Source of the DNA: Dietzia sp. JS16-p6b
GTDB lineage: Bacteria; Actinomycetota; Actinomycetes; Mycobacteriales; Mycobacteriaceae
Reading direction: 5' to 3'
NCBI RefSeq assembly: GCF_003052165.1
Contig: NZ_CP024869.1
Location: forward strand, 248,001 to 312,000
DNA: 64,000 bases
Part shown: positions 1-64,000 of the stretch, in pieces
Layout: each line of letters begins with the position of its first letter
Numbering within the stretch: the first letter of the stretch is position 1
The notes under the pieces: generated by a model
Database searches by the model: none
Told to the model about the DNA's origin: nothing
Seen by the model: only the letters and a program-made list of their open reading frames with translations
Made by a program: the position numbers and the translations under genes

Positions 1-1
1 C

Positions 2-163
2 ACGCAGCTGGTGCTGGACGCGATCCCGGGCCGGGGGTCGGGTTTCAGCCTCGAGAACCCAACCGGGAGACGGTTCCTGTCCCGCGCCCGGACGTTCGAC
101 GCCGCCGAGCAGGAGGCGTTGGCGGCGTTCCCGCCGCGCACCGGGGCGGATCTCGAGGACTGA
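2..163 (+). CDS. C-terminal end of an unidentified protein (partial)
   Basis: An open frame runs in from the left edge and ends at a TGA at 161-163, leaving 53 residues. Its tail is Glu/Ala-rich and ends GADLED. Codon use, with G or C in most third positions, looks like real coding sequence. Too little remains to assign a family. The leaderless-type promoter of the next gene follows 50 bases later, so the two genes are probably transcribed separately. Confidence 0.5.
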   Translation, partial: TQLVLDAIPGRGSGFSLENPTGRRFLSRARTFDAAEQEALAAFPPRTGADLED

Positions 164-225
164 GATGCGCCGCCGCGGTCCCGGATTCACGCAGATGGGA
201 CGTGGTGCGGCGGTAGGATCCGACC

Positions 226-879
226 ATGGATACCGACCGTCCGGCAGCCGTTGATCCCCTCGACGCGGAGGTCGGGTTCCTCACGCCCGAACTGCGGTCC
301 GACCTGCTCGAACGGTGGAACGAACCGCAGCGCAGATACCACAACGAGACGCACCTGCGTGCGGTGCTGCGTGCGGTGGACGCGCTGGAGGCGTACGGGG
401 AGGCGTTCGACGGGACCGCGGTCCGACTGGCGGCCTGGTTCCACGCCGCCGTGTTCGACCCCACGGAGTCGGAGAACAACGCCAGGTCGGCCGAGTTCGC
501 CGAGTCCGCACTCGACCCCGCCGCGCCCGTCGACGAGGTGGCGCGCCTCGTGCGGCTCATGGGCGGGCACCGGGTCGAGCCCGGGGATCTCAACGGGGCG
601 GTCCTCTCGGACGCCGACCTCGCGGTCCTCGGGGCCGACCCGGAGACGTACGACGCCTACACGCAGGATGTCCGCCACGAGTTCGCGCACGTGCCGGGTG
701 AGCGGTTCGTCGCCGGGCGGATCGCCGCGCTCGAGGCGCTGCTCGAGCGCGGGTCGGTCTTCCTCACCAGGGCCGGCCGCGACGCCTGGGAGAAGCAGGC
801 GCACGCCAACCTGAACCGCGAACTCGGACTGCTCCGGGCCGGGCGGGCAGAGGCGGGTCAGAGCCCCGGGGGAGCGTAG
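226..879 (+). CDS. HD-superfamily metal-dependent phosphohydrolase-like protein
   Basis: A 217-residue soluble protein resembling the predicted HD-superfamily hydrolases of the COG4339 type. Visible motifs are RRYHNETHL near residue 38, WFHAAVFDP near residue 72 and a DADLAVLG segment near residue 125. These would supply the His/Asp metal ligands of an HD fold. The family is presumed to cleave phosphoester or nucleotide substrates, but the substrate is unknown. A TAGGAT hexamer at 214-219 lies 6 nt before the ATG and there is no ribosome binding site, which suggests a leaderless start. The 3' end overlaps the convergent downstream gene by 22 bases. Confidence 0.75.
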   Translation: MDTDRPAAVDPLDAEVGFLTPELRSDLLERWNEPQRRYHNETHLRAVLRAVDALEAYGEAFDGTAVRLAAWFHAAVFDPTESENNARSAEFAESALDPAAPVDEVARLVRLMGGHRVEPGDLNGAVLSDADLAVLGADPETYDAYTQDVRHEFAHVPGERFVAGRIAALEALLERGSVFLTRAGRDAWEKQAHANLNRELGLLRAGRAEAGQSPGGA

Positions 880-2423
880 GCGGCGCTGTGCTCGGCGGCG
901 CCGCCGGCGGACATGAGATCGGTGATGCGCCGGATGTCCGCCGCGCCGGGAAGGCCCCAGCCCGGGCGGTATCCGTAGATCTCCGCCAGAGTCGTCGACT
1001 CCCGGGTGCCGTTGGCCAGCTCCACGTCCTCGGGCCCGATCAGCGAGGGGTGGGGCACGCCGACCGCGCCCGAGACCTTGACGAGGTCGCGCCGCAACGA
1101 CCGGAGATAGGCCGCACACCGCACGGCCTTGTCCGTGGGGTCCACTCCGCGGGACAGCCACGGGTTCTGCGTGGCCACTCCGGTGGGGCAGCGATCGGTG
1201 TGGCACTTCTGGGCCTGGATGCAGCCGATGGAGAGCATGGCCTCGCGACCGACGGAGATCAGGTCCACCCCGAGTGCGAACGCGACCACCGCGTTCTCGG
1301 GGATCCCCAGCTTCCCCGAGCCCACGAACACCACGTCGTCGGTGAGACCGGCCTCAGCGAAGATCCGGTACACGCGGGAGAAGCCGAGCCGGAACGGGAG
1401 TGACACCGCGTCGGTGAAGACGAGGGGGGCGGCACCGGTGCCGCCCTCGCCGCCGTCGATGGTGATGAAGTCGACGCCGCGCTCCCGGGAGACCATCGCG
1501 GAGGCCAGCTGCTCCCAGAAGCGCAGCTCGCCGACCGCGGACTTGATCCCCACCGGCAGGCCGGTGCGTTCGGCGATCTCCTCCACCAGGTCGAGCATCG
1601 AGTCGACGTCGTGGAACGCCGTGTGCCGGGAGGGGCTCGCACACTCGCGGTCGGTGGGGATCCCGCGGATCCGCCCGATCTCCGCGGTGACCTTGGCGGC
1701 GGGCAGCAGACCGCCGAGCCCGGGTTTGGCACCCTGGCTGAGCTTGATCTCGATCGCCCTGATCGGATGCTTCTCGGCGAGGGCGACCACCGCGTCGAGG
1801 TCGAGCCTGCCGTCCGCGTCGCGGACCCCGAAGTAGGCGGTACCGATCTGGAACACCAGGTCCCCGCCCTTCTGGTGGTAGGGACTCAGCCCACCCTCAC
1901 CGGTGTTCTGCAGTGCCCCCGCGAGAGCGGCACCGCGGTTGAGGGCCTCGACAGCCGGGGCCGACAGGGCGCCGTAGCTCATCCCGGAGATCCACACCAG
2001 GGACTCCGGGCGGAACGCGCGGGCCCGGCCGCGGGCGGCGCCGAGGACCTTGGCGGTGGGCAACTGGAGTTGCTCCGCGGAGTGCGCGTGGGCGGAGACC
2101 GTCACCCCGGCGAACGTGCGCGGTTTGACGACCGGGTATCCGGTGAGGAACTCGACGTCGTTGTCCGTGCCGAAACCGAACGTCGTGGCCCGCCCCTCCG
2201 CCGACTCCCGGATCCAGTCCCGTTGGTCGCGGGTGAACGGCCGTTCCTCGTCGTTGCTCGCCACGATGTACTGGCGCAGTTCCGGGCCGATCGAGCTCAG
2301 GGCCATCCGCGCGTGACCGAGGACGGGGAAGGTCCGCAGGATCGGGTACCTGGTCTGCCGCAGGTCCGAGGCCGCGAGGGCCGCCACAATCGCGACGGGG
2401 GCGCCGAGGAGCCACTTGCGCAT
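858..2423 (-). CDS. FMN-binding glutamate synthase-family protein with N-terminal membrane anchor
   Basis: A 521-residue protein with one hydrophobic N-terminal segment (about residues 4-19) followed by the FMN/iron-sulfur synthase domain of the glutamate synthase large subunit (COG0069 type). Visible features are the SYGALS flavin-loop motif, KLSQGAKPGLGG, and a CX5CX4C cluster in CIQAQKCHTDRCPTG that corresponds to the 3Fe-4S ligands of GltB. There is no glutamine amidotransferase domain, so it is not a complete glutamate synthase. Family members are annotated as FMN-binding glutamate synthase family proteins, and their substrate is not settled. A full-length gltB lies 10 kb away. The start was placed at the ATG directly before the hydrophobic segment. 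Confidence 0.85.
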   Translation of the reverse strand: MRKWLLGAPVAIVAALAASDLRQTRYPILRTFPVLGHARMALSSIGPELRQYIVASNDEERPFTRDQRDWIRESAEGRATTFGFGTDNDVEFLTGYPVVKPRTFAGVTVSAHAHSAEQLQLPTAKVLGAARGRARAFRPESLVWISGMSYGALSAPAVEALNRGAALAGALQNTGEGGLSPYHQKGGDLVFQIGTAYFGVRDADGRLDLDAVVALAEKHPIRAIEIKLSQGAKPGLGGLLPAAKVTAEIGRIRGIPTDRECASPSRHTAFHDVDSMLDLVEEIAERTGLPVGIKSAVGELRFWEQLASAMVSRERGVDFITIDGGEGGTGAAPLVFTDAVSLPFRLGFSRVYRIFAEAGLTDDVVFVGSGKLGIPENAVVAFALGVDLISVGREAMLSIGCIQAQKCHTDRCPTGVATQNPWLSRGVDPTDKAVRCAAYLRSLRRDLVKVSGAVGVPHPSLIGPEDVELANGTRESTTLAEIYGYRPGWGLPGAADIRRITDLMSAGGAAEHSAAYAPPGL

Positions 2424-2576
2424 GTCGACCTCCGGGGTGAGTGGGTGCCCCCATCATGGACCACCTGCCGCCCGACGTGCCCGCGTCGGCGCCCGCGCCC
2501 GACTCCCTGCGGCCGGGCGCCTACAGTAGCCGCACCGGTGGGGGACACCGGAATCCTGGGCGAGAGGACCACACCG

Positions 2577-3392
2577 ATGAACCACCCGGAACAGGACGGC
2601 GACCTGCGTCCGCTCCCCCCTCCGCCCCCGGACGGGGCAGGGTTCTCCACCTCCCGCACGGTTCGGACGGGCGAGGTCGATCCCCGGCGCAGGGTGCGGC
2701 TGGACAGCATCGCCCGGTACCTCCAGGACGCGGCGGGCGACGATCTCGAGTTCACCGGTCACGTGCGGACCGACCCGTACTGGATCGTGCGGCGGACCGT
2801 CATCGACGTGATCGAACCGATCACCTGGCCGGCCACCGTTCACCTCGAGCGCTGGTGCTCGGGACTCTCCACACGGTGGGCGAACATGCGGGTGCGTCTG
2901 ACAGCGGAACACCGGGCCGGCCCCGACGACCCCGGGCCCCGGCCCGACGGGCTGGTGGAGACCGAGGCGTTCTGGATCAACGTCAGCGCCGACGGGGTGC
3001 CCGCCCGGATCAGCGACGAGGGGCTCGCCTCCCTCTCGGCCGCCACAGGGATCCACCGACTCCGATGGGCCGCCATGAACGCGCCGCTGCCCACCGGCTC
3101 CGCGACACGGGATCTACCGGAAGACCGGCCCCACATCCTCCGCAGCACGGACTTCGACATTCTCCAGCACCTCAACAACGCCGCCTACCTCGACGCCGTC
3201 GAGGACGAACTGCTGGGACACCAGGACCTGCTCCGGCACCGCCACCGCGTCGTGATCGAGTACTCCCACCCGGTGGTGCCGGGCTCGTCCATGATGATCC
3301 GGCGGAGACGGTCCGCACACCGGGTGGAGATGTGGATGCTGGTCGACGACCGCGTCGTGGCGAGCGTGTCGGTCACGGGCGGGTCCGGGTGA
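2577..3392 (+). CDS. Acyl-ACP thioesterase-family protein
   Basis: A 271-residue protein resembling the FatA-type acyl-ACP thioesterases of actinobacteria, with two hot-dog folds in tandem. The N-terminal half contains the segment RRRVRLDSIARYLQDAAGDD. The C-terminal half carries LQHLNNAAYLDAVEDEL, the Asn/His-containing stretch typical of the family. It should hydrolyse acyl thioesters to release fatty acids in the cytosol; the chain length cannot be predicted. A GAGAGG sequence lies a few bases upstream of the ATG. The gene stands alone between two genes on the opposite strand. Confidence 0.8.
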   Translation: MNHPEQDGDLRPLPPPPPDGAGFSTSRTVRTGEVDPRRRVRLDSIARYLQDAAGDDLEFTGHVRTDPYWIVRRTVIDVIEPITWPATVHLERWCSGLSTRWANMRVRLTAEHRAGPDDPGPRPDGLVETEAFWINVSADGVPARISDEGLASLSAATGIHRLRWAAMNAPLPTGSATRDLPEDRPHILRSTDFDILQHLNNAAYLDAVEDELLGHQDLLRHRHRVVIEYSHPVVPGSSMMIRRRRSAHRVEMWMLVDDRVVASVSVTGGSG

Positions 3393-3419
3393 ACACCGCC
3401 CCCGGGCCGGACGCGCGCG

Positions 3420-4541
3420 TCAGGGCAGGATGCGCGAGACGACCTCGGCGGCAACGTCCTCCAACAGGGGGCCCGCATTGGCCATCGACCTGGCGAGGTC
3501 CGGCTCCCGTTCGGTGAGGGCGGCCGCGGCCGCGAACCCGGCCTCCGCTACCCGGTCGGCACCCAGGTCCAGCCGGCCACACACGGCCACCACGGGTACG
3601 GCGTGTGAGCGACACAGTGCCGCCACGCCCATCGGGGTCTTGCCGTGCATCGTCTGGTCGTCGAGCCGGCCCTCGCCGGTCACCACCAGGTCGGCGGCGG
3701 AGACCACGTCTTCGAGTCCGGTCAGGGTCCCGAGGACCTCGAACCCCGGGTCCAGGGACGCCTCGAGGAGCTCGCGGGCAGCGAAGCCCACGCCCCCGGC
3801 CGCCCCGGAGCCCGGCGCGTCCGGGTCCACAGCGAGTCCCTGGTCGCGCAGTACCTCGACCAGACGGGCCAGCCCCGCCTCGAGTTCCTCGATCTGACCG
3901 GCGGAGGCACCCTTCTGCGGACCGTAGACGCGGGCCGCGCCCAGCGGCCCGAGCAGGGGGTTGTCGACGTCGCAGGCGACCAGGATGCGTGAGGCGCGGA
4001 CCGCGGGGTCGAGGCCGTCCAGGTCCACGCGGTCCAGGTCGACCAGAGCGCCCCCACCGTCGGGGAGTTCGGCGCCCGAGGAGTCGAGGAAGCGGGCGCC
4101 CAACGCCGAGAGCATTCCCGTGCCACCGTCCGTGGAGGCGCTGCCCCCGATGCCGAGGTGGATGTTGCCGCGACCCGAGCCGAGCGCGGCCAGCAGCACC
4201 TCGCCCACGCCGCGGCTCGACGATTCGAGGGGCCGCATCCGGCCCCCGGGTAGGCGGAGTAGCCCACAGGCGTCGGCCATCTCCACGAAGGCGGTGTCCG
4301 GGTCGATCGCGGCGAAGGAGGTCTCGACGGCCTCGCCGGTGGGGCCGGACGCGGTCACGCGTACTTCCCGGGCGCCGCCGGCCACCATCACCTCGAGGCT
4401 GCCACCGCCCCCGTCGGCGACCGGCCTCACCACGACGTCGGTCTCCGGGTGGGCGCGGCGTGCACCCGCGGCAGCGTGGTGGCATGCCTCGATAGCGGTG
4501 AGAGAGCCCTTGAAGGCCCCGCATGCCACGACGATCGTCAC
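3420..4541 (-). CDS. glxK: Glycerate kinase
   Basis: A 373-residue protein of the GlxK/GarK glycerate 2-kinase family, which phosphorylates D-glycerate with ATP and feeds it into glycolysis. It opens with MTIVVACGAFKGSLTA, matching the family's usual N-terminus. It also has PVADGGGGSLE, the GIGGSASTDGG glycine-rich loop and VTGEGRLDDQTMHGKTP. I placed the start at a GTG because an AATGAT hexamer lies 6 nt upstream and the N-terminus then aligns with the family. ATG codons at 4559 and 4574 are alternatives that add 6 or 11 residues. The terminator at 4578-4624 separates it from the gene upstream. Confidence 0.9.
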   Translation of the reverse strand: MTIVVACGAFKGSLTAIEACHHAAAGARRAHPETDVVVRPVADGGGGSLEVMVAGGAREVRVTASGPTGEAVETSFAAIDPDTAFVEMADACGLLRLPGGRMRPLESSSRGVGEVLLAALGSGRGNIHLGIGGSASTDGGTGMLSALGARFLDSSGAELPDGGGALVDLDRVDLDGLDPAVRASRILVACDVDNPLLGPLGAARVYGPQKGASAGQIEELEAGLARLVEVLRDQGLAVDPDAPGSGAAGGVGFAARELLEASLDPGFEVLGTLTGLEDVVSAADLVVTGEGRLDDQTMHGKTPMGVAALCRSHAVPVVAVCGRLDLGADRVAEAGFAAAAALTEREPDLARSMANAGPLLEDVAAEVVSRILP

Positions 4542-4577
4542 CACTGCATCATTCCCCATCGTGTCAGCGGACACACG

Positions 4578-4624
4578 ACGGCCCGGGGTCGTGACCCCCG
4601 GTGGGAGTCACGACCCCGGGCCGT
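4578..4624 (-). terminator. Strong hairpin terminator after the GSL-repeat gene
   Basis: A perfect 18-bp inverted repeat pairs bases 4578-4595 with 4607-4624 around an 11-nt loop. It lies just beyond the stop of the minus-strand gene ending at 4659 and before the glycerate kinase start. No U-tract follows, as is common in high-GC actinobacteria. It probably insulates the exported-protein gene from glxK. Confidence 0.75.
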
Positions 4625-4658
4625 GGGGGTGCATCCGGGGTGACCGGATGCGGCGGTG

Positions 4659-5315
4659 TCAGCCCAGCGAGCCGGCGAACAGCCCGGCGTCGACGCCGAG
4701 GTCCGCACCGGCCTCGGCGCCGGAGCTCAGCCCGGCGAGCTCGCCGGTGAGCGAGCCGGTGTCCGTGTCGGTGCCCTCGTCGGCGGAGCCGGTGAGCGAG
4801 CCGGTGTCCGTGTCGGTGCCCTCGTCGGCGGAGCCGGTGAGCGAGCCGGTGTCCGTGTCGGTGCCCTCGTCGGCGGAGCCGGTGAGCGAGCCGGTGTCCG
4901 TGTCGGTGCCCTCGTCAGCGGAGCCGGTCAGCGAACCGGTGTCCAGCGAGCCCGTGCCCGCATCGGCGGCGCCGCCGTCGATCAGGGCGCTGCCGGTGTT
5001 GGGCGAGACGCCGAGGCTGCCGAGCTCGACCGAGCCCGGGTTGGAAGCCTCGGCATCGAGGTTCAGGTTGAAGGCGAGGCTTCCCAGGTCCACGGCGAGG
5101 TCGGTGCCGAGTCCGAGGTCGCCGAGGCTGCCGTCCTCACCCGCGATCTCCGTGAGGCTGCCGGTGTCGCCCGCGAGTCCCTCGAGGCTCCCGGACGGTG
5201 CCTCCTGCGCGGCCGCGAGGCCGGGGAACGCGATGGCGGCACCCAGTCCGAACGCGCCGACGGCGGCGATCTTGGCGGTGGTGCGGTTGGTGGTCTTCCG
5301 GTGGGTGTTCGTCAT
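4659..5315 (-). CDS. Exported Gly-Ser-Leu/Thr repeat protein (GSL family, member A)
   Basis: A 218-residue protein with a signal peptide: a basic start (MTNTHRKTTNRTTAK), a hydrophobic core, and a likely cut after FPGLAAAQ near residue 29. The mature part is acidic and low-complexity, rich in Gly, Ser, Asp and Thr, with scattered GSL triplets. Residues 131-190 are four exact-looking copies of a 15-residue unit containing GSLTGSADEGTD. There is no catalytic motif, membrane anchor or sorting signal, so it should be secreted or loosely wall-bound. The start was placed at an ATG with GGGAG ten bases upstream. Function is unrecognised. It resembles the proteins at 10414 and 31752 in composition and signal peptide. 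Confidence 0.75.
   Translation of the reverse strand: MTNTHRKTTNRTTAKIAAVGAFGLGAAIAFPGLAAAQEAPSGSLEGLAGDTGSLTEIAGEDGSLGDLGLGTDLAVDLGSLAFNLNLDAEASNPGSVELGSLGVSPNTGSALIDGGAADAGTGSLDTGSLTGSADEGTDTDTGSLTGSADEGTDTDTGSLTGSADEGTDTDTGSLTGSADEGTDTDTGSLTGELAGLSSGAEAGADLGVDAGLFAGSLG
4746..4925. repeat. Four tandem 45-bp repeats inside the GSL gene
   Basis: The unit begins at 4746, 4791, 4836 and 4881. The copies are nearly identical, the last differing by one base. A degenerate fifth copy starts at 4926. The 45-bp period keeps the frame and encodes three pentapeptide-sized blocks, so copy number can change by slippage without breaking the gene. Confidence 0.9.
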
Positions 5316-5540
5316 GTAATGAACAGCTCCCATCTTCATTGACCCCGATGGCTCTCATCGCGGACACCTCGACCAGAGCGAGATGCGTCGGTGACCCTAC
5401 AAGCGGACTCCGGCCCTGTCAGGGGGTCAAATGCTGAGTGTTCCTTGAGGTAACACTTCGGTCATCGGTCGCGAGGGGTCGTGGTCACCCGTATCCCCGA
5501 CTCGGCGGCGGGCCGCGTCGCACCTGCCTAGGCTGGCGTT

Positions 5541-7043
5541 ATGGCCACGCCTGCGCATTCGGACCCGACATCGGGAGCGCCGCCTGGCGTCGTGGAGACG
5601 CACAGTGCTCTCATCGTGCTCTATGGTGACCAGGCTCACAAAGTGCGCAAACCGATCGACCTCGGTTTCCTCGACAACACCACGGTCCGGGCCCGCGCCG
5701 AGCAGAGTCGGCGGGAGGTCGAGCTCAACAGTCGCATGGCGCCGGACGTCTACGACGGCGTGCTCGAGGTCCGCGATCCCGAGGGCGAGGTGATCGACCA
5801 CGTGGTCAGGATGCGTCGTCTCCCCGCCGACCGGAGCCTGGAGTCGCTGGTGCGGTCACGGGTCTCGGGCATCGGACGGGCCGGCGATCCGGATCTCGTG
5901 GTGGGCGTGCGGGAGGTGGGCCGGCAACTCGCCCGTCTGCACGCCGCGAGCCCCCGCTCCGGGCAGATCGAGGCCATGGGCACGGCGGACGCCGTGGCCG
6001 GTCTGTGGGGGGAGTCGATCGCACACCTGCGCCGTCTGAGCGTGGGCGAGGACGCACCGGAGATCGTCGACGACCTCGAGTGGCTCGCGGGGGAGTACCT
6101 GCGCGGACGGCGCCGGCTCCTACGGGCACGCGTGGACGCAGGCCGGGTGGTCGACGGCCACGGGGACCTGCTCGCGGCCGACATCTACCTCGAGGACGAC
6201 GGGCCGCGTGTGATCGACTGTCTCGAGTTCGACGACCGGCTCAGGTTCGGGGACGCCATGCTCGACGCCGGGTTCCTGGCCATGGACCTCGACAGGGCGG
6301 GGGCACGGGACCTCGCGGAGGCCTTCCTCCGGGCGTACCGGGACTTCTCCGGTGATGACGCCCCGCCCTCCCTCGTCCATCACTACATCGGGTACCGCGC
6401 GGTCGTGCGGTCCAAGGTCACCGCCATCCGCGCCGACCAGACCGGGAGCGGAGGTGCGCATGCTCGGCACGCCCTGGAACTGGCGGATCAGGGAGTAGAC
6501 GCCCTCTTGCGCGGCCGCGTCAGGTTGGTCCTCGTGGGAGGGGTGTCCGGGTCGGGCAAGTCCACGCTGGCCGTGCCACTGGCGGCGGCGTTGAAGGCCG
6601 AGGTCCTGCGGTCGGATGACCTGCGCGCCGCCGGCCCGGCCGACCGGCGGTACTCGGCGGCGGCGGTCGCCGCAGTCTACGGCCGGATGCTCGATCGGGC
6701 CGGGCAGCTGCTCGCGTTGGGGCGCAGCGTCGTCCTCGACGCGACCTGGCTGAACCCTCGTCGCCGCGCGGAGGCGGAGACCGTCGCCGCCGATGCACGC
6801 GCCGAGCTCGTGGAGGTCGCCTGCACGGCTCCGCACGAGGAACTGGTCCGGCGGATCGAGCAGCGGCGACGCATCGGGTCCGATCCGTCGGAGGCGACCG
6901 TGTCGGTGCTCGCGCGACAACTCGCGGACCGGGCGCCCTGGCCCGACGCGATCGAGGTGGACACCACCGACCTCGATGTCCGCTCCCTCGAGGCCGTACG
7001 GGAGTGGGCGGCGCGGAACCTGGGCCCCCTGCCCTGGGCCTAG
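5541..7043 (+). CDS. Aminoglycoside phosphotransferase-like / P-loop kinase fusion protein
   Basis: A 500-residue two-domain protein. The first 310 residues resemble the phosphotransferase (APH) kinase fold, with HGDLLAADIYLEDDGPRVID as the catalytic and metal loop region. The C-terminal 180 residues are an AAA/zeta-toxin-like P-loop kinase domain with Walker A GGVSGSGKST near residue 332. This matches the COG2187/COG0645 fusion proteins found widely in bacteria, whose substrate is unknown. There is no reason to assume antibiotic resistance. TAGGCT at 5529-5534 lies 6 nt before the ATG, indicating a leaderless start. Confidence 0.85.
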   Translation: MATPAHSDPTSGAPPGVVETHSALIVLYGDQAHKVRKPIDLGFLDNTTVRARAEQSRREVELNSRMAPDVYDGVLEVRDPEGEVIDHVVRMRRLPADRSLESLVRSRVSGIGRAGDPDLVVGVREVGRQLARLHAASPRSGQIEAMGTADAVAGLWGESIAHLRRLSVGEDAPEIVDDLEWLAGEYLRGRRRLLRARVDAGRVVDGHGDLLAADIYLEDDGPRVIDCLEFDDRLRFGDAMLDAGFLAMDLDRAGARDLAEAFLRAYRDFSGDDAPPSLVHHYIGYRAVVRSKVTAIRADQTGSGGAHARHALELADQGVDALLRGRVRLVLVGGVSGSGKSTLAVPLAAALKAEVLRSDDLRAAGPADRRYSAAAVAAVYGRMLDRAGQLLALGRSVVLDATWLNPRRRAEAETVAADARAELVEVACTAPHEELVRRIEQRRRIGSDPSEATVSVLARQLADRAPWPDAIEVDTTDLDVRSLEAVREWAARNLGPLPWA

Positions 7044-7071
7044 CGGGCTGGTCGCACCCGCCGGCGGCGGG

Positions 7072-8235
7072 TCACCCCGGCCCGGACGCCCCCGGCGGTC
7101 GGGGGATGGAGCCCACGAACTGCATCGATCGGTACGGCCAACCGGCGGGGCCCGCGGCCGAGTCGTGGGTGTTCCACTGGCTCACCACGAGGTGCCACTC
7201 CTCCGGAGTGGACCCGGGGACGGGGCAACCGCAGTAGAGCTGGGCGACCCGCGCCGGGCCGGCGGTCGGATCAGATCCGTCGGATTCGTCGCCCCAGGCA
7301 CACCCGTGCAGGAGCGTCGTGTGGGCGGTCACCGAGCGGTCCAGGAGGTCCACTCCGATGTGCGCGAAAGTGAGGCAGTCGATCCGGTAGTGCTCCGCGT
7401 CGAAGTAGGTCAGGGTCCAGAAGTCCTCGCACCGCCGCAGGTACATCTCGCCGATACGGCCCGGCAGCACGATGGTGGTGGGGTTGCCCCAGGCCCATGC
7501 CCCGTCTCGGAAACCCCACGACTGCCATCCGTTGACGCCGGGGTCGGCCAGGTCCTCCTCGCGGACCCGCATCAGGATGACCCCCTTGTCCCGCTGGAAA
7601 CCGGTCGACAGCACGTAGACGAATCCGTCCCCGCCCGACTCCCAGGTCCACAGCTGACGGTGCCCGCCCTCGAGCAGGGGGGAGAACGTGACGCCGGTCG
7701 GCTCCCAGGTGTCGCCGTCGTCGACGGAGCGGTGGATCTCGGTCCGCGTGACCGTCCCGAGACCCTCGTTGACCATCACCTGGAGATACATGGTGTCACC
7801 GAGGGTGAGGACATCACCGGGCAGGACAGTGGAGCAGCCGCGCCCGTGGACGTAGTCGACGAGCTGACCCGCGTAGTCCGGTGGGCCGGGGCCGGCCGCA
7901 CCCGTCCACACCAGGCCACCGGACGCATCGATGTCGTCCGCGAACAGGCCGACGGGGGATCTCCAGTCCGGATTCCCCGGCCCGGGCCGCTCGTCGGTGG
8001 TGGGAGTGCACTGCGCGATCCCGGGGTGGGGCCGACCCACGTGGGGGGCACCCACCCCCGCCCCCGCGAAGGTGTCGCCGAACACGGCGAGCAGGCGCCC
8101 GGAGGGTGTCCGGGCCGTGATCCCCAGATCGGTGCCCTCCATCCCGAACGCCGTGGTGATACCCGGCCCGGTGAGGTCGCGGACCTTTCGGGTGCGGGTC
8201 TGCGGGGTGCGGGTCGGCGGGCGTGAGTCCGTCAT
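7072..8235 (-). CDS. DUF4185 domain-containing protein
   Basis: A 387-residue protein resembling the DUF4185 family, probably a beta-propeller related to glycoside-binding folds. It has the family's opening pattern, LGITARTPSGRLLAVFGDTF near residue 48, and repeated aromatic strands such as WESGGDGFVYVLSTGF. No signal peptide is visible with this start, although mycobacterial relatives are often exported. A role in polysaccharide or envelope processing is only inference. A TAGCGT hexamer 7 nt before the ATG suggests a leaderless mRNA divergent from the next gene. Confidence 0.75.
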   Translation of the reverse strand: MTDSRPPTRTPQTRTRKVRDLTGPGITTAFGMEGTDLGITARTPSGRLLAVFGDTFAGAGVGAPHVGRPHPGIAQCTPTTDERPGPGNPDWRSPVGLFADDIDASGGLVWTGAAGPGPPDYAGQLVDYVHGRGCSTVLPGDVLTLGDTMYLQVMVNEGLGTVTRTEIHRSVDDGDTWEPTGVTFSPLLEGGHRQLWTWESGGDGFVYVLSTGFQRDKGVILMRVREEDLADPGVNGWQSWGFRDGAWAWGNPTTIVLPGRIGEMYLRRCEDFWTLTYFDAEHYRIDCLTFAHIGVDLLDRSVTAHTTLLHGCAWGDESDGSDPTAGPARVAQLYCGCPVPGSTPEEWHLVVSQWNTHDSAAGPAGWPYRSMQFVGSIPRPPGASGPG

Positions 8236-8344
8236 GGCACCGACGCTACCGCCACCCGCGACGACCGGAGAGCCGATCGTGGACGCATCACAATTCGGTC
8301 AATGCGCGGGCGAACCCGGAACGCGGACGCGTATGGTCGTGCGC

Positions 8345-8860
8345 GTGACACACCCCTTCGCACGAGCGGGGCGCGAGATCGTCCCCGGCCACTGGTTCGG
8401 CCCCGTGGCCGTCGTGGCAGTCGGGTGTGCGCTCGCGTGGATCATCGTGGGTTTCGGTCACGGAGCCGCACCGGCGCTGCTGGTGTTGGCCCTCACCACC
8501 GTGGTGGCACTGTGGAACTCTCCGCTCAGGATGACCGGTCACGAGCCCCTTCAGTCGGTGCGCAGCGCCTGCACCGAGCACGCCGTGGTGGTCCTGTGGC
8601 GCCCCGGGTGTCCGTACTCCTCCGCACTGCGGCGGCGCGCCGCGCGGGAGGGCCTCGAGGTGCACTGGGTGAACATCTGGCGGGACGAGGACGCCTACGA
8701 GCTCTGCCGCAGCATCAACATGGGCTCGGAGGAGACGCCGACCGCGATGCTGCTCGACCCGGCGCTCTCCGGCCCCGTCGTCATCCCGGCCTCCGTGCCG
8801 GGCATCCGAGAGGCCACCGCGGCCAGGCTCCCCCGGGGCCGGGCGCGTCGCGCGATCTAG
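8345..8860 (+). CDS. Membrane-anchored monothiol glutaredoxin-like protein
   Basis: A 171-residue protein with two hydrophobic helices near the N-terminus (about residues 18-35 and 40-56) and a C-terminal thioredoxin-fold segment. The fold contains WRPGCPYSSALR near residue 87, a CPYS active site with a single resolving-type Cys, plus EETPTAMLLDP as the cis-Pro region. It is likely a thiol-disulfide protein attached to the membrane; its partner is unknown. A GTG start was chosen because TATGGT at 8332-8337 lies 7 nt upstream. An in-frame ATG at 8333 is possible but overlaps that hexamer. Confidence 0.7.
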   Translation: MTHPFARAGREIVPGHWFGPVAVVAVGCALAWIIVGFGHGAAPALLVLALTTVVALWNSPLRMTGHEPLQSVRSACTEHAVVVLWRPGCPYSSALRRRAAREGLEVHWVNIWRDEDAYELCRSINMGSEETPTAMLLDPALSGPVVIPASVPGIREATAARLPRGRARRAI

Positions 8861-8902
8861 TCGACGGCCCCCGTTCCCGGCCGACGGCGCCCTGGTTCGG
8901 TC

Positions 8903-10234
8903 TCACCCGAGGGGCCTCGTCCCCTTCACGTCCCCGCACTCGGCCCCGAGCGCCATGTCGGCGATCAGACCCGACGCGCGCAACTGCTCCAGCCGCGGCG
9001 CGACCCGATCACGCAGGGCCCACGGGTCGATGGTGTTGACGTGGATCCCGGTCGCCCCCTCGAACCCGGCCGGGGTGGAGATCCGCCACTTGAGCACGAT
9101 CCGCCACGGCATCGGGGCGGCGACGCCGGGAGGTCGGGTGTGCCACTCCTCGTTTGTCGGCACCAGAGGGCCCGTGGCGGCGTGGCAGGCGTGCAGCAGA
9201 TCGGAGACCCCGCGGAGCTCCTCCGGCGAGTGTTCCCACGGATCGCTCGCCGCCGACCGCGAGTAGACGACGAGGGCGGGATACCGGTGCCCCACCCCGA
9301 CCACCGCCACGGCGTGCTCGTTGGCCGCCACCACCAGTCCCTCCGAGACCGCGAGACCGATCCCGAGGGTGTCGTAGAGGTCCGGTTCGCTCTCCAGGGC
9401 GGCCACCTCGCGAACGGTCTTCGCCGGGATCTCGTCGATCGCCACGAGCTGCTTGTGCAGATGGGCGAACGACGCGCCCGCCGGCTGCAGCCAGTTCTGG
9501 AACACCGACACGTATCGGGCGTGGGGGTTGTCGCGGTACAGGTTCCGCATGGCGCGGACGGTGAACGCGATGAAGTGCTGGTGTTCGGCCGGGTCGAGGG
9601 ATCCCGAGGAGGCATGCCCCCCGGTGGTGGCGGCGCCCTCGACGAGGTGGCGGCGGGCCACCACGACATCGTGGCAGCCGCCGAAGAAGCTCTCCGAGCG
9701 CGCGGCCAGTTCCGCGGTATCCATGGCATCGACGATGGACGGATCCCCCTGTGCTGCCGCGATCCGGGTCCGGAGCAGCGAACGGACGTGTTCGACACCG
9801 GCCTCGGTCTCGAGGTAGGCGGACTGATGCGCGGAGGCTCCGGCCGGGATCCGATAGCCGTGGACCGCTTTCCAGTATTCGAGCGAGACGATCTCGAAGA
9901 GGTTCCCGAAGAGCCTGAACTCGGGCGTCGTCAGGTCGAGTTGGTCCGGGGCGACCCGGTCGAGGGTCCTCCATGTGCTGCCGTCGCGTACCAGGCGCGA
10001 CTTCTCCGGGGTGGTCTCGCGAAGTCGGGACACGCAGAACGCGCAGTGAGCCTCCGGGGCGACCGGGTCCACCGGGCGGACCTCGCCGGGGTGATGGTCG
10101 ACGGGGCGGTTACCGCGGCCCGGGACCGTCCACACCTCGGTGCCGGTGAAGGGGTTCGTCTGCTTGACGGTCCCGTCCGCCATCCGGCGCAGCGGTCGAA
10201 TCCGGGGCGACGGGGTGTCGGGCGGGGTGGTCAC
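8903..10234 (-). CDS. DUF4921-family protein with GalT/HIT-like fold
   Basis: A 443-residue protein resembling DUF4921 proteins, a branch of the HIT/galactose-1-phosphate uridylyltransferase superfamily. Supporting motifs are the paired-Cys segment HCAFCVSR near residue 63 and QNWLQPAGASFAHLHKQLVA near residue 255. The latter matches the GalT pattern of N-G-x2-A-G-x-S-x2-H-x-H. One expected His of the HxH pair is retained in HLHKQ. It probably acts on a nucleotide-linked or phosphorylated substrate, but the reaction is unknown. A GTG start is supported by TAGGCT 6 nt upstream (leaderless). Confidence 0.75.
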   Translation of the reverse strand: MTTPPDTPSPRIRPLRRMADGTVKQTNPFTGTEVWTVPGRGNRPVDHHPGEVRPVDPVAPEAHCAFCVSRLRETTPEKSRLVRDGSTWRTLDRVAPDQLDLTTPEFRLFGNLFEIVSLEYWKAVHGYRIPAGASAHQSAYLETEAGVEHVRSLLRTRIAAAQGDPSIVDAMDTAELAARSESFFGGCHDVVVARRHLVEGAATTGGHASSGSLDPAEHQHFIAFTVRAMRNLYRDNPHARYVSVFQNWLQPAGASFAHLHKQLVAIDEIPAKTVREVAALESEPDLYDTLGIGLAVSEGLVVAANEHAVAVVGVGHRYPALVVYSRSAASDPWEHSPEELRGVSDLLHACHAATGPLVPTNEEWHTRPPGVAAPMPWRIVLKWRISTPAGFEGATGIHVNTIDPWALRDRVAPRLEQLRASGLIADMALGAECGDVKGTRPLG

Positions 10235-10413
10235 GCGCCGAGCCTAGGCGGTGCCGGGTGCCTGGCCGACGACTGCGAGGAGAATGCCGCGCCCGCACCG
10301 GTGGAACTGTGATGAAGGTAACACTATCCTGAGTTTCCACGATGTGGGTATGAGGCAGGGGGATTGGTGCTAGCCATCCCGCGTGGAGACACCGACCGAA
10401 CAGAGGACCGAAG

Positions 10414-12045
10414 ATGTCATCGAAACGTGCACTACACATTCGTGCGGCGGCCGTTGCCGGCGCGGCCCTTCTCGCGGCATCCGGGTCCCCGGCGGTCGCA
10501 GGTGCTCAGGAGGGGTCGCTCGACCTCGGACTGGGACTGAATCTCGAGTTGTTGCTCGGGTCGGCGGGATCCGGTGAAGAAGGGTCCCTCGAGGGTTCCC
10601 TCGAGCCCGGCTCCCTCGACCCCGGCTCGCTGGGGCAGGGTTCGTTGGAAGGCTCCCTTGAGCCGGGCTCCCTCGATCCGGCCTCGCTCGCGCCGCTGTC
10701 CGCGGGGTCGGATGAGGGTTCGCTCGAGGGCTCGCTGGAGCCTGGTTCGCTGGAGCCTGGCTCACTGGAGCCAGGATCGCTGGAACCCGGTTCGTTGGAG
10801 CCGCTGTCCGCGGGTTCGGATGAGGGATCTCTCGAGCCGGGATCCGTCCAGGCCGGTTCGCTCGTGGCGGTGACCGTGCTCCTCGCGCTCGGTTCGGAGG
10901 GGGGCGAGGGGTCGCTCGATCCGGCCTCGCTCGCGCCGCTGTCCGCGGGGTCGGATGAGGGTTCGCTCGAGGGCTCGCTGGAGCCTGGTTCGCTGGAGCC
11001 TGGCTCACTGGAGCCAGGATCGCTGGAACCCGGTTCGTTGGAGCCGCTGTCCGCGGGTTCGGATGAGGGATCTCTCGAGCCGGGATCCGTCCAGGCCGGT
11101 TCGCTCGTGGCGGTGACCGTGCTCCTCGCGCTCGGTTCGGAGGGGGGCGAGGGGTCGCTCGATCCGGCCTCGCTCGCGCCGCTGTCCGCGGGGTCGGATG
11201 AGGGTTCGCTCGAGGGCTCGCTGGAGCCCGGTTCGCTGGAGCCTGGCTCACTGGAGCCAGGATCGCTGGAACCCGGTTCGTTGGAGCCGCTGTCCGCGGG
11301 TTCGGATGAGGGATCTCTCGAGCCGGGATCCGTCCAGGCCGGTTCGCTCGTGGCGGTGACCGTGCTCCTCGCGCTCGGTTCGGAGGGGGGCGAGGGGTCG
11401 CTCGATCCGGCCTCGCTCGCGCCGCTGTCCGCGGGGTCCGATGAGGGTTCGCTCGAGGGCTCGCTGGAGCCGGGGTCGCTCGATCCCGCCTCACTGGCGC
11501 CGCTGTCGGTGGGCTCCGAGGCCGGGTCGCTGGAGGGCTCCCTCGAGGGGTCGTTGGAACCCGGGTCGCTGGAGCCCGGCTCGCTCGACGAAGGCTCGGT
11601 GGAGGGTTCTCTCCCGACGGGTTCATTGGAACCGGGTTCCGTCGAGGGGTCGCTCGCCCCGGTCGGTTCCCTGACCGCATCCCTGGCCCCGTTGGGTTCG
11701 ACGGTCGGTTCCGCGGTCGGGTCACTGCCGATCCTGCTGCCGGTGGTCCTCGTCGGTGGTTCGATCGCCGCCGCCCCGATGATCGGGCAGTCGGTCATGG
11801 ACCTCGGGCTGGTCCTGCCACCACTGCCCGGGATGCCCATGGCGCCGCCCGCCCCGGTCGCCGTTCCCGAGGCGCCGCCGGCCCCCGGGCCGACAACCCC
11901 CAACGGTCGCGGGGGAGAACCGGGTGCCGCGGGGGGCGTCGCGGTGGCCGCGAACGCGGCGATCGTCACCACGGGATCGCTCGGAGACTACGAGGTGGTG
12001 CTGCCGGACGGTGTCACCCTGCCTCCGCTGCCCTTCATCCGGTGA
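10414..12045 (+). CDS. Large exported Gly-Ser-Leu pentapeptide-like repeat protein (GSL family, member B)
   Basis: A 543-residue protein. Residues 1-33 are a signal peptide ending near AVAGAQ. Most of the rest is built from five-residue GSLEP-like blocks. Residues 87-329 are three 81-residue units, each containing GSLEPGSLEPGSLEP and one hydrophobic stretch (LVAVTVLLALG). A partial fourth unit follows. Near residues 430-475 come a hydrophobic segment and a Pro-rich LVLPPLPGMPMAPP region, then PGPTTPNGRG and a short tail ending LPPLPFIR. GAGGA precedes the ATG by about 8 bases. No known domain was recognised. The central Leu with a small residue two before it recalls pentapeptide-repeat helices, but Pro in each block makes that uncertain. 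The repeats could also be mis-assembled. Confidence 0.8.
   Translation: MSSKRALHIRAAAVAGAALLAASGSPAVAGAQEGSLDLGLGLNLELLLGSAGSGEEGSLEGSLEPGSLDPGSLGQGSLEGSLEPGSLDPASLAPLSAGSDEGSLEGSLEPGSLEPGSLEPGSLEPGSLEPLSAGSDEGSLEPGSVQAGSLVAVTVLLALGSEGGEGSLDPASLAPLSAGSDEGSLEGSLEPGSLEPGSLEPGSLEPGSLEPLSAGSDEGSLEPGSVQAGSLVAVTVLLALGSEGGEGSLDPASLAPLSAGSDEGSLEGSLEPGSLEPGSLEPGSLEPGSLEPLSAGSDEGSLEPGSVQAGSLVAVTVLLALGSEGGEGSLDPASLAPLSAGSDEGSLEGSLEPGSLDPASLAPLSVGSEAGSLEGSLEGSLEPGSLEPGSLDEGSVEGSLPTGSLEPGSVEGSLAPVGSLTASLAPLGSTVGSAVGSLPILLPVVLVGGSIAAAPMIGQSVMDLGLVLPPLPGMPMAPPAPVAVPEAPPAPGPTTPNGRGGEPGAAGGVAVAANAAIVTTGSLGDYEVVLPDGVTLPPLPFIR
10672..11400. repeat. Three tandem 243-bp repeats (plus a partial fourth) in the GSL gene
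   Basis: Units start at 10672, 10915 and 11158. A partial fourth begins at 11401 and runs to about 11475. The first two copies read as identical, and the third differs at one silent position (CCT to CCC in a Pro codon). The period is 81 codons and keeps the frame. Such near-identity implies recent duplication or ongoing gene conversion. Confidence 0.92.
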
Positions 12046-12077
12046 CCTGACACGCGATCGGCGAACCGAGGCGCGTT

Positions 12078-12114
12078 CCGCCCCGCTCCGAGTGGACCAC
12101 TCGGAGCGGGGCGG
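12078..12114 (+). terminator. Hairpin terminator after the large GSL gene
   Basis: An 18-bp perfect inverted repeat pairs 12078-12095 with 12097-12114, so the apex is very tight. It begins 32 bases after the stop of the repeat gene and before the gltB promoter region. It separates the repeat gene from gltBD. Confidence 0.8.
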
Positions 12115-12211
12115 TCGCCGTTTCGGCGCCGGTTGCACGTGCGACCTGAGAGAAATCTCACAGGGTGGAATCCGTGTCCCACGTCAGTCGGCGTTGATTG
12201 ACGAAACCGAA

Positions 12212-12242
12212 TTGTGCGGCTAACCCCTTTTCCCCATATTAT
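12212..12242 (+). promoter_or_regulatory. Possible gltBD promoter
   Basis: An AT-rich patch in otherwise GC-rich DNA contains TATTAT at 12237-12242. A weak upstream element, TTGTGC, sits 19 bases before it. This would give a leader of about 80 nt before gltB. The -10 is convincing; the -35 is poor. Confidence 0.35.
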
Positions 12243-12329
12243 TTGCGGGCCAGAGCACCACGGTGATCTGAGTGCGGGTGCTCCAGCCACCACGGAGTCC
12301 GCCCGTCGACAAACGAAGGCGAGCAGATT

Positions 12330-15300
12330 ATGACGACTCCCGGCCCCAAAGGCTTGTACCGCCCTGAATATGAACACGATTCCTGTGGTGTCGCGTTCGT
12401 CGTGGACATGTACGGACGCCAGTCCCGGGACATCGTCGAGAAGGCGATCGCCGCGCTCGTGAACCTCGAACACCGGGGTGCGGTGGGAGCCGAGGCCAAC
12501 ACCGGTGACGGCACGGGCCTGATGATCCAGGTGCCGGACCGGTTCTTCCGCGAGGTGATGCGGGCGGAGCAGAACCTGGAGCTGCCCGAGGCCGGTGCGT
12601 ACGCGACCGGCCTGTGTTTCCTCCCCCAGTCCCGGATGCTCGCGATGGACGCCATGCGGTTGGTGGAGCGGATCGCCGCGGAGCAGGGGGTCACCGTCAT
12701 CGGATGGCGCGAGGTCCCGGTGGACGACTCGACGGTCGGGGCGATCTCCCGCGACGCGCAGCCCACCATCCACCAGATCTTCGTCAAGGCCGCGGGTGCC
12801 GACGGGGCCCTGCTCACCGAGCTCGCGCTGGAGCGCAAGTGCTTCGTGGTCCGCAAGCGGTGCGAGCACGAACTCGGATCCAAGGGGCCCGGCAAGGGCG
12901 ACCTGGGCTCCGAGACCGTGTACTTCCCGTCCCTGAGCCCCCGCACGTTCGTCTACAAGGGAATGCTGACGGAGAAGCAGCTCCCGGACTTCTACCTCGA
13001 TCTTCAGGACGAGCGCGTCGAGTCCGCCCTGGGAATCGTGCACTCCCGGTTCTCCACCAACACCTTCCCGGCCTGGCCGCTCGCGCACCCGTTCCGCTAC
13101 GTCGCACACAACGGAGAGATCAACACCGCTCGCGGCAACGAGAACTGGATGCGGGCCCGGGAGTCGCTCATGTCGAGCGAGCACATCGAGGACCTGTCGG
13201 CAGCGCTGCCCGTCTGCACCCCGGGTGGGTCCGACACCGCGCGGTTCGACGAGGCACTCGAGTTGCTGACGCTGGCCGGCCGCACTCTCCCGCACGCCGT
13301 GATGATGATGGTCCCCGAGGCCTGGGAGCGTCACGAGACCATGGATCCGGCCAAGCGGGCGTTCTACGAGTACCACGCCTCGCTAATGGAGGCCTGGGAC
13401 GGTCCGGCGTCGATCACCTTCACCGACGGCACCGTCATCGGAGCGGTCCTCGACCGCAACGGGCTTCGCCCCTCCCGGATCTGGGTCACCGACGACGGCC
13501 TCGTCGTCATGGCCTCGGAGGTCGGCGTCCTGGACATCCCGCAGGACAAGGTCGTCACCAAGACCCGCCTGCGCCCCGGTCGCATGTTCCTGGTCGACAC
13601 CGCCGCGGGGCGGATCATCGACGACCAGGAGATCAAGGCGCAGCTGGCCGCGGAACACCCGTACCAGCAGTGGCTCGACGACGGCATGATCCGCCTCGGC
13701 GACCTCCCCCAGGTCAACCAGGAGATCATGAGCCACGAACGCGTGGTGCTGCGGCAGCGGGTCTTCGGCTACACCGAGGAGGAACTGCGCATCCTGGTGT
13801 CCCCGATGGCCCGGGTCGGGGCCGAGGCGACCGGGTCGATGGGCACCGACACCCCGCTGCCGGTGCTCTCGCAGCGGGCCCGCATGCTGTTCGACTACTT
13901 CGCCCAGCGGTTCGCCCAGGTCACCAACCCGCCGCTCGACGCCATCCGCGAGGAGCTCGTCACCAGCTACGGGGTGACGCTCGGGCCCGAGGGCGACCTC
14001 ATCAACCCCGGTCCGGACTCGTGCCGCCAGATCAGGCTCGACAACCCGATCCTGGGCAACGCCGAGCTCGCCTCACTGCTGGCGGCGGGGGACACCCACC
14101 CGGGGTTGCGTGCGGTGACCGTGCGCGGGCTCTACAACGTCGCGCACGGCGGCCGGGGCCTGCGGATCGCGCTGGAGCGCATCCGCCGCGAGGTCTCGGA
14201 GGCGATCGACGACGGGGCCGCGATCATCGTGCTCTCGGACCGCGAGTCCGACGAGCGCAACGCCCCCATCCCGTCGCTGCTGTTGACCGCCGCGGTGCAC
14301 CACCACCTGGTCCGGGAGAAGACCCGCACGAGAGTCGGCCTGGTGGTGGAGTCGGGTGACGCCCGCGAGGTGCACCACATGGCGGTGCTGTTCGGCTACG
14401 GCGCCAACGCCATCAACCCGTACATGGCCTTCGAGTCGATCGACGAGCTCGTCAAGACGGGCGACCTCACCGGTATCGACACGGTCGAGGCCTGCGCCAA
14501 CTACCGCAAGGCGGCCGCCAAGGGCGTGCTCAAGGTGATGTCCAAGATGGGTATCTCCACGCTCGCCTCCTACACGGGCGCCCAGCTGTTCGACATCACC
14601 GGACTGTCGCAGGAGCTGTGTGACGAGTACTTCACCGGCTCGATCAGCCCGATCGACGGGATCGGCCTCGACGAGATCGCCGAGGACGTGGCCCGTCGGC
14701 ACCGCTTCGCGTTCCTGCCGCGTCCCGAGGAGGCGGCCCACCGCGAGCTCGAGATCGGCGGCGAGTACCAGTGGCGGCGCGAGGGCGAGTACCACCTGTT
14801 CAACCCGGACACGGTGTTCAAGCTCCAGCACTCCACGCGCTCCGGCCGGTACGAGATCTTCAAGGAGTACACCGCGCTCGTCGACGATCAGTCGGAGCGT
14901 CTGGCCACCCTGCGCGGCCTGTTCGAGCTCAGGAGCGACCGCTCGCCGGTGCCCATCGACGAGGTCGAGCCGGTGTCGGAGATCGTCAAGCGGTTCTCCA
15001 CCGGCGCGATGAGCTACGGTTCCATCTCCGCGGAGGCGCACGAGACCCTCGCGATCGCGATGAACCGCCTGCACGCCCGGTCCAACTCGGGAGAGGGCGG
15101 CGAGTCGATCGCGAGGTTCACCCCCGACCCCAACGGGGACTGGCGCCGGTCCGCCATCAAGCAGGTCGCCTCCGGCCGGTTCGGCGTGACCAGCAACTAC
15201 CTGGCCAACTGCACCGATATCCAGATCAAGATGGCCCAGGGTGCCAAGCCGGGCGAGGGCGGACAGCTCCCGCCGGGCAAGGTCTATCCCTGGGTGGCCG

Positions 15301-16928
15301 AGGTCCGTGGGTCCACGCCGGGCGTCGGGTTGATCTCGCCGCCGCCGCACCACGACATCTACTCGATCGAGGACCTGGCGCAGCTCATCTACGACCTGAA
15401 GAACGCCAATCCCGAGGCGCGGATCCACGTCAAGCTCGTCGCCGAGCAGGGCGTGGGGACCGTCGCGACGGGCGTGTCCAAGACCCACGCCGACGTGGTG
15501 CTGATCTCCGGCCACGACGGTGGCACGGGCGCCTCGCCGCTGACCTCGCTCAAGCATGCGGGTGGGCCGTGGGAGCTGGGGCTCGCAGAGACCCAGCAGA
15601 CGCTGTTGGTCAACGGGCTACGCGACCGGATCGTCGTGCAGGTGGACGGGCAGCTCAAGACGGGCCGCGACGTGATCGTCGCCGCGCTGCTCGGTGGCGA
15701 GGAGTTCGGTTTCGCCACCGCCCCGCTCGTCGTGGCCGGATGCGTCATGATGCGCGTCTGCCACCTCGACACCTGCCCTGTGGGTGTGGCCACCCAGAAC
15801 CCGGTGCTGCGTGAGCGGTTCAACGGCAAGGCCGAGTACGTGGTGAACTTCATGGAGTTCGTCGCGCAGGAGGTCCGCGAGTACCTGGCCGAGCTGGGTT
15901 TCCGATCCCTCGACGAGGCGATCGGGCGCTCCGAGTGCCTGGACAAGTCCCGGGCGTTCGCGCACAACAAGCGGGCCGCGAAGCTGGACCTCGAGCCGGT
16001 CTTCGCCCAGGCGGACTCCCCCTTCATGCACCAGGACCTGCGCTGCACCAAGCAGCAGGACCACAAGTTGGAGGGGGTGCTCGACCGCACGCTCATCGAG
16101 GACTTCCGGTCGGTGATCGCCGACCCGTCGAGCGGTCCGTCCACCGGTCGATACCCGATCTGCAACGTCAACCGCTCCGTCGGCACCATGCTCAGTCACG
16201 AGATCTCCAAGGCGTACGGTGCGGCCGGCCTGCCCGAGGGGACGATCGACCTGACCTTCACCGGTTCGGCGGGCAACTCCTTCGGGGCGTTCCTCGCCGC
16301 GGGCGTGACCCAGCGGGTGTTCGGTGACGCCAACGACTACGTGGGCAAGGGGTTGTCCGGGGGACGGATCGTGGTCCGGCCCGCCCTGGACGCGGCCCCG
16401 GACTTCGTGGCGGAGAACAACATCATCGCCGGAAACGTGATCTGCTACGGGGCGACCAGAGGCGAGATCTTCCTGCGGGGGATCGTGGGCGAGCGCTTCT
16501 GCGTCCGGAACTCGGGTGTCACCGCGGTGGTCGAGGGCGTGGGTGACCACGCCTGCGAGTACATGACGGGCGGTCAGGTGGTGGTGCTCGGGTCGACCGG
16601 TCGCAACGTGGCGGCCGGGATGTCGGGCGGTGTCGCGTACTTCTACGACCCGGACGGGCAGCTACCCGCGAACCTCAACGACGAACTCGTCGAGATCGAG
16701 CAGCTGCTGACAGAGGACGTCGAGTTCCTGCACCGCATCGTCGAGCAGCACGCCGCCGAGACCGACTCGGCCCGCGCCCGGGAGATCCTGTCCGGGTGGG
16801 CGCAGAACGTGAATCACTTCGCCAAGGTCATGCCGCGCGACTACAAGCGCGTGCTGCTCGCCATCGAGCAGGCGGAGAAGGACGGACGCAACGTGGACGA
16901 GGCGATCATGGAGGCCGCAAATGGCTGA
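12330..16928 (+). CDS. gltB: Glutamate synthase (NADPH) large subunit
   Basis: A 1532-residue large subunit that makes two glutamates from 2-oxoglutarate and glutamine, a central ammonia-assimilation step. The N-terminal class II amidotransferase should be exposed by removal of an 18-residue propeptide, leaving Cys19 in HDSCGVAF as nucleophile. The FMN synthase domain follows, with [10 protein letters not shown] near residue 893 and the 3Fe-4S ligands C1138, C1144 and C1149. The C-terminal GXGXG beta-helix region is rich in Gly (for example [10 protein letters not shown]). Length is normal for the family. The small subunit overlaps its last 8 bases, so the two are co-transcribed and probably translationally coupled. 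Confidence 0.97.
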
Positions 16929-18393
16929 CCCCAAGGGCTTTCTCAAGCACACCGAACGCGAGCTCCCCGCGCGCCGCCCGGTGGACCTGCGAATCATGGA
17001 CTGGAAGGAGGTCTACGAGTCGACGACCCTCCCGGAAGACGACCTGAAGACCCAGGCCAGTCGCTGCATGAGCTGCGGCATCCCGTTCTGCCACCAGGGG
17101 TGCCCGCTCGGCAACATCATCCCGGAGTGGAACGACCTCGTGCACCGGGGACGGTGGGACGCGGCCGTGGACCGTCTGCACGCGACCAACAACTTCCCCG
17201 AGTTCACGGGTCGACTCTGTCCGGCCCCGTGCGAGGGTTCGTGCGTCCTGGGGATCAACCAGCCACCGGTGACGATCAAGCAGGTCGAGGTGGAGATCGC
17301 CGAGAAGGCGTGGGAAGACGGCGACATGGAGCCGGTGATCCCCTCCTTCCGTACCGGACAGTCGGTGGCGATCGTAGGGTCCGGGCCCGCAGGGCTGGCG
17401 GCCGCACAGCAGCTCACCCGCGCCGGGCACTCGGTCACGGTCTTCGAGCGCGATGACCGCATCGGTGGTCTCATGCGCTACGGGATCCCCGAGTTCAAGA
17501 TGGAGAAGGAGATCATCGACCGTCGCCTCGCCCAGATGGAGGCGGAGGGCACGGTCTTCCGCCCCGGCGTCAACGTGGGCAAGGACATCACCGCCTCGCA
17601 GCTGCGCGCGGAGTTCGACGCGGTCGTCCTCTGCGGCGGCGCGACCATGCGCCGGGACCTCCCGGTCCCGGGACGGGAGCTCGACGGGATCCACCAGGCG
17701 ATGGACTACCTGCCGCTGGCCAACAAGGCCGCCGTCGGTGATCCGGTCGTGGACTCCGACGGTCTGCCCGAGATCCACGCGCGGGACAAGCATGTGATCA
17801 TCATCGGCGGTGGCGACACCGGCGCCGACTGCCTCGGAACAGCCACCCGCCAGGGCGCGAAGTCGGTCAAGAGCTTCGAGATCATGCCCAGGCCTCCCGC
17901 GACCCGTGCCGCCTCGACCCCCTGGCCCGTCTACCCGCTGATGTTCCGGACGGCGTCGGCGCACGAGGAGAACGGCGAGCGGATCTACAGTGTCTCGACC
18001 GCCGAGTTCCTCGGTGAGGGCGGCCATGTGACCGCGCTCAAGGGGTCCGAGGTGAAGATGGTCGACGGGCGTTTCGAGGCGGTGCCCGGCACCGACTTCG
18101 AGTACCCGGCGGATCTCGTCCTGCTGGCGATGGGGTTCACGGGGGCGCAGAAGTCGGGGCTGTGCTCCGACCTCGGGGTGGATTTCAGCGACCGGGGGAA
18201 TGTGGACCGGGACGAGAAGTACGCGACCAACGTCGACGGGGTGTTCGTCGCAGGCGACATGGGGCGCGGCCAATCGCTGATCGTGTGGGCGATCGCCGAG
18301 GGGCGCGCCGCGGCGGCCTCGGTCGACCGCTTCCTGATGGGGGAGACCGCCCTGCCGTCGCCCGTGCGACCCACGGACGTCGCACAGCGCTGA
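16921..18393 (+). CDS. gltD: Glutamate synthase small subunit
   Basis: A 490-residue NADPH- and FAD-binding subunit that passes electrons to GltB. The N-terminal Cys-rich region, beginning [14 protein letters not shown] near residue 49 and continuing with CPAPCEGSC, binds 4Fe-4S clusters. The FAD loop [12 protein letters not shown] lies near residue 151 and a second dinucleotide loop, [13 protein letters not shown], near residue 294. The start ATG lies inside the gltB 3' end and no separate promoter is visible. Confidence 0.97.
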
Positions 18394-18434
18394 CCAGGGG
18401 ACGCGCGGTCGTGGCCGCACCGCGGGGTATCGTT

Positions 18435-18453
18435 TTGCCTTAATAGAACCTAA
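18435..18453. promoter_or_regulatory. Possible DtxR/IdeR-type iron box
   Basis: The AT-rich 19-mer here, read on the minus strand, begins TTAGGTT and ends AA. It matches about 12 of 19 positions of the mycobacterial IdeR consensus (TTAGGTTAGGCTAACCTAA). The left half-site matches fully and the right is weak. It lies 54 bases before the small exported protein gene at 18507, so iron control of that gene is possible. Confidence 0.3.
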
Positions 18454-18506
18454 GATGTGAGGCACCTCGCTTCAGGCCGCCCCGGCCGTCGTCACGGAAG
18501 GCATAC

Positions 18507-18890
18507 ATGGTCCGCCGTCGCCCTGCCGCCGTGTCCGGTGCCGTGTTCATCCCTCTGGTCGTCGCCTTACTCGTGGCGCTGTGCCTGTCGCTCGCCATGG
18601 CCGGCGGTCCTGTGGCCTCCGCACAGGGGACAGGCTCCGGCGCACGGGTCGAGGTGACGGATCTGCCCGTCCTCAGCGAACTCCCGCCCCTTCCGGTGGA
18701 AGGGGACTCACCGGAGACGGAGGACGAGTCGGACTCGTCCCCCCTGGGGATCTCCGGCGTTCAGACCGTGGCACTGGGTCTGGCCGCCGCGGTGCTCGTC
18801 GCCGGCGGGATGGGCCTGGCCGTGGTGACGCGGCGCGGCCGGGTGGTGCTGCCGGAGGAGCAGGCCCCGCCCACCGGTCCTGCCCCGTGA
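18507..18890 (+). CDS. Small exported membrane-tethered protein
   Basis: A 127-residue protein of unknown function. Residues 1-40 form a signal peptide with a basic start, a long hydrophobic core and a likely cut after ASAQ. A short acidic linker follows, with LPVLSELPPLPVEG. A second hydrophobic helix near residues 87-108 is followed by RRGR, giving a type-I orientation with a short cytosolic tail. GAAGG lies upstream of the ATG. It could be a small envelope protein; an iron-box-like site upstream hints at regulation by iron. No family recognised. Confidence 0.7.
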   Translation: MVRRRPAAVSGAVFIPLVVALLVALCLSLAMAGGPVASAQGTGSGARVEVTDLPVLSELPPLPVEGDSPETEDESDSSPLGISGVQTVALGLAAAVLVAGGMGLAVVTRRGRVVLPEEQAPPTGPAP

Positions 18891-18915
18891 GGGCGGGGCC
18901 GATAGGCTCGGCGGT

Positions 18916-19215
18916 ATGAGCCGCCATATCGCAGGACGGGGACGGACCCCGCGGGTGACGCCGCGGGTCGGTCCACCAGTGCACGACGTCGAGTGTGATC
19001 TGAGCAGCAAGCTGACCCTGGGCCAGTTCCTCAAACTGGCGTCCCTGCTCGACTCCGGAGCGGAGGCCAAGGACGCTGTCGCGTCGGGCGCGGTGACCGT
19101 CAACGGACACGTCGACGAGCGTCGGGGTCGAGGGCTGGTCGACGGCGACGTGGTGGCGTACGCGGCACGAGCGGCCCGCGTGGTCGCCCGGGACGGACAG
19201 GGGAGAGCTCAGTGA
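18916..19215 (+). CDS. S4 domain RNA-binding protein
   Basis: A 99-residue protein with a single S4 domain from about residue 32 to 85, resembling the small YbcJ-like S4 proteins. The core pattern LGQFLKLASLLDSGAEAKDA followed by VTVNGHVDERRG is diagnostic. It should bind structured RNA, possibly ribosomal; the target is unknown. TAGGCT at 18903-18908 lies 7 nt before the ATG (leaderless). Its TGA overlaps the GTG of the next gene by 4 bases, so the two form an operon. Confidence 0.85.
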   Translation: MSRHIAGRGRTPRVTPRVGPPVHDVECDLSSKLTLGQFLKLASLLDSGAEAKDAVASGAVTVNGHVDERRGRGLVDGDVVAYAARAARVVARDGQGRAQ

Positions 19216-19766
19216 CCGAGATGACGTCCGGTGCCGGTCCGGCCCCGGTGGTGCTGCACGACGACGACCCGGGGGCCCGCCGCTACGCGGGGTGGTTGGC
19301 CGAGGAGTTCGAGACCCGCAGCTCCCATCACGATTCCGTGGATCCCGCCGAGCTCGTGGTGGCCGGGACGGTCGTGCTCGTGACGGGCATGCGTCCTGAC
19401 GGTGGTCTGGGTGGGTCGGCGTTCATCAAGGACAACTGGGAGGCCCTGGTGGAGGCCGGTCGCCGGGTCGCCGTCGTCATGGTGGGTCCCACCCCGGTCA
19501 CCGATGACGCACGGATAGACCTCATGTCCAGCGAGTTCTCCGCCGACCAGCTCCGCGACCTCAAATTGTTCCAGTTGCGCGGCGTGGTGACCCCTGACCA
19601 GCTCGGATTCCGCCAGCGCCTGGGGCTCAAGACCGCGTTGGCGGCTCTGCGACGGAAGGCGGACCGCACCCCGGAGGAGGAGTCGATGCTCGAACTGGGC
19701 GGGGTGGACCTCACGGACCGCCTGTCCCTCGGTCCGCTCCTGCGGTGGATCAGACGCGAGGCGTGA
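19212..19766 (+). CDS. Hypothetical protein, possibly flavodoxin-like
   Basis: A 184-residue protein of uncertain family. The central alternation of hydrophobic strands and helices (VVLVTGMRPDGG, then RRVAVVMVGPTPVTDDAR, then LFQLRGVVTPDQLG) recalls the flavodoxin-domain proteins related to HemG, but no clear flavin phosphate loop is visible. The C-terminus is helical. It begins at a GTG sharing 4 bases with the S4 protein's stop codon, so it is translationally coupled to that gene. Function unknown. Confidence 0.6.
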   Translation: MTEMTSGAGPAPVVLHDDDPGARRYAGWLAEEFETRSSHHDSVDPAELVVAGTVVLVTGMRPDGGLGGSAFIKDNWEALVEAGRRVAVVMVGPTPVTDDARIDLMSSEFSADQLRDLKLFQLRGVVTPDQLGFRQRLGLKTALAALRRKADRTPEEESMLELGGVDLTDRLSLGPLLRWIRREA

Positions 19767-19862
19767 ACTCTCCGGGGCGACCGACGCGGACCGTGATACC
19801 CGTTACACTGCGTGAGGACGGCCCCACGCCCGGGTGGGGTGCCTACCCGGAGGTTCCCTGAC

Positions 19863-20246
19863 ATGCGCACCACCATGCTCGCCGCGGCCTCGTCCGCCCT
19901 GATGGCGGCCGCCCTGGTCGTCGGCGCCGGATCGGCGGCGGCGGCGCCCGATGAACCGACGGGCCCGTTCTGCGTGTGGATCCAGACGCAGAACGGACTG
20001 CGCTGCATGTCGGTCGATCCGGCGACGATCGACGCGCTGGGGAGCCTGGGCTACGGTTCGTTCGGTACCGGCTCGCTGATGGATCTGCTGTCGACGCTCA
20101 TCAACACCGGCTCGGTCGTCCTGTCCGTGGACGTGCCCAACTCGACCGGCTCGTACGCGCCCGGGTCCCTGGGGAGCTACGGTCCGGAGGCCTCGATCGG
20201 CGAGCTCGCCGTGGGCTCCATCGGGTCCCTCGCGGGGGCGTCCTAG
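19863..20246 (+). CDS. Small exported Gly/Ser-rich protein (GSL family, member C)
   Basis: A 127-residue protein with a signal peptide (residues 1-28, cut after AGSAAAA). The mature chain starts with a short Cys-containing segment, FCVWIQTQNGLRCMSVD, whose two Cys could pair outside the cell. It continues with Gly/Ser/Leu repeats such as LGSLGYGSFGTGSL and APGSLGSYGPEAS. There is no anchor. GGAGG precedes the ATG by 8 bases. It shares composition and GSL triplets with the larger repeat proteins nearby. It is convergent with rraA, whose stop lies 17 bases beyond. Function unknown. Confidence 0.65.
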   Translation: MRTTMLAAASSALMAAALVVGAGSAAAAPDEPTGPFCVWIQTQNGLRCMSVDPATIDALGSLGYGSFGTGSLMDLLSTLINTGSVVLSVDVPNSTGSYAPGSLGSYGPEASIGELAVGSIGSLAGAS

Positions 20247-20262
20247 TCGAGGTCGGTGTGGG

Positions 20263-20745
20263 TCAGCGCACCACGATCCCGTCGGAATCCGCATAGAGCA
20301 TGTCGCCGGGGACGAAGTCGACCCCGCCGAAGCCCACCGTCACGTCGCGCTCCCCGGCTCCGGTCTTCGACGATTTCCGCGGATTCGTCCCGAGGGCCTT
20401 GCACCCGAAGTCCATCCCGCCGATGACCGCCGAGTCGCGGATCGCCCCGTGCACCACCACCCCGGCCCAGCCGTTGGACCGTCCGAGCTCGGCGATGAGG
20501 TCTCCGACGAGCGCGGTGTGCACGCTAGCGTCACCGTCGATCACCAGGACCCGGCCGTGTCCGGGTTCGCCCAGGACACTCTTGAGCAGTGCGTTGTCCT
20601 GGAAGCACCGGACGGTGGAGATCGGTCCGAAGAACTCGGTGCGCCCACCGAGGTCGAGGAACTGGGTGTCGCAACTGCGCACCCCCTCCCCGATCTCGTC
20701 GACGAGGTCGGCGGTGGGGACGAATCCGCTGGGGGTGTCGGTCAT
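20263..20745 (-). CDS. rraA: RraA-family protein (RNase E regulator / aldolase-like)
   Basis: A 160-residue protein of the RraA family. Proteobacterial RraA binds RNase E and slows RNA decay, while related proteins are 4-hydroxy-4-methyl-2-oxoglutarate aldolases. Family motifs are [19 protein letters not shown] near residue 66 and [20 protein letters not shown] near residue 96, followed by the [13 protein letters not shown] ending. Length is normal. Which role applies here cannot be told from the sequence. The gene is monocistronic. Confidence 0.9.
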
Positions 20746-20878
20746 GGCTGGCCCTCCGGTCTGGTGTCGAGTTCCCTTCACGCTATCCCGCGACCCCGGC
20801 CCGGTGGACCTCAGCCGTGGGGGACAATGGCACCTGACGGTGTCACCGAGATCCCCCGAGACGGAGGAGGACCGATCC

Positions 20879-22045
20879 GTGGCCAAGTACGAGCTCCTGA
20901 TCCACGCCCGCCGCGCCGTGGTCGACGGCCGCATCCAGCAGGCCGCCGTGACGGTGGACGGAGGCGTGATCTCCTCCGTGCGCACGGGGTCCGAGGCGCG
21001 TGACGTCGGGTTGGCGGGTGACCACACCGTCGATCTCGGCGACGACATCGTACTGATGCCCGGTCTGGTCGACCCTCATGTGAGCACCGAGGACGTCGCG
21101 GTGGGAACCCGGTCGGCCGCCCTCGGGGGGATCACCTCGGTGGTCGACTACGGCACGAACGGCGACCCGGCGGCCACCACCGTGGAACAGGTCGACCGCT
21201 GGCACGAGGCCGTGGCCGGGGAGTCCTTCGTCGACGTGGGATTGTGGGGTGCCGCGGTGCCCGACAACCTGGGTCGGCTCGGCGCCCTGCTGGACCGGGG
21301 GGTTTTCGGCATCTCCGCGGTGGCGGAGGGCAAGGGTGTCGCGGGGACCCCCACCCTGACCGGCCGGGACCTGGTGGCGGCGGCCGAAGAGGTCGCCGGT
21401 CACGGCGGTCTGTTCGCGGCGGATGCCGGCATCGGGGACCTACCCGCCCTGCTGGACGTCTGTCGTGGGACCGGCGGCCGCCTGCATCTCCGGGCCCTCG
21501 CCGACCCCGAGGAGCTGCCACTCCTGCGCGCGGCCAAGGCGGAGGGTCTGCGGGTGACCGCCTCCACCAGCCCGCACCTGCTCGCCCTGGTCTCGGAGGT
21601 CACCCACGGGGGGACCGCCGGCGCCGAGCTGGACCCCCCGATCCGGGACGCCGCCACTCGCGAGCTCCTCTGGGACGCACTGCGAGACGGCACCATCGAC
21701 GCGATCGCCTCCGCCCGGCTCGGACTGTCGGTCGTGTGGACGGAGGCGCGGCGCAGGGGGTGCGATCTCGCGGACGTGGCCTGCTGGATGTCAGGGAGGA
21801 CGGCCGCGATCGTCGGGCTCGAGGACCGGGGGGAGATCCGGACGGGCCTGCGGGCCGACTTCGCGGCCGTCGCCGACGACGAGGCGTTCGTCGTCCTCCC
21901 CGGCGCCCGCGAGCTCGGATCGGCCGACGCGGTATATGCCCAGAGGGCACTGGCGGGAGTGGTGCGCTGGACCATGACCGACGGTCGCGTCGTCGATCCC
22001 CGATCCCTCGCCAGAGGCGCCGTCCTGTCCCGGCCCGGCACATGA
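20879..22045 (+). CDS. Degenerate dihydroorotase/allantoinase-like amidohydrolase
   Basis: A 388-residue protein with the overall layout of cyclic amidohydrolases: an N-terminal beta sandwich, a TIM-barrel core beginning at [10 protein letters not shown] near residue 62, and a C-terminal sandwich. The metal site looks broken. The usual D-x-H-x-H reads DPHVS, the carboxylated Lys of GFK appears as GIS in GVFGIS, and the late Asp of the ATDHAPH region is absent (IASARLGLS). It may therefore lack hydrolase activity or use another chemistry. GGAGGAGG precedes the GTG start. Its stop overlaps the cardiolipin synthase start by 4 bases, so the two are coupled. Confidence 0.75.
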
Positions 22046-23562
22046 ACCCCGTGGTCGAGCGACTGGCCTTCCTGCCGTTCCCGGCGGGTGTGACCTCGGC
22101 CCTGCTCATCACCGAGTACGCGCTCAAGATCCTGGCCCTGGGCATGGTCCCGGAGAACCGGCAACCGGCGTCCTCGCAGGCCTGGCTGCTGGTGATCCTG
22201 TTCATCCCGATCGTCGGGGTGCCGCTGTTCCTGCTGCTGGGCAACCCGTACATCACCGGACGACGACACATCATCCAGGCGGAGGCCAACAGGCTCTACG
22301 AGGAGGCCCTCGAGGACCAGCCCACGGTTCCGGACTCGGTGCGGGTGGATCCCGGCGTGCGGACCATCCTCGAGATGAACCGTACGCTCACGGCGATCCC
22401 CTGCATGTCAGGAGATTTCGTGGCGCTGCACTCGGACTACTCCGCGTCGCTGGCGGCGATGACGGCGGCGGTGCGGTCCGCCCGTGACCACGTGCACATC
22501 GAGTTCTACGCCCAGTCCTGGGATGACGAGACCGATGATTTCTTCGACGCCGCCGTCGAGGCCGCGGAGCGGGGGGTGGCGGTGCGGGTGCTGGTCGATC
22601 ACCTCGGTTCGTTGAGGTACCGGGGATTCGCGCTGCTCCGCCGGCGTCTGCGTCGCACCCCGGTCGAACTCCACCTCATGCTGCCGATCAACCCGTTCGT
22701 GGGCAGGTTCCGGCGGCCCGACCTCCGCAACCACCGCAAGATGCTCATCGTCGACGGAGACCGCGGGTTCATCGGTTCCCAGAACCTCATCGCCCGGAAT
22801 TACGGCAGTCCCCGCAACGCCCGGTTGGGGCGGGAGTGGGTGGACCTCATGATGGAGGTCCGGGGGGAGATCGTCCGCGCGATGGACGGGGTCTTCCTCG
22901 TGGACTGGTACTCCGAGTGCGGGGAGGTCATCGGCACGCTCGAGGAACTGTCCCGGGGACTACCGGTGGCGGCCGGTCGTCCTACGGGCGACCCGACCGC
23001 CGGCGACCCGGTCAGCGCGTTTCAGCTCGTCCCGTCCGGGCCCGGGTACCGCACGCAACCCAACCTGCGGATGTTCACCCAGCTCATCGGCCAGGCCGAG
23101 CATCGGATCAGGATCGTCAGTCCGTACTTCGTCCCGGACGAGGCGCTGCTCCACGCGGTGACGTCGGCGGCGTTCCGGGGTGTCGATGTGGAACTGTTCG
23201 TTCCCGAACACGCCGACCAGTTCCTGGTCCACCACGCCCAGCGCTCCTACTTCCGTGCGTTGCTCGAGGCCGGGGTCCGGATCAACAGGTTCCGCTCGCC
23301 CGCCGTGTTGCACACCAAGATGTTGCTGATCGACGACTTCACCGGGGTGGTGGGGTCGAGCAACATGGACCAGCGGTCGTTCAACCTGAACTTCGAGATC
23401 AGCCTGCTGGTCCTCGGCGGAGAGGCGGTGGCCGAGATGAACGAGGCGGTGGACGCCTACCTCGAGGACAGCACCTCTCTCGACCTGGAGACCTGGCAGC
23501 GCCGACCCTGGCCGGGGCGCTATGTGGACAACGTCGCGCGACTGAGTTCGGCGCTCCAGTAG
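22042..23562 (+). CDS. cls: Cardiolipin synthase (phospholipase D family)
   Basis: A 506-residue membrane enzyme that makes cardiolipin from phosphatidylglycerol-type lipids. Two N-terminal helices (about residues 13-33 and 52-70) are followed by two HKD domains. The first is NHRKMLIVDGDRGFIGSQN near residue 231; the second is LHTKMLLIDDFTGVVGSSN near residue 415. Order and length match bacterial Cls. It is translated from an ATG inside the stop of the amidohydrolase-like gene. Confidence 0.93.
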   Translation: MNPVVERLAFLPFPAGVTSALLITEYALKILALGMVPENRQPASSQAWLLVILFIPIVGVPLFLLLGNPYITGRRHIIQAEANRLYEEALEDQPTVPDSVRVDPGVRTILEMNRTLTAIPCMSGDFVALHSDYSASLAAMTAAVRSARDHVHIEFYAQSWDDETDDFFDAAVEAAERGVAVRVLVDHLGSLRYRGFALLRRRLRRTPVELHLMLPINPFVGRFRRPDLRNHRKMLIVDGDRGFIGSQNLIARNYGSPRNARLGREWVDLMMEVRGEIVRAMDGVFLVDWYSECGEVIGTLEELSRGLPVAAGRPTGDPTAGDPVSAFQLVPSGPGYRTQPNLRMFTQLIGQAEHRIRIVSPYFVPDEALLHAVTSAAFRGVDVELFVPEHADQFLVHHAQRSYFRALLEAGVRINRFRSPAVLHTKMLLIDDFTGVVGSSNMDQRSFNLNFEISLLVLGGEAVAEMNEAVDAYLEDSTSLDLETWQRRPWPGRYVDNVARLSSALQ

Positions 23563-23714
23563 ACCTGGGACCCGTCCGGCCGCGCGCCCGCCCCGGGTGT
23601 GTCCGTCCGGGCGGCCGGCCCGCGATGACACCCGGCCCAGGGGGCCGACCCTGTAGTAGTACGCTTTGCGTGCGTGGGCCGGAGGGCCCTGCTCGTGACG
23701 AGAGGCCAGCACAC

Positions 23715-24773
23715 ATGCCCCAGAACAGTGTTTCCGGACTCCGGGCGAGGCGCATCGGCGCGGTCGTCGCCGCAACCGCACTGGCGGCCGTCGGTATCCC
23801 GGCCGCGGCCCACGGGCAGGAGACCTCGGGCTCCGATTCCTCGTTGCCCACCCAGACCGGCAACAGCAGCGTCGACGGCCTCATCGGACTGATCCCCGAC
23901 GAGATCGTCATCGGGAACCCCGGCGTCGGGGCGGGATCCGAGGGGCTACGGGATCTCGGGAGCGGCGTCGTGCCGGACACCGCACTGTCCGTGGGTCAGG
24001 TCCTGGGCTCCGTGGCGCCCCTCGAGGCCCTGGGATCGGCGGGCGGGTCCGCGGCCGCCTCCGTGGCGTCCTCGGGAAGTCTGCCCGGTTCGGTGTACGT
24101 GAACCCGACCGGATCGCTCGGGTCGGGCACCATCGGACTCGGATCGCTTTCCATACCCGAGTACCTCTTCCCGGTACTCAGCGTGCAGCTGGCCGGCGGG
24201 TACTTCGCCGCCATGGCCGAGCGCCAGGAGGCCGGAGAGCTCTATCCGCATGAGTTGTCGTTCTGGCATGACGTGGTGGTGGGGTCGGCCGAGGCCGGCG
24301 GCGCCCTGGAGGACGCCGCTGCCGGGGCCGGGACAGAGCTGCCCGGCGGACTGGCCGGGAGCATCGACGCCGTCCAGCGCTCCGCGCTGCAGGATCCCGT
24401 CGAGGAGAACGAGCGGCGACGAGCCATCGCCGAGGCCGCCGCGGAGGCGGAGGCGGCTGACACTGCGGAGGCCACGGATGAGGCGGGGGCCGGCGACGGC
24501 ACCGTGACCGAGGGGCGCGCCGACGGCCGGGAACCCGCAGCCGGTATGCCCCCGTTGACCGACGCGGCAGAGGTGGACGAGTCCGCGATGCACCACCACG
24601 CGGTAGGGGTCGCCCGGGTTCCGGGGGAGCAGGCCCCGGGCACCGGACCCCAGGCCGCGGGCCCTGCGACCCTGGCCGCCACCGGCGCCGAGACGACGGC
24701 GATCGCCGGCCTGGCGACGGTGAGCCTGCTCGTGGGCGCCCTGTTGCTGGCGGGGTCGAGGCGCCGCGGCTGA
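23715..24773 (+). CDS. Sortase-type surface protein with LAATG signal (GSL family, member D)
   Basis: A 352-residue exported protein. The signal peptide spans residues 1-36 and probably ends near AAAHGQ. The first half is rich in Gly, Ser and Val with GSL triplets (GSLPGSVYVNPTGSLGSGT). The middle is a helical Ala/Glu-rich stretch near residues 228-265. The C-terminus is a sorting signal: LAATG, then a hydrophobic helix, then SRRRG. LAXTG tails are recognised by actinobacterial class E sortases, so the protein is probably linked to peptidoglycan; no sortase gene lies in this window. The middle region YPHELSFWHDVVVG could be a small folded domain of unknown family. Confidence 0.75.
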   Translation: MPQNSVSGLRARRIGAVVAATALAAVGIPAAAHGQETSGSDSSLPTQTGNSSVDGLIGLIPDEIVIGNPGVGAGSEGLRDLGSGVVPDTALSVGQVLGSVAPLEALGSAGGSAAASVASSGSLPGSVYVNPTGSLGSGTIGLGSLSIPEYLFPVLSVQLAGGYFAAMAERQEAGELYPHELSFWHDVVVGSAEAGGALEDAAAGAGTELPGGLAGSIDAVQRSALQDPVEENERRRAIAEAAAEAEAADTAEATDEAGAGDGTVTEGRADGREPAAGMPPLTDAAEVDESAMHHHAVGVARVPGEQAPGTGPQAAGPATLAATGAETTAIAGLATVSLLVGALLLAGSRRRG

Positions 24774-24844
24774 GCCGCGAGATCGGGCCGGCGGCTGAGC
24801 CGCGAGATCGGGCCGGCGGCTGAGCCGCGAGATCGGGCCGGCGG
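24770..24844. repeat. Three tandem 25-bp palindrome-bearing repeats after the surface-protein gene
   Basis: The 25-bp unit starts at 24770, 24795 and 24820, and the first bases of a fourth follow at 24845. Each junction contains GCGGCTGAGCCGC, a 6-bp inverted repeat around one base. The first copy includes the stop codon of the surface-protein gene. It could act as a terminator or a repeat-mediated mRNA stabiliser for that gene. Confidence 0.85.
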
Positions 24845-24873
24845 CTGAGCCTGTGGGGGTTCTCAGCCGCTGA

Positions 24874-25764
24874 TCACCGACCTGCGGCCATCTCCTCGCA
24901 CCGCTCCCACAGTGCTTGTGCGACCGCGCGGTCGTGCGAGGCACGGGTGGACTGCACGATCTTCGGGTAGCCGCTCAGTTCGCCGACACCGTCGGGGCCC
25001 ACGTACGCGCCACCGGGCACGGAGGGGACGGTGGCCGCGTACAGCTGGGGCAGGGCGCCCCGTTCGGCGGGCTGGACGAGGAACGGGATCTTCTCCGCGA
25101 TCCGCATCATCAGATCCTGGACCCGGCTGCCGCTGCGGTACTGGAGGTTGGTGGCCGAGTACCCGGGGTGCGCGGCCACCGCCTTGAGGGATGATCCGGT
25201 GGCGTCGAACCGGCGTTGCTGCTCGTAGGCGAGCATGACGCAGGCCAGCTTCGTGGCCGCGTAGACCCCCATCGGCGAGTACTTCTTGCGGGTCCAGTCG
25301 AGATCGTCCGGGTCCACCGTGCCCCGCTTGTGCATCATCGAACCGAGCCACACCACCCGGTCGGTGAGCACCGGCACGAGCTTCTCGGTGAGTGCGAAGT
25401 GGCCGAGCACGTTCACCCCGAACTGCATCTCGTGGCCCTGGGCCGTGCGGGACGGCGGGATGTTCATGAGCCCGGCGTTGTTGATCAGCACGTCGGGCCG
25501 GTGGTCCGCCAAGACCCGGGCCGCGGAGTGGACCGAGTCCAGGTCTGCCAGGTCGAGCTGGACGACCTCGGCACGATCGGGGTGGGCCAGTCCGGCCCGC
25601 GCGGCCTCGGCGCGGTCGGTGTCCCGGCACGCCATCAGGACCCGGGCGCCCGCCGCCGTGAGCGCCCGGGTGGACTCGAGCCCGAGGCCTGCGTTGGCGC
25701 CGGTGATGACGAAGGTCCGGCCCGTCTGGTCGGGGATGTCTGCGGTGGTCCATCGACTGGTCAT
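24874..25764 (-). CDS. Short-chain dehydrogenase/reductase
   Basis: A 296-residue SDR with the cofactor loop TGANAGLGLES near residue 20, NNAG near residue 95 and the catalytic pair YAATKLAC near residue 169. It resembles the WWOX/retinol-dehydrogenase-like SDRs used by actinobacteria on steroids or lipids; the substrate is unknown. TAGCCT 6 nt before the ATG indicates a leaderless start. A similar long frame on the same strand shifted by one base is only a shadow. Confidence 0.88.
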   Translation of the reverse strand: MTSRWTTADIPDQTGRTFVITGANAGLGLESTRALTAAGARVLMACRDTDRAEAARAGLAHPDRAEVVQLDLADLDSVHSAARVLADHRPDVLINNAGLMNIPPSRTAQGHEMQFGVNVLGHFALTEKLVPVLTDRVVWLGSMMHKRGTVDPDDLDWTRKKYSPMGVYAATKLACVMLAYEQQRRFDATGSSLKAVAAHPGYSATNLQYRSGSRVQDLMMRIAEKIPFLVQPAERGALPQLYAATVPSVPGGAYVGPDGVGELSGYPKIVQSTRASHDRAVAQALWERCEEMAAGR

Positions 25765-25879
25765 GCGCCCAGGCTACGCACGCGCCTCCCCGCGCCGGCC
25801 GGCTTGCGCGCCCGGAATGGACCGTTCGTGGCGCATGGTCGGTCGCATTCCGGGCGAACAGGCCGCATAACCGGGCGGG

Positions 25880-26674
25880 TCAGCCCCAGGTGGCGGCGTC
25901 GGGGTCCACGCCGTGCGCGCGGGCATCGGCCTCGACGGCGGCCTCGAGCCATTCGGTCAGTCCCGGCTCGAGGGAGTCGTACGTCTCGCTGAAGCGCGGG
26001 TCCTGGCGGTACATGCGGGCCAACAGCACCTGCATCGACCGCGAACAGTCGTAGAACGTCGCGATCGACGCCCGATGCCGCTCGACCAACCCCGCGGCCC
26101 GGGGCGAGGCCGGGTCGACGCCGGCCCGTTTCGCGGCGGCGAGGTCGGCGTTCAGCGCGTCCGTCTCCGCCTTGACCCGTCGCCAGTCCTCCTTCGACAT
26201 CCCCTTTGTCCGCTGCTGCGACTGCTCCCACTGCGGGGTGTCGCCCCACCGTCGCTCGGCCTCGGCCGGCCATTCCTCGTTCCAGTCGGTACCGAAGATC
26301 TCGGCACGATCCGAGGGGGTCAGTGGCGTGTTCACTGCGATCGCCTCCTTCAGGCGGTCTACTGCGGAGACCATCTCCTGCAGGTGAGAGATCCGCTCGA
26401 GGAGCAGCTCGCGCTGCCGGGACAGGTGGGCCGCCTCGTCGACGTCGGGGTCGTCGAGCAGCACACCGATCTGGGCCAGCGGAAGGCCGAGTTCGCGGTA
26501 GACCAGTATCCGGTGGATGCGCGCGACGTCGTCGTCGTCGTACACCCGGTAGTCCGACCACGTCCGGCCGCTGGCCGGTGCCAGCCCGATCCGGTCCCAG
26601 TGGTGCAGGGTCCGGATGCTCACGCCCACCAGTTCGGCGACCGCGCCCACGGTGAGGCCCTCGCTCCTCGTCAT
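25880..26674 (-). CDS. MerR-family regulator with TipAS-type effector domain
   Basis: A 264-residue transcription factor. Residues 7-75 are a MerR DNA-binding domain (VGAVAELVGVSIRTLHHWDR), followed by a coiled-coil dimerisation helix near residues 80-110. A TipAS-like helical domain follows, with FGTDWNEEWPAEAERRWGDT and ATFYDCSRSMQVLLARMY. The TipA family binds thiopeptide-like ligands and activates efflux genes; the ligand here is unknown. It is divergent from gabD2 with about 100 bp between, so it might act on that promoter. The start is the ATG of MTRSEG; an upstream in-frame ATG at 26701 is less likely. Confidence 0.85.
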   Translation of the reverse strand: MTRSEGLTVGAVAELVGVSIRTLHHWDRIGLAPASGRTWSDYRVYDDDDVARIHRILVYRELGLPLAQIGVLLDDPDVDEAAHLSRQRELLLERISHLQEMVSAVDRLKEAIAVNTPLTPSDRAEIFGTDWNEEWPAEAERRWGDTPQWEQSQQRTKGMSKEDWRRVKAETDALNADLAAAKRAGVDPASPRAAGLVERHRASIATFYDCSRSMQVLLARMYRQDPRFSETYDSLEPGLTEWLEAAVEADARAHGVDPDAATWG

Positions 26675-26776
26675 TCCTCCAGCATCTCTCACATCGGCCA
26701 CCCTGGGCCCTGACGCGACGTCAGGGTCAAGGGCCGGTCGGTACCGCGGGGGCTTACTCGTCGGTAATATCGGGGT

Positions 26777-28342
26777 ATGAGCCGACCCACATCACGTGTC
26801 TACGACCGACTGCGCGACCTTGTCGCGATCCCCGAGTTCCGCGCCGATCCGTCGAGTCGCGAGTCGACGGTGATCGAGGAGGTCTTCACCGGCACGCCGC
26901 TCGCCGAGATCCCGGCGGGGACCGCCGACGACGTGATGGCCGCGGTCGGACGGGCCCGGGCGGCCCAGGTGGCGTGGGCGGAGCGCGAGCCCGCGGATCG
27001 CGTCGCCGTTCTCAAGCGGTTCGCCTCCCTGGTCATGAGCAACCGCGACCAGCTCATGGACATCGTCCAGGCGGAGACCGGCAAGAGCCGGGCCTCGGCC
27101 CAGGAGGAGGTGCTGGACTGCCTCATCACCGCACGTCACTACGCCCGGACGGCCCCGGCGTTGCTCGCCCCCAAGCGGGTCCAGGGCATGCTCCCGGGCC
27201 TGACCAAGGCCGTGGTCCGGCGCCACCCCAAGGGTGTCGTGGGCGTGATCGCGCCGTGGAACTACCCGCTCAACCTCGCCGCCACCGATGCGCTGGCGGC
27301 ACTGGCCGCGGGTAACGCCGTGGTGATCAAGCCCGCCTCCATCACCCCGTTCTGTGCCCTCGCCGCGGCGGACATGTTGTACCGCGCAGGCCTGCCGCGC
27401 GACCTGTTCCAGGTGGTCCCCGGGTCGGGCCGCACCGTGGGCGGGGCGATCGTGGAGAACGTGGACTACCTCATGTTCACCGGCTCCACGGCCACTGGCC
27501 GGACGCTCGGTCGCCAGTGCGGCGAGCGTCTGATCGGCTTCTCCGCCGAACTCGGTGGCAAGAACGCCATGATCGTCGCGGAGGGCGCCGACCTCGACGA
27601 GGTCGCCGAGGTGGCCACCCGAGCCTTCTTCTCCAACTCCGGCCAGCTCTGCATCTCCGTGGAGAGGGTGTACGTGGAGAGGTCCGTCGCGCCCCAGCTC
27701 GTCGAGAAGCTCACCGCGCGGGTCCAGTCGATGAGCGTGGGCCCCGGGTACGACTTCGAGGCGGAGATGGGCAGCCTGATCTCCCGCGACCAGCTGGAGA
27801 CCGTGACCGCCCACGTCGACGACGCCGTGGCCAAGGGTGCCCGCGTCCTGGCCGGTGGCCGCCCCCGTCCGGACCTGGGTCCGCTCTTCTACGAACCGAC
27901 TCTCCTGGCGGACGTGCCCGAGGACGCCACCTGCTTCGGTGAGGAGACGTTCGGGCCGGTCGTGTCGATCTACCCGGTCGACTCGGTGGACGAGGCGGTG
28001 GCCAAGGCCAACGACACCGAGTACGGGCTCAACTCCTCGGTCTTCGCCGCGTCCGACGCGGAGGGCGAGGCGATCGCCGCCCGTCTGCGCACGGGCACCG
28101 TCAACGTCGGAGAGGGCTACGTGGCCGGATGGGGCTCGGTCGCGGGCCCGATGGGGGGCATGGGCGCCTCAGGGGTCGGTCGTCGACACGGCGACGAGGG
28201 CCTGCTCAAGTACACCGAGGCCCAGACCATCGCGACCCAGCGCGTCATGCACCTCGGTGGGCCGTCGTTCCTCCCCCGCAAGCAGTGGCACGCCGTCCTC
28301 GCCCCGGCGACCAACGCGATGCGTTTCCTGCCCGGGCGCTAG
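26777..28342 (+). CDS. gabD2: Succinate-semialdehyde dehydrogenase
   Basis: A 521-residue aldehyde dehydrogenase closest in layout to mycobacterial GabD2, which oxidises succinate semialdehyde to succinate with NADP. Visible motifs are VIAPWNYPLN near residue 157, FTGSTATGR near residue 235, the general base in ELGGKNAM near residue 259 and the catalytic Cys in NSGQLCISVERV near residue 293. TAATAT at 26765-26770 lies 6 nt before the ATG, giving a leaderless mRNA divergent from the TipA-like regulator. Confidence 0.88.
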   Translation: MSRPTSRVYDRLRDLVAIPEFRADPSSRESTVIEEVFTGTPLAEIPAGTADDVMAAVGRARAAQVAWAEREPADRVAVLKRFASLVMSNRDQLMDIVQAETGKSRASAQEEVLDCLITARHYARTAPALLAPKRVQGMLPGLTKAVVRRHPKGVVGVIAPWNYPLNLAATDALAALAAGNAVVIKPASITPFCALAAADMLYRAGLPRDLFQVVPGSGRTVGGAIVENVDYLMFTGSTATGRTLGRQCGERLIGFSAELGGKNAMIVAEGADLDEVAEVATRAFFSNSGQLCISVERVYVERSVAPQLVEKLTARVQSMSVGPGYDFEAEMGSLISRDQLETVTAHVDDAVAKGARVLAGGRPRPDLGPLFYEPTLLADVPEDATCFGEETFGPVVSIYPVDSVDEAVAKANDTEYGLNSSVFAASDAEGEAIAARLRTGTVNVGEGYVAGWGSVAGPMGGMGASGVGRRHGDEGLLKYTEAQTIATQRVMHLGGPSFLPRKQWHAVLAPATNAMRFLPGR

Positions 28343-28366
28343 GCGTCAGTGCAGCTGGTCCGCCCG

Positions 28367-28945
28367 TCACCGTCCGCGGCGCAGCAGCAGGACGGCCCCG
28401 CCGATCAGGAGGACCGCCAGTCCGGCGACGACCCACAGTGCCGGGTTGACGCCGGTCGTGGCCTCACCCGAGGTCTCGTCGGCGATCTGGTTCCCGGCGG
28501 GGTCGGCTTGGTCGTCGACCTCGCCCGCCGGGTCGCCGGCGGCACCCGCCGCGGATTGCACGGTGAACACGGACGAGCCGGTCACCACGTGCCCGTCCGC
28601 GGAGGTCACCCGGTAGCCGACGGTGTACGCGCCGTCCGGCAGGTCATCGACCTCCGCGGTGACGGTCTCGCCCTCCACGGAGGGCTCTCCCACGACCAGA
28701 TTGGTCCGGTCGTCGCCGGTGGTGACGGCGACCGAGGCGAACATCTGGTTGATCTCCTCGTTGAACGTCAGGGCCACCTGATCCGGAGAGGCGTCGAGCG
28801 TCGCCCCGTCCTCGGGCTCCACGGAGACGAGGACCGAGTGCGCCGCGGCGACCGGGACCAGGACGGTGGCGGGAACCGCCGCGCCACCGGCGATCACGGC
28901 GGCGGCGAGCACGCCTGAGGTCCACCGCGTCCGGACCCCGCTCAC
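28367..28945 (-). CDS. CopC-domain exported copper-binding-like protein
   Basis: A 192-residue protein with a signal peptide ending near VPVAAA, so the mature chain would start with His (HSVLVSVEPEDGATL), as in CopC proteins that bind copper through an N-terminal His. A CopC/YcnJ-type Ig-like fold follows, with VALTFNEEINQMF and VGYRVTSADGHVVTGSSVF. A C-terminal membrane helix (about residues 168-187) and LLRRGR end the protein. It may take part in copper homeostasis at the cell surface. The GTG start overlaps the stop of the upstream gene by 4 bases, so the two genes are coupled. Confidence 0.82.
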   Translation of the reverse strand: MSGVRTRWTSGVLAAAVIAGGAAVPATVLVPVAAAHSVLVSVEPEDGATLDASPDQVALTFNEEINQMFASVAVTTGDDRTNLVVGEPSVEGETVTAEVDDLPDGAYTVGYRVTSADGHVVTGSSVFTVQSAAGAAGDPAGEVDDQADPAGNQIADETSGEATTGVNPALWVVAGLAVLLIGGAVLLLRRGR

Positions 28946-29784
28946 GGTGTGACGCCGAGGCGGGCGAGGACGTCCTTGTTGACCCGGTCGAGTTCGCCGG
29001 AGATGGCGGAGTGCACCTCGCGTCGCTGGGCGGTCGGGGTGGTCTCGGCGGTCTCGACGGCCGTCCTCAGATCCTTGAGGCGGGACCGGGTGGAGGCGAG
29101 GAAGTCCTCGACCTGCCGATCGCCGCGGCGGTCCACCTCGAGCTGGTCGAGGGTCTGTTCCAGGCGGACGATGCGGGCACCGAGAGCGGCTCCCGGTCCG
29201 GTGGCGTCGATACCCGCCGCCCTGAGGTCCACGGCGCCGGCGGCGGACCTGTCGGTGGAACCCTGCGCGTTGGAGACGAGCTTGTAGACCATCGGGAGCA
29301 GCACCGGGGTGGCGACCTTGGCCAGGCTCAGCCACCGCTGCACGTCCTCCTTGCCGAGTTTGGTGCCCTCGAGCTTCTTCAACTCCATCTCCGCGAGTTG
29401 GTACTCGTGCTTCCGCCCCGCGGCCTCGATCTTCTCGGCCGCCTTCCGGTCCTTGGCCAGGAACTTGGCCTCCCGCTTGAGCGTGGCCCGTTCCTGCTTG
29501 GCGAGGGTCTTCTCCGCCTTGCGGTCCCTCCGGGACGCCTTCCGGGCCAGCGCGTCCTGCCGCTTGGCGCGCTTGGCCTCCCGCTTGGCCTTCCGGTCCG
29601 CGTTCCTGCCCGCCAGCTTGGCGCGCTTCTTCGCCTCGGCGAGCTCGACCCGATGCGCCTCCTTGGCCTTGTGTCGGGTCTCCTTGGCGGCGAGCTTGGC
29701 CTCGGTCATGGCGGTGGCCTTGAGCGCGGCGGCGTGGGCGCGGAGTTCGGCGCGCTTGTCGCGGTAGGTCGTCAGCTTGCCCAT
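28942..29784 (-). CDS. Lys/Ala-rich coiled-coil protein (DUF6474-like)
   Basis: A 280-residue protein. Residues 1-140 are extremely rich in Lys, Ala, Glu and Arg and should form a long charged helix. The C-terminal half has a conserved-looking segment (WLSLAKVATPVLLPMVYKLV) and another helix. It resembles DUF6474 proteins of mycolate actinobacteria, whose function is unknown. It could bind nucleic acid or the membrane surface. The start was placed at MGKLTTYRDK, with AGAAGG about ten bases upstream; an upstream ATG at 29814 is possible. It is the first gene of a two-gene operon with the CopC-like gene. Confidence 0.72.
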   Translation of the reverse strand: MGKLTTYRDKRAELRAHAAALKATAMTEAKLAAKETRHKAKEAHRVELAEAKKRAKLAGRNADRKAKREAKRAKRQDALARKASRRDRKAEKTLAKQERATLKREAKFLAKDRKAAEKIEAAGRKHEYQLAEMELKKLEGTKLGKEDVQRWLSLAKVATPVLLPMVYKLVSNAQGSTDRSAAGAVDLRAAGIDATGPGAALGARIVRLEQTLDQLEVDRRGDRQVEDFLASTRSRLKDLRTAVETAETTPTAQRREVHSAISGELDRVNKDVLARLGVTP

Positions 29785-29895
29785 GGGCGTCGATCCTTCT
29801 CTCGTCGCGAACATCAGGTCCCCAGCCTAGGCGAACGGGCGACCGGTGAGCACCGGACCGGTGTCCGTGCGCGGAGTGGGCCATGATGGACGTCG

Positions 29896-31575
29896 ATGGA
29901 TGGTGCGCGGAACGGATCGAGCGGGGGCCCCGGCGGTGCGGTGGCGGGACCTGCCTCGGGGTCCAGGTGTCTGCACCGCGTGGCTCGTGAGCGGGACGCC
30001 GGTCCCGCCTGGTGGCGGACGGCCCCGCTCGACGAGGGTGTGCGCCTGCGGGCGATGGCGGCCGCAGATCGCCGCGCCGGACTGCGCGAGCGGGCGCTGC
30101 GGAGCGCACGTCCCGACGCGCTGGTGGTGGACGTGGTGGGGGACCACTGGACGGATCTGCCGGGAGACGTCCCGGGTGACGACGACGAGGCGGTCACCCG
30201 CCAGGCTCTGGCGGACGGGGCGGCGCTGGTGTGGGGTGCCGCCCTGCCCGCCGACCGCGGCACGGGGAGGGCCGGCCTGCGCTGCACGCTCGCGGCGGTG
30301 CCGGACGGAGGTTACGTCCCCGTTCTGGTGGTGAACCACAAGGTCGTGGACCCGCGGCGGAGCCGACGGTCGTCGGGGGCGGTGGTGACCCGCCTGCTCG
30401 ACTGGGACCCGGCTCCTGATCCGACGCTCCGACTCCGCCGCCACCCGGCGGACCTCGACCGCCTCGTCCACGCGTGGCGCCTCCTCGAGGCGCTGGGGTA
30501 CGCGGCATCGCACCCGGTCGGGGCCGTGTTGGGACTGGGCTCCGCGCGCGCGGTGGTCCACGAGCTCGACCCGGTCCTGGCCGCGGCCGACCGCAACCAC
30601 GCAACGCGGCTGGCGGTCCTCCGGGGTGAACTCGACACGGTGCCGAGCCGGGTCGGGGAGTGCCGCACCTGCCCGTGGTGGGAGGGCTGGGACGACCGGG
30701 GCACGTCCGTGACGGGGTGCCGTGACCGGTTGGTTCTCGCCGACGACGTGAGCCTGGTGGTGGGCGGAGGGCAGGTCGGAGCGGTCCGCGCGGCCGGCGT
30801 CCACACGGTGGCGGAGCTCGCCGAGGCCGGGTCGGAGCGTCCGCCGGACTGGAACGGCGAACCGTTCTCCGATGCGGTCCTGCGGGCCCGTGCGCACCGG
30901 GACGGCGAGGTCGTCGTCCCCAAGGTGGCCCGACCGACCATCCCGCGCGCGGACATCGAGGTGGACGTGGATCTCGAGAGCCACCTGGACGACGGCGCCT
31001 ACCTGTGGGGGACCCTGCTCACCCTGCGGGACGGGCGCCGCCTCGAGGCCGAGGGATACCGTCCTTTCGCGACCTGGGCCCGGCTGCCGGACCCGGACGA
31101 GGGGCGCTCGTTCGCGGAATTCTGGCGGTGGCTCACCGGCATCCGGGACAGGGCCGAGGGGCAGGGGCGCACGTTCCGCGCCTACTGCTACTCCAAGTCC
31201 GCCGAGAACGGCTGGATGCTCTCGACCGCCACCCGGTTCGGGCCGGAGGGCACGCTGGCCGAGGTCAGGGGCGTGCCCTCGGTGACCGAGGTACGCGGGT
31301 TTCTCTCCTCGTCCCAGTGGGTCGACGTCCACGAGGCGGTGGCCACGCAGTTCGTCTCCACCTCCGGTCTCGGACTCAAGGTGGTGGCGCCGGTCGCCGG
31401 GTTCCGTTGGCGCGACCCGGACGCCGGGGGAGAGGCGTCGATCGGGTGGTATCGGGACGCGCAGGCCTCGCGGGGGGTCGAGCGGGACTCGGGCAGGGAG
31501 CGCATCCTGGCCTACAACGAGGACGACGTCCGGGCGACGAGGGCTGTGCGGGAGTGGATTTCGCAGCAATTCTAA
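29896..31575 (+). CDS. TM0106-type RecB-like nuclease with RNase H-like domain
   Basis: A 559-residue protein resembling the TM0106 family. The N-terminal half is a divergent RecB-like nuclease domain with a late Cys-rich element (ECRTCPWWEGW near residue 255). The C-terminal half is an RNase H-like domain from about residue 350, with acidic residues in DIEVDVDLESH and a closing ILAYNEDDVRATRAVREW, the typical last Asp motif of that fold. It probably acts on DNA or RNA ends in repair; the role is unproven. The start is the ATG giving MDGARNG. Confidence 0.85.
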   Translation: MDGARNGSSGGPGGAVAGPASGSRCLHRVARERDAGPAWWRTAPLDEGVRLRAMAAADRRAGLRERALRSARPDALVVDVVGDHWTDLPGDVPGDDDEAVTRQALADGAALVWGAALPADRGTGRAGLRCTLAAVPDGGYVPVLVVNHKVVDPRRSRRSSGAVVTRLLDWDPAPDPTLRLRRHPADLDRLVHAWRLLEALGYAASHPVGAVLGLGSARAVVHELDPVLAAADRNHATRLAVLRGELDTVPSRVGECRTCPWWEGWDDRGTSVTGCRDRLVLADDVSLVVGGGQVGAVRAAGVHTVAELAEAGSERPPDWNGEPFSDAVLRARAHRDGEVVVPKVARPTIPRADIEVDVDLESHLDDGAYLWGTLLTLRDGRRLEAEGYRPFATWARLPDPDEGRSFAEFWRWLTGIRDRAEGQGRTFRAYCYSKSAENGWMLSTATRFGPEGTLAEVRGVPSVTEVRGFLSSSQWVDVHEAVATQFVSTSGLGLKVVAPVAGFRWRDPDAGGEASIGWYRDAQASRGVERDSGRERILAYNEDDVRATRAVREWISQQF

Positions 31576-31600
31576 TCGAGTTCTCACTGAGAGAGAGCTG

Positions 31601-31628
31601 TTGCTTTGCTTAATGTCGGGGATAGGGT
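31601..31628 (+). promoter_or_regulatory. Likely promoter of a GSL-family gene
   Basis: TTGCTT at 31601-31606 and TAGGGT at 31623-31628 are separated by 16 bases. This would start an mRNA with a leader of about 115 nt before the exported protein gene at 31752. Confidence 0.4.
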
Positions 31629-31751
31629 GAGAAAGAAGGGACGAAGTTAACGACGCTTCTCGGCGTCGCCGACCGTTCCCGTAAGCCCGCCCTCACGGGG
31701 TGTCCCGTCGCGAACCCACGCGGATGCCGCGCCATACAAGGAGACGAACCC

Positions 31752-32471
31752 ATGACGTTCTCGATCCGTAGGGCCGCTGCCGTCGCAGCCGCCTCCGCAC
31801 TCGCCCTTTCCGCGGCCACAGGTGTCGCCGCCGCCCAGGAGGGCACCGGGAGTCTGTCCGCCGACAGCCTCGGGGCCGACAGCCTGGGCGCCCTCGGCAG
31901 CGAGGGCATCACCGATTCGGTGGGCGAGGGGTCGCTGCCGCAGGACCTCGGCTCCCTCATCCTCGAGGCCAACGCCACCGGGGAGGGTTCTATCGACACC
32001 TCGGGCTCGGCGATCTTCGGTGAGCCGTCCACCGGTTCGCTGGCACCCCTCGCCGGCTCGGTCATCGACGCGGCCGGGTCCATCACCCTCTCGAACCCGG
32101 CCCCCGGGACCGGTTCCGTCGACGTGAGTGGATCCCTCCTGGACGAGTCGCTGCTGGGTTCGGTCGAGCCGGCGGCCGCGCTGGCCGTCGGCTCCCTCGG
32201 GCTCGGCGACGGTGCCACCCTGGTGCTCGGATCCGACGCCGGCTCCCTGCCGGGCGCGGGCTCGCTCGGTCCGCTGGTGCTCGTGGGCGGGTCGGCGGCC
32301 CTGGGCGCGGGCATCTACTTCGCCCCGCAGATCCACCAGGCGCTGACCGACGCCGGGATCGCGCTCCCGCCGCTGCCCCCGCTGCCCTGGGCCCCGGCGG
32401 CGCCCGAGCAGGCCGCCCCGGCACCCGCTCCCCAGGCTCCGGGCCCGGATACCCCGAACGGTCGCGGCTGA
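31752..32471 (+). CDS. Exported Gly-Ser-Leu protein with C-terminal TPNGRG module (GSL family, member E)
   Basis: A 239-residue protein. The signal peptide (residues 1-29) ends near VAAAQ, and the mature chain starts EGTGSLSADSLGADSLG. The body has irregular GSL triplets. Near residues 170-200 is a hydrophobic stretch (LVLVGGSAALGAGIYF), then a Pro-rich ALPPLPPLPW region. The protein ends in GPDTPNGRG. That order of hydrophobic segment, LPPLP and TPNGRG also occurs in the large repeat protein at 10414, so the two share a C-terminal module. AAGGAGA precedes the ATG by 8 bases. No enzyme motif; function unknown. Confidence 0.75.
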   Translation: MTFSIRRAAAVAAASALALSAATGVAAAQEGTGSLSADSLGADSLGALGSEGITDSVGEGSLPQDLGSLILEANATGEGSIDTSGSAIFGEPSTGSLAPLAGSVIDAAGSITLSNPAPGTGSVDVSGSLLDESLLGSVEPAAALAVGSLGLGDGATLVLGSDAGSLPGAGSLGPLVLVGGSAALGAGIYFAPQIHQALTDAGIALPPLPPLPWAPAAPEQAAPAPAPQAPGPDTPNGRG

Positions 32472-32508
32472 CGGATCGGCTCCGACGCGCGACGTCCACA
32501 GAACGGCG

Positions 32509-32544
32509 CTGAGGCCCGCTTCCTGACCAGGGGGCGGGCCTCAG
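32509..32544. terminator. Bidirectional hairpin terminator
   Basis: An 11-bp inverted repeat pairs 32509-32519 with 32534-32544 around a 14-nt loop. It lies between the convergent GSL gene and the SDR gene and can serve both. Confidence 0.65.
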
Positions 32545-32582
32545 TCGTCGATTCCACGGTCAGATCACCGCGGAGCCCCGGA

Positions 32583-33350
32583 TCAGCGCGGCGCCATGCG
32601 CAGCGCGCCGTCCATGCGGAAGCTCTCGCCGTTGAGGTAGTCCTGCTCGACGATCGCGTTCGCCAGCTGGGCGTAGTCCGACGGGCGCCCGAGACGCGAG
32701 GGGAACGGGATCGAGGCCTCGAGGGTCTTCTGGAACTCCTCGGTCAGGCCCCGCAGCATCGGGGTCTCGATCGTGCCCGGGGCGATGGTGTTGACGCGGA
32801 TACCGAACTGGGCGAGGTCGCGGGCCGCACAGATGCCCATCGAGTACACGCCGCCCTTGGACGCGGCGTAGGCGATCTGGCCCACCTGGCCCTCGTAAGC
32901 GGCCACGGAGGCGGTGTTGATGATCACGCCGCGCTGGCCGTCGGAGTCGACCGTGTCCTGGGTGGACATCGCCTCGGCGGCGAGACGCAGCACGTTGAAC
33001 GTGCCGACCAGGTTCACCGAGATGCAGGTCTGGAACAGGTCCAGGGGGTGCACGCCCTTCTTGGACACGATGCGGGCGGCCGGGGCGATGCCCGCGCAGT
33101 TGACCACCACGCGCAGAGGGGCGGCCTCGGTGGCCTTGGCGATGGCGGCCTTGACGTCGTCCTCGCTGGTGACATCGGCGGCGAGGAGCGTGATCCCCTC
33201 ATCGATGCCCTGCTCGACGGCCTTGTCGATGGACTGCTGCAGGTCGAGGCCGAAGACGATCGCCCCCTTCTCGGCGAACGAACGAGCGGTGGCGTTGCCC
33301 AGACCGGAGGCGGCGCCGGTGACGATGACGGAAGCACCCTTGATGTCCAC
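32583..33350 (-). CDS. 3-hydroxyacyl-CoA dehydrogenase-type SDR
   Basis: A 255-residue SDR resembling the type II 3-hydroxyacyl-CoA dehydrogenases (HSD17B10-like). It has TGAASGLGNAT near residue 12, NCAGIAPAAR near residue 88, and Ser/Tyr/Lys in INTASVAAYEGQVGQIAYAASKGG near residues 145-168. The C-terminal NGESFRMDGALRM is typical. It probably oxidises short 3-hydroxyacyl-CoA during beta-oxidation. The start ATG is preceded by GAAAGGA. The gene lies next to the ceramidase, so both may take part in lipid use, but they are not coupled. Confidence 0.88.
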   Translation of the reverse strand: MDIKGASVIVTGAASGLGNATARSFAEKGAIVFGLDLQQSIDKAVEQGIDEGITLLAADVTSEDDVKAAIAKATEAAPLRVVVNCAGIAPAARIVSKKGVHPLDLFQTCISVNLVGTFNVLRLAAEAMSTQDTVDSDGQRGVIINTASVAAYEGQVGQIAYAASKGGVYSMGICAARDLAQFGIRVNTIAPGTIETPMLRGLTEEFQKTLEASIPFPSRLGRPSDYAQLANAIVEQDYLNGESFRMDGALRMAPR

Positions 33351-33427
33351 GGGCGATGTCCTTTCTCTCTAGGAGGCGAGCACTAGGAGGTGCAAGCACT
33401 TACCGGCCCAGTGTTCCAGAACCGTGT

Positions 33428-35490
33428 TCAGCGCACGTCGAAGGCCGGGCTCTCCCCCCGCACGGGGAACAGTCGACCGTCGAGGCCGCGGCCCGAGGCG
33501 GTGTACACCACCCGGTACTCACCGGCCGGGGTGCCCGGCGGGATGTCCCAGGTGATGAGGGCGTTGGTCACCGTGAACAGCCCCTCGAACACGATCATGG
33601 TGGACCAGTCGCCGTCGTCGTGGACCCGGATCCACCGACCGCCGTCCCGGCGCTCCACGGCGAGGTAGGTCTCACCCCGTCGAAGGTCGGAGTTGGGGTT
33701 CGTACCGCAGAACCGCACCGTGACCCGCTGACCCGTCCGATAGTCGGGCAGGGGAGGGTCCAGCACGTCCCCGAAGTTCCGCAGCGGCGCCGGGGTGTCG
33801 ACGAGCGGGTTGCCCAGCGGGGAGACGGGGATCTGTCCGGTGAGGTCCCGCTCGGGGGTTCCCGGGTCCAGCGGCGCCCCGGCCCGCATCGACCGAGCGA
33901 GGTCGGCGGCGATCTGCTGGATGGCGGGCAGTGTCCACGGTCCGAAGGCGGTGGCGCCGCCCTCGTAGTTCTGGGCCGAGTACTCCTCCGGGGTCGTGAC
34001 GTAGTGCCCGTAGGCGTTGGAGTACCCCTGCACGGTGACGTGGTCCTCGGGGACGGCGAGCTCGGCGGCCAGTGTCCGACGCAGGCGTAGGCCAGCCACG
34101 ACGGTCGGCTCGAAACCCAGGCTGAACAGGTAGTGCCCACCCAGTCGGACGAGGTGGAACGGATAGACGCGCTGGATGGCGTGCGGCACCAGGACCACGG
34201 GCAGGAGTATGTCCTTCGCGCCGTGCGCCTCTCGTAACCAGGCGGGGATCACGACCTCGGAGATGGCTCTGACCGCGGGGTTCCCACCCCGGTCCCCTTC
34301 GGTGAAGGGCAGTTCCTCGGCGCCCCCTCCGTCCTCCTGGCTGCCCGCGGCGAACGCCGCGCCGAGCGCTGCGACGGCGGTTCGGTGGGTGCGGCCGTCG
34401 CCGGTGAACTCCGGCCGCACCTCGACCATCGACATGTCGACCCAGCGGTGACGGACGTCGATGCCACCCCCGAGCGGGCGGACGTCCCGGCCCACCTGGT
34501 CGCGTGCGGCGGCGAACTGTCGTTCGCCGTTGATACGGGTGTTGAGCCACTCGTCCGGAGTCGGCCCCCGCCCGGGCTGGAGGTCGAGGTTGGGACTCAC
34601 GTCGCCGGGGTTCGTCTGGGCGAACGCGGTCACCAGGGCCGGGGTTCCGCCGGCCAGATAGTCCTGGCCCGCGGCCTCGCGCTCCCAGAACCAGGCTGCG
34701 TATCCCTTGTTGTCCGACGAGGAGAGCCTGTTGGACGTGGTCATGGAGGTCGCGTGCGAGGCGAACCAGTTGATCACCCCGACCAGGTTCCCGCCCCGGG
34801 TGACCTGCAGGGACTGCGACCGGGGGTCGATTCCGGTGGGGAAGTGGGCACGCTCCTCGGCGGGGTCCCGGTCGAACGACCCGCGGGAGCGGTTGACGCC
34901 GGCGTCGTGCAAGTGGCCCGTCGTGACCCCGACGTCCGACGGCGCGAGGTCGTGATGCGCCATGCGGACCGCGTCGACGATCCCGGCGCAGTTGGCGTCG
35001 AAGGTGACGGGCCGGAAGCCGAGCATCGAGAGGTCGACCATGGGGTGACCGGACGTCCCGCCGGGGGCGGAATGGGTGTGCGTGGCCGTGATGACCACAT
35101 TTCCCTCGTGGTAGGCGTCGCCGAACTCGGCGGCGAGGCGTCGGAGGACCTCCTGCTGGATGGACTGGAAGACCAGCCCGATCTCGGCGGTGACGTGGAG
35201 GAACCTGGGTGACGACGGGGAGTCGGCGAAGACGAACGCCCGGGCCCGCTGACGCAGGTGAAGCCCCACGGAGTGCTGCTCGGTGTCGGCGTAGCCGTTC
35301 ATCCCCGCCCCCAGGGACTCCCCGGTCATGTCGCCGATGCCCCGGCCCACGTACATCCGGGTGGACTGCGCGGAGGCGACCGCGGGGAGGACGGAGCGCA
35401 AGGCGGTGACCCCCCGAGGGCTGCCGCCGCGCCGAGGACGGTGCGGCGCCCGACGCCGTGGCGCGTGGTGACGTGGTGTGACATCGACAT
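33428..35490 (-). CDS. Neutral ceramidase with a one-base frameshift in its Tat leader
   Basis: The main frame (33428-35401) encodes a mature neutral/alkaline ceramidase of about 657 residues. It carries GIGDMTGE, ATHTHSAPGGTSGHP near residue 105 (Zn-binding His and catalytic Ser region), NWFASHATSM and VQGYSNAYGHYVTTPEEY. The enzyme hydrolyses ceramide to sphingosine and fatty acid. It has no ATG in its own frame and would need the TTG at 35401. A twin-arginine leader (MSMSHHVTTRHGVGRRTVLG) starts at 35490 in another frame. Adding one G to the six-G run at 35410-35415 would join the two as ALGGVTALRSVLPAVASAQ. This looks like a one-base deletion or a homopolymer sequencing error. Confidence 0.8.
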
Positions 35491-35591
35491 CGGGCTCCCG
35501 GGTCCGCGGTGCAGGTGACGTCGGTCACCTCTGGTGCAGTCAGGCTACCCAACTGGACACTTGACCGGAAACCCGGTCGGGATGAACGGGA

Positions 35592-35622
35592 ACGGGCCCC
35601 CGCGCCCTGCGCGGAGGCCCGT
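35592..35622 (-). terminator. sodA terminator hairpin
   Basis: A 14-bp stem with one mismatch pairs 35592-35605 with 35609-35622 around a 3-nt loop. It lies 16 bases past the sodA stop codon. Confidence 0.65.
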
Positions 35623-35638
35623 CACTCGGGTCGTGTGG

Positions 35639-36241
35639 TCAGCTCTTGGCGGCGGCGTAGCGCTCCGCGACGTCCGCCCAGTTCACGACGTTCCACCAGG
35701 CCTTGACGTAGTCCGGCTTGACGTTCTTGTACTGGAGGTAGAAGGCGTGCTCCCACATGTCCAGCATGAGCAGCGGGGTCATGTTGATCGAGATGTTGCC
35801 CTGCTGGTCGGTCAGCTGCTGGATGATCAGGCGCTGGCCGATGTGGTCCCATCCCAGGACCGCCCAGCCGGAACCCTGCAGGGTGGTGGCGGCGGCGTTG
35901 AAGTGGGCCTGGAACTTGTCGAAGGACCCGAACTCGGCGTCGATGGCGGAGGCCAGCTCGCCCTCGGGCTTGTCGCCACCGTCGGGCGACATGTTCTGCC
36001 AGAACACCGAGTGGTTGGTGTGGCCGCCGAGATGGAAGGCGAGATTCTTGCTGAGCAGCGGGGCCTTGGTGGAGATGGTGCCGTCCTCGCGCGCCGCGGC
36101 CAACTGCTCGAGCGCGTCGTTGGCGCCCTTGACGTAGGTGGCGTGGTGCTTGGAGTGGTGGAGCTCCATGATCTCGGCGGAGATGTGCGGCTCCAGCGCG
36201 CCGTAGTCATAGGCGAGGTCGGGAAGAACGTACTCGGCCAT
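35639..36241 (-). CDS. sodA: Superoxide dismutase (Fe/Mn type)
   Basis: A 200-residue Fe/Mn superoxide dismutase, converting superoxide to peroxide and oxygen. Metal ligands sit in [12 protein letters not shown] near residue 26, [12 protein letters not shown] near residue 73, and [13 protein letters not shown] near residue 160. The sequence [12 protein letters not shown] resembles M. tuberculosis SodA, which is an iron enzyme. There is no signal peptide. The start ATG gives [14 protein letters not shown], the family's normal N-terminus. The gene is monocistronic with its own terminator. Confidence 0.97.
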
Positions 36242-36389
36242 AGCGGTGAGTCCTCTCAGTTGGGTGACGGGCCGCGCCTGGGTCCGGCCCATGGTGCCCG
36301 TCACGACGTCCGGTTCCCACCATAGTGATCGCGCACCGGTGGTGTCGCCCACCAGCGGAGCTGTCGGGCGATCGCCCGCCCTGCCTGCC

Positions 36390-36890
36390 ATGATCGAGGG
36401 CGTGGATCATCAAGATTCGACCTCTCTCCGCGTCATCTCCGTCTCCGCGGTGGTGGTGAGGCGTCCGGACGGGTCGGTGGTGACCGTGCGCAAGAAGGGC
36501 ACGGACCGATTCATGCTCCCCGGGGGGAAGTGGGAGCCGGGTGAGGCCCCGCTGGACTGCGCGGTCCGCGAGCTCGACGAGGAACTGGGCGTGCCTCTCG
36601 CTCCGGAACGGCTGACCCCGCTCGGACGCTTCGACACCGCGGCGGCGAACGAGCCCGGGTTCAGATTGGTCTCCGAGGTGTTCACCGTGGAGACCGACCT
36701 GCCTGTGGAGCCCCGGGCGGAGATCGCCGAGGCGCGCTGGCTGACGCCGACGGAGCTGCGGACCGTGGCGGTTCTCCGAGAGGATGAGTGTGCACCATGG
36801 GCCCCGCTCCTGGTCAGGGTGGTGCGTGAAGGGTTGTGGTGGGGCCGCGGCTCAGAGAGCGACGATCGCGACGAGCGCGAGGAGCAGTAG
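36390..36890 (+). CDS. NUDIX hydrolase
   Basis: A 166-residue NUDIX protein. The box reads [10 protein letters not shown] near residue 47, continuing into RELDEELGV, matching G-x5-E-x7-R-E-x2-E-E-x-G. It hydrolyses nucleoside diphosphates linked to another group; the substrate is unknown. An in-frame GTG at 36402 is an alternative start. The C-terminus overlaps the opposite-strand small membrane protein by 39 bases. Confidence 0.88.
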
Positions 36891-37025
36891 CGCGGCGGTC
36901 ACCACCGTCACGGCGATGTTCCGGTGACTGACGTGGTCACTGGACCCCGACCCCTCGAAGGGCTGGGAGGAACCACGGTCGAGGATGTCGCGCAGCTGCT
37001 GTGCGGCGGGCTTTGAAGCGGTCAC
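36852..37025 (-). CDS. Small single-helix membrane protein
   Basis: A predicted 57-residue protein, MTASKPAAQQLRDILDRG at the start, with a C-terminal helix [20 protein letters not shown] and no residues beyond it except AL. It would be a tail-anchored inner-membrane peptide. A GGGAG lies 6 bases before the GTG start, which supports translation. It overlaps the NUDIX gene end by 39 bases on the other strand. Function unknown; it could be a shadow frame, but the clean helix and ribosome site argue against that. Confidence 0.5.
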   Translation of the reverse strand: MTASKPAAQQLRDILDRGSSQPFEGSGSSDHVSHRNIAVTVVTAALLLLALVAIVAL

Positions 37026-37129
37026 GTCGAGCTCCCCACTGGTCGATCCTCCGCCCACCCTAGCGCGGACTATGGTATTCGTCACATCACGTCCGGATCA
37101 CATCTCTCCCCCGGGGTTACCCTGGCTGC

Positions 37130-37807
37130 ATGGGCTGGTTACAGGACGCGATACGACACTCGACGATGCGGACCGCGACCGAGGTGATCGACGCCGACTC
37201 GGCACTGCCGGGCAGGCCCGACCCGGTCGCGGTGGCGCCGACCAACATCGTCACCGGCAACCCGATGGTGCCCCCGTTCCCCGACGGGCACGAGTCGATC
37301 GTGCTGGGGATGGGGTGCTTCTGGGGGGCGGAGAAGATCCTCTGGCAGCTCGACGGGGTGTGGACCACCGCGGTCGGGTACGCGGGCGGATGGACGCCCA
37401 ATCCCACCTACGAGGAGACCTGCACGGGCGCGACGGGGCACACCGAGGCGGTTCTCGTGGTGTTCGATCCCGAGGTCCTGCCCGTCGAGCGGCTCCTCGC
37501 CACGTTCTTCGAATGGCACGACCCCACCCAGGGCATGAGGCAGGGCAACGACCGGGGAACGCAGTACCGATCCGCCGTGTTCACCACCACGACCGCTCAG
37601 CTGGACACGGCCCGGCGTGTGGCGGCCGCCTATCAGAAGGAACTCGACGCCGCGGGGTACGGCCCTCTGACCACCGAATTCGGGTTGCTCAGTGAAGTTC
37701 GGTCCGGCGAGTTCGCCTACGCCGAGGACTACCACCAGCAGTACCTGATCAAGAACCCCGGTGGATACGACTGCCACGTCCGCAGCGGAGTGGCCTGCCC
37801 GATCTGA
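37130..37807 (+). CDS. msrA: Peptide methionine sulfoxide reductase MsrA
   Basis: A 225-residue enzyme that reduces methionine-S-sulfoxide in proteins. The active-site Cys is in GMGCFWGAEKILWQL near residue 62, followed by VGYAGGWTPNPTYEE and GHTEAVLV. The C-terminal Cys residues in YDCHVRSGVACPI probably act as resolving thiols. The N-terminal 50 residues extend beyond the smallest family members but occur in actinobacterial MsrA. TACCCT 6 nt before the ATG suggests a leaderless start. It lies near sodA, both being oxidative-stress genes. Confidence 0.95.
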   Translation: MGWLQDAIRHSTMRTATEVIDADSALPGRPDPVAVAPTNIVTGNPMVPPFPDGHESIVLGMGCFWGAEKILWQLDGVWTTAVGYAGGWTPNPTYEETCTGATGHTEAVLVVFDPEVLPVERLLATFFEWHDPTQGMRQGNDRGTQYRSAVFTTTTAQLDTARRVAAAYQKELDAAGYGPLTTEFGLLSEVRSGEFAYAEDYHQQYLIKNPGGYDCHVRSGVACPI

Positions 37808-37872
37808 GGCCGCCCGTTCTCTGAGACTGTGAGGCCGCCGGTGCTCAGAGGCATGCGGAAGGGGACATGCGG

Positions 37873-37910
37873 AAGGGCCCTGCCCGGGAGCGATCCCGGG
37901 CAGGGCCCTT
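37873..37910. terminator. Very strong hairpin terminator between msrA and csp
   Basis: A perfect 17-bp inverted repeat pairs 37873-37889 with 37894-37910 around GCGA. The two genes converge on it, so it can end both transcripts. Confidence 0.85.
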
Positions 37911-37946
37911 CTCGTCGATGCGGCGTCAGATCGCTCTGACGTCAGC

Positions 37947-38150
37947 TCACATCGGGGTGATGTTCTCCGCCTGCAGGCCCTTGGCGCCCTGCGCGACGTC
38001 GAAGGAGACCTGCTGGTTCTCCTCGAGCGAGCGGTAGCCCGAGCCGTTGATGGCGGAGAAGTGCGCGAAGACGTCGGCGGAGCCGTCGTCGGGGGCGATG
38101 AAGCCGAAGCCCTTGTCGGCGTTGAACCACTTCACGGTACCGGTAGCCAT
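37947..38150 (-). CDS. cspA: Cold-shock domain protein
   Basis: A 67-residue cold-shock protein that binds single-stranded nucleic acid. RNP1 is KGFGFIAP near residue 13 and RNP2 is VFAHFSAI near residue 27. The start [14 protein letters not shown] is the family's usual one. AAAGGA precedes the ATG. A leader of about 100 nt, typical of csp mRNAs, precedes the start. Confidence 0.96.
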
Positions 38151-38263
38151 AGTGGCGTCCTTTCGAGAGTCGGTACCCCGCTTGTCGGGATACCAGATGA
38201 TGCAGCAGAGAGCGTGCTGTGTGTTTCCCTGCGGTGCCGCATCGTTCTCTCTCAAGAACGGTG

Positions 38264-38293
38264 GATCTACAGAAATACAACGTACGTTTTCAA
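38264..38293 (-). promoter_or_regulatory. Likely csp promoter
   Basis: On the minus strand, TTGAAA (38293-38288) and TAGATC (38269-38264) are separated by 18 bases. The mRNA would carry a long leader, as in other cold-shock genes. Confidence 0.4.
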
Positions 38294-38420
38294 CTACTGC
38301 GCAGAACCCTACAGCCTGAGAGGCGGTCCGTCACCCCCACGGGGTGTCCGGCAGGTGAATTCGCCGTTCCACCTCGGTTCCGGCCCGCTCGGTCGACCCG
38401 CCGGGGACGACACTGGGTGG

Positions 38421-40253
38421 GTGTACTCCGATCTGACGAGTGAACTCGACTCCATCCTGGGCGATCTCGCACCCGGCCGCGCGACGAGGGCGCGGGACGT
38501 GGAGCGTGTGCACCCGACCCACCGCCGGGGCGCTGAGAACCTCGTCGACTACGCGAGCCTGCGCCGACACGACCTCCGGGATCTGCAGGACCGACTGCTC
38601 GACGTGGGCGTCTCCCCTCTGGTCGGTTGTGAGGACGACGTGGAGGCGGCTCTCCGGGCCGCGCGGGCCGCGTTGGCCGCGCTCGAGGGGCAGGACCCGT
38701 CGCGGTTCGCGGATCGCAAGACCACCGCTCAGGCCCGCTCCGCCGGGGACGCGGCGCTGGCTGCGCATGCAAAGGCCCTGCTGGGTGCGCCGCGCCCCGG
38801 GAGGTCGGGTCGGGTGATGGTGACGTTGCCGGCGTCGGCCGCCGATGATCCCGGACTCGTCGTGAGCCTGGCCGAACGGGGAATGGGGTTGGCCCGGATC
38901 AACTGCGCTCACGACGACCCGACGCGGTGGGAGGCGATGATCGCCGGGGTCCGCGCCGCCGAGCGCGCCGTGGGCAGGAGGATCCCGATCTCCATGGACC
39001 TGGCCGGCCCGAAGGTGCGGACCGGGCCGGTGGCCCTGGGTGCACCGGTGGGCAGGGCGCGGGTCACCCGGGAACCGGGAGGCGGGGTGGTCGAGCCCGC
39101 GCGCCTGTGGATCACCCGCGACGGCATCGATCCGGCGCCGCCCCCGACCCGCGGCCGCCCCCCGCTGTGCGTCCGGGTGGACCCGCGGTGGCTCGCGGGC
39201 CGGAGGCCCGGGGACGTGATCGAGGTCCCCGATGCACGGCGGCTGCGCCGACGCTTCACCGTGGTGTCCGTGGATGACGGTGGAGTCCTCGCGGAGGGTG
39301 ATCGCAACGCGTGGGTGCGCGACGGCACGCTGATCGACTGCGACTTCGAGCGCACCAGGGTCCGCGGCATCCCTGCGGTGCCCCAGCGGATTCGCGTCCA
39401 CTCCGGGGACCGGATCCTGCTCACCGTGGACATGGAACCGGTGGATCCACCGCGGTCCGGTGCGGAGATCCGACTGGGATGTGCGCTTCCCGCGGTCGTG
39501 GAGGCGCTGGCGGTGGGTGACCGCGTCCTGTTCGACGACGGGGTGATCTCCGCAGAGGTCGTCGAGACCGCCACGCCGGGTGCCACGGACGCCCCCTGGG
39601 CCAGGCTGGAGGTGGTGCGCTGCCGGGAGGGTGGCCGCTGGCTGGGGTCGGAGAAGGGGATCAATGTCCCGGGACTGGAGATGGACACCCCCGCGCTGAC
39701 CGAGGAGGACCGACAGAGTCTCGACTTCGCGTCCCGACACGCCGATCTCGTGGCGCTGTCGTTCGTGCGGACCAGAAGGGACGTCGCCGACGCGGTCGAG
39801 GCCCTGGAATCCGCGGCCTCGGAGTCGGGGCGGGAGCTGGGACTGCTCCTCAAGATCGAGACCCGGCAGGCGTACCGGGCGCTACCGGACCTGCTGCTGG
39901 AGGCGATGCGTCACGAGCGGATCGGTGTGATGATCGCCCGCGGTGACCTCGCCGTCGAGATGGGTTTCGAGTCGCTCTCGGAGATTCCGCGCAACATCAC
40001 GCTGATGTGCCAGGCGGCCCGCGTCCCGGTCGTCCTGGCGACGCAGGTGCTGGAGTCGTTGGCGAAGACCGGGATCCCGTCGCGCGCGGAGATCTCCGAC
40101 GCCGGGTCCGCGCAGAGGTCCGAGTGCGTGATGCTCAACAAGGGGCCCTATGTGGCCGAGGCGATCGAGACCCTCGACGTGATCCACTCCCGGATGGGCC
40201 GGATCCAGCGGAAGGCGCTGCCACTGATGCGCCACGTCGACAGCTGGGACTGA
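38421..40253 (+). CDS. Atypical pyruvate kinase-like protein
   Basis: About 610 residues, related to pyruvate kinase. An N-terminal helical extension of about 125 residues precedes the barrel. Core motifs are ERGMGLARINCAHDD, SMDLAGPKVRTG, LTEEDRQSLDFA, KIE in LLLKIETRQAY, GVMIARGDLAVEM and PVVLATQVLESLAKTGIPSR. The usual regulatory C-terminal domain is missing. Residues that bind potassium in common enzymes are changed: Ser of NFSHG is Ala, and Asp-Thr-Lys-Gly-Pro-Glu reads Asp-Leu-Ala-Gly-Pro-Lys, as in potassium-independent enzymes. It probably converts phosphoenolpyruvate to pyruvate, but a different substrate is possible. The start is uncertain; a GTG at 38355 is an alternative. Confidence 0.8.
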   Translation: MYSDLTSELDSILGDLAPGRATRARDVERVHPTHRRGAENLVDYASLRRHDLRDLQDRLLDVGVSPLVGCEDDVEAALRAARAALAALEGQDPSRFADRKTTAQARSAGDAALAAHAKALLGAPRPGRSGRVMVTLPASAADDPGLVVSLAERGMGLARINCAHDDPTRWEAMIAGVRAAERAVGRRIPISMDLAGPKVRTGPVALGAPVGRARVTREPGGGVVEPARLWITRDGIDPAPPPTRGRPPLCVRVDPRWLAGRRPGDVIEVPDARRLRRRFTVVSVDDGGVLAEGDRNAWVRDGTLIDCDFERTRVRGIPAVPQRIRVHSGDRILLTVDMEPVDPPRSGAEIRLGCALPAVVEALAVGDRVLFDDGVISAEVVETATPGATDAPWARLEVVRCREGGRWLGSEKGINVPGLEMDTPALTEEDRQSLDFASRHADLVALSFVRTRRDVADAVEALESAASESGRELGLLLKIETRQAYRALPDLLLEAMRHERIGVMIARGDLAVEMGFESLSEIPRNITLMCQAARVPVVLATQVLESLAKTGIPSRAEISDAGSAQRSECVMLNKGPYVAEAIETLDVIHSRMGRIQRKALPLMRHVDSWD

Positions 40254-40327
40254 CCGCCGCCGCCCCGCCACGGCTACGCCCCGGCGGTGTCACCGCGAGC
40301 CGCGCGGGCTGTGCCAGCATGGTCGCC

Positions 40328-41170
40328 ATGACCTCACCGCGGCGGACCGGCCAGTGGCGATGGGTCGCGCACCCGCCGTGGCGCCCGCCCGTTCCGGGGG
40401 CGAGGCCACCGGCGCCCCGGCACCGCTCCGGGCCGGCGTGGGGGGATCGGACGCCCACCTACCCGGCCACGCCGAGGTGGGGCCTGCCACCGGTCGCCAT
40501 CCCGCGTCGGCTCGAGTCCCCACGACCCCCGGCGCGCCCACGGATCGCCGCGGCCGCCCCCGGGGTCGTCGGAGTGGCGGGGACGTGGTTCGCCGCGACC
40601 GCCGTGGTCCACGCCCTCCGGTACGCGGTGCTGGCCTGGTACTCCGAGCGCCTCACCCCGTGGTGGGTGGAGGCCACGACGACCGCGGTCGTGTGGGTGG
40701 CGGGCGTGGTGGCCGTCGTCGTCGGTATGGCGGCGGCCGTCGCGGCGACCGCGTGGCTCGTCGACACCCGTCGCCGGGTGTTCTCGCCCGCCCCGGACCC
40801 GCGGAGACGGGCGGGCCTGTGGGTGGGGTGCCTGGTCCCCGTCGTCAACTGGTTCCGGATACCGGTGTACCTGGCCGAACTGCGGGTGGCGTCCCGCCGC
40901 GCTCCCACCCGGGCCGGGCTCATCCGCTGGTGGGTGGCGCTGGGCGTGAACGGACTGGCGGTCGCACTCGCGCTGTGGCGGGGCACGGGGCAGGGCCCGC
41001 AGGCCGCGGCGGACACGGTGCTCCTCACCGCGCTCGCGGCGGCGGCCGCGGTGTGGGCCGCGAGGGAGACCCGAACCGTCATGCGGAGTTTCGACGAGCC
41101 TCCCCCACGGTTCACCCACCGGCTTCTCCCGCGGGGGATCGTGAACGCGTCCCCGGCTCGAGAGGAGTGA
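40328..41170 (+). CDS. DUF4328-type membrane protein
   Basis: A 280-residue membrane protein resembling the DUF4328 family. The first 75 residues are Pro/Arg-rich and cytosolic. Four hydrophobic helices follow, near residues 80-100, 115-143, 161-175 and 200-218. Between the second and third is a conserved-looking segment with RRAGLWVGCLVPVVNWFRIP. Function is unknown. A second in-frame ATG 9 bases upstream is possible. The next gene follows after 3 bases, so this is likely an operon with the phosphodiesterase. Confidence 0.72.
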   Translation: MTSPRRTGQWRWVAHPPWRPPVPGARPPAPRHRSGPAWGDRTPTYPATPRWGLPPVAIPRRLESPRPPARPRIAAAAPGVVGVAGTWFAATAVVHALRYAVLAWYSERLTPWWVEATTTAVVWVAGVVAVVVGMAAAVAATAWLVDTRRRVFSPAPDPRRRAGLWVGCLVPVVNWFRIPVYLAELRVASRRAPTRAGLIRWWVALGVNGLAVALALWRGTGQGPQAAADTVLLTALAAAAAVWAARETRTVMRSFDEPPPRFTHRLLPRGIVNASPAREE

Positions 41171-41173
41171 GAC

Positions 41174-41986
41174 GTGACGGTCCCCGCGACCACACATCCG
41201 AGGTCCACGGTGTCCACCGGGAGCAGGGTCGTCGCCCACCGGGGGGCGTCGGCCGAGTATCCGGAACTCACGCTCATCGCCTATGAGAAAGCCCTCGAAC
41301 AGGGCGCGACGGCGCTCGAGGTGGATGTACGGCTCACCGCGGACGGAGTCCCCGTGCTCCTCCACGACCCGCGGACCACACGCGTGGCGGACCGCGACCT
41401 GTGGGTCCACTCCACCACCCTCGACGAGTTGTCGACCCTCGACCTCGGCTCCTGGCACCCGGTGCACCGCAGGTCCGAGCCGCTTCTCACCCTGCGCAGT
41501 CTCCTCGTCATGGCCGAGGCGTACCCGCACGTGAAGTTGTTCCTGGAGACCAAGCACCCCGTGCCCACCGGTGGTCGGGTCGAGGTCGCGCTCCGGGACG
41601 AGCTGAGGTACTTCGGGCTGGATCGCCCCGCCTCGCACGCCGAATCCCGGGCGCTCATGATGAGCTTCTCCGTGATGGCGGTACGACGGTTCCGGCAGTT
41701 GGCCCCGCAGGTTCCGACGGTGCAGCTGCGCGAGCGGGGCAACGTCCTCAAGTCGTGGCCGGCCGAGGGGTTCGGCGCCCAGTTGATGGGCCCCAGCATC
41801 GGGGCGCTCCGTGCGCGACCCTGGCTGGTCGACTACTGGAGGTCGCGGGGGATGGGCACCTACTGCTGGACCGTCGACGACCCGGCCGACATGCTCCTGT
41901 GTCGCGACCTCGGCGTGGAGTGGGTGGCGACCAACGTCCCGTCACGTGCCCGAGCCGTCCTGGACGGGCCCGCCCGCAGTTCCTGA
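41174..41986 (+). CDS. glpQ: Glycerophosphodiester phosphodiesterase
   Basis: A 270-residue enzyme hydrolysing glycerophosphodiesters to glycerol-3-phosphate and an alcohol. The catalytic loop AHRGASAEYPELTLIAY near residue 21 and EVDVRLTADGVPVLLHDP near residue 46 are diagnostic, with YCWTVDDPADM near the C-terminus. There is no signal peptide, so it is cytosolic, like mycobacterial GlpQ1. GAGAGGAG lies 7 bases before the GTG. It is translationally close to the upstream DUF4328 gene. Confidence 0.93.
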   Translation: MTVPATTHPRSTVSTGSRVVAHRGASAEYPELTLIAYEKALEQGATALEVDVRLTADGVPVLLHDPRTTRVADRDLWVHSTTLDELSTLDLGSWHPVHRRSEPLLTLRSLLVMAEAYPHVKLFLETKHPVPTGGRVEVALRDELRYFGLDRPASHAESRALMMSFSVMAVRRFRQLAPQVPTVQLRERGNVLKSWPAEGFGAQLMGPSIGALRARPWLVDYWRSRGMGTYCWTVDDPADMLLCRDLGVEWVATNVPSRARAVLDGPARSS

Positions 41987-42028
41987 CCCGCCGGACGGGC
42001 CGCGCTGACGCACCGTATCGTTGTGCCC

Positions 42029-42937
42029 GTGGGTAGACGTCAGCGCCATAAAGAGCCCAAGTCCGGCGGCAACCGCCAGGCCAAGATCGCCGCTCGCGCG
42101 GCCGAGCGTGAGGAACTGAGCACCCAGCCCAGGCCTTTCGCGGGGTTCGCGGGGGAGTGCGACATGGTCGCCATGCGCGAGTTCGTTCCGTCGGCGACCG
42201 CGCGGCTGACCACCAGTAGCCAGAAGCGCGAGATCACCCTGGCGACCGTCCTGCCCGGTGCCATCGCCGGACTGGTGCGTGACGAGGAGCTGGGCGGCGA
42301 GGCCATGGTGGGTCTGCAGGTCCAGGTCCACGGGCCCGATCCGGCGGCCGACCTGGCGTACGCGGTGGACTGGGCCTCTCGCGCAGGGGGCGGTGAGACG
42401 CTGAACACCTCCCATCCGGACGAGTCCACCCCGGCGTTGGAGGACGTCGTGGTGAAGGACGCGCCGCTGGAGATCGTGGTGCACGGAGACTTCTCGTGGT
42501 GGCTCGCCGAGGGAGCTCAGGTCCGTCCCGAGATCGCGCAGGCGATCAAGAACGCCGACGAGGTGATGATGCCCTCGGCCCGGGTCGCGGCGGACGGCAT
42601 CGAGGCCGCCTGGTGGGTCGACGCGGGCGAGAAGGCCCACATCCGGTGGGTGCGGCCGGAGGACGAGGACGCGCTGTTCGAGGCCCTCGCGCGCGTGCAC
42701 TCCGCGGGCGGCCTCCACCTGGGCGAGGGGTCGCGTTTCGCGGGGTCCTTCCGCACCCACGGGGTGCTCGTGCCGGTGTTCGACCTGGACCCGGAGATGC
42801 ACCACCAGGAGTGGGCGCCGGGACTTCTCGAACTCGACGCGCGACTGGCTGAGGCGTTGGCGAAGGACGGCCCGCTCAGCTCCGACGAGCGCGCCTCGCG
42901 GGACGGTCTCCGGGCACGCCAGGTCACCCTGCGCTGA
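42029..42937 (+). CDS. DUF5926-family protein
   Basis: About 302 residues. A basic N-terminus (GRRQRHKEPKSGGNRQ) precedes a globular region with MREFVPSATARLT, VVLKD-type strands and WWVDAGEKAHIRWVRPEDE. It resembles the DUF5926 proteins conserved in mycolate actinobacteria, whose function is unknown; the basic tail could bind nucleic acid. A GTG start was chosen because TATCGT at 42016-42021 lies 7 nt upstream; another GTG at 42023 is in frame. Confidence 0.78.
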   Translation: MGRRQRHKEPKSGGNRQAKIAARAAEREELSTQPRPFAGFAGECDMVAMREFVPSATARLTTSSQKREITLATVLPGAIAGLVRDEELGGEAMVGLQVQVHGPDPAADLAYAVDWASRAGGGETLNTSHPDESTPALEDVVVKDAPLEIVVHGDFSWWLAEGAQVRPEIAQAIKNADEVMMPSARVAADGIEAAWWVDAGEKAHIRWVRPEDEDALFEALARVHSAGGLHLGEGSRFAGSFRTHGVLVPVFDLDPEMHHQEWAPGLLELDARLAEALAKDGPLSSDERASRDGLRARQVTLR

Positions 42938-43061
42938 CCGGGCGCCGATCCCAGACCGGCACGGACCCCCGGTCGGGCCCGGGGGCCTCTAGTATCCCCT
43001 CGGGCGACCGGCAGCCGGCGGGTCGCCGGGCCGGACGTGTGGCTGGAGGGGGTGTGGCCGG

Positions 43062-44006
43062 GTGGCCGACCGACCGGGGCGGGACGATGACGAGGCGGCG
43101 CCCACCGAGGTGACCGTGCCGCCGTGGTTGCGGACCGGGCCGGTCCGGGACCGGTCCGACGCCGAGTCGGTCCCGGAACCGGCTGCCGAGTCGGTCCCGG
43201 ATCCGTCGCCGAAGAGGGGCGACGGTCGTGGTGCCGCAGACCCGGCGCGGATCGACCCCGGCGGGAAGGAGCCCTCGCGGGAGGTCTCCCCCAACCGGAT
43301 CAGGCTGGGTGGGCAGGGGAGACCCGAGGCGCCCGACGGCGATACGCGCGGGCGTCGTGCCCGGGACCTGTCCTCGCTGCGCCTCGGTGCGGTGGGCCGG
43401 TCCGCGTCCGAGAGGCCGGTGCCCGAACCGCCGGCTCTCGACAGGTCTGTGGGAGAGCGGTCCGTGCGAGATCGGTCGGCGATCGCGGGCCCGGATCCCT
43501 CCGCGTCTCCGGCCCGTGCCGGGCGTGCGCGCCGCGCGGCGCTGTTCGCGGCAGCCGGGGTGGCCGTGCTGTCCGGGTCCGCCGTGCTCGGGTTCGTCCT
43601 CACCCGCGGGATACTCTCCCCAGGGGAAGACCCGGTCGCCTGCTCCCCGGTGTCCGAACCCGGCCACGTGGTGGGCGCCGGCCCCGGGTCGCTGGACACG
43701 CCGTTGGAGACGGTGCTGGCCTTCGACCACGCGTATTACGTCGAGCGCTCGGCCGAGAAGGCGTTCGAGGCGGTCTCGCCGTCGAGCCGGATGACCCTCG
43801 ATCAGTTGCGTGCCGACGGGGTGGACCGGGTGCCCGAGGGCACCACCCACTGCGTGGACGCCCGGGAGTTGTCACCCACGCTCCTCGAGGTGACGCTCAC
43901 CGAGTCCCGGCCCGATTCCGAGCCCGTGGTGATGAGACAGCGGGTACGGGTGGCGGAGAACCCTCGCGGGACGTGGGGGATCGTCTCGATCACACCCGCC
44001 GGATGA
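43062..44006 (+). CDS. Single-pass membrane protein with extracytoplasmic domain
   Basis: A 314-residue protein. Residues 1-158 are a low-complexity, Arg/Pro/Asp-rich cytosolic region with repeated SVPEP- and DRS-like runs. A membrane helix spans residues 162-185. The last 125 residues form a small outside domain, with Cys in PVACSPVSEPG and TTHCVDARELSP that could pair. It resembles DUF8176-like extracellular domains, but I am not sure. A GGAGGGGG stretch lies about 10 bases before the GTG start. The convergent LCP gene ends 57 bases beyond. Confidence 0.62.
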   Translation: MADRPGRDDDEAAPTEVTVPPWLRTGPVRDRSDAESVPEPAAESVPDPSPKRGDGRGAADPARIDPGGKEPSREVSPNRIRLGGQGRPEAPDGDTRGRRARDLSSLRLGAVGRSASERPVPEPPALDRSVGERSVRDRSAIAGPDPSASPARAGRARRAALFAAAGVAVLSGSAVLGFVLTRGILSPGEDPVACSPVSEPGHVVGAGPGSLDTPLETVLAFDHAYYVERSAEKAFEAVSPSSRMTLDQLRADGVDRVPEGTTHCVDARELSPTLLEVTLTESRPDSEPVVMRQRVRVAENPRGTWGIVSITPAG

Positions 44007-44062
44007 CGGACCCGCACCCGGGCGACTCGCCCGCACCCGGGAGAGCGGCCCGGGCGACCGGG

Positions 44063-45571
44063 TCAGGGGCCGGCGTCGAGATACTCCTGGGGTGGGGTAC
44101 GCCCCGAGGCGACCGCGTCGAAGAACCCCGTGGTGTTCGGGCCCCACACGAGATACGACCCCACGGAACCCGAGTCCATGCCGTCGTAGGGGGCGGTCAC
44201 GGTGAGGGGATCGCCCCTGAGCTTCCACATCACCCAGGCGAGGTTCCAGATGTGGTCCCCGGAGTCCACGGTGATGGCCTCCGAGGCGGAGTCGATGAGT
44301 GACACCGCGGTGAACGGGTTGAGCAGGTTCCCCGGGGACATGGTCTCGCTCATCAGCGCGCCGAGGAACTGCCGCTGGTTGCGGACCCTCTGGAGGTCCT
44401 GTTCCGCGAACCCGTAGCGGGTGCGGACGAAGCCCAGGGCCTGAGGACCCGCGAGGGTCTGACACCCGGCGGCCAGATCGAGTCCGGCGAGCGGGTCGTT
44501 GATCGGCTCCTCGATGCAGATGTCCACGCCTCCGACGGCGTCGACGATCCCGGCGAAACCGCCGAACCCGATCTCCGCGTAGTGGTCGATGCGCATGCCG
44601 GTCTGTTCCTCGAGCGTCCGGGTGAGCAGAGGCGGGCCGCCGAAGGTGTAGGCGGCGTTGAGCTTGTTCTGACCGTAGTCCGGGATGTCGACCAGAAGAT
44701 CGCGCGGGAGTGAGATGAGCATGGTCCGCCCGCCGTCCCGCGGCGTGTAGACCAGCATCATCGTGTCGGTACGTTTGCCGCCGGCATCGGATTCCGACCC
44801 GGTGGACAGTTGGGCCTGCTGCTCCGGGGTGAGGCCTTCGCGCGAGTCCGTCCCGACCAGCAGCGTGATACTGCCCGGGGTGTTCCCGCCCCGGCCGGGG
44901 TAGTCCGGCAGGGCGTCGATCCGCTGGAGCTTGGAGTCCGCCCACAGGACGCTCACCACGCCCAGCGTCAGGATCAGGACGAGCACCAGGCCCAGGATCC
45001 GCATCGGCCCGAGGCGGCGTCTACCGGGTGCCCGGCCCGGCCGGCGCGCATCCGCCGGCCCGTACCCTGCCCGCGGGGGCCGGTGAGCGGAGCGGGCGCC
45101 GCGGGGGTCGACCGGCTGCCGGCGGGGGTCACGCCCGCCCGACCGCGGCCGGGCCGCACGCGGGTCGCGGTTCGGGTCGCGACGGGGATCGCCGCCCGCG
45201 CCGGCCCGGCCGGCGTACCTCGCCCGCTCCTCTCTGGGGAGGGGCTCGGGTGTCTGGCGGGGTTGGTAGCCGCCAGGGGCGGCGCCCCGATCGCGGCCGG
45301 GTTCGGCCGGGCGTCGCGGCTGGCGACCGGCCGCACCACGCGGGTCCGGTGTGCCACGGGGGTCGTACCGGGGATCGCGACCGGCCGCACGGCGCGGATC
45401 CCGAGCCGGCTCACGACCGGGCTCACGGCGTGGCTCCCGACCGGCCTCCCGGCGCGGCGCGGACCCGCGTGGCGCACCGGGGTCGGCGTAACCGCGGCGC
45501 TCGCGCGCGCGTCGCCGGAGCTCGGCGGCCTCCTCGGGGGTGAGGTGCCGGCGCCTGGAGTCGTCGGTCAT
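44063..45571 (-). CDS. LCP-family (LytR-CpsA-Psr) cell wall ligase
   Basis: A 502-residue membrane protein. The first 190 residues are an unusually long cytosolic tail of Arg/Pro/Gly repeats (REPRREPGREPARDPRRAAG and similar). A membrane helix near residues 195-215 is followed by an outside LCP domain with LLVGTDSREG, TDTMMLVY, ISLPRDLLVDIPDYGQNKLNAAY-type Arg/Asp catalytic region and LGFVRTRY. In mycolate bacteria LCP enzymes join arabinogalactan to peptidoglycan, which fits the glf/glfT2 genes in this window. The start was placed at MTDDSRRRHL. The basic tail resembles those of other actinobacterial LCP proteins but is longer than usual. Confidence 0.88.
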   Translation of the reverse strand: MTDDSRRRHLTPEEAAELRRRARERRGYADPGAPRGSAPRREAGREPRREPGREPARDPRRAAGRDPRYDPRGTPDPRGAAGRQPRRPAEPGRDRGAAPGGYQPRQTPEPLPREERARYAGRAGAGGDPRRDPNRDPRAARPRSGGRDPRRQPVDPRGARSAHRPPRAGYGPADARRPGRAPGRRRLGPMRILGLVLVLILTLGVVSVLWADSKLQRIDALPDYPGRGGNTPGSITLLVGTDSREGLTPEQQAQLSTGSESDAGGKRTDTMMLVYTPRDGGRTMLISLPRDLLVDIPDYGQNKLNAAYTFGGPPLLTRTLEEQTGMRIDHYAEIGFGGFAGIVDAVGGVDICIEEPINDPLAGLDLAAGCQTLAGPQALGFVRTRYGFAEQDLQRVRNQRQFLGALMSETMSPGNLLNPFTAVSLIDSASEAITVDSGDHIWNLAWVMWKLRGDPLTVTAPYDGMDSGSVGSYLVWGPNTTGFFDAVASGRTPPQEYLDAGP

Positions 45572-45676
45572 GGGATCGGACTCTACTTGGCGGCCCGCCC
45601 TGTCGGCGTCGCGCACCGCGCCGCCGGAGGGGCGGTGGGGTCGCGGGAGCGGACGACAGGGACGGCGGGCGGGGTG

Positions 45677-46591
45677 TCAGAGCCAGGCGACGTGCGGGGC
45701 GAGCACCGCGTAACCCACGAACGCGACGACGTCCAGGAGTGTGTGCGCCAGGATGAGCGGCCACAGCCGTCGGGTCCGCATCCACCACAGGGCGAACACG
45801 ATCCCCATCGCGAGGTTGCCCAGCCCCCCGCCGAAGCCCTGATAGAGGTGGTAGGACCCCCTCAACAGCGCGGTGCCCACGAGTGCGACGGCGGGCGGGA
45901 TCCCGAGTTGGCGCAGGCGCACGAGCAGATAACCCACAACGAGGATCTCCTCGGCGGCACCGTTGCCCGCGGCCGACAGGACCAGCACGATCGGGCGCCA
46001 CCACGTCTCCGTGAGTCCGGACCCCGCCACCTGCAGGTTGATCCCCGCCGCCACAGCGCCCAGGTAGAACGCGAGCCCGGGGATGCCGATCACGGCGGCC
46101 AGGGCGATCCCCCACGCGATCTGCCGGCCGGCGCGGTCCCGGACGAGCCCGACCGCCCGGGGGCCGAGCCCGGAGTGCGCGAGCAGGACCAGCGGCAGCA
46201 CCGACCACGCCAGTAACCGCAGTACCGCGAGGAGCTGGTACGCCACATCGAGCCACGCGTGCTCCGAGCGCGAGGGGTTGAGGGTGGCGGTCTGTCCCGC
46301 CAGGGGTTCCGGGGCGAGCAGCGCCGACGCGAGATCGAGGACCGAATACAGGCCGGCCAGGCCGAAGGTCACCAGGAGGACGACGACGAGTTCGACCACC
46401 AACAGCCGGCGGGTGCGGGGGTCGGTGACCGGGTCGTACCTCGAGGCGTAGCACCGGAACGCCTCCCGCGGCGAGAGCGCCCGCCGCGCGCGACCCGCCG
46501 CCCGTCGCGCACGGCCTGTCGGCCGCGGCCCGCGGCCTGTCCCTGGGTGATCCCGGCCCGCCGCGGGGACGCGGCCCTCCCCCTCGTTCAC
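45677..46591 (-). CDS. CPBP-family intramembrane metalloprotease
   Basis: A 304-residue protein with about seven hydrophobic helices. The CPBP (CAAX-protease-like) motifs appear as AAEEILVVGYLL near residue 218, YHLYQGFGGGLGN near residue 251, and LAHTLLDVVAF near residue 285, giving the Glu-Glu and two His residues. Substrates of these bacterial proteases are mostly unknown. The GTG start overlaps the stop of the upstream gene by 4 bases, so the two form an operon. Confidence 0.85.
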   Translation of the reverse strand: MNEGEGRVPAAGRDHPGTGRGPRPTGRARRAAGRARRALSPREAFRCYASRYDPVTDPRTRRLLVVELVVVLLVTFGLAGLYSVLDLASALLAPEPLAGQTATLNPSRSEHAWLDVAYQLLAVLRLLAWSVLPLVLLAHSGLGPRAVGLVRDRAGRQIAWGIALAAVIGIPGLAFYLGAVAAGINLQVAGSGLTETWWRPIVLVLSAAGNGAAEEILVVGYLLVRLRQLGIPPAVALVGTALLRGSYHLYQGFGGGLGNLAMGIVFALWWMRTRRLWPLILAHTLLDVVAFVGYAVLAPHVAWL

Positions 46592-47277
46592 CCGGGCAAC
46601 CGGATGTCGCCGACGATCCGGTCCATCCAGCGGGGGCCGGGGGTCGACTGCTGGGCGGTGGTCACGTACGCGACCCACCACCGCCGTCCCTCGGAACCGA
46701 ACACGGCGGCGTAGACCAACCCCCCGGCGGTGGCGTCCTCGGGGTCGTGGGGCGCCAGGACGTACGAGACGGCGACCCCGGTACCGGCCTCGTTGCGGAC
46801 ATCGGTGACGCGCAGTTCGTCGCGGGTCCCCGTGACCCCCATCAGGTAGAGCTGGATGGTCTCCGCCAGCGCGGTGGCGGCACCCTGGTCGTCGGCGATC
46901 GCTGCCGCGGCGATACCGGGCTCGAGCACACCCGCGATGATCCGGGTGTCGAGCGCGTTCCCCGAGCCCACCGGGACCATCTGCACGGAGCCGATCTCCG
47001 GTCGGCCGACGATCTGCCAGCCGATCGGGACGGCGATGTCGAGACCGGACTCCTCGTCCAGGTGATGGGCGCCGTGCAGAGTCGAGTCCCGGGGCAGCAC
47101 CGAGGCGGGATCCGTCGCGACCGCCGTGATGAGAAGGGCGACCAGCATCGCCAGCGCCACGTGGATCGTGCGCGGGCCACGCTTCTCCTCCGGCGTGAGG
47201 TGAGAGGCGTCGGGCGCATCGGGGGAATCGTCCGGGGCGGGAGCCTGATCGGATGCGGGGGAGTCGTCGGAACCCAT
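46588..47277 (-). CDS. Membrane-anchored hypothetical protein
   Basis: A 229-residue protein. The first 37 residues are acidic and cytosolic. One helix spans about residues 38-54 (IHVALAMLVALLITAVA). The remainder is an outside domain resembling the lipoprotein LpqN-type fold (SGLDIAVPIGWQIVGRPEIG, later RWWVAYVTTAQQ), in which family a short ligand pocket is typical; this is a weak match. It is translationally coupled to the CPBP protease downstream, so it may be its partner or substrate. Confidence 0.68.
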   Translation of the reverse strand: MGSDDSPASDQAPAPDDSPDAPDASHLTPEEKRGPRTIHVALAMLVALLITAVATDPASVLPRDSTLHGAHHLDEESGLDIAVPIGWQIVGRPEIGSVQMVPVGSGNALDTRIIAGVLEPGIAAAAIADDQGAATALAETIQLYLMGVTGTRDELRVTDVRNEAGTGVAVSYVLAPHDPEDATAGGLVYAAVFGSEGRRWWVAYVTTAQQSTPGPRWMDRIVGDIRLPG

Positions 47278-47319
47278 CGTCAGGAGAGACTAGCAACGCG
47301 GCGGTGTAGACCTGTGGTC

Positions 47320-47859
47320 ATGACGGTCTCACTCGAACTGCTCAGTCGCGGCCCCTCCCGTCCCGATCTCCTGGAGGACCTCGTGGTGACCGCGTCGGGG
47401 CTCGCGGGGGCACTGTCCCGGTGGTCGGTCGCGGACCCGGTCGAGGTGCCGGCGGATCCGGACCTCGGCCTTCCACACCTCGATGCCGTCGCCGCGGTGC
47501 TGGCGGCCGACACGGCGGCGGTGATCGAGGTCGCGACAGGTCTGCGTGGGCCGGGGCCCGCCGCCGACCGGTTGGTCGATCTGCTCGCATTGGCCGCCCA
47601 TTCCGGCGTCGGATTCGGCTCGGGCCTGATCCCGCGGTGCACGGATGCCGGTGAGGTGTGGGCCCTGCTCGCGGGCGCGGTCGCGGCGATGACCGGGGGA
47701 GACGTCCGGGCCGCACTCGCCGACCCCGACCCGGCCGCTCTCGTCGGCCTGCCGCGGGCCGCACGGGAGGCGGTCCGGGACGTCGTGACGTGCGCCGTGG
47801 TGCCCGAGGGGTCCGTCGACGAGGTCTCCGCAGACCTCGCGTCGGTTCGTCGGGCCTGA
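47320..47859 (+). CDS. Hypothetical cytosolic protein
   Basis: A 179-residue, Ala/Val/Asp-rich helical protein. No domain recognised. The sequence has an even spread of hydrophobic and acidic residues and ordinary high-GC codon use, so it looks like a real gene. It lies 20 bases before pheA and on the same strand. No ribosome binding site is seen at the ATG. Confidence 0.65.
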   Translation: MTVSLELLSRGPSRPDLLEDLVVTASGLAGALSRWSVADPVEVPADPDLGLPHLDAVAAVLAADTAAVIEVATGLRGPGPAADRLVDLLALAAHSGVGFGSGLIPRCTDAGEVWALLAGAVAAMTGGDVRAALADPDPAALVGLPRAAREAVRDVVTCAVVPEGSVDEVSADLASVRRA

Positions 47860-47879
47860 CGCTGGCTAGTCTTGTCGTC

Positions 47880-48857
47880 GTGGTCACCGTCGCCTACCTG
47901 GGCCCGCCCGGAACCTTCACCGATGCCGCCCTGCACCGCCTGCGCGCGGACGCGCACACCTCGGCGCTGCTCGCCGGCGCCCGGGCCGTCCCGGCCGGCA
48001 CGCCGGACGAGGCGCTGGCCATGGTGCGGGACGGTGCGGCCGACTACGCCTGCGTGCCGTTCGAGAACTCGGTCGACGGCACCGTCAACCCCACCGGTGA
48101 CGCGCTCGCCGCGGGGCGGCGGTTGCAGATCCTCGCCGAGACGGAGCTCGACGTGGTGTTCTCCATCCTCGTCCGGCCCGGCACGGTCGCCGAGGACGTC
48201 CGGGTCCTGCGGACCCACCCGATCGCCGCAGCGCAGGTACGCCGCTGGGTCGGCGTGAACCTCCCCCGGGCCCACATCGAGACCACCTCGTCCACCGCCG
48301 CCGGCGCCGAGCAGGTGGCGGCGGGGGACGCCGACGCCACGGCCGCGCCCGCCCGAGCGGGCGAGATCAACGGACTGGTCCCACTCGCGGAGAACGTGGC
48401 CGACGTGGGCGGGGCCCGCACCCGGTTCGTCCTGGTGGGGCGGCCCGCACCACCGCTCGGGCGCACGGGCCACGATCGGACCTGCGTGGTCTTCGGACTG
48501 CCGCACGAGCCCAACGCGCTCGTCCAGGCCTTGACGGAGCTGTCGATCCGCGGCATCGACCTCACCCGGATCGGCTCGCGACCGACCCGCGTCGAGCGGT
48601 TCACCTACCTCTTCCACGTGGACCTCGTCGGGCACATCGACGATCCCGTGGTGGCCGAGGCGCTGGCGGCACTGCACCACCGGACCGCCGACCTGCGCTT
48701 CCTCGGATCGTGGCCGGTGGCGGACGGGGTCGGAGCCGGTGCCGCGCCCCCGGATCGATCCGAGGCGATCCACTGGATCGACGGTCTCCGGCACGGGGTC
48801 GACGAACCAGGGGCCGGCGGACGAGGCACTCATCGGCAGGAGGGCCTCGACCCGTGA
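47880..48857 (+). CDS. pheA: Prephenate dehydratase
   Basis: A 325-residue enzyme that makes phenylpyruvate from prephenate in phenylalanine synthesis. The catalytic domain opens VAYLGPPGTFTDAAL and carries VPFENSVDGTVNPT and the GGARTRFVLVG signature (Thr-Arg-Phe). The ACT domain from about residue 200 carries GIDLTRIGSRPTR, the usual phenylalanine-binding region, so feedback inhibition is expected. TAGTCT at 47867-47872 lies 7 nt before the GTG start. Its last bases overlap the next gene, as in mycobacteria. Confidence 0.95.
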   Translation: MVTVAYLGPPGTFTDAALHRLRADAHTSALLAGARAVPAGTPDEALAMVRDGAADYACVPFENSVDGTVNPTGDALAAGRRLQILAETELDVVFSILVRPGTVAEDVRVLRTHPIAAAQVRRWVGVNLPRAHIETTSSTAAGAEQVAAGDADATAAPARAGEINGLVPLAENVADVGGARTRFVLVGRPAPPLGRTGHDRTCVVFGLPHEPNALVQALTELSIRGIDLTRIGSRPTRVERFTYLFHVDLVGHIDDPVVAEALAALHHRTADLRFLGSWPVADGVGAGAAPPDRSEAIHWIDGLRHGVDEPGAGGRGTHRQEGLDP

Positions 48858-49486
48858 GCGCGCGACTACATCTGGTCCGGCACGGTCAGACCCCGTCGAA
48901 CGTCGCCGGCGCCCTGGACACGGCGCTTCCCGGCGCCCCCCTCACCGACCTCGGGCGGGACCAGGCACGGACGGTCGGGGCGGAGTTCGCCGCGTCGGAC
49001 ATCGCACCGAGGGTGATCCTCAGCTCCGAGGCGGCGCGTGCCCGCGAGACCGCCGGACTGATAGCCGAGGCGACGGGTCTGCCCACGCAGGCCGTGCCGG
49101 GAATGTACGAGGTACAGGCCGGGCAGTTCGAGATGCGGACCGGGAGCGAGGCGCTGCTGGCGTACAACCGGCTCGTGCGCGACTGGCTGGAGGACGGCGT
49201 CCTCACCTCGAGCCTGCCGGGGGGCGAGAGCGCGTTGGCCGTGCAGGAGCGCGCGATGCCGGTGGTGTCCGAGCTGCGGGAGAGTCACCTGGACAACGGG
49301 ACCGACGTGGTCCTGGTGGTCCACGGCACCCTCATGCGGATGATCGCCGTGTTCGCCGGCGCCGTCCCCTCACAGTGGGCGTTGGTCAACCGGATCCCCA
49401 ACTGCGGGGTCATCGAATTGGCGCCGGACGGCGGCGGGTGGTCCTGCGAGCGGTGGGGCGATCACCTGGGCCGCCCGCCGTTCTGA
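48854..49486 (+). CDS. Histidine phosphatase (phosphoglycerate mutase-like)
   Basis: A 210-residue protein of the histidine phosphatase superfamily. The phosphohistidine motif is HLVRHGQTPSN near residue 6, and the second conserved His is in VVLVVHGTLMRM near residue 154. The GTG start shares 4 bases with the pheA stop. A matching pair occurs in mycobacteria next to pheA. The substrate is unknown. Confidence 0.9.
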   Translation: MSARLHLVRHGQTPSNVAGALDTALPGAPLTDLGRDQARTVGAEFAASDIAPRVILSSEAARARETAGLIAEATGLPTQAVPGMYEVQAGQFEMRTGSEALLAYNRLVRDWLEDGVLTSSLPGGESALAVQERAMPVVSELRESHLDNGTDVVLVVHGTLMRMIAVFAGAVPSQWALVNRIPNCGVIELAPDGGGWSCERWGDHLGRPPF

Positions 49487-49526
49487 CGGACGCGCGGGCG
49501 GTGGGTGACCCGACGGGGGAGCCCGG

Positions 49527-49877
49527 TCAGCCCCAGCCCAGGGCGTGGAGAGTGTGCTCCTCGATCCCGAAGTGGTGGGCGATCTCGTGGATGACCGTCA
49601 CCGCCACCTCGTGGACCAACTGCTCCTCGGTGGAGCAGAAGTCGCACAGCGCGCCCCGGTAGATCGTGATGGTGTCGGGGAGGAAACCCGAGTAGGTGGT
49701 GTCGCGCTCGGTCAGCGCCACCCCCTCGTACAGTCCCAGGAGCCCCGGCTCGTCCGGGTGGCGGTCGGCGATGAGCACCACCACGTTGTCCATCGCGGAG
49801 AACAGCGCGTCCGGTACGGAATCGAGCGCGTCGTCGACCAGCGCCTCGAAGCGGGACTCGGTCACGACGATGCTCAC
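49527..49877 (-). CDS. Zincin-like metallopeptidase family protein
   Basis: A 116-residue protein of the DUF1025 (PF06262) zincin-like family. The HExxH site is VIHEIAHHFGIEEHTLHALG near residue 96. A small family with unknown substrates, conserved in actinobacteria. The GTG start overlaps the stop of the septum-formation-type gene by 4 bases, so both belong to one operon. Confidence 0.9.
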   Translation of the reverse strand: MSIVVTESRFEALVDDALDSVPDALFSAMDNVVVLIADRHPDEPGLLGLYEGVALTERDTTYSGFLPDTITIYRGALCDFCSTEEQLVHEVAVTVIHEIAHHFGIEEHTLHALGWG

Positions 49878-50998
49878 GGCGTGCCCCCGGGGATCGGGAC
49901 GGACACGGTCCCCGGATCGGCGTCTGTCGGAGTCCCGGGAGTCCCCTGACCGACGCCGGGTGGTGGCACCTCGGTGGTGGTGGGGGGCACCGGGGTGGAA
50001 CCGTCGATCAGGACCCCCTGCCGGGCGGAGCCGCGCAGCACCGCGAACGGCCCGGGATCGGCGGCCCGCATCAACCCGCAGTTGACGGTGCGGCTCCCCG
50101 TGGCCCACGAGATCTGCGAGATCGGATTGACCAGCGTGGAGATGAGGGTGGTCTGGCGCAGGGCCTCCCCGTCGCCGAGGTATGCGACCCCGGCCGCGAG
50201 GCAGGCGTCCGCGGTGAGCTCGGACTGCACCCTCGGCTCGGGCGGGTTCGGTTCCTCCGGGAAGAGGCCCGAGACGTCGACATCGGAGACCACTTCGATG
50301 GAGTGGTCCTCCGAACACGGCACGGGCGCACCGGGCAAACCCTCGTCGGTGAATCCGAGGCAGGTGCCCGGGTCCCACCGCCGGTGCTGGTCCGCCTCCG
50401 CGAACACCCCTGTCGAGGTGGTCGAGCGCCCGTCGAGCTCAGCGGCGGCGACCCCGCACAACACCGAGTGGTCGCCCTTGTCCCACCCCTCCTCGGACGG
50501 CGGCACGACCAACCCGGTGAACCGGCCCGCCGGGTCGACCTCCCGGCCGCCCGCGTAGCGGGTGATCATCGGTAGACACCGATCGCTGCCGATCGGGGCC
50601 AGCCTCGTGGTGTCCGGCAACGGGGTGTTCTCACCGAACCCGGGTACCCCGGAGAGGTCGATCCGGCCGGCGACCTCGAAGCGGTGGGGCTCCTCGCAGT
50701 CGACGGTGGTGAACGCCGTGACGCGGTCGGAGGCGTCGACCTGCCATGTCAGGCACGTTCCCGGGGCCGCGTCGGCGTAGGCGGGCCCGGACAGGGTCCT
50801 CGGGTCGACCTGCGGGACGATCGCCGCGATCCGTTCCGCCGTCGCGGAGTTGGGATCCCCCATCGCCGAGGCCATGAGGCCACCGGTGATCGCCCCACCG
50901 GACAGGATCGCGACGAGTGAGGCCATGACCGCACCCCGGGTCCGGAGCAGTGGCCGGCCCGGGTGTGGTGATCGCGAGGAAGTGATCATCACGTCCAT
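49874..50998 (-). CDS. Septum-formation domain membrane protein
   Basis: A 374-residue protein with a membrane helix near residues 23-47. The outside part contains two Cys-rich septum-formation (PF13845-like) domains: the first has TCLTWQVDASDRVTAFTTVDCEEPHRFEV, abbreviated TCLTWQ to CEEPHRFE, and the second GTCLGF to CSEDHSIEV. The C-terminus is Pro/Thr-rich. It is the counterpart of mycobacterial Rv3835, next to serS in that genome as here. A role at the septum is only implied by the domain name. The start could also be the ATG 12 bases inside. Confidence 0.85.
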   Translation of the reverse strand: MDVMITSSRSPHPGRPLLRTRGAVMASLVAILSGGAITGGLMASAMGDPNSATAERIAAIVPQVDPRTLSGPAYADAAPGTCLTWQVDASDRVTAFTTVDCEEPHRFEVAGRIDLSGVPGFGENTPLPDTTRLAPIGSDRCLPMITRYAGGREVDPAGRFTGLVVPPSEEGWDKGDHSVLCGVAAAELDGRSTTSTGVFAEADQHRRWDPGTCLGFTDEGLPGAPVPCSEDHSIEVVSDVDVSGLFPEEPNPPEPRVQSELTADACLAAGVAYLGDGEALRQTTLISTLVNPISQISWATGSRTVNCGLMRAADPGPFAVLRGSARQGVLIDGSTPVPPTTTEVPPPGVGQGTPGTPTDADPGTVSVPIPGGTP

Positions 50999-51035
50999 GA
51001 TGCCGCAACTTCGTCGCCCCGATAGGATTCAGGGC

Positions 51036-51479
51036 ATGAGCGGACAGAACCGAGACGAGGCCGGCGGGCCGGACAGCGGAACCCGCGCGCCGCGCGAGGG
51101 GGTCGACCCCGAGGTCCTCGAGTTCGCACAGATGCTCTTCCAGCTCGCCCGGGACGGGGAGACCGAGCGGTTGGCCGTCTACGTCGACGCGGGGGTGAGC
51201 CCGGACCTCACGAACGAACGCGGTGACGCGCTACTCATGCTGGCCGCCTACAACGGGCACCCCGACACCGTCCGGGCCCTGCTCGCCCGCGGCGCGGAAG
51301 TCGACCGCGCGAACGACCGTGGTCAGACCCCGCTCGCGGGCGCGGTGTTCAAGGGGTACGGCGAGGTGGTGCGCGTGTTGTTCGAGGGCGGGGCGGATCC
51401 CCACGGCGGCACCCCCACGGCGGTCGACACCGCCCGGATGTTCGAGAAGGACGCCTTCCTCGAGCTGTTCGGGGTCTGA
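51036..51479 (+). CDS. Ankyrin-repeat protein
   Basis: A 147-residue protein with about three ankyrin repeats from residue 45, with [20 protein letters not shown] and [20 protein letters not shown] as the clearest. Such proteins bind a partner protein, which is unknown. TAGGAT at 51023-51028 lies 7 nt before the ATG, so it is leaderless and divergent from the septum-formation-type gene. It lies just before serS. Confidence 0.88.
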
Positions 51480-51567
51480 CCCGACCCGTCGGCGCCGCCG
51501 GGTGGTGGCCCACGTGGGGTCGGACAGCCGATCCGGGTGGGCAGACCGGGCCGCTAGGCTGGTCGCC

Positions 51568-52827
51568 GTGATCGATCTCAAGCTCCTTCGCGAGAACCCC
51601 GACCTCGTCCGCGATTCCCAGCGCACCCGTGGCGAGGACCCCGCGCTGGTCGACCGACTCCTGGCGGCCGACGAGGCCCGGCGGGCGTCGATCTCCGCGG
51701 CGGACGGGGCGCGCGCCGAGCAGAAGGCGCACGGGAAGAAAGTCGGGCAGGCCTCCCCGGAGGACCGCCCGGCCTTGCTGGAGGCGGCGGGGGCGCTCAA
51801 GCAGGCGGTCAAGGACGCCGAGGAGGCGGAGAGGTCCGCTGCGGCCGAGGTCGACCGGATCCAGCGGATGCTCTCCAACGTGGTGGAGGAGGGCACGCCC
51901 GCCGGCGGCGAGGACGACTTCGTGGAGATCGAGCGGATCGGGCAGATCCCCGCCTTCGACTTCGAGCCGAAGGACCACCTCGAGCTCGGCGAGAGCCTTG
52001 GCCTGCTGGACATGGAACGCGGCGCCAAGGTGTCGGGTGCGCGCTTCTACTTCCTGACCGGGTACGGCGCTCTCCTGCAGTTGGGCATGCTGCAGCTGGC
52101 GGCGCAGAAGGCCACCGCCAACGGCTTCACGCTGATGATCCCTCCGGTCCTGGTGCGCCCGGAGATCATGCAGGGCACCGGATTCCTCGGCGCGCACGCC
52201 GACGAGGTCTACCGGCTCGAGGCCGACGACCTCTATCTGGTGGGTACCTCGGAGGTCGCACTCGCCGGCTACCACCAGGGCGAGATCCTGGACCTGGCGG
52301 ACGGTCCCAAGCGCTACGTCGGCTGGTCCTCCTGCTTCCGGCGCGAGGCCGGCAGCCACGGCAAGGACACCCGCGGCATCATCCGCGTGCACCAGTTCGA
52401 CAAGGTCGAGATGTTCTCCTGGTGCACCCCGGAGGAGGCGCATGAGGAGCACCTGCGGTTGCTGGCGTTCGAGAAGGAGATGCTGCAGGCCATGGGTCTG
52501 CCGTTCCGGGTGATCGACATCGCCGGCGGGGATCTCGGATCGTCTGCCGCCCGGAAGTACGACTGTGAGGCGTGGGTGCCGACCCAGGGTGCCTACCGGG
52601 AGCTCACGTCCACGTCCAACTGCACGACCTTCCAGGCCCGCCGGCTGGGAGTGCGCTACCGGGACGCCAGCGGCAAGCCGCAGACGGCCGCCACGCTCAA
52701 CGGCACGCTGGCCACCACGCGGTGGCTCGTGGCGATCCTCGAGAACCACCAGCAGGCGGACGGCTCCGTCGTGGTGCCCGAGGCGCTGCGTCCCTTCGTC
52801 GGCCGGGACGTGCTCGAGCCCCGGTAG
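51568..52827 (+). CDS. serS: Seryl-tRNA synthetase
   Basis: A 419-residue class II synthetase that charges tRNA-Ser. An N-terminal coiled-coil arm spans about residues 25-100. Class II motif 2 is [20 protein letters not shown] near residue 256 and motif 3 is [20 protein letters not shown] near residue 378. The length is normal. TAGGCT at 51555-51560 lies 7 nt before the GTG start. Confidence 0.98.
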
Positions 52828-52872
52828 GCGTCGCTGGCGGGCGCCGCGGCCACACGCCGCCTCAGCGGTAAG

Positions 52873-53403
52873 TCAGGGGCGGAAGAGCATCATGACGCCG
52901 CTCGCACTGGCGCAGGTCCGACCGTCGGTGTTGAGGACCTTGGCCTGCACGACACACGTCGATCGACCCACGTGTTCGACCTCGGCGTGGATGGTCGCCG
53001 GGGTCTTCTCCAGCCGGAGCGCCCGGATGTACCGGACCGTCAGGTCGAGCGTGCTGTAGCCCACGCCCTCGTCGACGGCCGTCGCGGTGGCGTACCCGAG
53101 GGCGGAGTCGACCCATCCCGAGACGATCCCGCCGTGCACCGTTCCCCCGTTGTTCAGGGCCCATTCCCCGGGGGTCGCGGTCAGGGTGACCACGCGTTCG
53201 GCGACCGACGAGAGCGCCAGGCCGAGAGTGTGCGAGCCGGGGGAGAGGTGGTGCTCGCCGTCGACGATCCTCTGCAGCACCTCCAGGCCCGCGTGGGGGC
53301 TGCGGTCGGCCGCGCCGGGAAGCGGCGGCCAGGAGTAGTGGCGACTGTGCGCCGCCGTGTCGACCCGGTCGAAGGGCGCGTCGCGGGCCTCGTCGTCATC
53401 CAC
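52873..53403 (-). CDS. PaaI-family thioesterase
   Basis: A 176-residue hot-dog-fold acyl-CoA thioesterase. The signature GTVHGGIVSGWVDSALGYAT near residue 93 contains the usual His-Gly-Gly, and later strands are typical (LDLTVRYIRALR). The natural substrate is unknown. TAGGTT 7 nt before the GTG suggests a leaderless mRNA. Confidence 0.88.
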   Translation of the reverse strand: MDDDEARDAPFDRVDTAAHSRHYSWPPLPGAADRSPHAGLEVLQRIVDGEHHLSPGSHTLGLALSSVAERVVTLTATPGEWALNNGGTVHGGIVSGWVDSALGYATATAVDEGVGYSTLDLTVRYIRALRLEKTPATIHAEVEHVGRSTCVVQAKVLNTDGRTCASASGVMMLFRP

Positions 53404-53463
53404 GGCGTCGAACCTACCGGCAGCCGGTCACGCCGTTGTGGACGGGCCGCTACGCTGGGGTCC

Positions 53464-54285
53464 GTGGAGCTGCTCTATACGGGGATCATCGGGTTCGCCC
53501 GGGCACTGTTCAAGGTCCAGGGTCTGGACATCACGATGCGCGGAGAGCGCAACTTCCCCGAGGTCGGCGGGGCCGTGGTGGTGATGAACCACACCGGATA
53601 CCTCGACTTCGTCTACGGCGGCATCCCGGCGCGCGTGCACAAGCGGTTCATCCGCTACATGGCCAAGGTCGAGGTGTTCGACCACTCGGTGTCGGGCCCG
53701 ATCATGCGGGAGCTCAAGCACATCCCGGTGGACCGCACGGCCGGAAAGGCCTCGTTCGACGAGGCGGTGGAACGGCTCCGGGCCGGCGAGCTCGTGGGGG
53801 TCTTCCCCGAGGCCACCATCAGCCGCAGCTTCGAGGTCAAGGGTTTCAAGTCGGGTGCGGTCCGGATGGCGCTCGCCGCCGACGTGCCCATCATCACCGT
53901 GACCCTGTGGGGGTCGCAGCGGGTGTGGACCAAGGGTCTGCCCAAGAAGCTCCTGCGTCCGAAGGTGCCGATCATGATGGAGGTCGGCGAACCGATGACG
54001 GCCTACGAGCCGGTGGAGGAGTGCACCCAGGAGCTGCGCGCGCGGGTGCAGTCCACCCTCGAACGACTGCAGGAGGAGTACGCGCAGCGCTACGGCCCGT
54101 ACCCGCCCGGCGCGAACTGGGTTCCCGCCCGCCTCGGGGGGTCCGCCCCGACCCTCGAGGAGGCCACCGCCCTCGACGAGGCCGAGCACGCCGAGCGGAT
54201 GCGCCGACGGGCCGAGAAGATCGTGGACCCGGCCGCCGACGAGTCCGACGCCCCGAAGGGACCGGCCGGCCCGGACGCTCCGTGA
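53464..54285 (+). CDS. 1-acyl-sn-glycerol-3-phosphate acyltransferase-family protein
   Basis: A 273-residue PlsC-type acyltransferase of the inner membrane surface. NHTGYLD near residue 42 gives the His-x4-Asp motif, and GVFPEATISRSF near residue 117 the Glu-containing second block. The C-terminal 50 residues are charged and probably disordered. Mycobacteria have a cluster of such genes at the matching place (Rv3814c-Rv3816c). TACGCT lies 7 nt before the GTG start. The stop overlaps the HAD gene start by 4 bases. Confidence 0.9.
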   Translation: MELLYTGIIGFARALFKVQGLDITMRGERNFPEVGGAVVVMNHTGYLDFVYGGIPARVHKRFIRYMAKVEVFDHSVSGPIMRELKHIPVDRTAGKASFDEAVERLRAGELVGVFPEATISRSFEVKGFKSGAVRMALAADVPIITVTLWGSQRVWTKGLPKKLLRPKVPIMMEVGEPMTAYEPVEECTQELRARVQSTLERLQEEYAQRYGPYPPGANWVPARLGGSAPTLEEATALDEAEHAERMRRRAEKIVDPAADESDAPKGPAGPDAP

Positions 54286-55112
54286 CCCGTTCCAGACCCG
54301 TGCTCGTCGCCACCGACGTCGACGGGACCCTGCTCGGCACCGATGAGCGCGTCCCGGACGCCAACCGGGACGTCGTCGCGGACCTCGTCGCGGACGGCGC
54401 CGTGTTCGTGTTGGCCACCGGGCGCCCCCCGCGATGGCTGGACCAGGTCGTCGACCAGCTGCCCGTGGCGCCACTCGCGGTCTGCGCGAACGGCGCGGTG
54501 ATCATGGACACCGACACCGGTGAGTTCTTGTCGACCCGGCTGCTCGAACCGGACACTCTCGCGGCGATCGACGAGGTCCTGCGCCGCAGGCTCCCGCAGA
54601 GCGGTATCGCGGCCGAACGGCTGGGCACGGATGCGGCGGACGCCGACTTCGTCGCCAGCCCCGACTACGAGCACGCGTGGATCCACCCCGCGCACCTCGA
54701 GGTGGGGCACACCGAGGTGCTCTCCGACCCCGTTCTCAAACTGTTGGCCCGGGTCCCGGGCATGCCCAGCGCCGACATGGTGGCCGCGCTCCGGGGTGAG
54801 GTCGATCATCTGGCCGACGTCACCTATTCCACGACCAACGGGTTGATCGAGTTCGCGGCTCGCGGGGTGACCAAGGCCAGCGGACTGCAGCAGATCGCGG
54901 CCGCCACCGCGGCGTCGACAGCGGCGCCGTCCGCGGTCCCGGTGACGGTCGCCTTCGGCGACATGCCGAACGACCTGGAGATGCTGCGGTGGGCGGACCA
55001 CGGGGTGGCGATGGGGAACGCGATCCCGTCGGTGCACGCCGCCGCCGACGAGATCACCCTGACCAACGACCAGGCGGGGTTGGCGCACGTGTTGCGCCGC
55101 TGGTGGGTCTGA
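54282..55112 (+). CDS. HAD-family hydrolase (Cof type)
   Basis: A 276-residue HAD phosphatase with a C2 cap. Motif I is VATDVDGTLLG near residue 10, motif II is LATGRPPRW, and the metal motif is FGDMPNDLEMLRW near residue 226. Substrates of Cof-type enzymes are often sugar or cofactor phosphates. It overlaps the acyltransferase gene by 4 bases and shares its transcript. The matching gene in M. tuberculosis is Rv3813c. Confidence 0.92.
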   Translation: MTRSRPVLVATDVDGTLLGTDERVPDANRDVVADLVADGAVFVLATGRPPRWLDQVVDQLPVAPLAVCANGAVIMDTDTGEFLSTRLLEPDTLAAIDEVLRRRLPQSGIAAERLGTDAADADFVASPDYEHAWIHPAHLEVGHTEVLSDPVLKLLARVPGMPSADMVAALRGEVDHLADVTYSTTNGLIEFAARGVTKASGLQQIAAATAASTAAPSAVPVTVAFGDMPNDLEMLRWADHGVAMGNAIPSVHAAADEITLTNDQAGLAHVLRRWWV

Positions 55113-55182
55113 GCGGACAGCCCCCGCGCCGGGGTGGCCGGGTCGTGAATCGTCTGCGCGGACCGGTCCCCGCCACTTCCCC

Positions 55183-55224
55183 GGTGTGCCCGCCGCCCCG
55201 TTGACGCCGGGCGGCGGGCACACC
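55183..55224. terminator. Strong bidirectional terminator hairpin
   Basis: A perfect 16-bp inverted repeat pairs 55183-55198 with 55209-55224 around a 10-nt loop. A second 9-bp hairpin (55253-55261 with 55265-55273, 3-nt loop) lies just before the amidase stop. The HAD and amidase genes converge here. Confidence 0.75.
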
Positions 55225-55278
55225 TGGTGGGACCCGGTCCGCGAGTCTGGTCGGCCGACGCTCGGCGTCGGCCGGGGA

Positions 55279-57351
55279 TCAGGGGTTCGGCTCGACCGTG
55301 AGTTCCTTGGTCGCCGGGTCGAAGACCAGCGTGCCGCCCTCGAAGCGCTGGGCGACGGTGCCGTCGTCGCGTCCGGCCTCACTCGACACCGGCAGGCCGA
55401 GCGGTCCGTGCTCGAAGCCCTGGGAGGCCCAGGCGTCGCCGATCACGCCCCACACCGGGTGGGTGCCCGTCTCGGGGGAGGAGTAGAGCGCCCCGTGCTC
55501 GTGCTTCACCAGCGAGACGTTGCCGAACCTCTGGATGCCGGAGAGGACCTGTCCGAGCGGGCCGGCGAACTGCGAGGCGAGCCGGGCGAAGTCGCCGCCG
55601 AGGAGAGTGCTGACGGAGCCCAGGTCCCCGCCGACCGCGGCCTGCACCGAGCCGGCGTCGAACGGGATGTCGGCCAGGGTCTTGCCGCCGGTGAGGAGGC
55701 GCGTCAGTTCGGCGGCGTCCAGGCGACCACCGGACAGCACGGTCCGGAGCGCCGAGGTCACCGCGTCCTGGACGCTACCCTGCGTGACGCCGGGAATCGT
55801 CGTCCCACCGGTACCGGGCCGGGGGGTGGTACCCGGGTTGGTGACCGGGGGAGTGGGGTTGGTGGGCGCGGGGGTTCCGCCTCCGCTCCGGGCGTAGGCG
55901 GCCGCGATGTCGCGGATCTGGCCCATCTTGGCGTAACCGGCGTTGCCGGGGCACGAGGTGTTGCCGACGTCGCGGTGGGCGAAGATGTTGGGCAGTCGGA
56001 CCGCGGCACCCGCCGGATACCTGGTGTACGAGGTGCCCTCGGAGTAGTGGGTGTCGGAACCCTTGGGGTCGACCCCGGCGACCGACAGGCGCCAGCCGAT
56101 GATCTCGCCCATCTTGCGCACGGTGGCGTCGGGCGGGACCACGGTGGAGTAGTCGCCCATCATGGAGATGCCCCAGGTGTTGCCGTTGAAGCCGCCCGCG
56201 TGAGCGCCCTGGACGTTGCGGTTGAGCCCGCCGTGGCGTCCCTCGAAGGCCTGCCCGTACTTGTCGACCAGGACGTTGTAGCCGACGTCGCACCAGCCGA
56301 GGTTGCGCGCGTGGTAGGTGTAGATGCCCCGCACCACCCCGGCCGAGCCCTCGCGGGAGTAGTCGTTGCTGCCCGCGGTGTGGTGGACCACGGCGGCGGC
56401 GAGGCTGTTGTCGTAGGTGGCGTTGCGGCAGCGGATGGACTCGTCGGCCCCCCAGCCGGCGCGGCTGATGATCGCCGGCTGCCTGGCCGCGATGTCGCCG
56501 CTCGCGCCGGTTCCGCCCTGGGCGGCGATGTCCCCGTACGAGTCGGGTTCGGGGGTCGGGGTGTCGTCGGGGGAGATCAGCACCGCGGTGACCGAGTCCG
56601 CCGTCAGGTCGCTGGATTCCGCGACCGGCTTGATGTCCGCGTAGCGCGTCGGGACCGGCGGTGAGGTGTCGGTGGCGGGCCGCGGCGGGGCGGGTTCGGC
56701 CGACCGGGTTGCCGCGATGTCGTCCTGGGTCGGGGCCGCCTCGATCTCTGAGCTCCGGGTCTCGGCGTCCACGGCGTCCTTGGTGTCGGCAGCGTCCTCG
56801 GTGTCGGCGGTCTCGGCGGCGTCCGACTCGGTGCTCTGCGGCGCGTCGGCCAGCGAGGTGTCCGCGATGTCGACGCCGGAGACCTTGATCTGGACCGTGG
56901 TGGTGTCGACCCCGAGGAAGACCGGCTCGGTGCCGCCGCTGCCGGTGGTGCTCTCACCCTCGTCGTCGACGGACTCCGCCTCGTACCAGGGGCCCCACGA
57001 GCCGTCCGGGTTCTTGGCACGCAGGGCCGCGACGGCCTGCGGGTTGTAGCCCTTCCACGTGACGCCGACCATCGAGAACGGGGTCTCGGAGGTGACCTCC
57101 TTGACCGGGGCGGAGCCCACCGCGATGTCGGTGTCCACACCCGCCGCGGCGGGTGCGTCGGACAGGGAGACCTCGGCCGTCCCGGTGGGGACGGCGGTGC
57201 CCGCGGTGGCGGCGATGTCGTCTCCGGACTCGACCAGGTGGTCCGCCCCGTACACGGCGAGGGGCGTGACGACGGACGCCGCGACCGCCACCGCGAGGGC
57301 GAGGGTCCTGCGTCGACCGCTGACGTTCAGGGGGCGGCGTCGTGTTCTCAA
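55279..57351 (-). CDS. PGRP-type N-acetylmuramoyl-L-alanine amidase with LGFP repeats
   Basis: A 690-residue exported cell-wall hydrolase, counterpart of mycobacterial Rv3811. A basic leader (LRTRRRPLNVSGRRRT) and hydrophobic core are followed by a disordered Asp/Thr-rich region. The PGRP/amidase domain then runs from about residue 325, with Zn ligands in VVHHTAGSNDY, IFAHRDVGN and the Cys of TSCPG, and YNVLVDKYGQAFEGRHGG between. A Pro/Thr linker and a C-terminal LGFP-type region (GPLGLPVSSE) end the protein. LGFP repeats bind the cell envelope. A TTG start was chosen because GGAG lies 7 bases upstream; a TTG further upstream (57459) is less likely. Confidence 0.9.
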   Translation of the reverse strand: MRTRRRPLNVSGRRRTLALAVAVAASVVTPLAVYGADHLVESGDDIAATAGTAVPTGTAEVSLSDAPAAAGVDTDIAVGSAPVKEVTSETPFSMVGVTWKGYNPQAVAALRAKNPDGSWGPWYEAESVDDEGESTTGSGGTEPVFLGVDTTTVQIKVSGVDIADTSLADAPQSTESDAAETADTEDAADTKDAVDAETRSSEIEAAPTQDDIAATRSAEPAPPRPATDTSPPVPTRYADIKPVAESSDLTADSVTAVLISPDDTPTPEPDSYGDIAAQGGTGASGDIAARQPAIISRAGWGADESIRCRNATYDNSLAAAVVHHTAGSNDYSREGSAGVVRGIYTYHARNLGWCDVGYNVLVDKYGQAFEGRHGGLNRNVQGAHAGGFNGNTWGISMMGDYSTVVPPDATVRKMGEIIGWRLSVAGVDPKGSDTHYSEGTSYTRYPAGAAVRLPNIFAHRDVGNTSCPGNAGYAKMGQIRDIAAAYARSGGGTPAPTNPTPPVTNPGTTPRPGTGGTTIPGVTQGSVQDAVTSALRTVLSGGRLDAAELTRLLTGGKTLADIPFDAGSVQAAVGGDLGSVSTLLGGDFARLASQFAGPLGQVLSGIQRFGNVSLVKHEHGALYSSPETGTHPVWGVIGDAWASQGFEHGPLGLPVSSEAGRDDGTVAQRFEGGTLVFDPATKELTVEPNP

Positions 57352-57458
57352 GGGCTTCTCCAGATCAGGTCTGTGTCTCGCGGATCCCGCTGCGGAACAC
57401 TTCTTCCCGGCGGCCGCGAGCGCTGCGACCACTGGGACGAATGTGACGAACGTGGTCA

Positions 57459-57486
57459 ATGGTAGCTAAGAAACGCGTGAAACCAA
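57459..57486 (-). promoter_or_regulatory. Possible amidase promoter
   Basis: On the minus strand, TTGGTT and TACCAT are separated by 16 bases in an AT-richer patch of the 404-base gap between the amidase and glf. Elsewhere in the gap I see only a weak TACCCT at 57652-57657 on the plus strand, possibly for glf. No gene is evident there. Confidence 0.35.
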
Positions 57487-57524
57487 GTGCTACGGAAGTG
57501 AATTTTGGGGTCACAGCGGTGTAG

Positions 57525-58955
<1,431 letters not shown>

Positions 58956-59181
58956 GCCCCGGCCGTCCCGGCCGCTCGCCGCTCGTCCGCGCCCGCCGCT
59001 CGTCGACTGGTCACATCCGCTCACGTTGTCCCAGGAGCGGGCGGTCGGAGAGAGGGCATTTGTGACCACTCGGCGAGGACCGCGGCGAGGACCGCGGCGG
59101 GGGCGGCGGCGAGGGCCGCGGCGGGAGCGCGGGTCCGTTCGAGGGTCGCAAACGGTTCGAGGTCGCGCCTAGAGTGAACGC

Positions 59182-60636
59182 ATGACCAGCTCGGTGTCCC
59201 GCCCTCTCCGACTCCTGCTCGTGGTGCTGTCCGGCGTCGCCGCCCTGCTGCTGATGCTGCTCCCGCTCGCGCCCGCCGGAGCCCAGGCACCCGCCCCTGC
59301 GCCTGCCCCGGCCCAGGCGCCCGCGGACGCCCCGGCCCGGGCTATCGACGTCGGCATCACGGATCAGGCCGGCGTGCTCTCGCCCGGGGACCAGGACCTG
59401 CTCCGCGTCGAGACCGAGCGCATCGCGTTCCCGCCGCAGGTGCAGCGCGTGGAGTACCTGGTCTTCGACGACGGCAACGACAACCTCAACGACACCGCCG
59501 AGCGCTTCGCCCAGGCCGAGCGGCCGGATCTGGTGTCGCAGGACCGGGAGAAGTGGGCGCCCGGAACGCTGATCGTGGCCAACGACATCGACTCTCGGAA
59601 GGTCGGCATCTACTGCGGTGACGACGTCTGCGCGGCGCTGGACATCTTCGAGGGCCGGCACCTCGACGGCTCGCTGGAGGCGATGAAGGACCCGATGCGC
59701 CGGGACAACCATGCGGTGGGCCTGCTCGCGGGCGCGCAGGCGGCGGCCGATCCCACGGTCCTGGCCCCGGAGTCCGAGGGCATGCCGTCCTGGCTGCCGT
59801 GGGCCCTCGGCGGCGCGGGGGTCGTGGGCGCCGGCGCGATCGGTGCGGGCGTCGCGGCGAGCCGCAAGAAGAAGGCGGCGACGGCGAGGGAGCGCTACGA
59901 CCGGGTCTCCCGCGAGTACGGGCGGGTCGCGGGCGAACTGACCGGGCTGGACATCCGCGCCAACTCGCTCACCTCCCCGCTGGCCGACGACGAACTGCGG
60001 TCCCAGTGGGCGGATGTGCGGGACCGCTTCCTGGCGCTGGACACCGTCATGGGCCGGATCGGTGACCTGCGGCCGGAGTCGACCGACGCGGAGTTCCGCG
60101 AGAAGGCCGACGACATCGAGACCGCGCACACCACGGTCGATCAGATGGAGACGGCGGAGAAGAACATCGACCAGCTCTTCCGCATGGAGCAGGGTGACGC
60201 GGACGTGCGCCGCCGCCAGCTCGGTGAGCTCCACGAGGACATGCTCGCCGCCGCGTTGGGGACGAAGGACGAGCGTCTGGCCGCCGAGGCCAAGGCCCTC
60301 GACGCGCGCGCGGACGAGCTCTCGCGGGACACGCAGGCGCCCGACTTCATGGATCGCTACGCGCGACTGGTGGTGGACTACCGGCTCGTGGTCGAGGCCA
60401 TCCAAGCCCGGGAGATGGCGGATGTCGAGGTGGCGGACGATGCAGGCGACCGCCACGCGCCGAGACTGTACGACCGGGACTGGCGCGCGGGCTACGGCTA
60501 CAACGGCTTCGTGCCGTTCTACGTGGTCTCGAGCTGGCACGCCCACGACGTGCAGGCGGCCCAGGCGGCGAGTTCCACCAACACGAGCTACTCCAACGCC
60601 TCGTTCTCCGGCGGCGGCGGGTCGAGCGGTTACTGA
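59182..60636 (+). CDS. DUF5129-type exported membrane protein
   Basis: A 484-residue protein resembling the DUF5129 proteins of corynebacteria. The signal peptide (residues 1-34) is followed by an Ala/Pro repeat (PAPAPAPAQAPADAPA), an outside domain with WAPGTLIVANDIDSRKVGIY, and a membrane helix near residues 205-225 followed by RKKK. A long helical cytosolic region comes next, and the protein ends in a Ser/Gly-rich tail. The outside part may resemble the TPM fold. Function unknown. TAGAGT at 59170-59175 lies 6 nt before the ATG (leaderless). The gene sits between glf and glfT2. Confidence 0.8.
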   Translation: MTSSVSRPLRLLLVVLSGVAALLLMLLPLAPAGAQAPAPAPAPAQAPADAPARAIDVGITDQAGVLSPGDQDLLRVETERIAFPPQVQRVEYLVFDDGNDNLNDTAERFAQAERPDLVSQDREKWAPGTLIVANDIDSRKVGIYCGDDVCAALDIFEGRHLDGSLEAMKDPMRRDNHAVGLLAGAQAAADPTVLAPESEGMPSWLPWALGGAGVVGAGAIGAGVAASRKKKAATARERYDRVSREYGRVAGELTGLDIRANSLTSPLADDELRSQWADVRDRFLALDTVMGRIGDLRPESTDAEFREKADDIETAHTTVDQMETAEKNIDQLFRMEQGDADVRRRQLGELHEDMLAAALGTKDERLAAEAKALDARADELSRDTQAPDFMDRYARLVVDYRLVVEAIQAREMADVEVADDAGDRHAPRLYDRDWRAGYGYNGFVPFYVVSSWHAHDVQAAQAASSTNTSYSNASFSGGGGSSGY

Positions 60637-60823
60637 CCCGATGAGGGCGCTGCCCCCACCGGGGTGCGCGTCCGCTATGCCCGGTTTCCGTCGGGGTGCG
60701 CGTGCGGATAGGACCAAAGGGCCCGCGTAAGGCGGACGGGTGGCGGGTGGCGAGTGGCGAGCGGGCGGCGTACCCCGGAGGGCGGTCACGCGCGCTCTGG
60801 ACCCCGCCCGGCCCCGGCCCGCC

Positions 60824-61558
60824 TCAGCTCTCGACGATCTCGACCGACTCGATCGTGTGCACCGTGCGGGGGGCGCCCTGCGGGCTGCCGTCGTCCTCGA
60901 TCGCCGTGACGGTGTCCATTCCGTCGGTGACGGTGCCGAAGAGGCTGTAGTCAGGCGGCAGGGAGACCCCGGAGTCTCCCGTGACGATGAAGAACTGGGA
61001 TCCGTTGGTGTCCGGGCCGGCGTTGGCCATGGCCATCGACCCGATCTCGTACTCGCCCGCCGCGGGCAGCTCGTCGGCGAACTGGTAGCCCGGGCCGCCG
61101 CTGCCGGTGCCCTGCGGGTCGCCGCCCTGGATCATGAATCCGGGGATCACCCGGTGGAAGGTGATGCCCTCGTAGTACTTGTGGCGGGCCAGGAAGACGA
61201 AGTTGTTCACGGTCTCCGGGGCCTTGTCCTCGAGCAGGTCCACCGTCACCACGCCGGCGTCGGTCGTGATGACCGCCGAGTAGTCGACACCCGGGGTCAG
61301 ACACATCGGCGGGGCGGAATCGAACGAGGTGACGCGCTCGTCGGTGCCCTCGGCGGGAGGGCACTCGGTCGCGTCGGAGGTGCCCCGCCCGGAGGCGTCG
61401 GACTGTCCCGTTGCGGTCGCCGTACCGGTTGCCGTCGCATCCTCGGCCGGGGAGTCGTCGGCGCCGCAGCCGGCGAGTGCCAGTGGCACCGACAGGGCGA
61501 GGACCGCCAGGGCGGTGCGGACGGTCGGACGGGGCCGGGCTGTGGAGGTGAGGTGCAT
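60824..61558 (-). CDS. Lipoprotein peptidyl-prolyl cis-trans isomerase (cyclophilin)
   Basis: A 244-residue exported cyclophilin. The lipobox LALAGC near residue 26 should anchor it by a lipid to the outer face of the membrane. A Thr/Ala linker follows, then the cyclophilin domain with FHRVIPGFMIQGGDPQGTG near residue 154, the NGSQFFIVTG active-site stretch and FGTVTDGMDTV. It speeds Pro isomerisation in exported proteins. It lies on the opposite strand between the DUF5129 gene and glfT2. Confidence 0.95.
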   Translation of the reverse strand: MHLTSTARPRPTVRTALAVLALSVPLALAGCGADDSPAEDATATGTATATGQSDASGRGTSDATECPPAEGTDERVTSFDSAPPMCLTPGVDYSAVITTDAGVVTVDLLEDKAPETVNNFVFLARHKYYEGITFHRVIPGFMIQGGDPQGTGSGGPGYQFADELPAAGEYEIGSMAMANAGPDTNGSQFFIVTGDSGVSLPPDYSLFGTVTDGMDTVTAIEDDGSPQGAPRTVHTIESVEIVES

Positions 61559-61680
61559 GACTCGAGACTAGAGGGCGCGCCACCCCGGGTGGGTCGCAGG
61601 ATCCGCGTGGTGGGAGGGATCGCCACGCCCCGCCGGGTACGATCGACCCGGCTTTCGACTAGGGACGGGGACACATCCAT

Positions 61681-63687
61681 ATGCACCACCACGGCCACCA
61701 CGAACTGGTCGACGAGGTCGAGCGGTCGGTCGCCGGGCTCGCGGACCCGCTCGGCCGGGAATGCCTGCAGCGGGTCATCCTGCCCAGGGCGGGTGAGCCG
61801 CTGGACGTGAGATCGCTCTACCTCGCCGAGGCCCCCACCAACGCCCGCCGTGCGCACTCCGCCGGTCGGACCACCCTCAGCGTCGGCGCGGACTCCGAGG
61901 TCTCCTTCGCCACCTACTTCAACGCGTTCGCGGCGGCGTACTGGCGTCGCTGGACGATCCTCGGTGAGGTGGTCCTGCGGCTGACGATCCGCGGGGCCGG
62001 TCGCGTGGACCTCTACCGGTCCAAGATCGACGGGTCGCGCATCGCGATCACCGGGGACGTCGTGGGCGAGCCGGGTGAGGCGGGCGCGGACCGGGTCACC
62101 ACCGTCGAGTTCGTGTGCGACCTGGGCCCGTTCGAGGACGGCGGGTGGATCTGGTTCGACCTCACCTCCGACACGGACGTCGAGCTGCTGGCGGGCGGGT
62201 GGTACTCGACCGCGGACGCGCCGGCGACCCGCGCGGACGCGGGCCCGGACGGCACCCCGGACCCGTCGGTGCAGGTTCCTAACGACCGCCGGGTGACCGT
62301 CGGCATCCCCACGTTCAACCGTCCCGGGGACGCGGTCGCCGCGCTGCGGGCGCTCACCTCCGACCCCGAGGTCGACGCGGTCCTCGACGCGGTGCTCATG
62401 CCCGATCAGGGCGGGAAGAAGGTGCGCGACGAACCCGGGTTCGCCGAGGCCGCCGAGGACCTGGGCGACCGCCTGCGGATCTTCGACCAGCCCAACCTGG
62501 GCGGCTCGGGCGGGTACAGCCGCATCATGTACGAGGCCCGGCGGCTCACCGACTCGCCGTACATCCTGTACATGGACGACGACATCGAGATCGAGCCCGA
62601 CTCGATCCTGCGGGCCCTGGCGTTCGCCCGGTTCTCGCGCGTGCCCATGCTGGTCGGCGGACAGATGCTCAACCTCCAGGAGCGCAGTCACCTCCACACC
62701 ATGGGCGAGGTGGTGGGGGCGCACGACTTCATGTGGACCGCCGCTCCCCACGCGGACTACGACTACGACTTCTCGCGGTATCCCCTCACCGACCGGGACA
62801 ATCCCAAGGAGCTGCACCGCCGCATCGACGTGGACTACAACGGCTGGTGGATGTGCCTCATCCCCCGGGTGGTCGCGGAGAAGATCGGTCAGCCCCTGCC
62901 GCTGTTCATCAAGTGGGACGACGCGGAGTACGGCCTGCGGGCGCGCCGCGCCGGCCACCCCACGGTGTCGATGCCGGGCGTGGCGATCTGGCACATGGCG
63001 TGGTCCGACAAGGACGACGCGATCGACTGGCAGGCCTACTTCCATCTGCGTAACCGGTTGGTGGTGGCGTCGCTGTACCACGACGGCGATCACAAGGGCA
63101 TCATGCAGTCGAGCCTCAAGGCGCTGGTCAAGCACCTGGTGTGCCTCGAGTACTCGACGGTGGCCATCCAGATCGAGGCCATCCGCGACTTCCTCCGCGG
63201 ACCGGAGGCGCTGTACGAGTTGTTGCCGACGGCGCTGCCCAAGGTGAGGGCGATGCGCGCGCGCTTCCCCGACGCCGTCGTCATCCCCTCGGCCGTGGAC
63301 CTGCCCGCCCCGTCCGGCGGCCCGGCCGGGATCCACTCCGAGCCCCGGGGCCCGGTCCGCAAGGCGGTCGCCCTGGCGAAGGGGCTCGCGCACACCCTCA
63401 GCCGGGACGACAAGAGGCATCACGAGGTGCCGCAGGCCAACTTCCCGCCGGTGGAGGCGCGTTGGTACTCGCTCAGCCGTGTCGACGGCGCCACCGTCAC
63501 CACCGCCGACGGGCGCGGGGTGGTCTACCGCAAGCGCGACCGCGAGCAGGCCGGATCCCTGTTCGCCGAGTCGGTGGCCGTGCACCGGGAACTGTTCCGC
63601 CGGTTCCCGGAGATGCGGCGCCGTTACCGTGAGGCGCACACCCAACTCGTCACCAAGGAGGCCTGGAGTCGTGTCTTCGACGCCTGA
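61681..63687 (+). CDS. glfT2: Galactofuranosyltransferase GlfT2
   Basis: A 668-residue glycosyltransferase that polymerises galactofuranose into the galactan of arabinogalactan. The N-terminal jelly-roll-like domain (about residues 30-190) is followed by the GT2 fold, with VGIPTFNRP near residue 205, QPNLGGSGGYSR near residue 273, and the triple Asp of YMDDDIEIEPD at residues 299-301. The WDDAEYGLRARRAGHP catalytic stretch and the IWHMAW motif follow near residue 420. It is longer by about 30 residues than mycobacterial GlfT2. Its 3' end overlaps the next gene by 17 bases. Confidence 0.97.
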   Translation: MHHHGHHELVDEVERSVAGLADPLGRECLQRVILPRAGEPLDVRSLYLAEAPTNARRAHSAGRTTLSVGADSEVSFATYFNAFAAAYWRRWTILGEVVLRLTIRGAGRVDLYRSKIDGSRIAITGDVVGEPGEAGADRVTTVEFVCDLGPFEDGGWIWFDLTSDTDVELLAGGWYSTADAPATRADAGPDGTPDPSVQVPNDRRVTVGIPTFNRPGDAVAALRALTSDPEVDAVLDAVLMPDQGGKKVRDEPGFAEAAEDLGDRLRIFDQPNLGGSGGYSRIMYEARRLTDSPYILYMDDDIEIEPDSILRALAFARFSRVPMLVGGQMLNLQERSHLHTMGEVVGAHDFMWTAAPHADYDYDFSRYPLTDRDNPKELHRRIDVDYNGWWMCLIPRVVAEKIGQPLPLFIKWDDAEYGLRARRAGHPTVSMPGVAIWHMAWSDKDDAIDWQAYFHLRNRLVVASLYHDGDHKGIMQSSLKALVKHLVCLEYSTVAIQIEAIRDFLRGPEALYELLPTALPKVRAMRARFPDAVVIPSAVDLPAPSGGPAGIHSEPRGPVRKAVALAKGLAHTLSRDDKRHHEVPQANFPPVEARWYSLSRVDGATVTTADGRGVVYRKRDREQAGSLFAESVAVHRELFRRFPEMRRRYREAHTQLVTKEAWSRVFDA

Positions 63688-64000
63688 GACCGCACCCGGG
63701 CCGGGCCCCGACCACGCCGGCCCCGTCCGCTCCGGCCCCGGGGACTCCGGCGCTGGCCCCACCGTGGAGATCCCCGTGCCGACCGGCGAGATCCGGGTGC
63801 TGGCCGGGATCCAGCGTCGGCTCCTGGCGGTGCCGGGGTCGCGCGAGGCCGCCGTGACGCTCTCGCACGTGGGCGAGCACGCTCTGGGCTGGATGGCGAT
63901 CGCCGCGGTCGGCATGGCGGTCGATCCGGCCCGGCGGGGCCGGTGGGCGATGGTCGGTGTGGGCAGCTTCGGTGCGCATGCCACGTCCGTCGTCGTCAAG
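63671..64000 (+). CDS. PAP2-family phosphatase, N-terminal part
   Basis: The window ends after 110 codons. A GTG start within the end of glfT2 gives a Pro/Gly-rich start, then EIRVLAGIQRRLLAVPGSREAAVT, a His-containing LSHVGEHALGWMAIAAVGM helix and another hydrophobic stretch. It matches in place and character the PAP2-type phosphatase that follows glfT2 in mycobacteria (Rv3807c), which is linked to decaprenyl-phospho-pentose synthesis. The catalytic part lies outside the window. Confidence 0.8.
   Translation, partial: MSSTPETAPGPGPDHAGPVRSGPGDSGAGPTVEIPVPTGEIRVLAGIQRRLLAVPGSREAAVTLSHVGEHALGWMAIAAVGMAVDPARRGRWAMVGVGSFGAHATSVVVK

Follow-up and report, generated by a model that had tools for sequence, protein, structure and literature searches.

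Gly-Ser-Leu-rich exported proteins of a Dietzia chromosome region as candidate mycolate acceptors

A 28-kb stretch of a closed Dietzia chromosome holds five genes for exported proteins (here A to E), and in all five the dipeptide Gly-Ser (GS), mostly in the form Gly-Ser-Leu (GSL), is found far more often than expected by chance. Are these proteins related, and what might the serine-bearing segments do? The stretch of 64,000 nucleotides that was analysed is called the window below, and the features discussed are listed in the table. A sequence-only reading had described five GSL-rich genes with signal peptides; all five open reading frames exist and read as described.

Table. Genes and inverted repeats of the locus, in window coordinates.
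Feature	Position	Strand	Basis
Hairpin downstream of A, 22-nt arms (95%)	4578..4624	-	inverted-repeat search, orthologues
Gene A (218 aa, exported), with 12 GSL and tandem TGSLTGSADEGTDTD repeats	4659..5315	-	ORF, orthologue start
Gene B (543 aa, exported), with arrays of GSLEP pentads	10414..12045	+	ORF, GS counts, orthologues
Hairpin downstream of B, perfect 18 nt (100%)	12078..12114	+	inverted-repeat search, orthologues
Gene C (127 aa, exported), with the conserved core GYGS[FL]GT[GA]SL...TGSYAPGSLGSYGPEAS	19863..20246	+	ORF, orthologues
Gene D (352 aa, exported), with a GS-rich segment, a domain predicted to be helical, a linker rich in acidic residues and Ala, and the sorting signal LAATG-helix-RRRG	23715..24773	+	
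Palindromic repeats overlapping the D stop codon	24765..24851	.	orthologues differ in hairpin strength
Gene E (239 aa, exported), C-terminal module as in B	31752..32471	+	ORF, orthologues
Hairpin downstream of E, 17 nt (88%)	32509..32544	+	inverted-repeat search, orthologues

Counts were made on the chains from residue 36 on and compared with shuffled sequences. GSL occurs 12, 48, 4, 3 and 7 times in A, B, C, D and E (shuffle means 0.66, 2.67, 0.30, 0.43 and 0.60) and GS 18, 69, 9, 14 and 16 times (4.8, 15.2, 2.4, 4.6 and 4.3), while the reverse dipeptide SG is present just 2, 1, 0, 4 and 2 times. D is the weakest case for GSL (shuffle p 0.009). Among the genes of the window chosen by a simple GC3 script, whose picks do not include B and D, none besides A, C and E has more than two GSL. 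The start of gene A was corrected from 5339 to 5315; the resulting N-terminus, MTNTHRKTT, is conserved in 8/8 fetched Dietzia genomes and also served to pick the A orthologues. Clear tandem repeats are present in A and B, and a partly duplicated stretch was seen by eye in E orthologues.

The five genes had been taken for one scattered family, which is not borne out by profile comparison of five of the ten possible pairs. B and E are linked (98.9%, E 3e-17) through their C-terminal module only, whereas the pairs A-C, C-D, A-D and C-E scored 1-13%. Among the five pairs compared, a single homologous GSL family is thereby not supported, B-E excepted. The module common to B and E consists of a hydrophobic segment followed by LPPLP and PAPGPxxPNGRG, and over 19 residues the hydropathy of these C-terminal segments peaks at 2.08 in B and 1.61 in E. 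Elsewhere in the same genome a further protein, F, is similar to B and E.

That the proteins match no described family was supported, as A-E reach no Pfam or NCBIfam model. Within these two collections the absence of an enzyme motif holds as well, but the LAxTG-type sorting signal of D had been overlooked. Homologues of the chains outside Dietzia were searched for with B, C, D and E, and none was found. In 397 genomes of the order, E has relatives in this genome alone, C has two other matches, both covering the signal-peptide region only, and 17 of 20 non-Dietzia matches of D lie on the sorting-signal region; two of the remaining three are N-terminal and one covers a short stretch. For B, 301 genomes of the family yielded 17 relatives from Dietzia and three others, and only one of these three (g91) is a GSL protein. 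In that other genus GSL tails are found on small secreted domains, a point against the acceptor reading proposed below. Among solved structures D had no match, and E a single weak one (E 0.026). Our literature searches found no paper on such GSL proteins, which is not proof of absence.

Signal sequences were recognized in all five proteins by eye and from hydropathy, and they are kept in the orthologues. Of two home-made signal-peptide rules, used in place of a dedicated predictor, the strict one caught 2/5 and the looser one 4/5. The signal-peptide ends had been called alike; this is correct for A, B and E (AAAQEA, AGAQEG and AAAQEG), applies more loosely to D (AHGQET) and fails for C (AAAAPDE). 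From the earlier proposal of a surface, envelope or secreted structural role, export stands, and a location of A-E in the envelope or at the surface is likely.

Strong hairpins follow A, B and E and are conserved, being present after 9/9 orthologues of A, 8/8 of B and 13/14 rows of E, of which five come from one genome and two from a paralogue. In the hairpin of A two of 17 pairs are compensated. C is followed just by an 8-nt inverted pair, and the orthologues of C and D are mixed, with a hairpin beyond that of shuffled sequences in some and not in others. A terminator scan requiring a T-run lists none of these hairpins. The conserved strong hairpins suggest that A, B and E are separate transcription units, which fits the earlier idea of single-gene transcription.

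Are the repeats under selection at all? Low-complexity segments might expand neutrally in a high-GC genome, and the number of tandem repeats in A and B does vary between orthologues. Against such an origin, the serine of GS is conserved in 483/548 alignment cells compared with 116/203 for other serines (diverged rows only), although synonymous codons change: the codons of conserved GS serines differ in 18-63% by family. Family A deviates, its GS serines being barely better kept than its other serines (0.80 vs 0.75). The core of C is nearly invariant among orthologues, and A-E stand in the same order in 8/8 other Dietzia genomes for which all of this region was fetched. A further, more distant Dietzia genome (the ninth) has C and E with D absent between them. 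Expansion with no selected function is therefore very improbable and already disfavoured.

The segments bearing these serines appear to be flexible. In AlphaFold2 models, residues 15-172 of D and 218/239 residues of E have a pLDDT below 50, which is weak evidence of disorder since the alignments were shallow (7 and 11 rows). Serine stretches rich in Gly, Ala and Ser are present in the five proteins as judged from GS enrichment, and in D and E their flexibility is indicated by low pLDDT; A-E are apparently mostly unfolded, as far as such predictions go. Elastin-like (VPGXG)n polypeptides have Pro-Gly at a five-residue period, as do the PGSLE arrays of B. A-E could be unmodified proteins of the surface or matrix, akin to elastin or silk, whose PGSLE pentads and GS turns form a flexible coat without lipid. 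The low predicted order of D and E, the pentad spacing of GS in B, the variable repeat number and the separate transcription units suggested by the hairpins would all suit a coat of this kind; B is, however, acidic, rich in Ser and Leu and bacterial, and has no homology to elastin-like polypeptides. A lipid-free coat leaves unexplained why the GS serine is so strongly held in B, D and E and why similar segments are found on enzymes that attach mycolates, and we regard it as doubtful, though worth weighing seriously.

These enzymes are encoded in the same genome. It has eight PF00756 matches, of which five read as exported mycoloyltransferases. Three of the five carry 5-6 GS within 60 residues, compared with 0/123 exported-like genes with at least four GS in 380 kb of sampled stretches (p 3e-5, for a post hoc choice of comparison). 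By a stricter whole-chain measure (z at least 3) two of the five pass and the third reaches z 2.8; the mycoloyltransferases L087 and L090 are without a GS segment. One mycoloyltransferase has the C-terminal end ...GVDPGSAGSAGSLGSTGSAGSLGG, and in the one encoded 3.9 kb past the window end GSSASLGSAGSA is kept in 6/7 Dietzia genomes read. Catalytic domains of 114 mycoloyltransferase ORFs were placed with a second motif (106/114), a first one having failed for 88/114. In other genera, 0/93 placed enzymes have a GS-rich N-terminal extension, a count that says less than it suggests because most of these enzymes have hardly any extension (mean 16 residues). The C-terminal 60 residues are GS-rich in 1/114 ORFs, the one in this genome. 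The GS segments on mycoloyltransferases would accordingly be a Dietzia habit.

Because such segments are found on some mycolate-attaching enzymes, the GSL triplets may be attachment points themselves. We tentatively propose, at a probability of about 0.37, that the GS segments of A-E are mycolate-acceptor arms fixing the proteins in the mycomembrane, with an additional wall link in D. The proteins would be exported by Sec, and the GS-hydrophobic segments would be unfolded arms onto whose serines a mycoloyltransferase moves mycolic acid from trehalose monomycolate (protein O-mycoloylation). The mycolate would then anchor the proteins in the mycomembrane, in or against which the C-terminal hydrophobic segment of B, E and F would sit. 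Several acyl chains per protein are possible because many serines are closely spaced. Dietzia sp. DQ12-45-1b is reported to have a mycomembrane with trehalose mycolates (PMC8027190, in the part drawn on here).

Among the closest known systems is that of Corynebacterium glutamicum, for which the portion of the report used here gives about 30 candidate O-mycoloylated proteins, mycoloyltransferases included (PMC11066868). Like A-E, its substrates (PorB, PorC, PorA, PorH and Cmt1/MytC) are exported envelope proteins. The modified residues are mainly serines in flexible segments, with slight enrichment of Gly, Ala and Ser around them, about half of the proteins have two or more sites, and there is no strict consensus (PMC11066868). 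Unlike for A-E, no GSL motif is mentioned in that portion, and the likeness is one of description. Since there is no strict consensus, GSL is not diagnostic of a site, and the Leu is left unexplained.

Serines could also carry sugars. On this reading the GS serines of secreted wall proteins would bear O-linked mannose or similar. Glycosylation typically acts on exported segments rich in Ser and Thr, and A is Thr-rich. The hydrophobic residue after GS, conserved in 58-89% of cells depending on the family, is unusual for sugar sites, and we consider this reading distinctly unlikely. A pore formed by B and E in the mycomembrane, lined or anchored by GSL segments, would make use of their common hydrophobic module. 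It has a parallel in C. glutamicum, where, according to the part of a preprint available to us, a pore is attributed to the small alpha-helical proteins PorH and PorA, and PorH requires O-mycoloylation for surface assembly (PMC12632848). For the known Dietzia channel, however, membership of the MspA superfamily is reported, a group of mycomembrane porins from the same order (PMC9233653, as excerpted). Neither PF09203 nor any other Pfam family was found above cut-off in A-E, and a pore is more improbable still.

If the arms are acceptors, they bear on how mycobacteria and their kin choose proteins for the mycomembrane, their outer membrane. The Dietzia segment, repeated dozens of times and also present on some mycoloyltransferases, would lend itself to tests as a substrate and could be a sorting signal. 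It is an attractive but unlikely extension that short Gly-Ser-hydrophobic arms form a modular GSL code, in which unrelated exported proteins, mycoloyltransferases included, are sorted to the mycomembrane as multi-site mycolate acceptors and D is a covalent strap between wall and mycomembrane. D, if acylated at its GS segment and joined by sortase, would be a counterpart of Braun's lipoprotein (Lpp), with the proposed lipid end in the outer membrane and the other end on the wall; sequence, lipid, enzyme and wall chemistry differ, so that this is an analogy only and concerns D alone. D would then be a concrete protein link from mycomembrane to wall, and such links have lately been reported for PorH and ProtX of C. 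glutamicum (PMC12632848, preprint, in the part used here).

The C-terminus of D consists of LAATG, a hydrophobic helix and the basic tail RRRG. Class E sortases use LAxTG, and the one sortase found in the genome belongs to this class, passing the cut-off of NF033747 with E 2e-73. We infer that D may be linked to the wall by this enzyme through LAATG, like known LAxTG substrates. Unlike these, D matches the small-protein LAXTG model only weakly (E 0.003, below cut-off, in 2/4 scanned D sequences) and has a GS-rich body with no relative found outside Dietzia. The L-A-x-T-G pattern is kept in 7/7 D rows, as LAVTG in some orthologues, and two of the 17 non-Dietzia matches to this C-terminal region, when read, carry LASTG and LPVTG signals.

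The open reading frames (ORFs) confirm the existence and the reading of the five genes A to E claimed by the sequence-only reading, which code for signal-peptide proteins rich in Gly-Ser (GS) and Gly-Ser-Leu (GSL). Comparison with Pfam and NCBIfam gave nothing above cut-off for any of them and a few weak matches below it, including a LAXTG model for D, which bears out the statement that no described family matches them. Within the literature searched, the five proteins are apparently undescribed. All five mature chains contain more GS pairs and GSL triplets than their composition-matched shuffles, whereas the order Ser-Gly is rare. Altogether, 126 of 176 serines are preceded by Gly (A 18/23, B 69/84, C 9/15, D 14/29, E 16/25).

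Genes for the GS-rich exported proteins; coordinates are positions in the window (bases 248001-312000 of the closed 3.72-Mb genome).
Gene	Position	Strand	Basis
A	5315-4659	-	ORF read
B	10414-12045	+	ORF read
C	19863-20246	+	ORF read
D	23715-24773	+	ORF read
E	31752-32471	+	ORF read

The five proteins had been treated as one family, which did not hold up. Profile comparison covered five pairs, and only B and E are related (hhalign probability 98.9%), sharing a C-terminal module that consists of a hydrophobic segment, G-[IVL]-x-LPPLP, a Pro/Ala tail and PGPxxPNGRG. The other four pairs (A-C, C-D, A-D and C-E) reached probabilities of only 1-13%, which rules out a single homologous family. What A to E have in common is the type of segment, which suggests that they share a partner or a physical role.

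Genes A to E are real and conserved in much of the genus Dietzia. The whole matching region was taken from eight other Dietzia genomes, selected for having B and E matches, and all five genes are present in unchanged order in all eight (tblastn), some copies being partial, at the end of a stretch or with the frame broken in the assembly. Matches at 1e-12 or better were found in 14 of the 23 genomes of the genus for E and in 15 for B; several genomes that have no B or E match are incomplete assemblies. The one relative of E found in a scan of named genomes is in Dietzia natronolimnaea S-XJ-1 (84% identical); G012, of the same genus, has E at the matching place. In the more distant G022, the 20-kb stretch around E contains C and E, with no match to D between them (tblastn); A and B would fall outside this stretch.

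To determine serine conservation, orthologues were aligned to the window gene, and its two closest relatives were omitted. GS serines are conserved in 483 of 548 cells vs 116 of 203 for other serines (Fisher p 5e-19, with non-independent cells and a repeat alignment biased toward GS on GS); 147 and 64 gap cells, respectively, were set aside. The fractions kept, GS and other, are 0.80 and 0.75 in A, 0.94 and 0.63 in B, 0.89 and 0.73 in C, 0.89 and 0.55 in D, and 0.82 and 0.42 in E, whose alignment contains two paralogue rows. Depending on the family, 18-63% of cells use a different codon for a conserved serine, which indicates that the protein rather than the DNA is conserved.

In G009, another Dietzia genome, E lies inside a tandem unit of about 6.0-6.3 kb (C1 366-381 kb, C3 and C4; L080, L081, L085, L086). 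There are about 14 copies or remnants, some with broken frames; the units are >99.3% identical, and the array may be a true amplification or an assembly artefact. Immediately upstream of E, G010 and G004 have a further E-like gene that is shorter (183 aa, C-terminal LPPLPQF; L076:13241-13789, L078:12208-12756), and ORFs resembling it are present in G014 and G015. Near E, a neutral/alkaline ceramidase gene (window 33431-35401, minus strand) adjoins genes for a short-chain dehydrogenase and a superoxide dismutase.

The hairpins reported to follow most of the genes are strong and recurring after A, B and E, and the picture is mixed after the C and D orthologues. The former have arms of 17-22 nt and lack the T-run demanded by the terminator scan. 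Strong hairpins recur in 9/9 (A), 8/8 (B) and 13/14 (E) orthologue rows, five of the E rows being copies from one genome and two a tandem paralogue. In the A hairpin both sides are changed at 2 of 17 consensus pairs. Hairpins beyond shuffles were seen after C in two of seven rows (G009, G019) and after D in some rows, the others not clearly exceeding a mononucleotide-shuffle control. The scan of this control was coarser than that of the real sequence, which somewhat flatters all margins.

The grouping of GS-rich exported genes in the window is real, because among 20 stretches of 20 kb each, spread evenly over the genome, only a single one, which overlaps the window, contained GS-rich exported ORFs (A and B), and the remaining 19 (380 kb) gave none by our home-made criterion, which recovers four of the five window genes, all except D. 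A sixth protein, F (389 aa, near 3.178 Mb), was picked up through similarity to B across repeat sequence; it carries GSL, DSL, ESL and ASL triplets and a C-terminal GGVTLPPLP. The F loci of the source genome G000 (C1 about 3176.5-3179.7 kb, L008) and of G012 (C47, L065) are 99.3% identical over 3280 bp, whereas the window regions are only 88-97% alike, which suggests that the F locus was exchanged recently between the two lineages.

In our sequence searches B, C, D and E, the four chains searched, were not found outside Dietzia. The D profile has matches in 19 of 396 other genomes, and 17 of the 20 matches fall on the C-terminal sorting-signal region; of the other three, two lie at the signal peptide and the third covers a short stretch. 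Two of the 17 were read and carry LASTG and LPVTG signals. D itself ends with LAATG, a hydrophobic helix and RRRG, and the Pfam search identified one sortase in the genome, which is assigned to class E over the curated cut-off of that class. AlphaFold2 gave D a mean pLDDT of 38.5, with residues 15-172 below 50, helices at about 173-254 with moderate confidence and a helix drawn at 317-350 with low confidence. For E the mean is 35.7, with 218 of 239 residues below 50. The models weakly support disorder in D (15-172) and E, because the alignments contained so few sequences (7 and 11, respectively).

PF00756 matches the genome at eight places. Five are read, from their sequences, as putative exported mycoloyltransferases; of the rest, one is a membrane-type esterase and two are weak matches. 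GS-rich segments outside the catalytic domain are present in three of the five (5, 6 and 6 GS within 60 residues), and the remaining two have 2 and 1. At least four GS in 60 residues occur in 0/123 exported-like and 2/211 other genes of the 380-kb sample. Two of the five pass the whole-chain GS criterion (z 4.7 and 5.6), and the third GS-rich enzyme has z 2.8. One GS-rich enzyme starts with AQSLDPGSLVPSVAPGSLLG and ends with GVDPGSAGSAGSLGSTGSAGSLGG. Two adjoining mycoloyltransferase genes, the second with a long C-terminal repeat region, are located 3.9 kb past the window end (G000:C1:315906-318131). In the enzyme encoded there, GSSASLGSAGSA is kept in G000, G004, G012, G013, G016 and G019, and the G020 version has a short AGSAGSS instead. 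Another mycoloyltransferase type of seven Dietzia genomes (L024, L026, L028, L037, L284-L286) has, by eye, just 2-3 GS ahead of the catalytic domain. By gene numbering, about 55 genes separate gltB/gltD from fadD32/pks13 in Dietzia sp. CN-3 (PMC12472514).

With moderate confidence, we regard A to E as mycomembrane-directed exported proteins. Their GS segments may be acceptor arms for mycolate esters on Ser. The anatomy of the segments fits such arms; the modification itself we infer. About 30 candidate proteins with mycolate esters, including mycoloyltransferases, are reported for C. glutamicum, where most of the esters sit on Ser, in flexible stretches that are slightly enriched in small residues; they follow no strict consensus and occupy at least two sites in about half of the proteins (PMC11066868). 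Vesicles of Dietzia sp. DQ12-45-1b contain trehalose mono- and dimycolate (PMC8027190). D would be anchored by lipid at one side and by sortase at the other and, in the boldest reading left, may be a strap between wall and mycomembrane. A preprint reports PorH and ProtX as protein links between mycomembrane and wall and likens them to Lpp (PMC12632848).

For other genera, the returned loci and 40 hand-chosen stretches, among the PF00756 matches listed for 46 genomes, yielded 114 ORFs, Dietzia included; the catalytic domain was placed in 106. Among these listed matches, the N-terminal extension is GS-rich in 4 of the 13 rows from Dietzia, where part of the rows are cut, and in none of 93 rows of other genera (88 distinct sequences), whose extensions average only 16 residues and therefore mostly offer no place for a GS segment. 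No GSL-type protein was present in single 100-kb samples of genera g2, g90 and g7 (same family) and of three genomes from other families, although samples of this size cannot demonstrate absence; a hit in g2 and another in g91 were other kinds of protein. In g91, a non-Dietzia genus, 11 of 14 genomes have matches to a small secreted domain that often carries a tail such as GSVDAGSLGGSLDFGSLSTGSLGS or GSLEVGSAAGSLGGSLATGSIVNGSLANE, and thus GSL-type segments can be appended to other proteins. Four g91 proteins scanned matched no Pfam family, and the mature chain of a further g91 ORF opens with SLGSLGTGSLGSTDTGSLGSS. The domain (L123-L150) has the pattern PGTYTTAG...CTW...GC.W and occurs singly or in tandem, with GSL tails or linkers.
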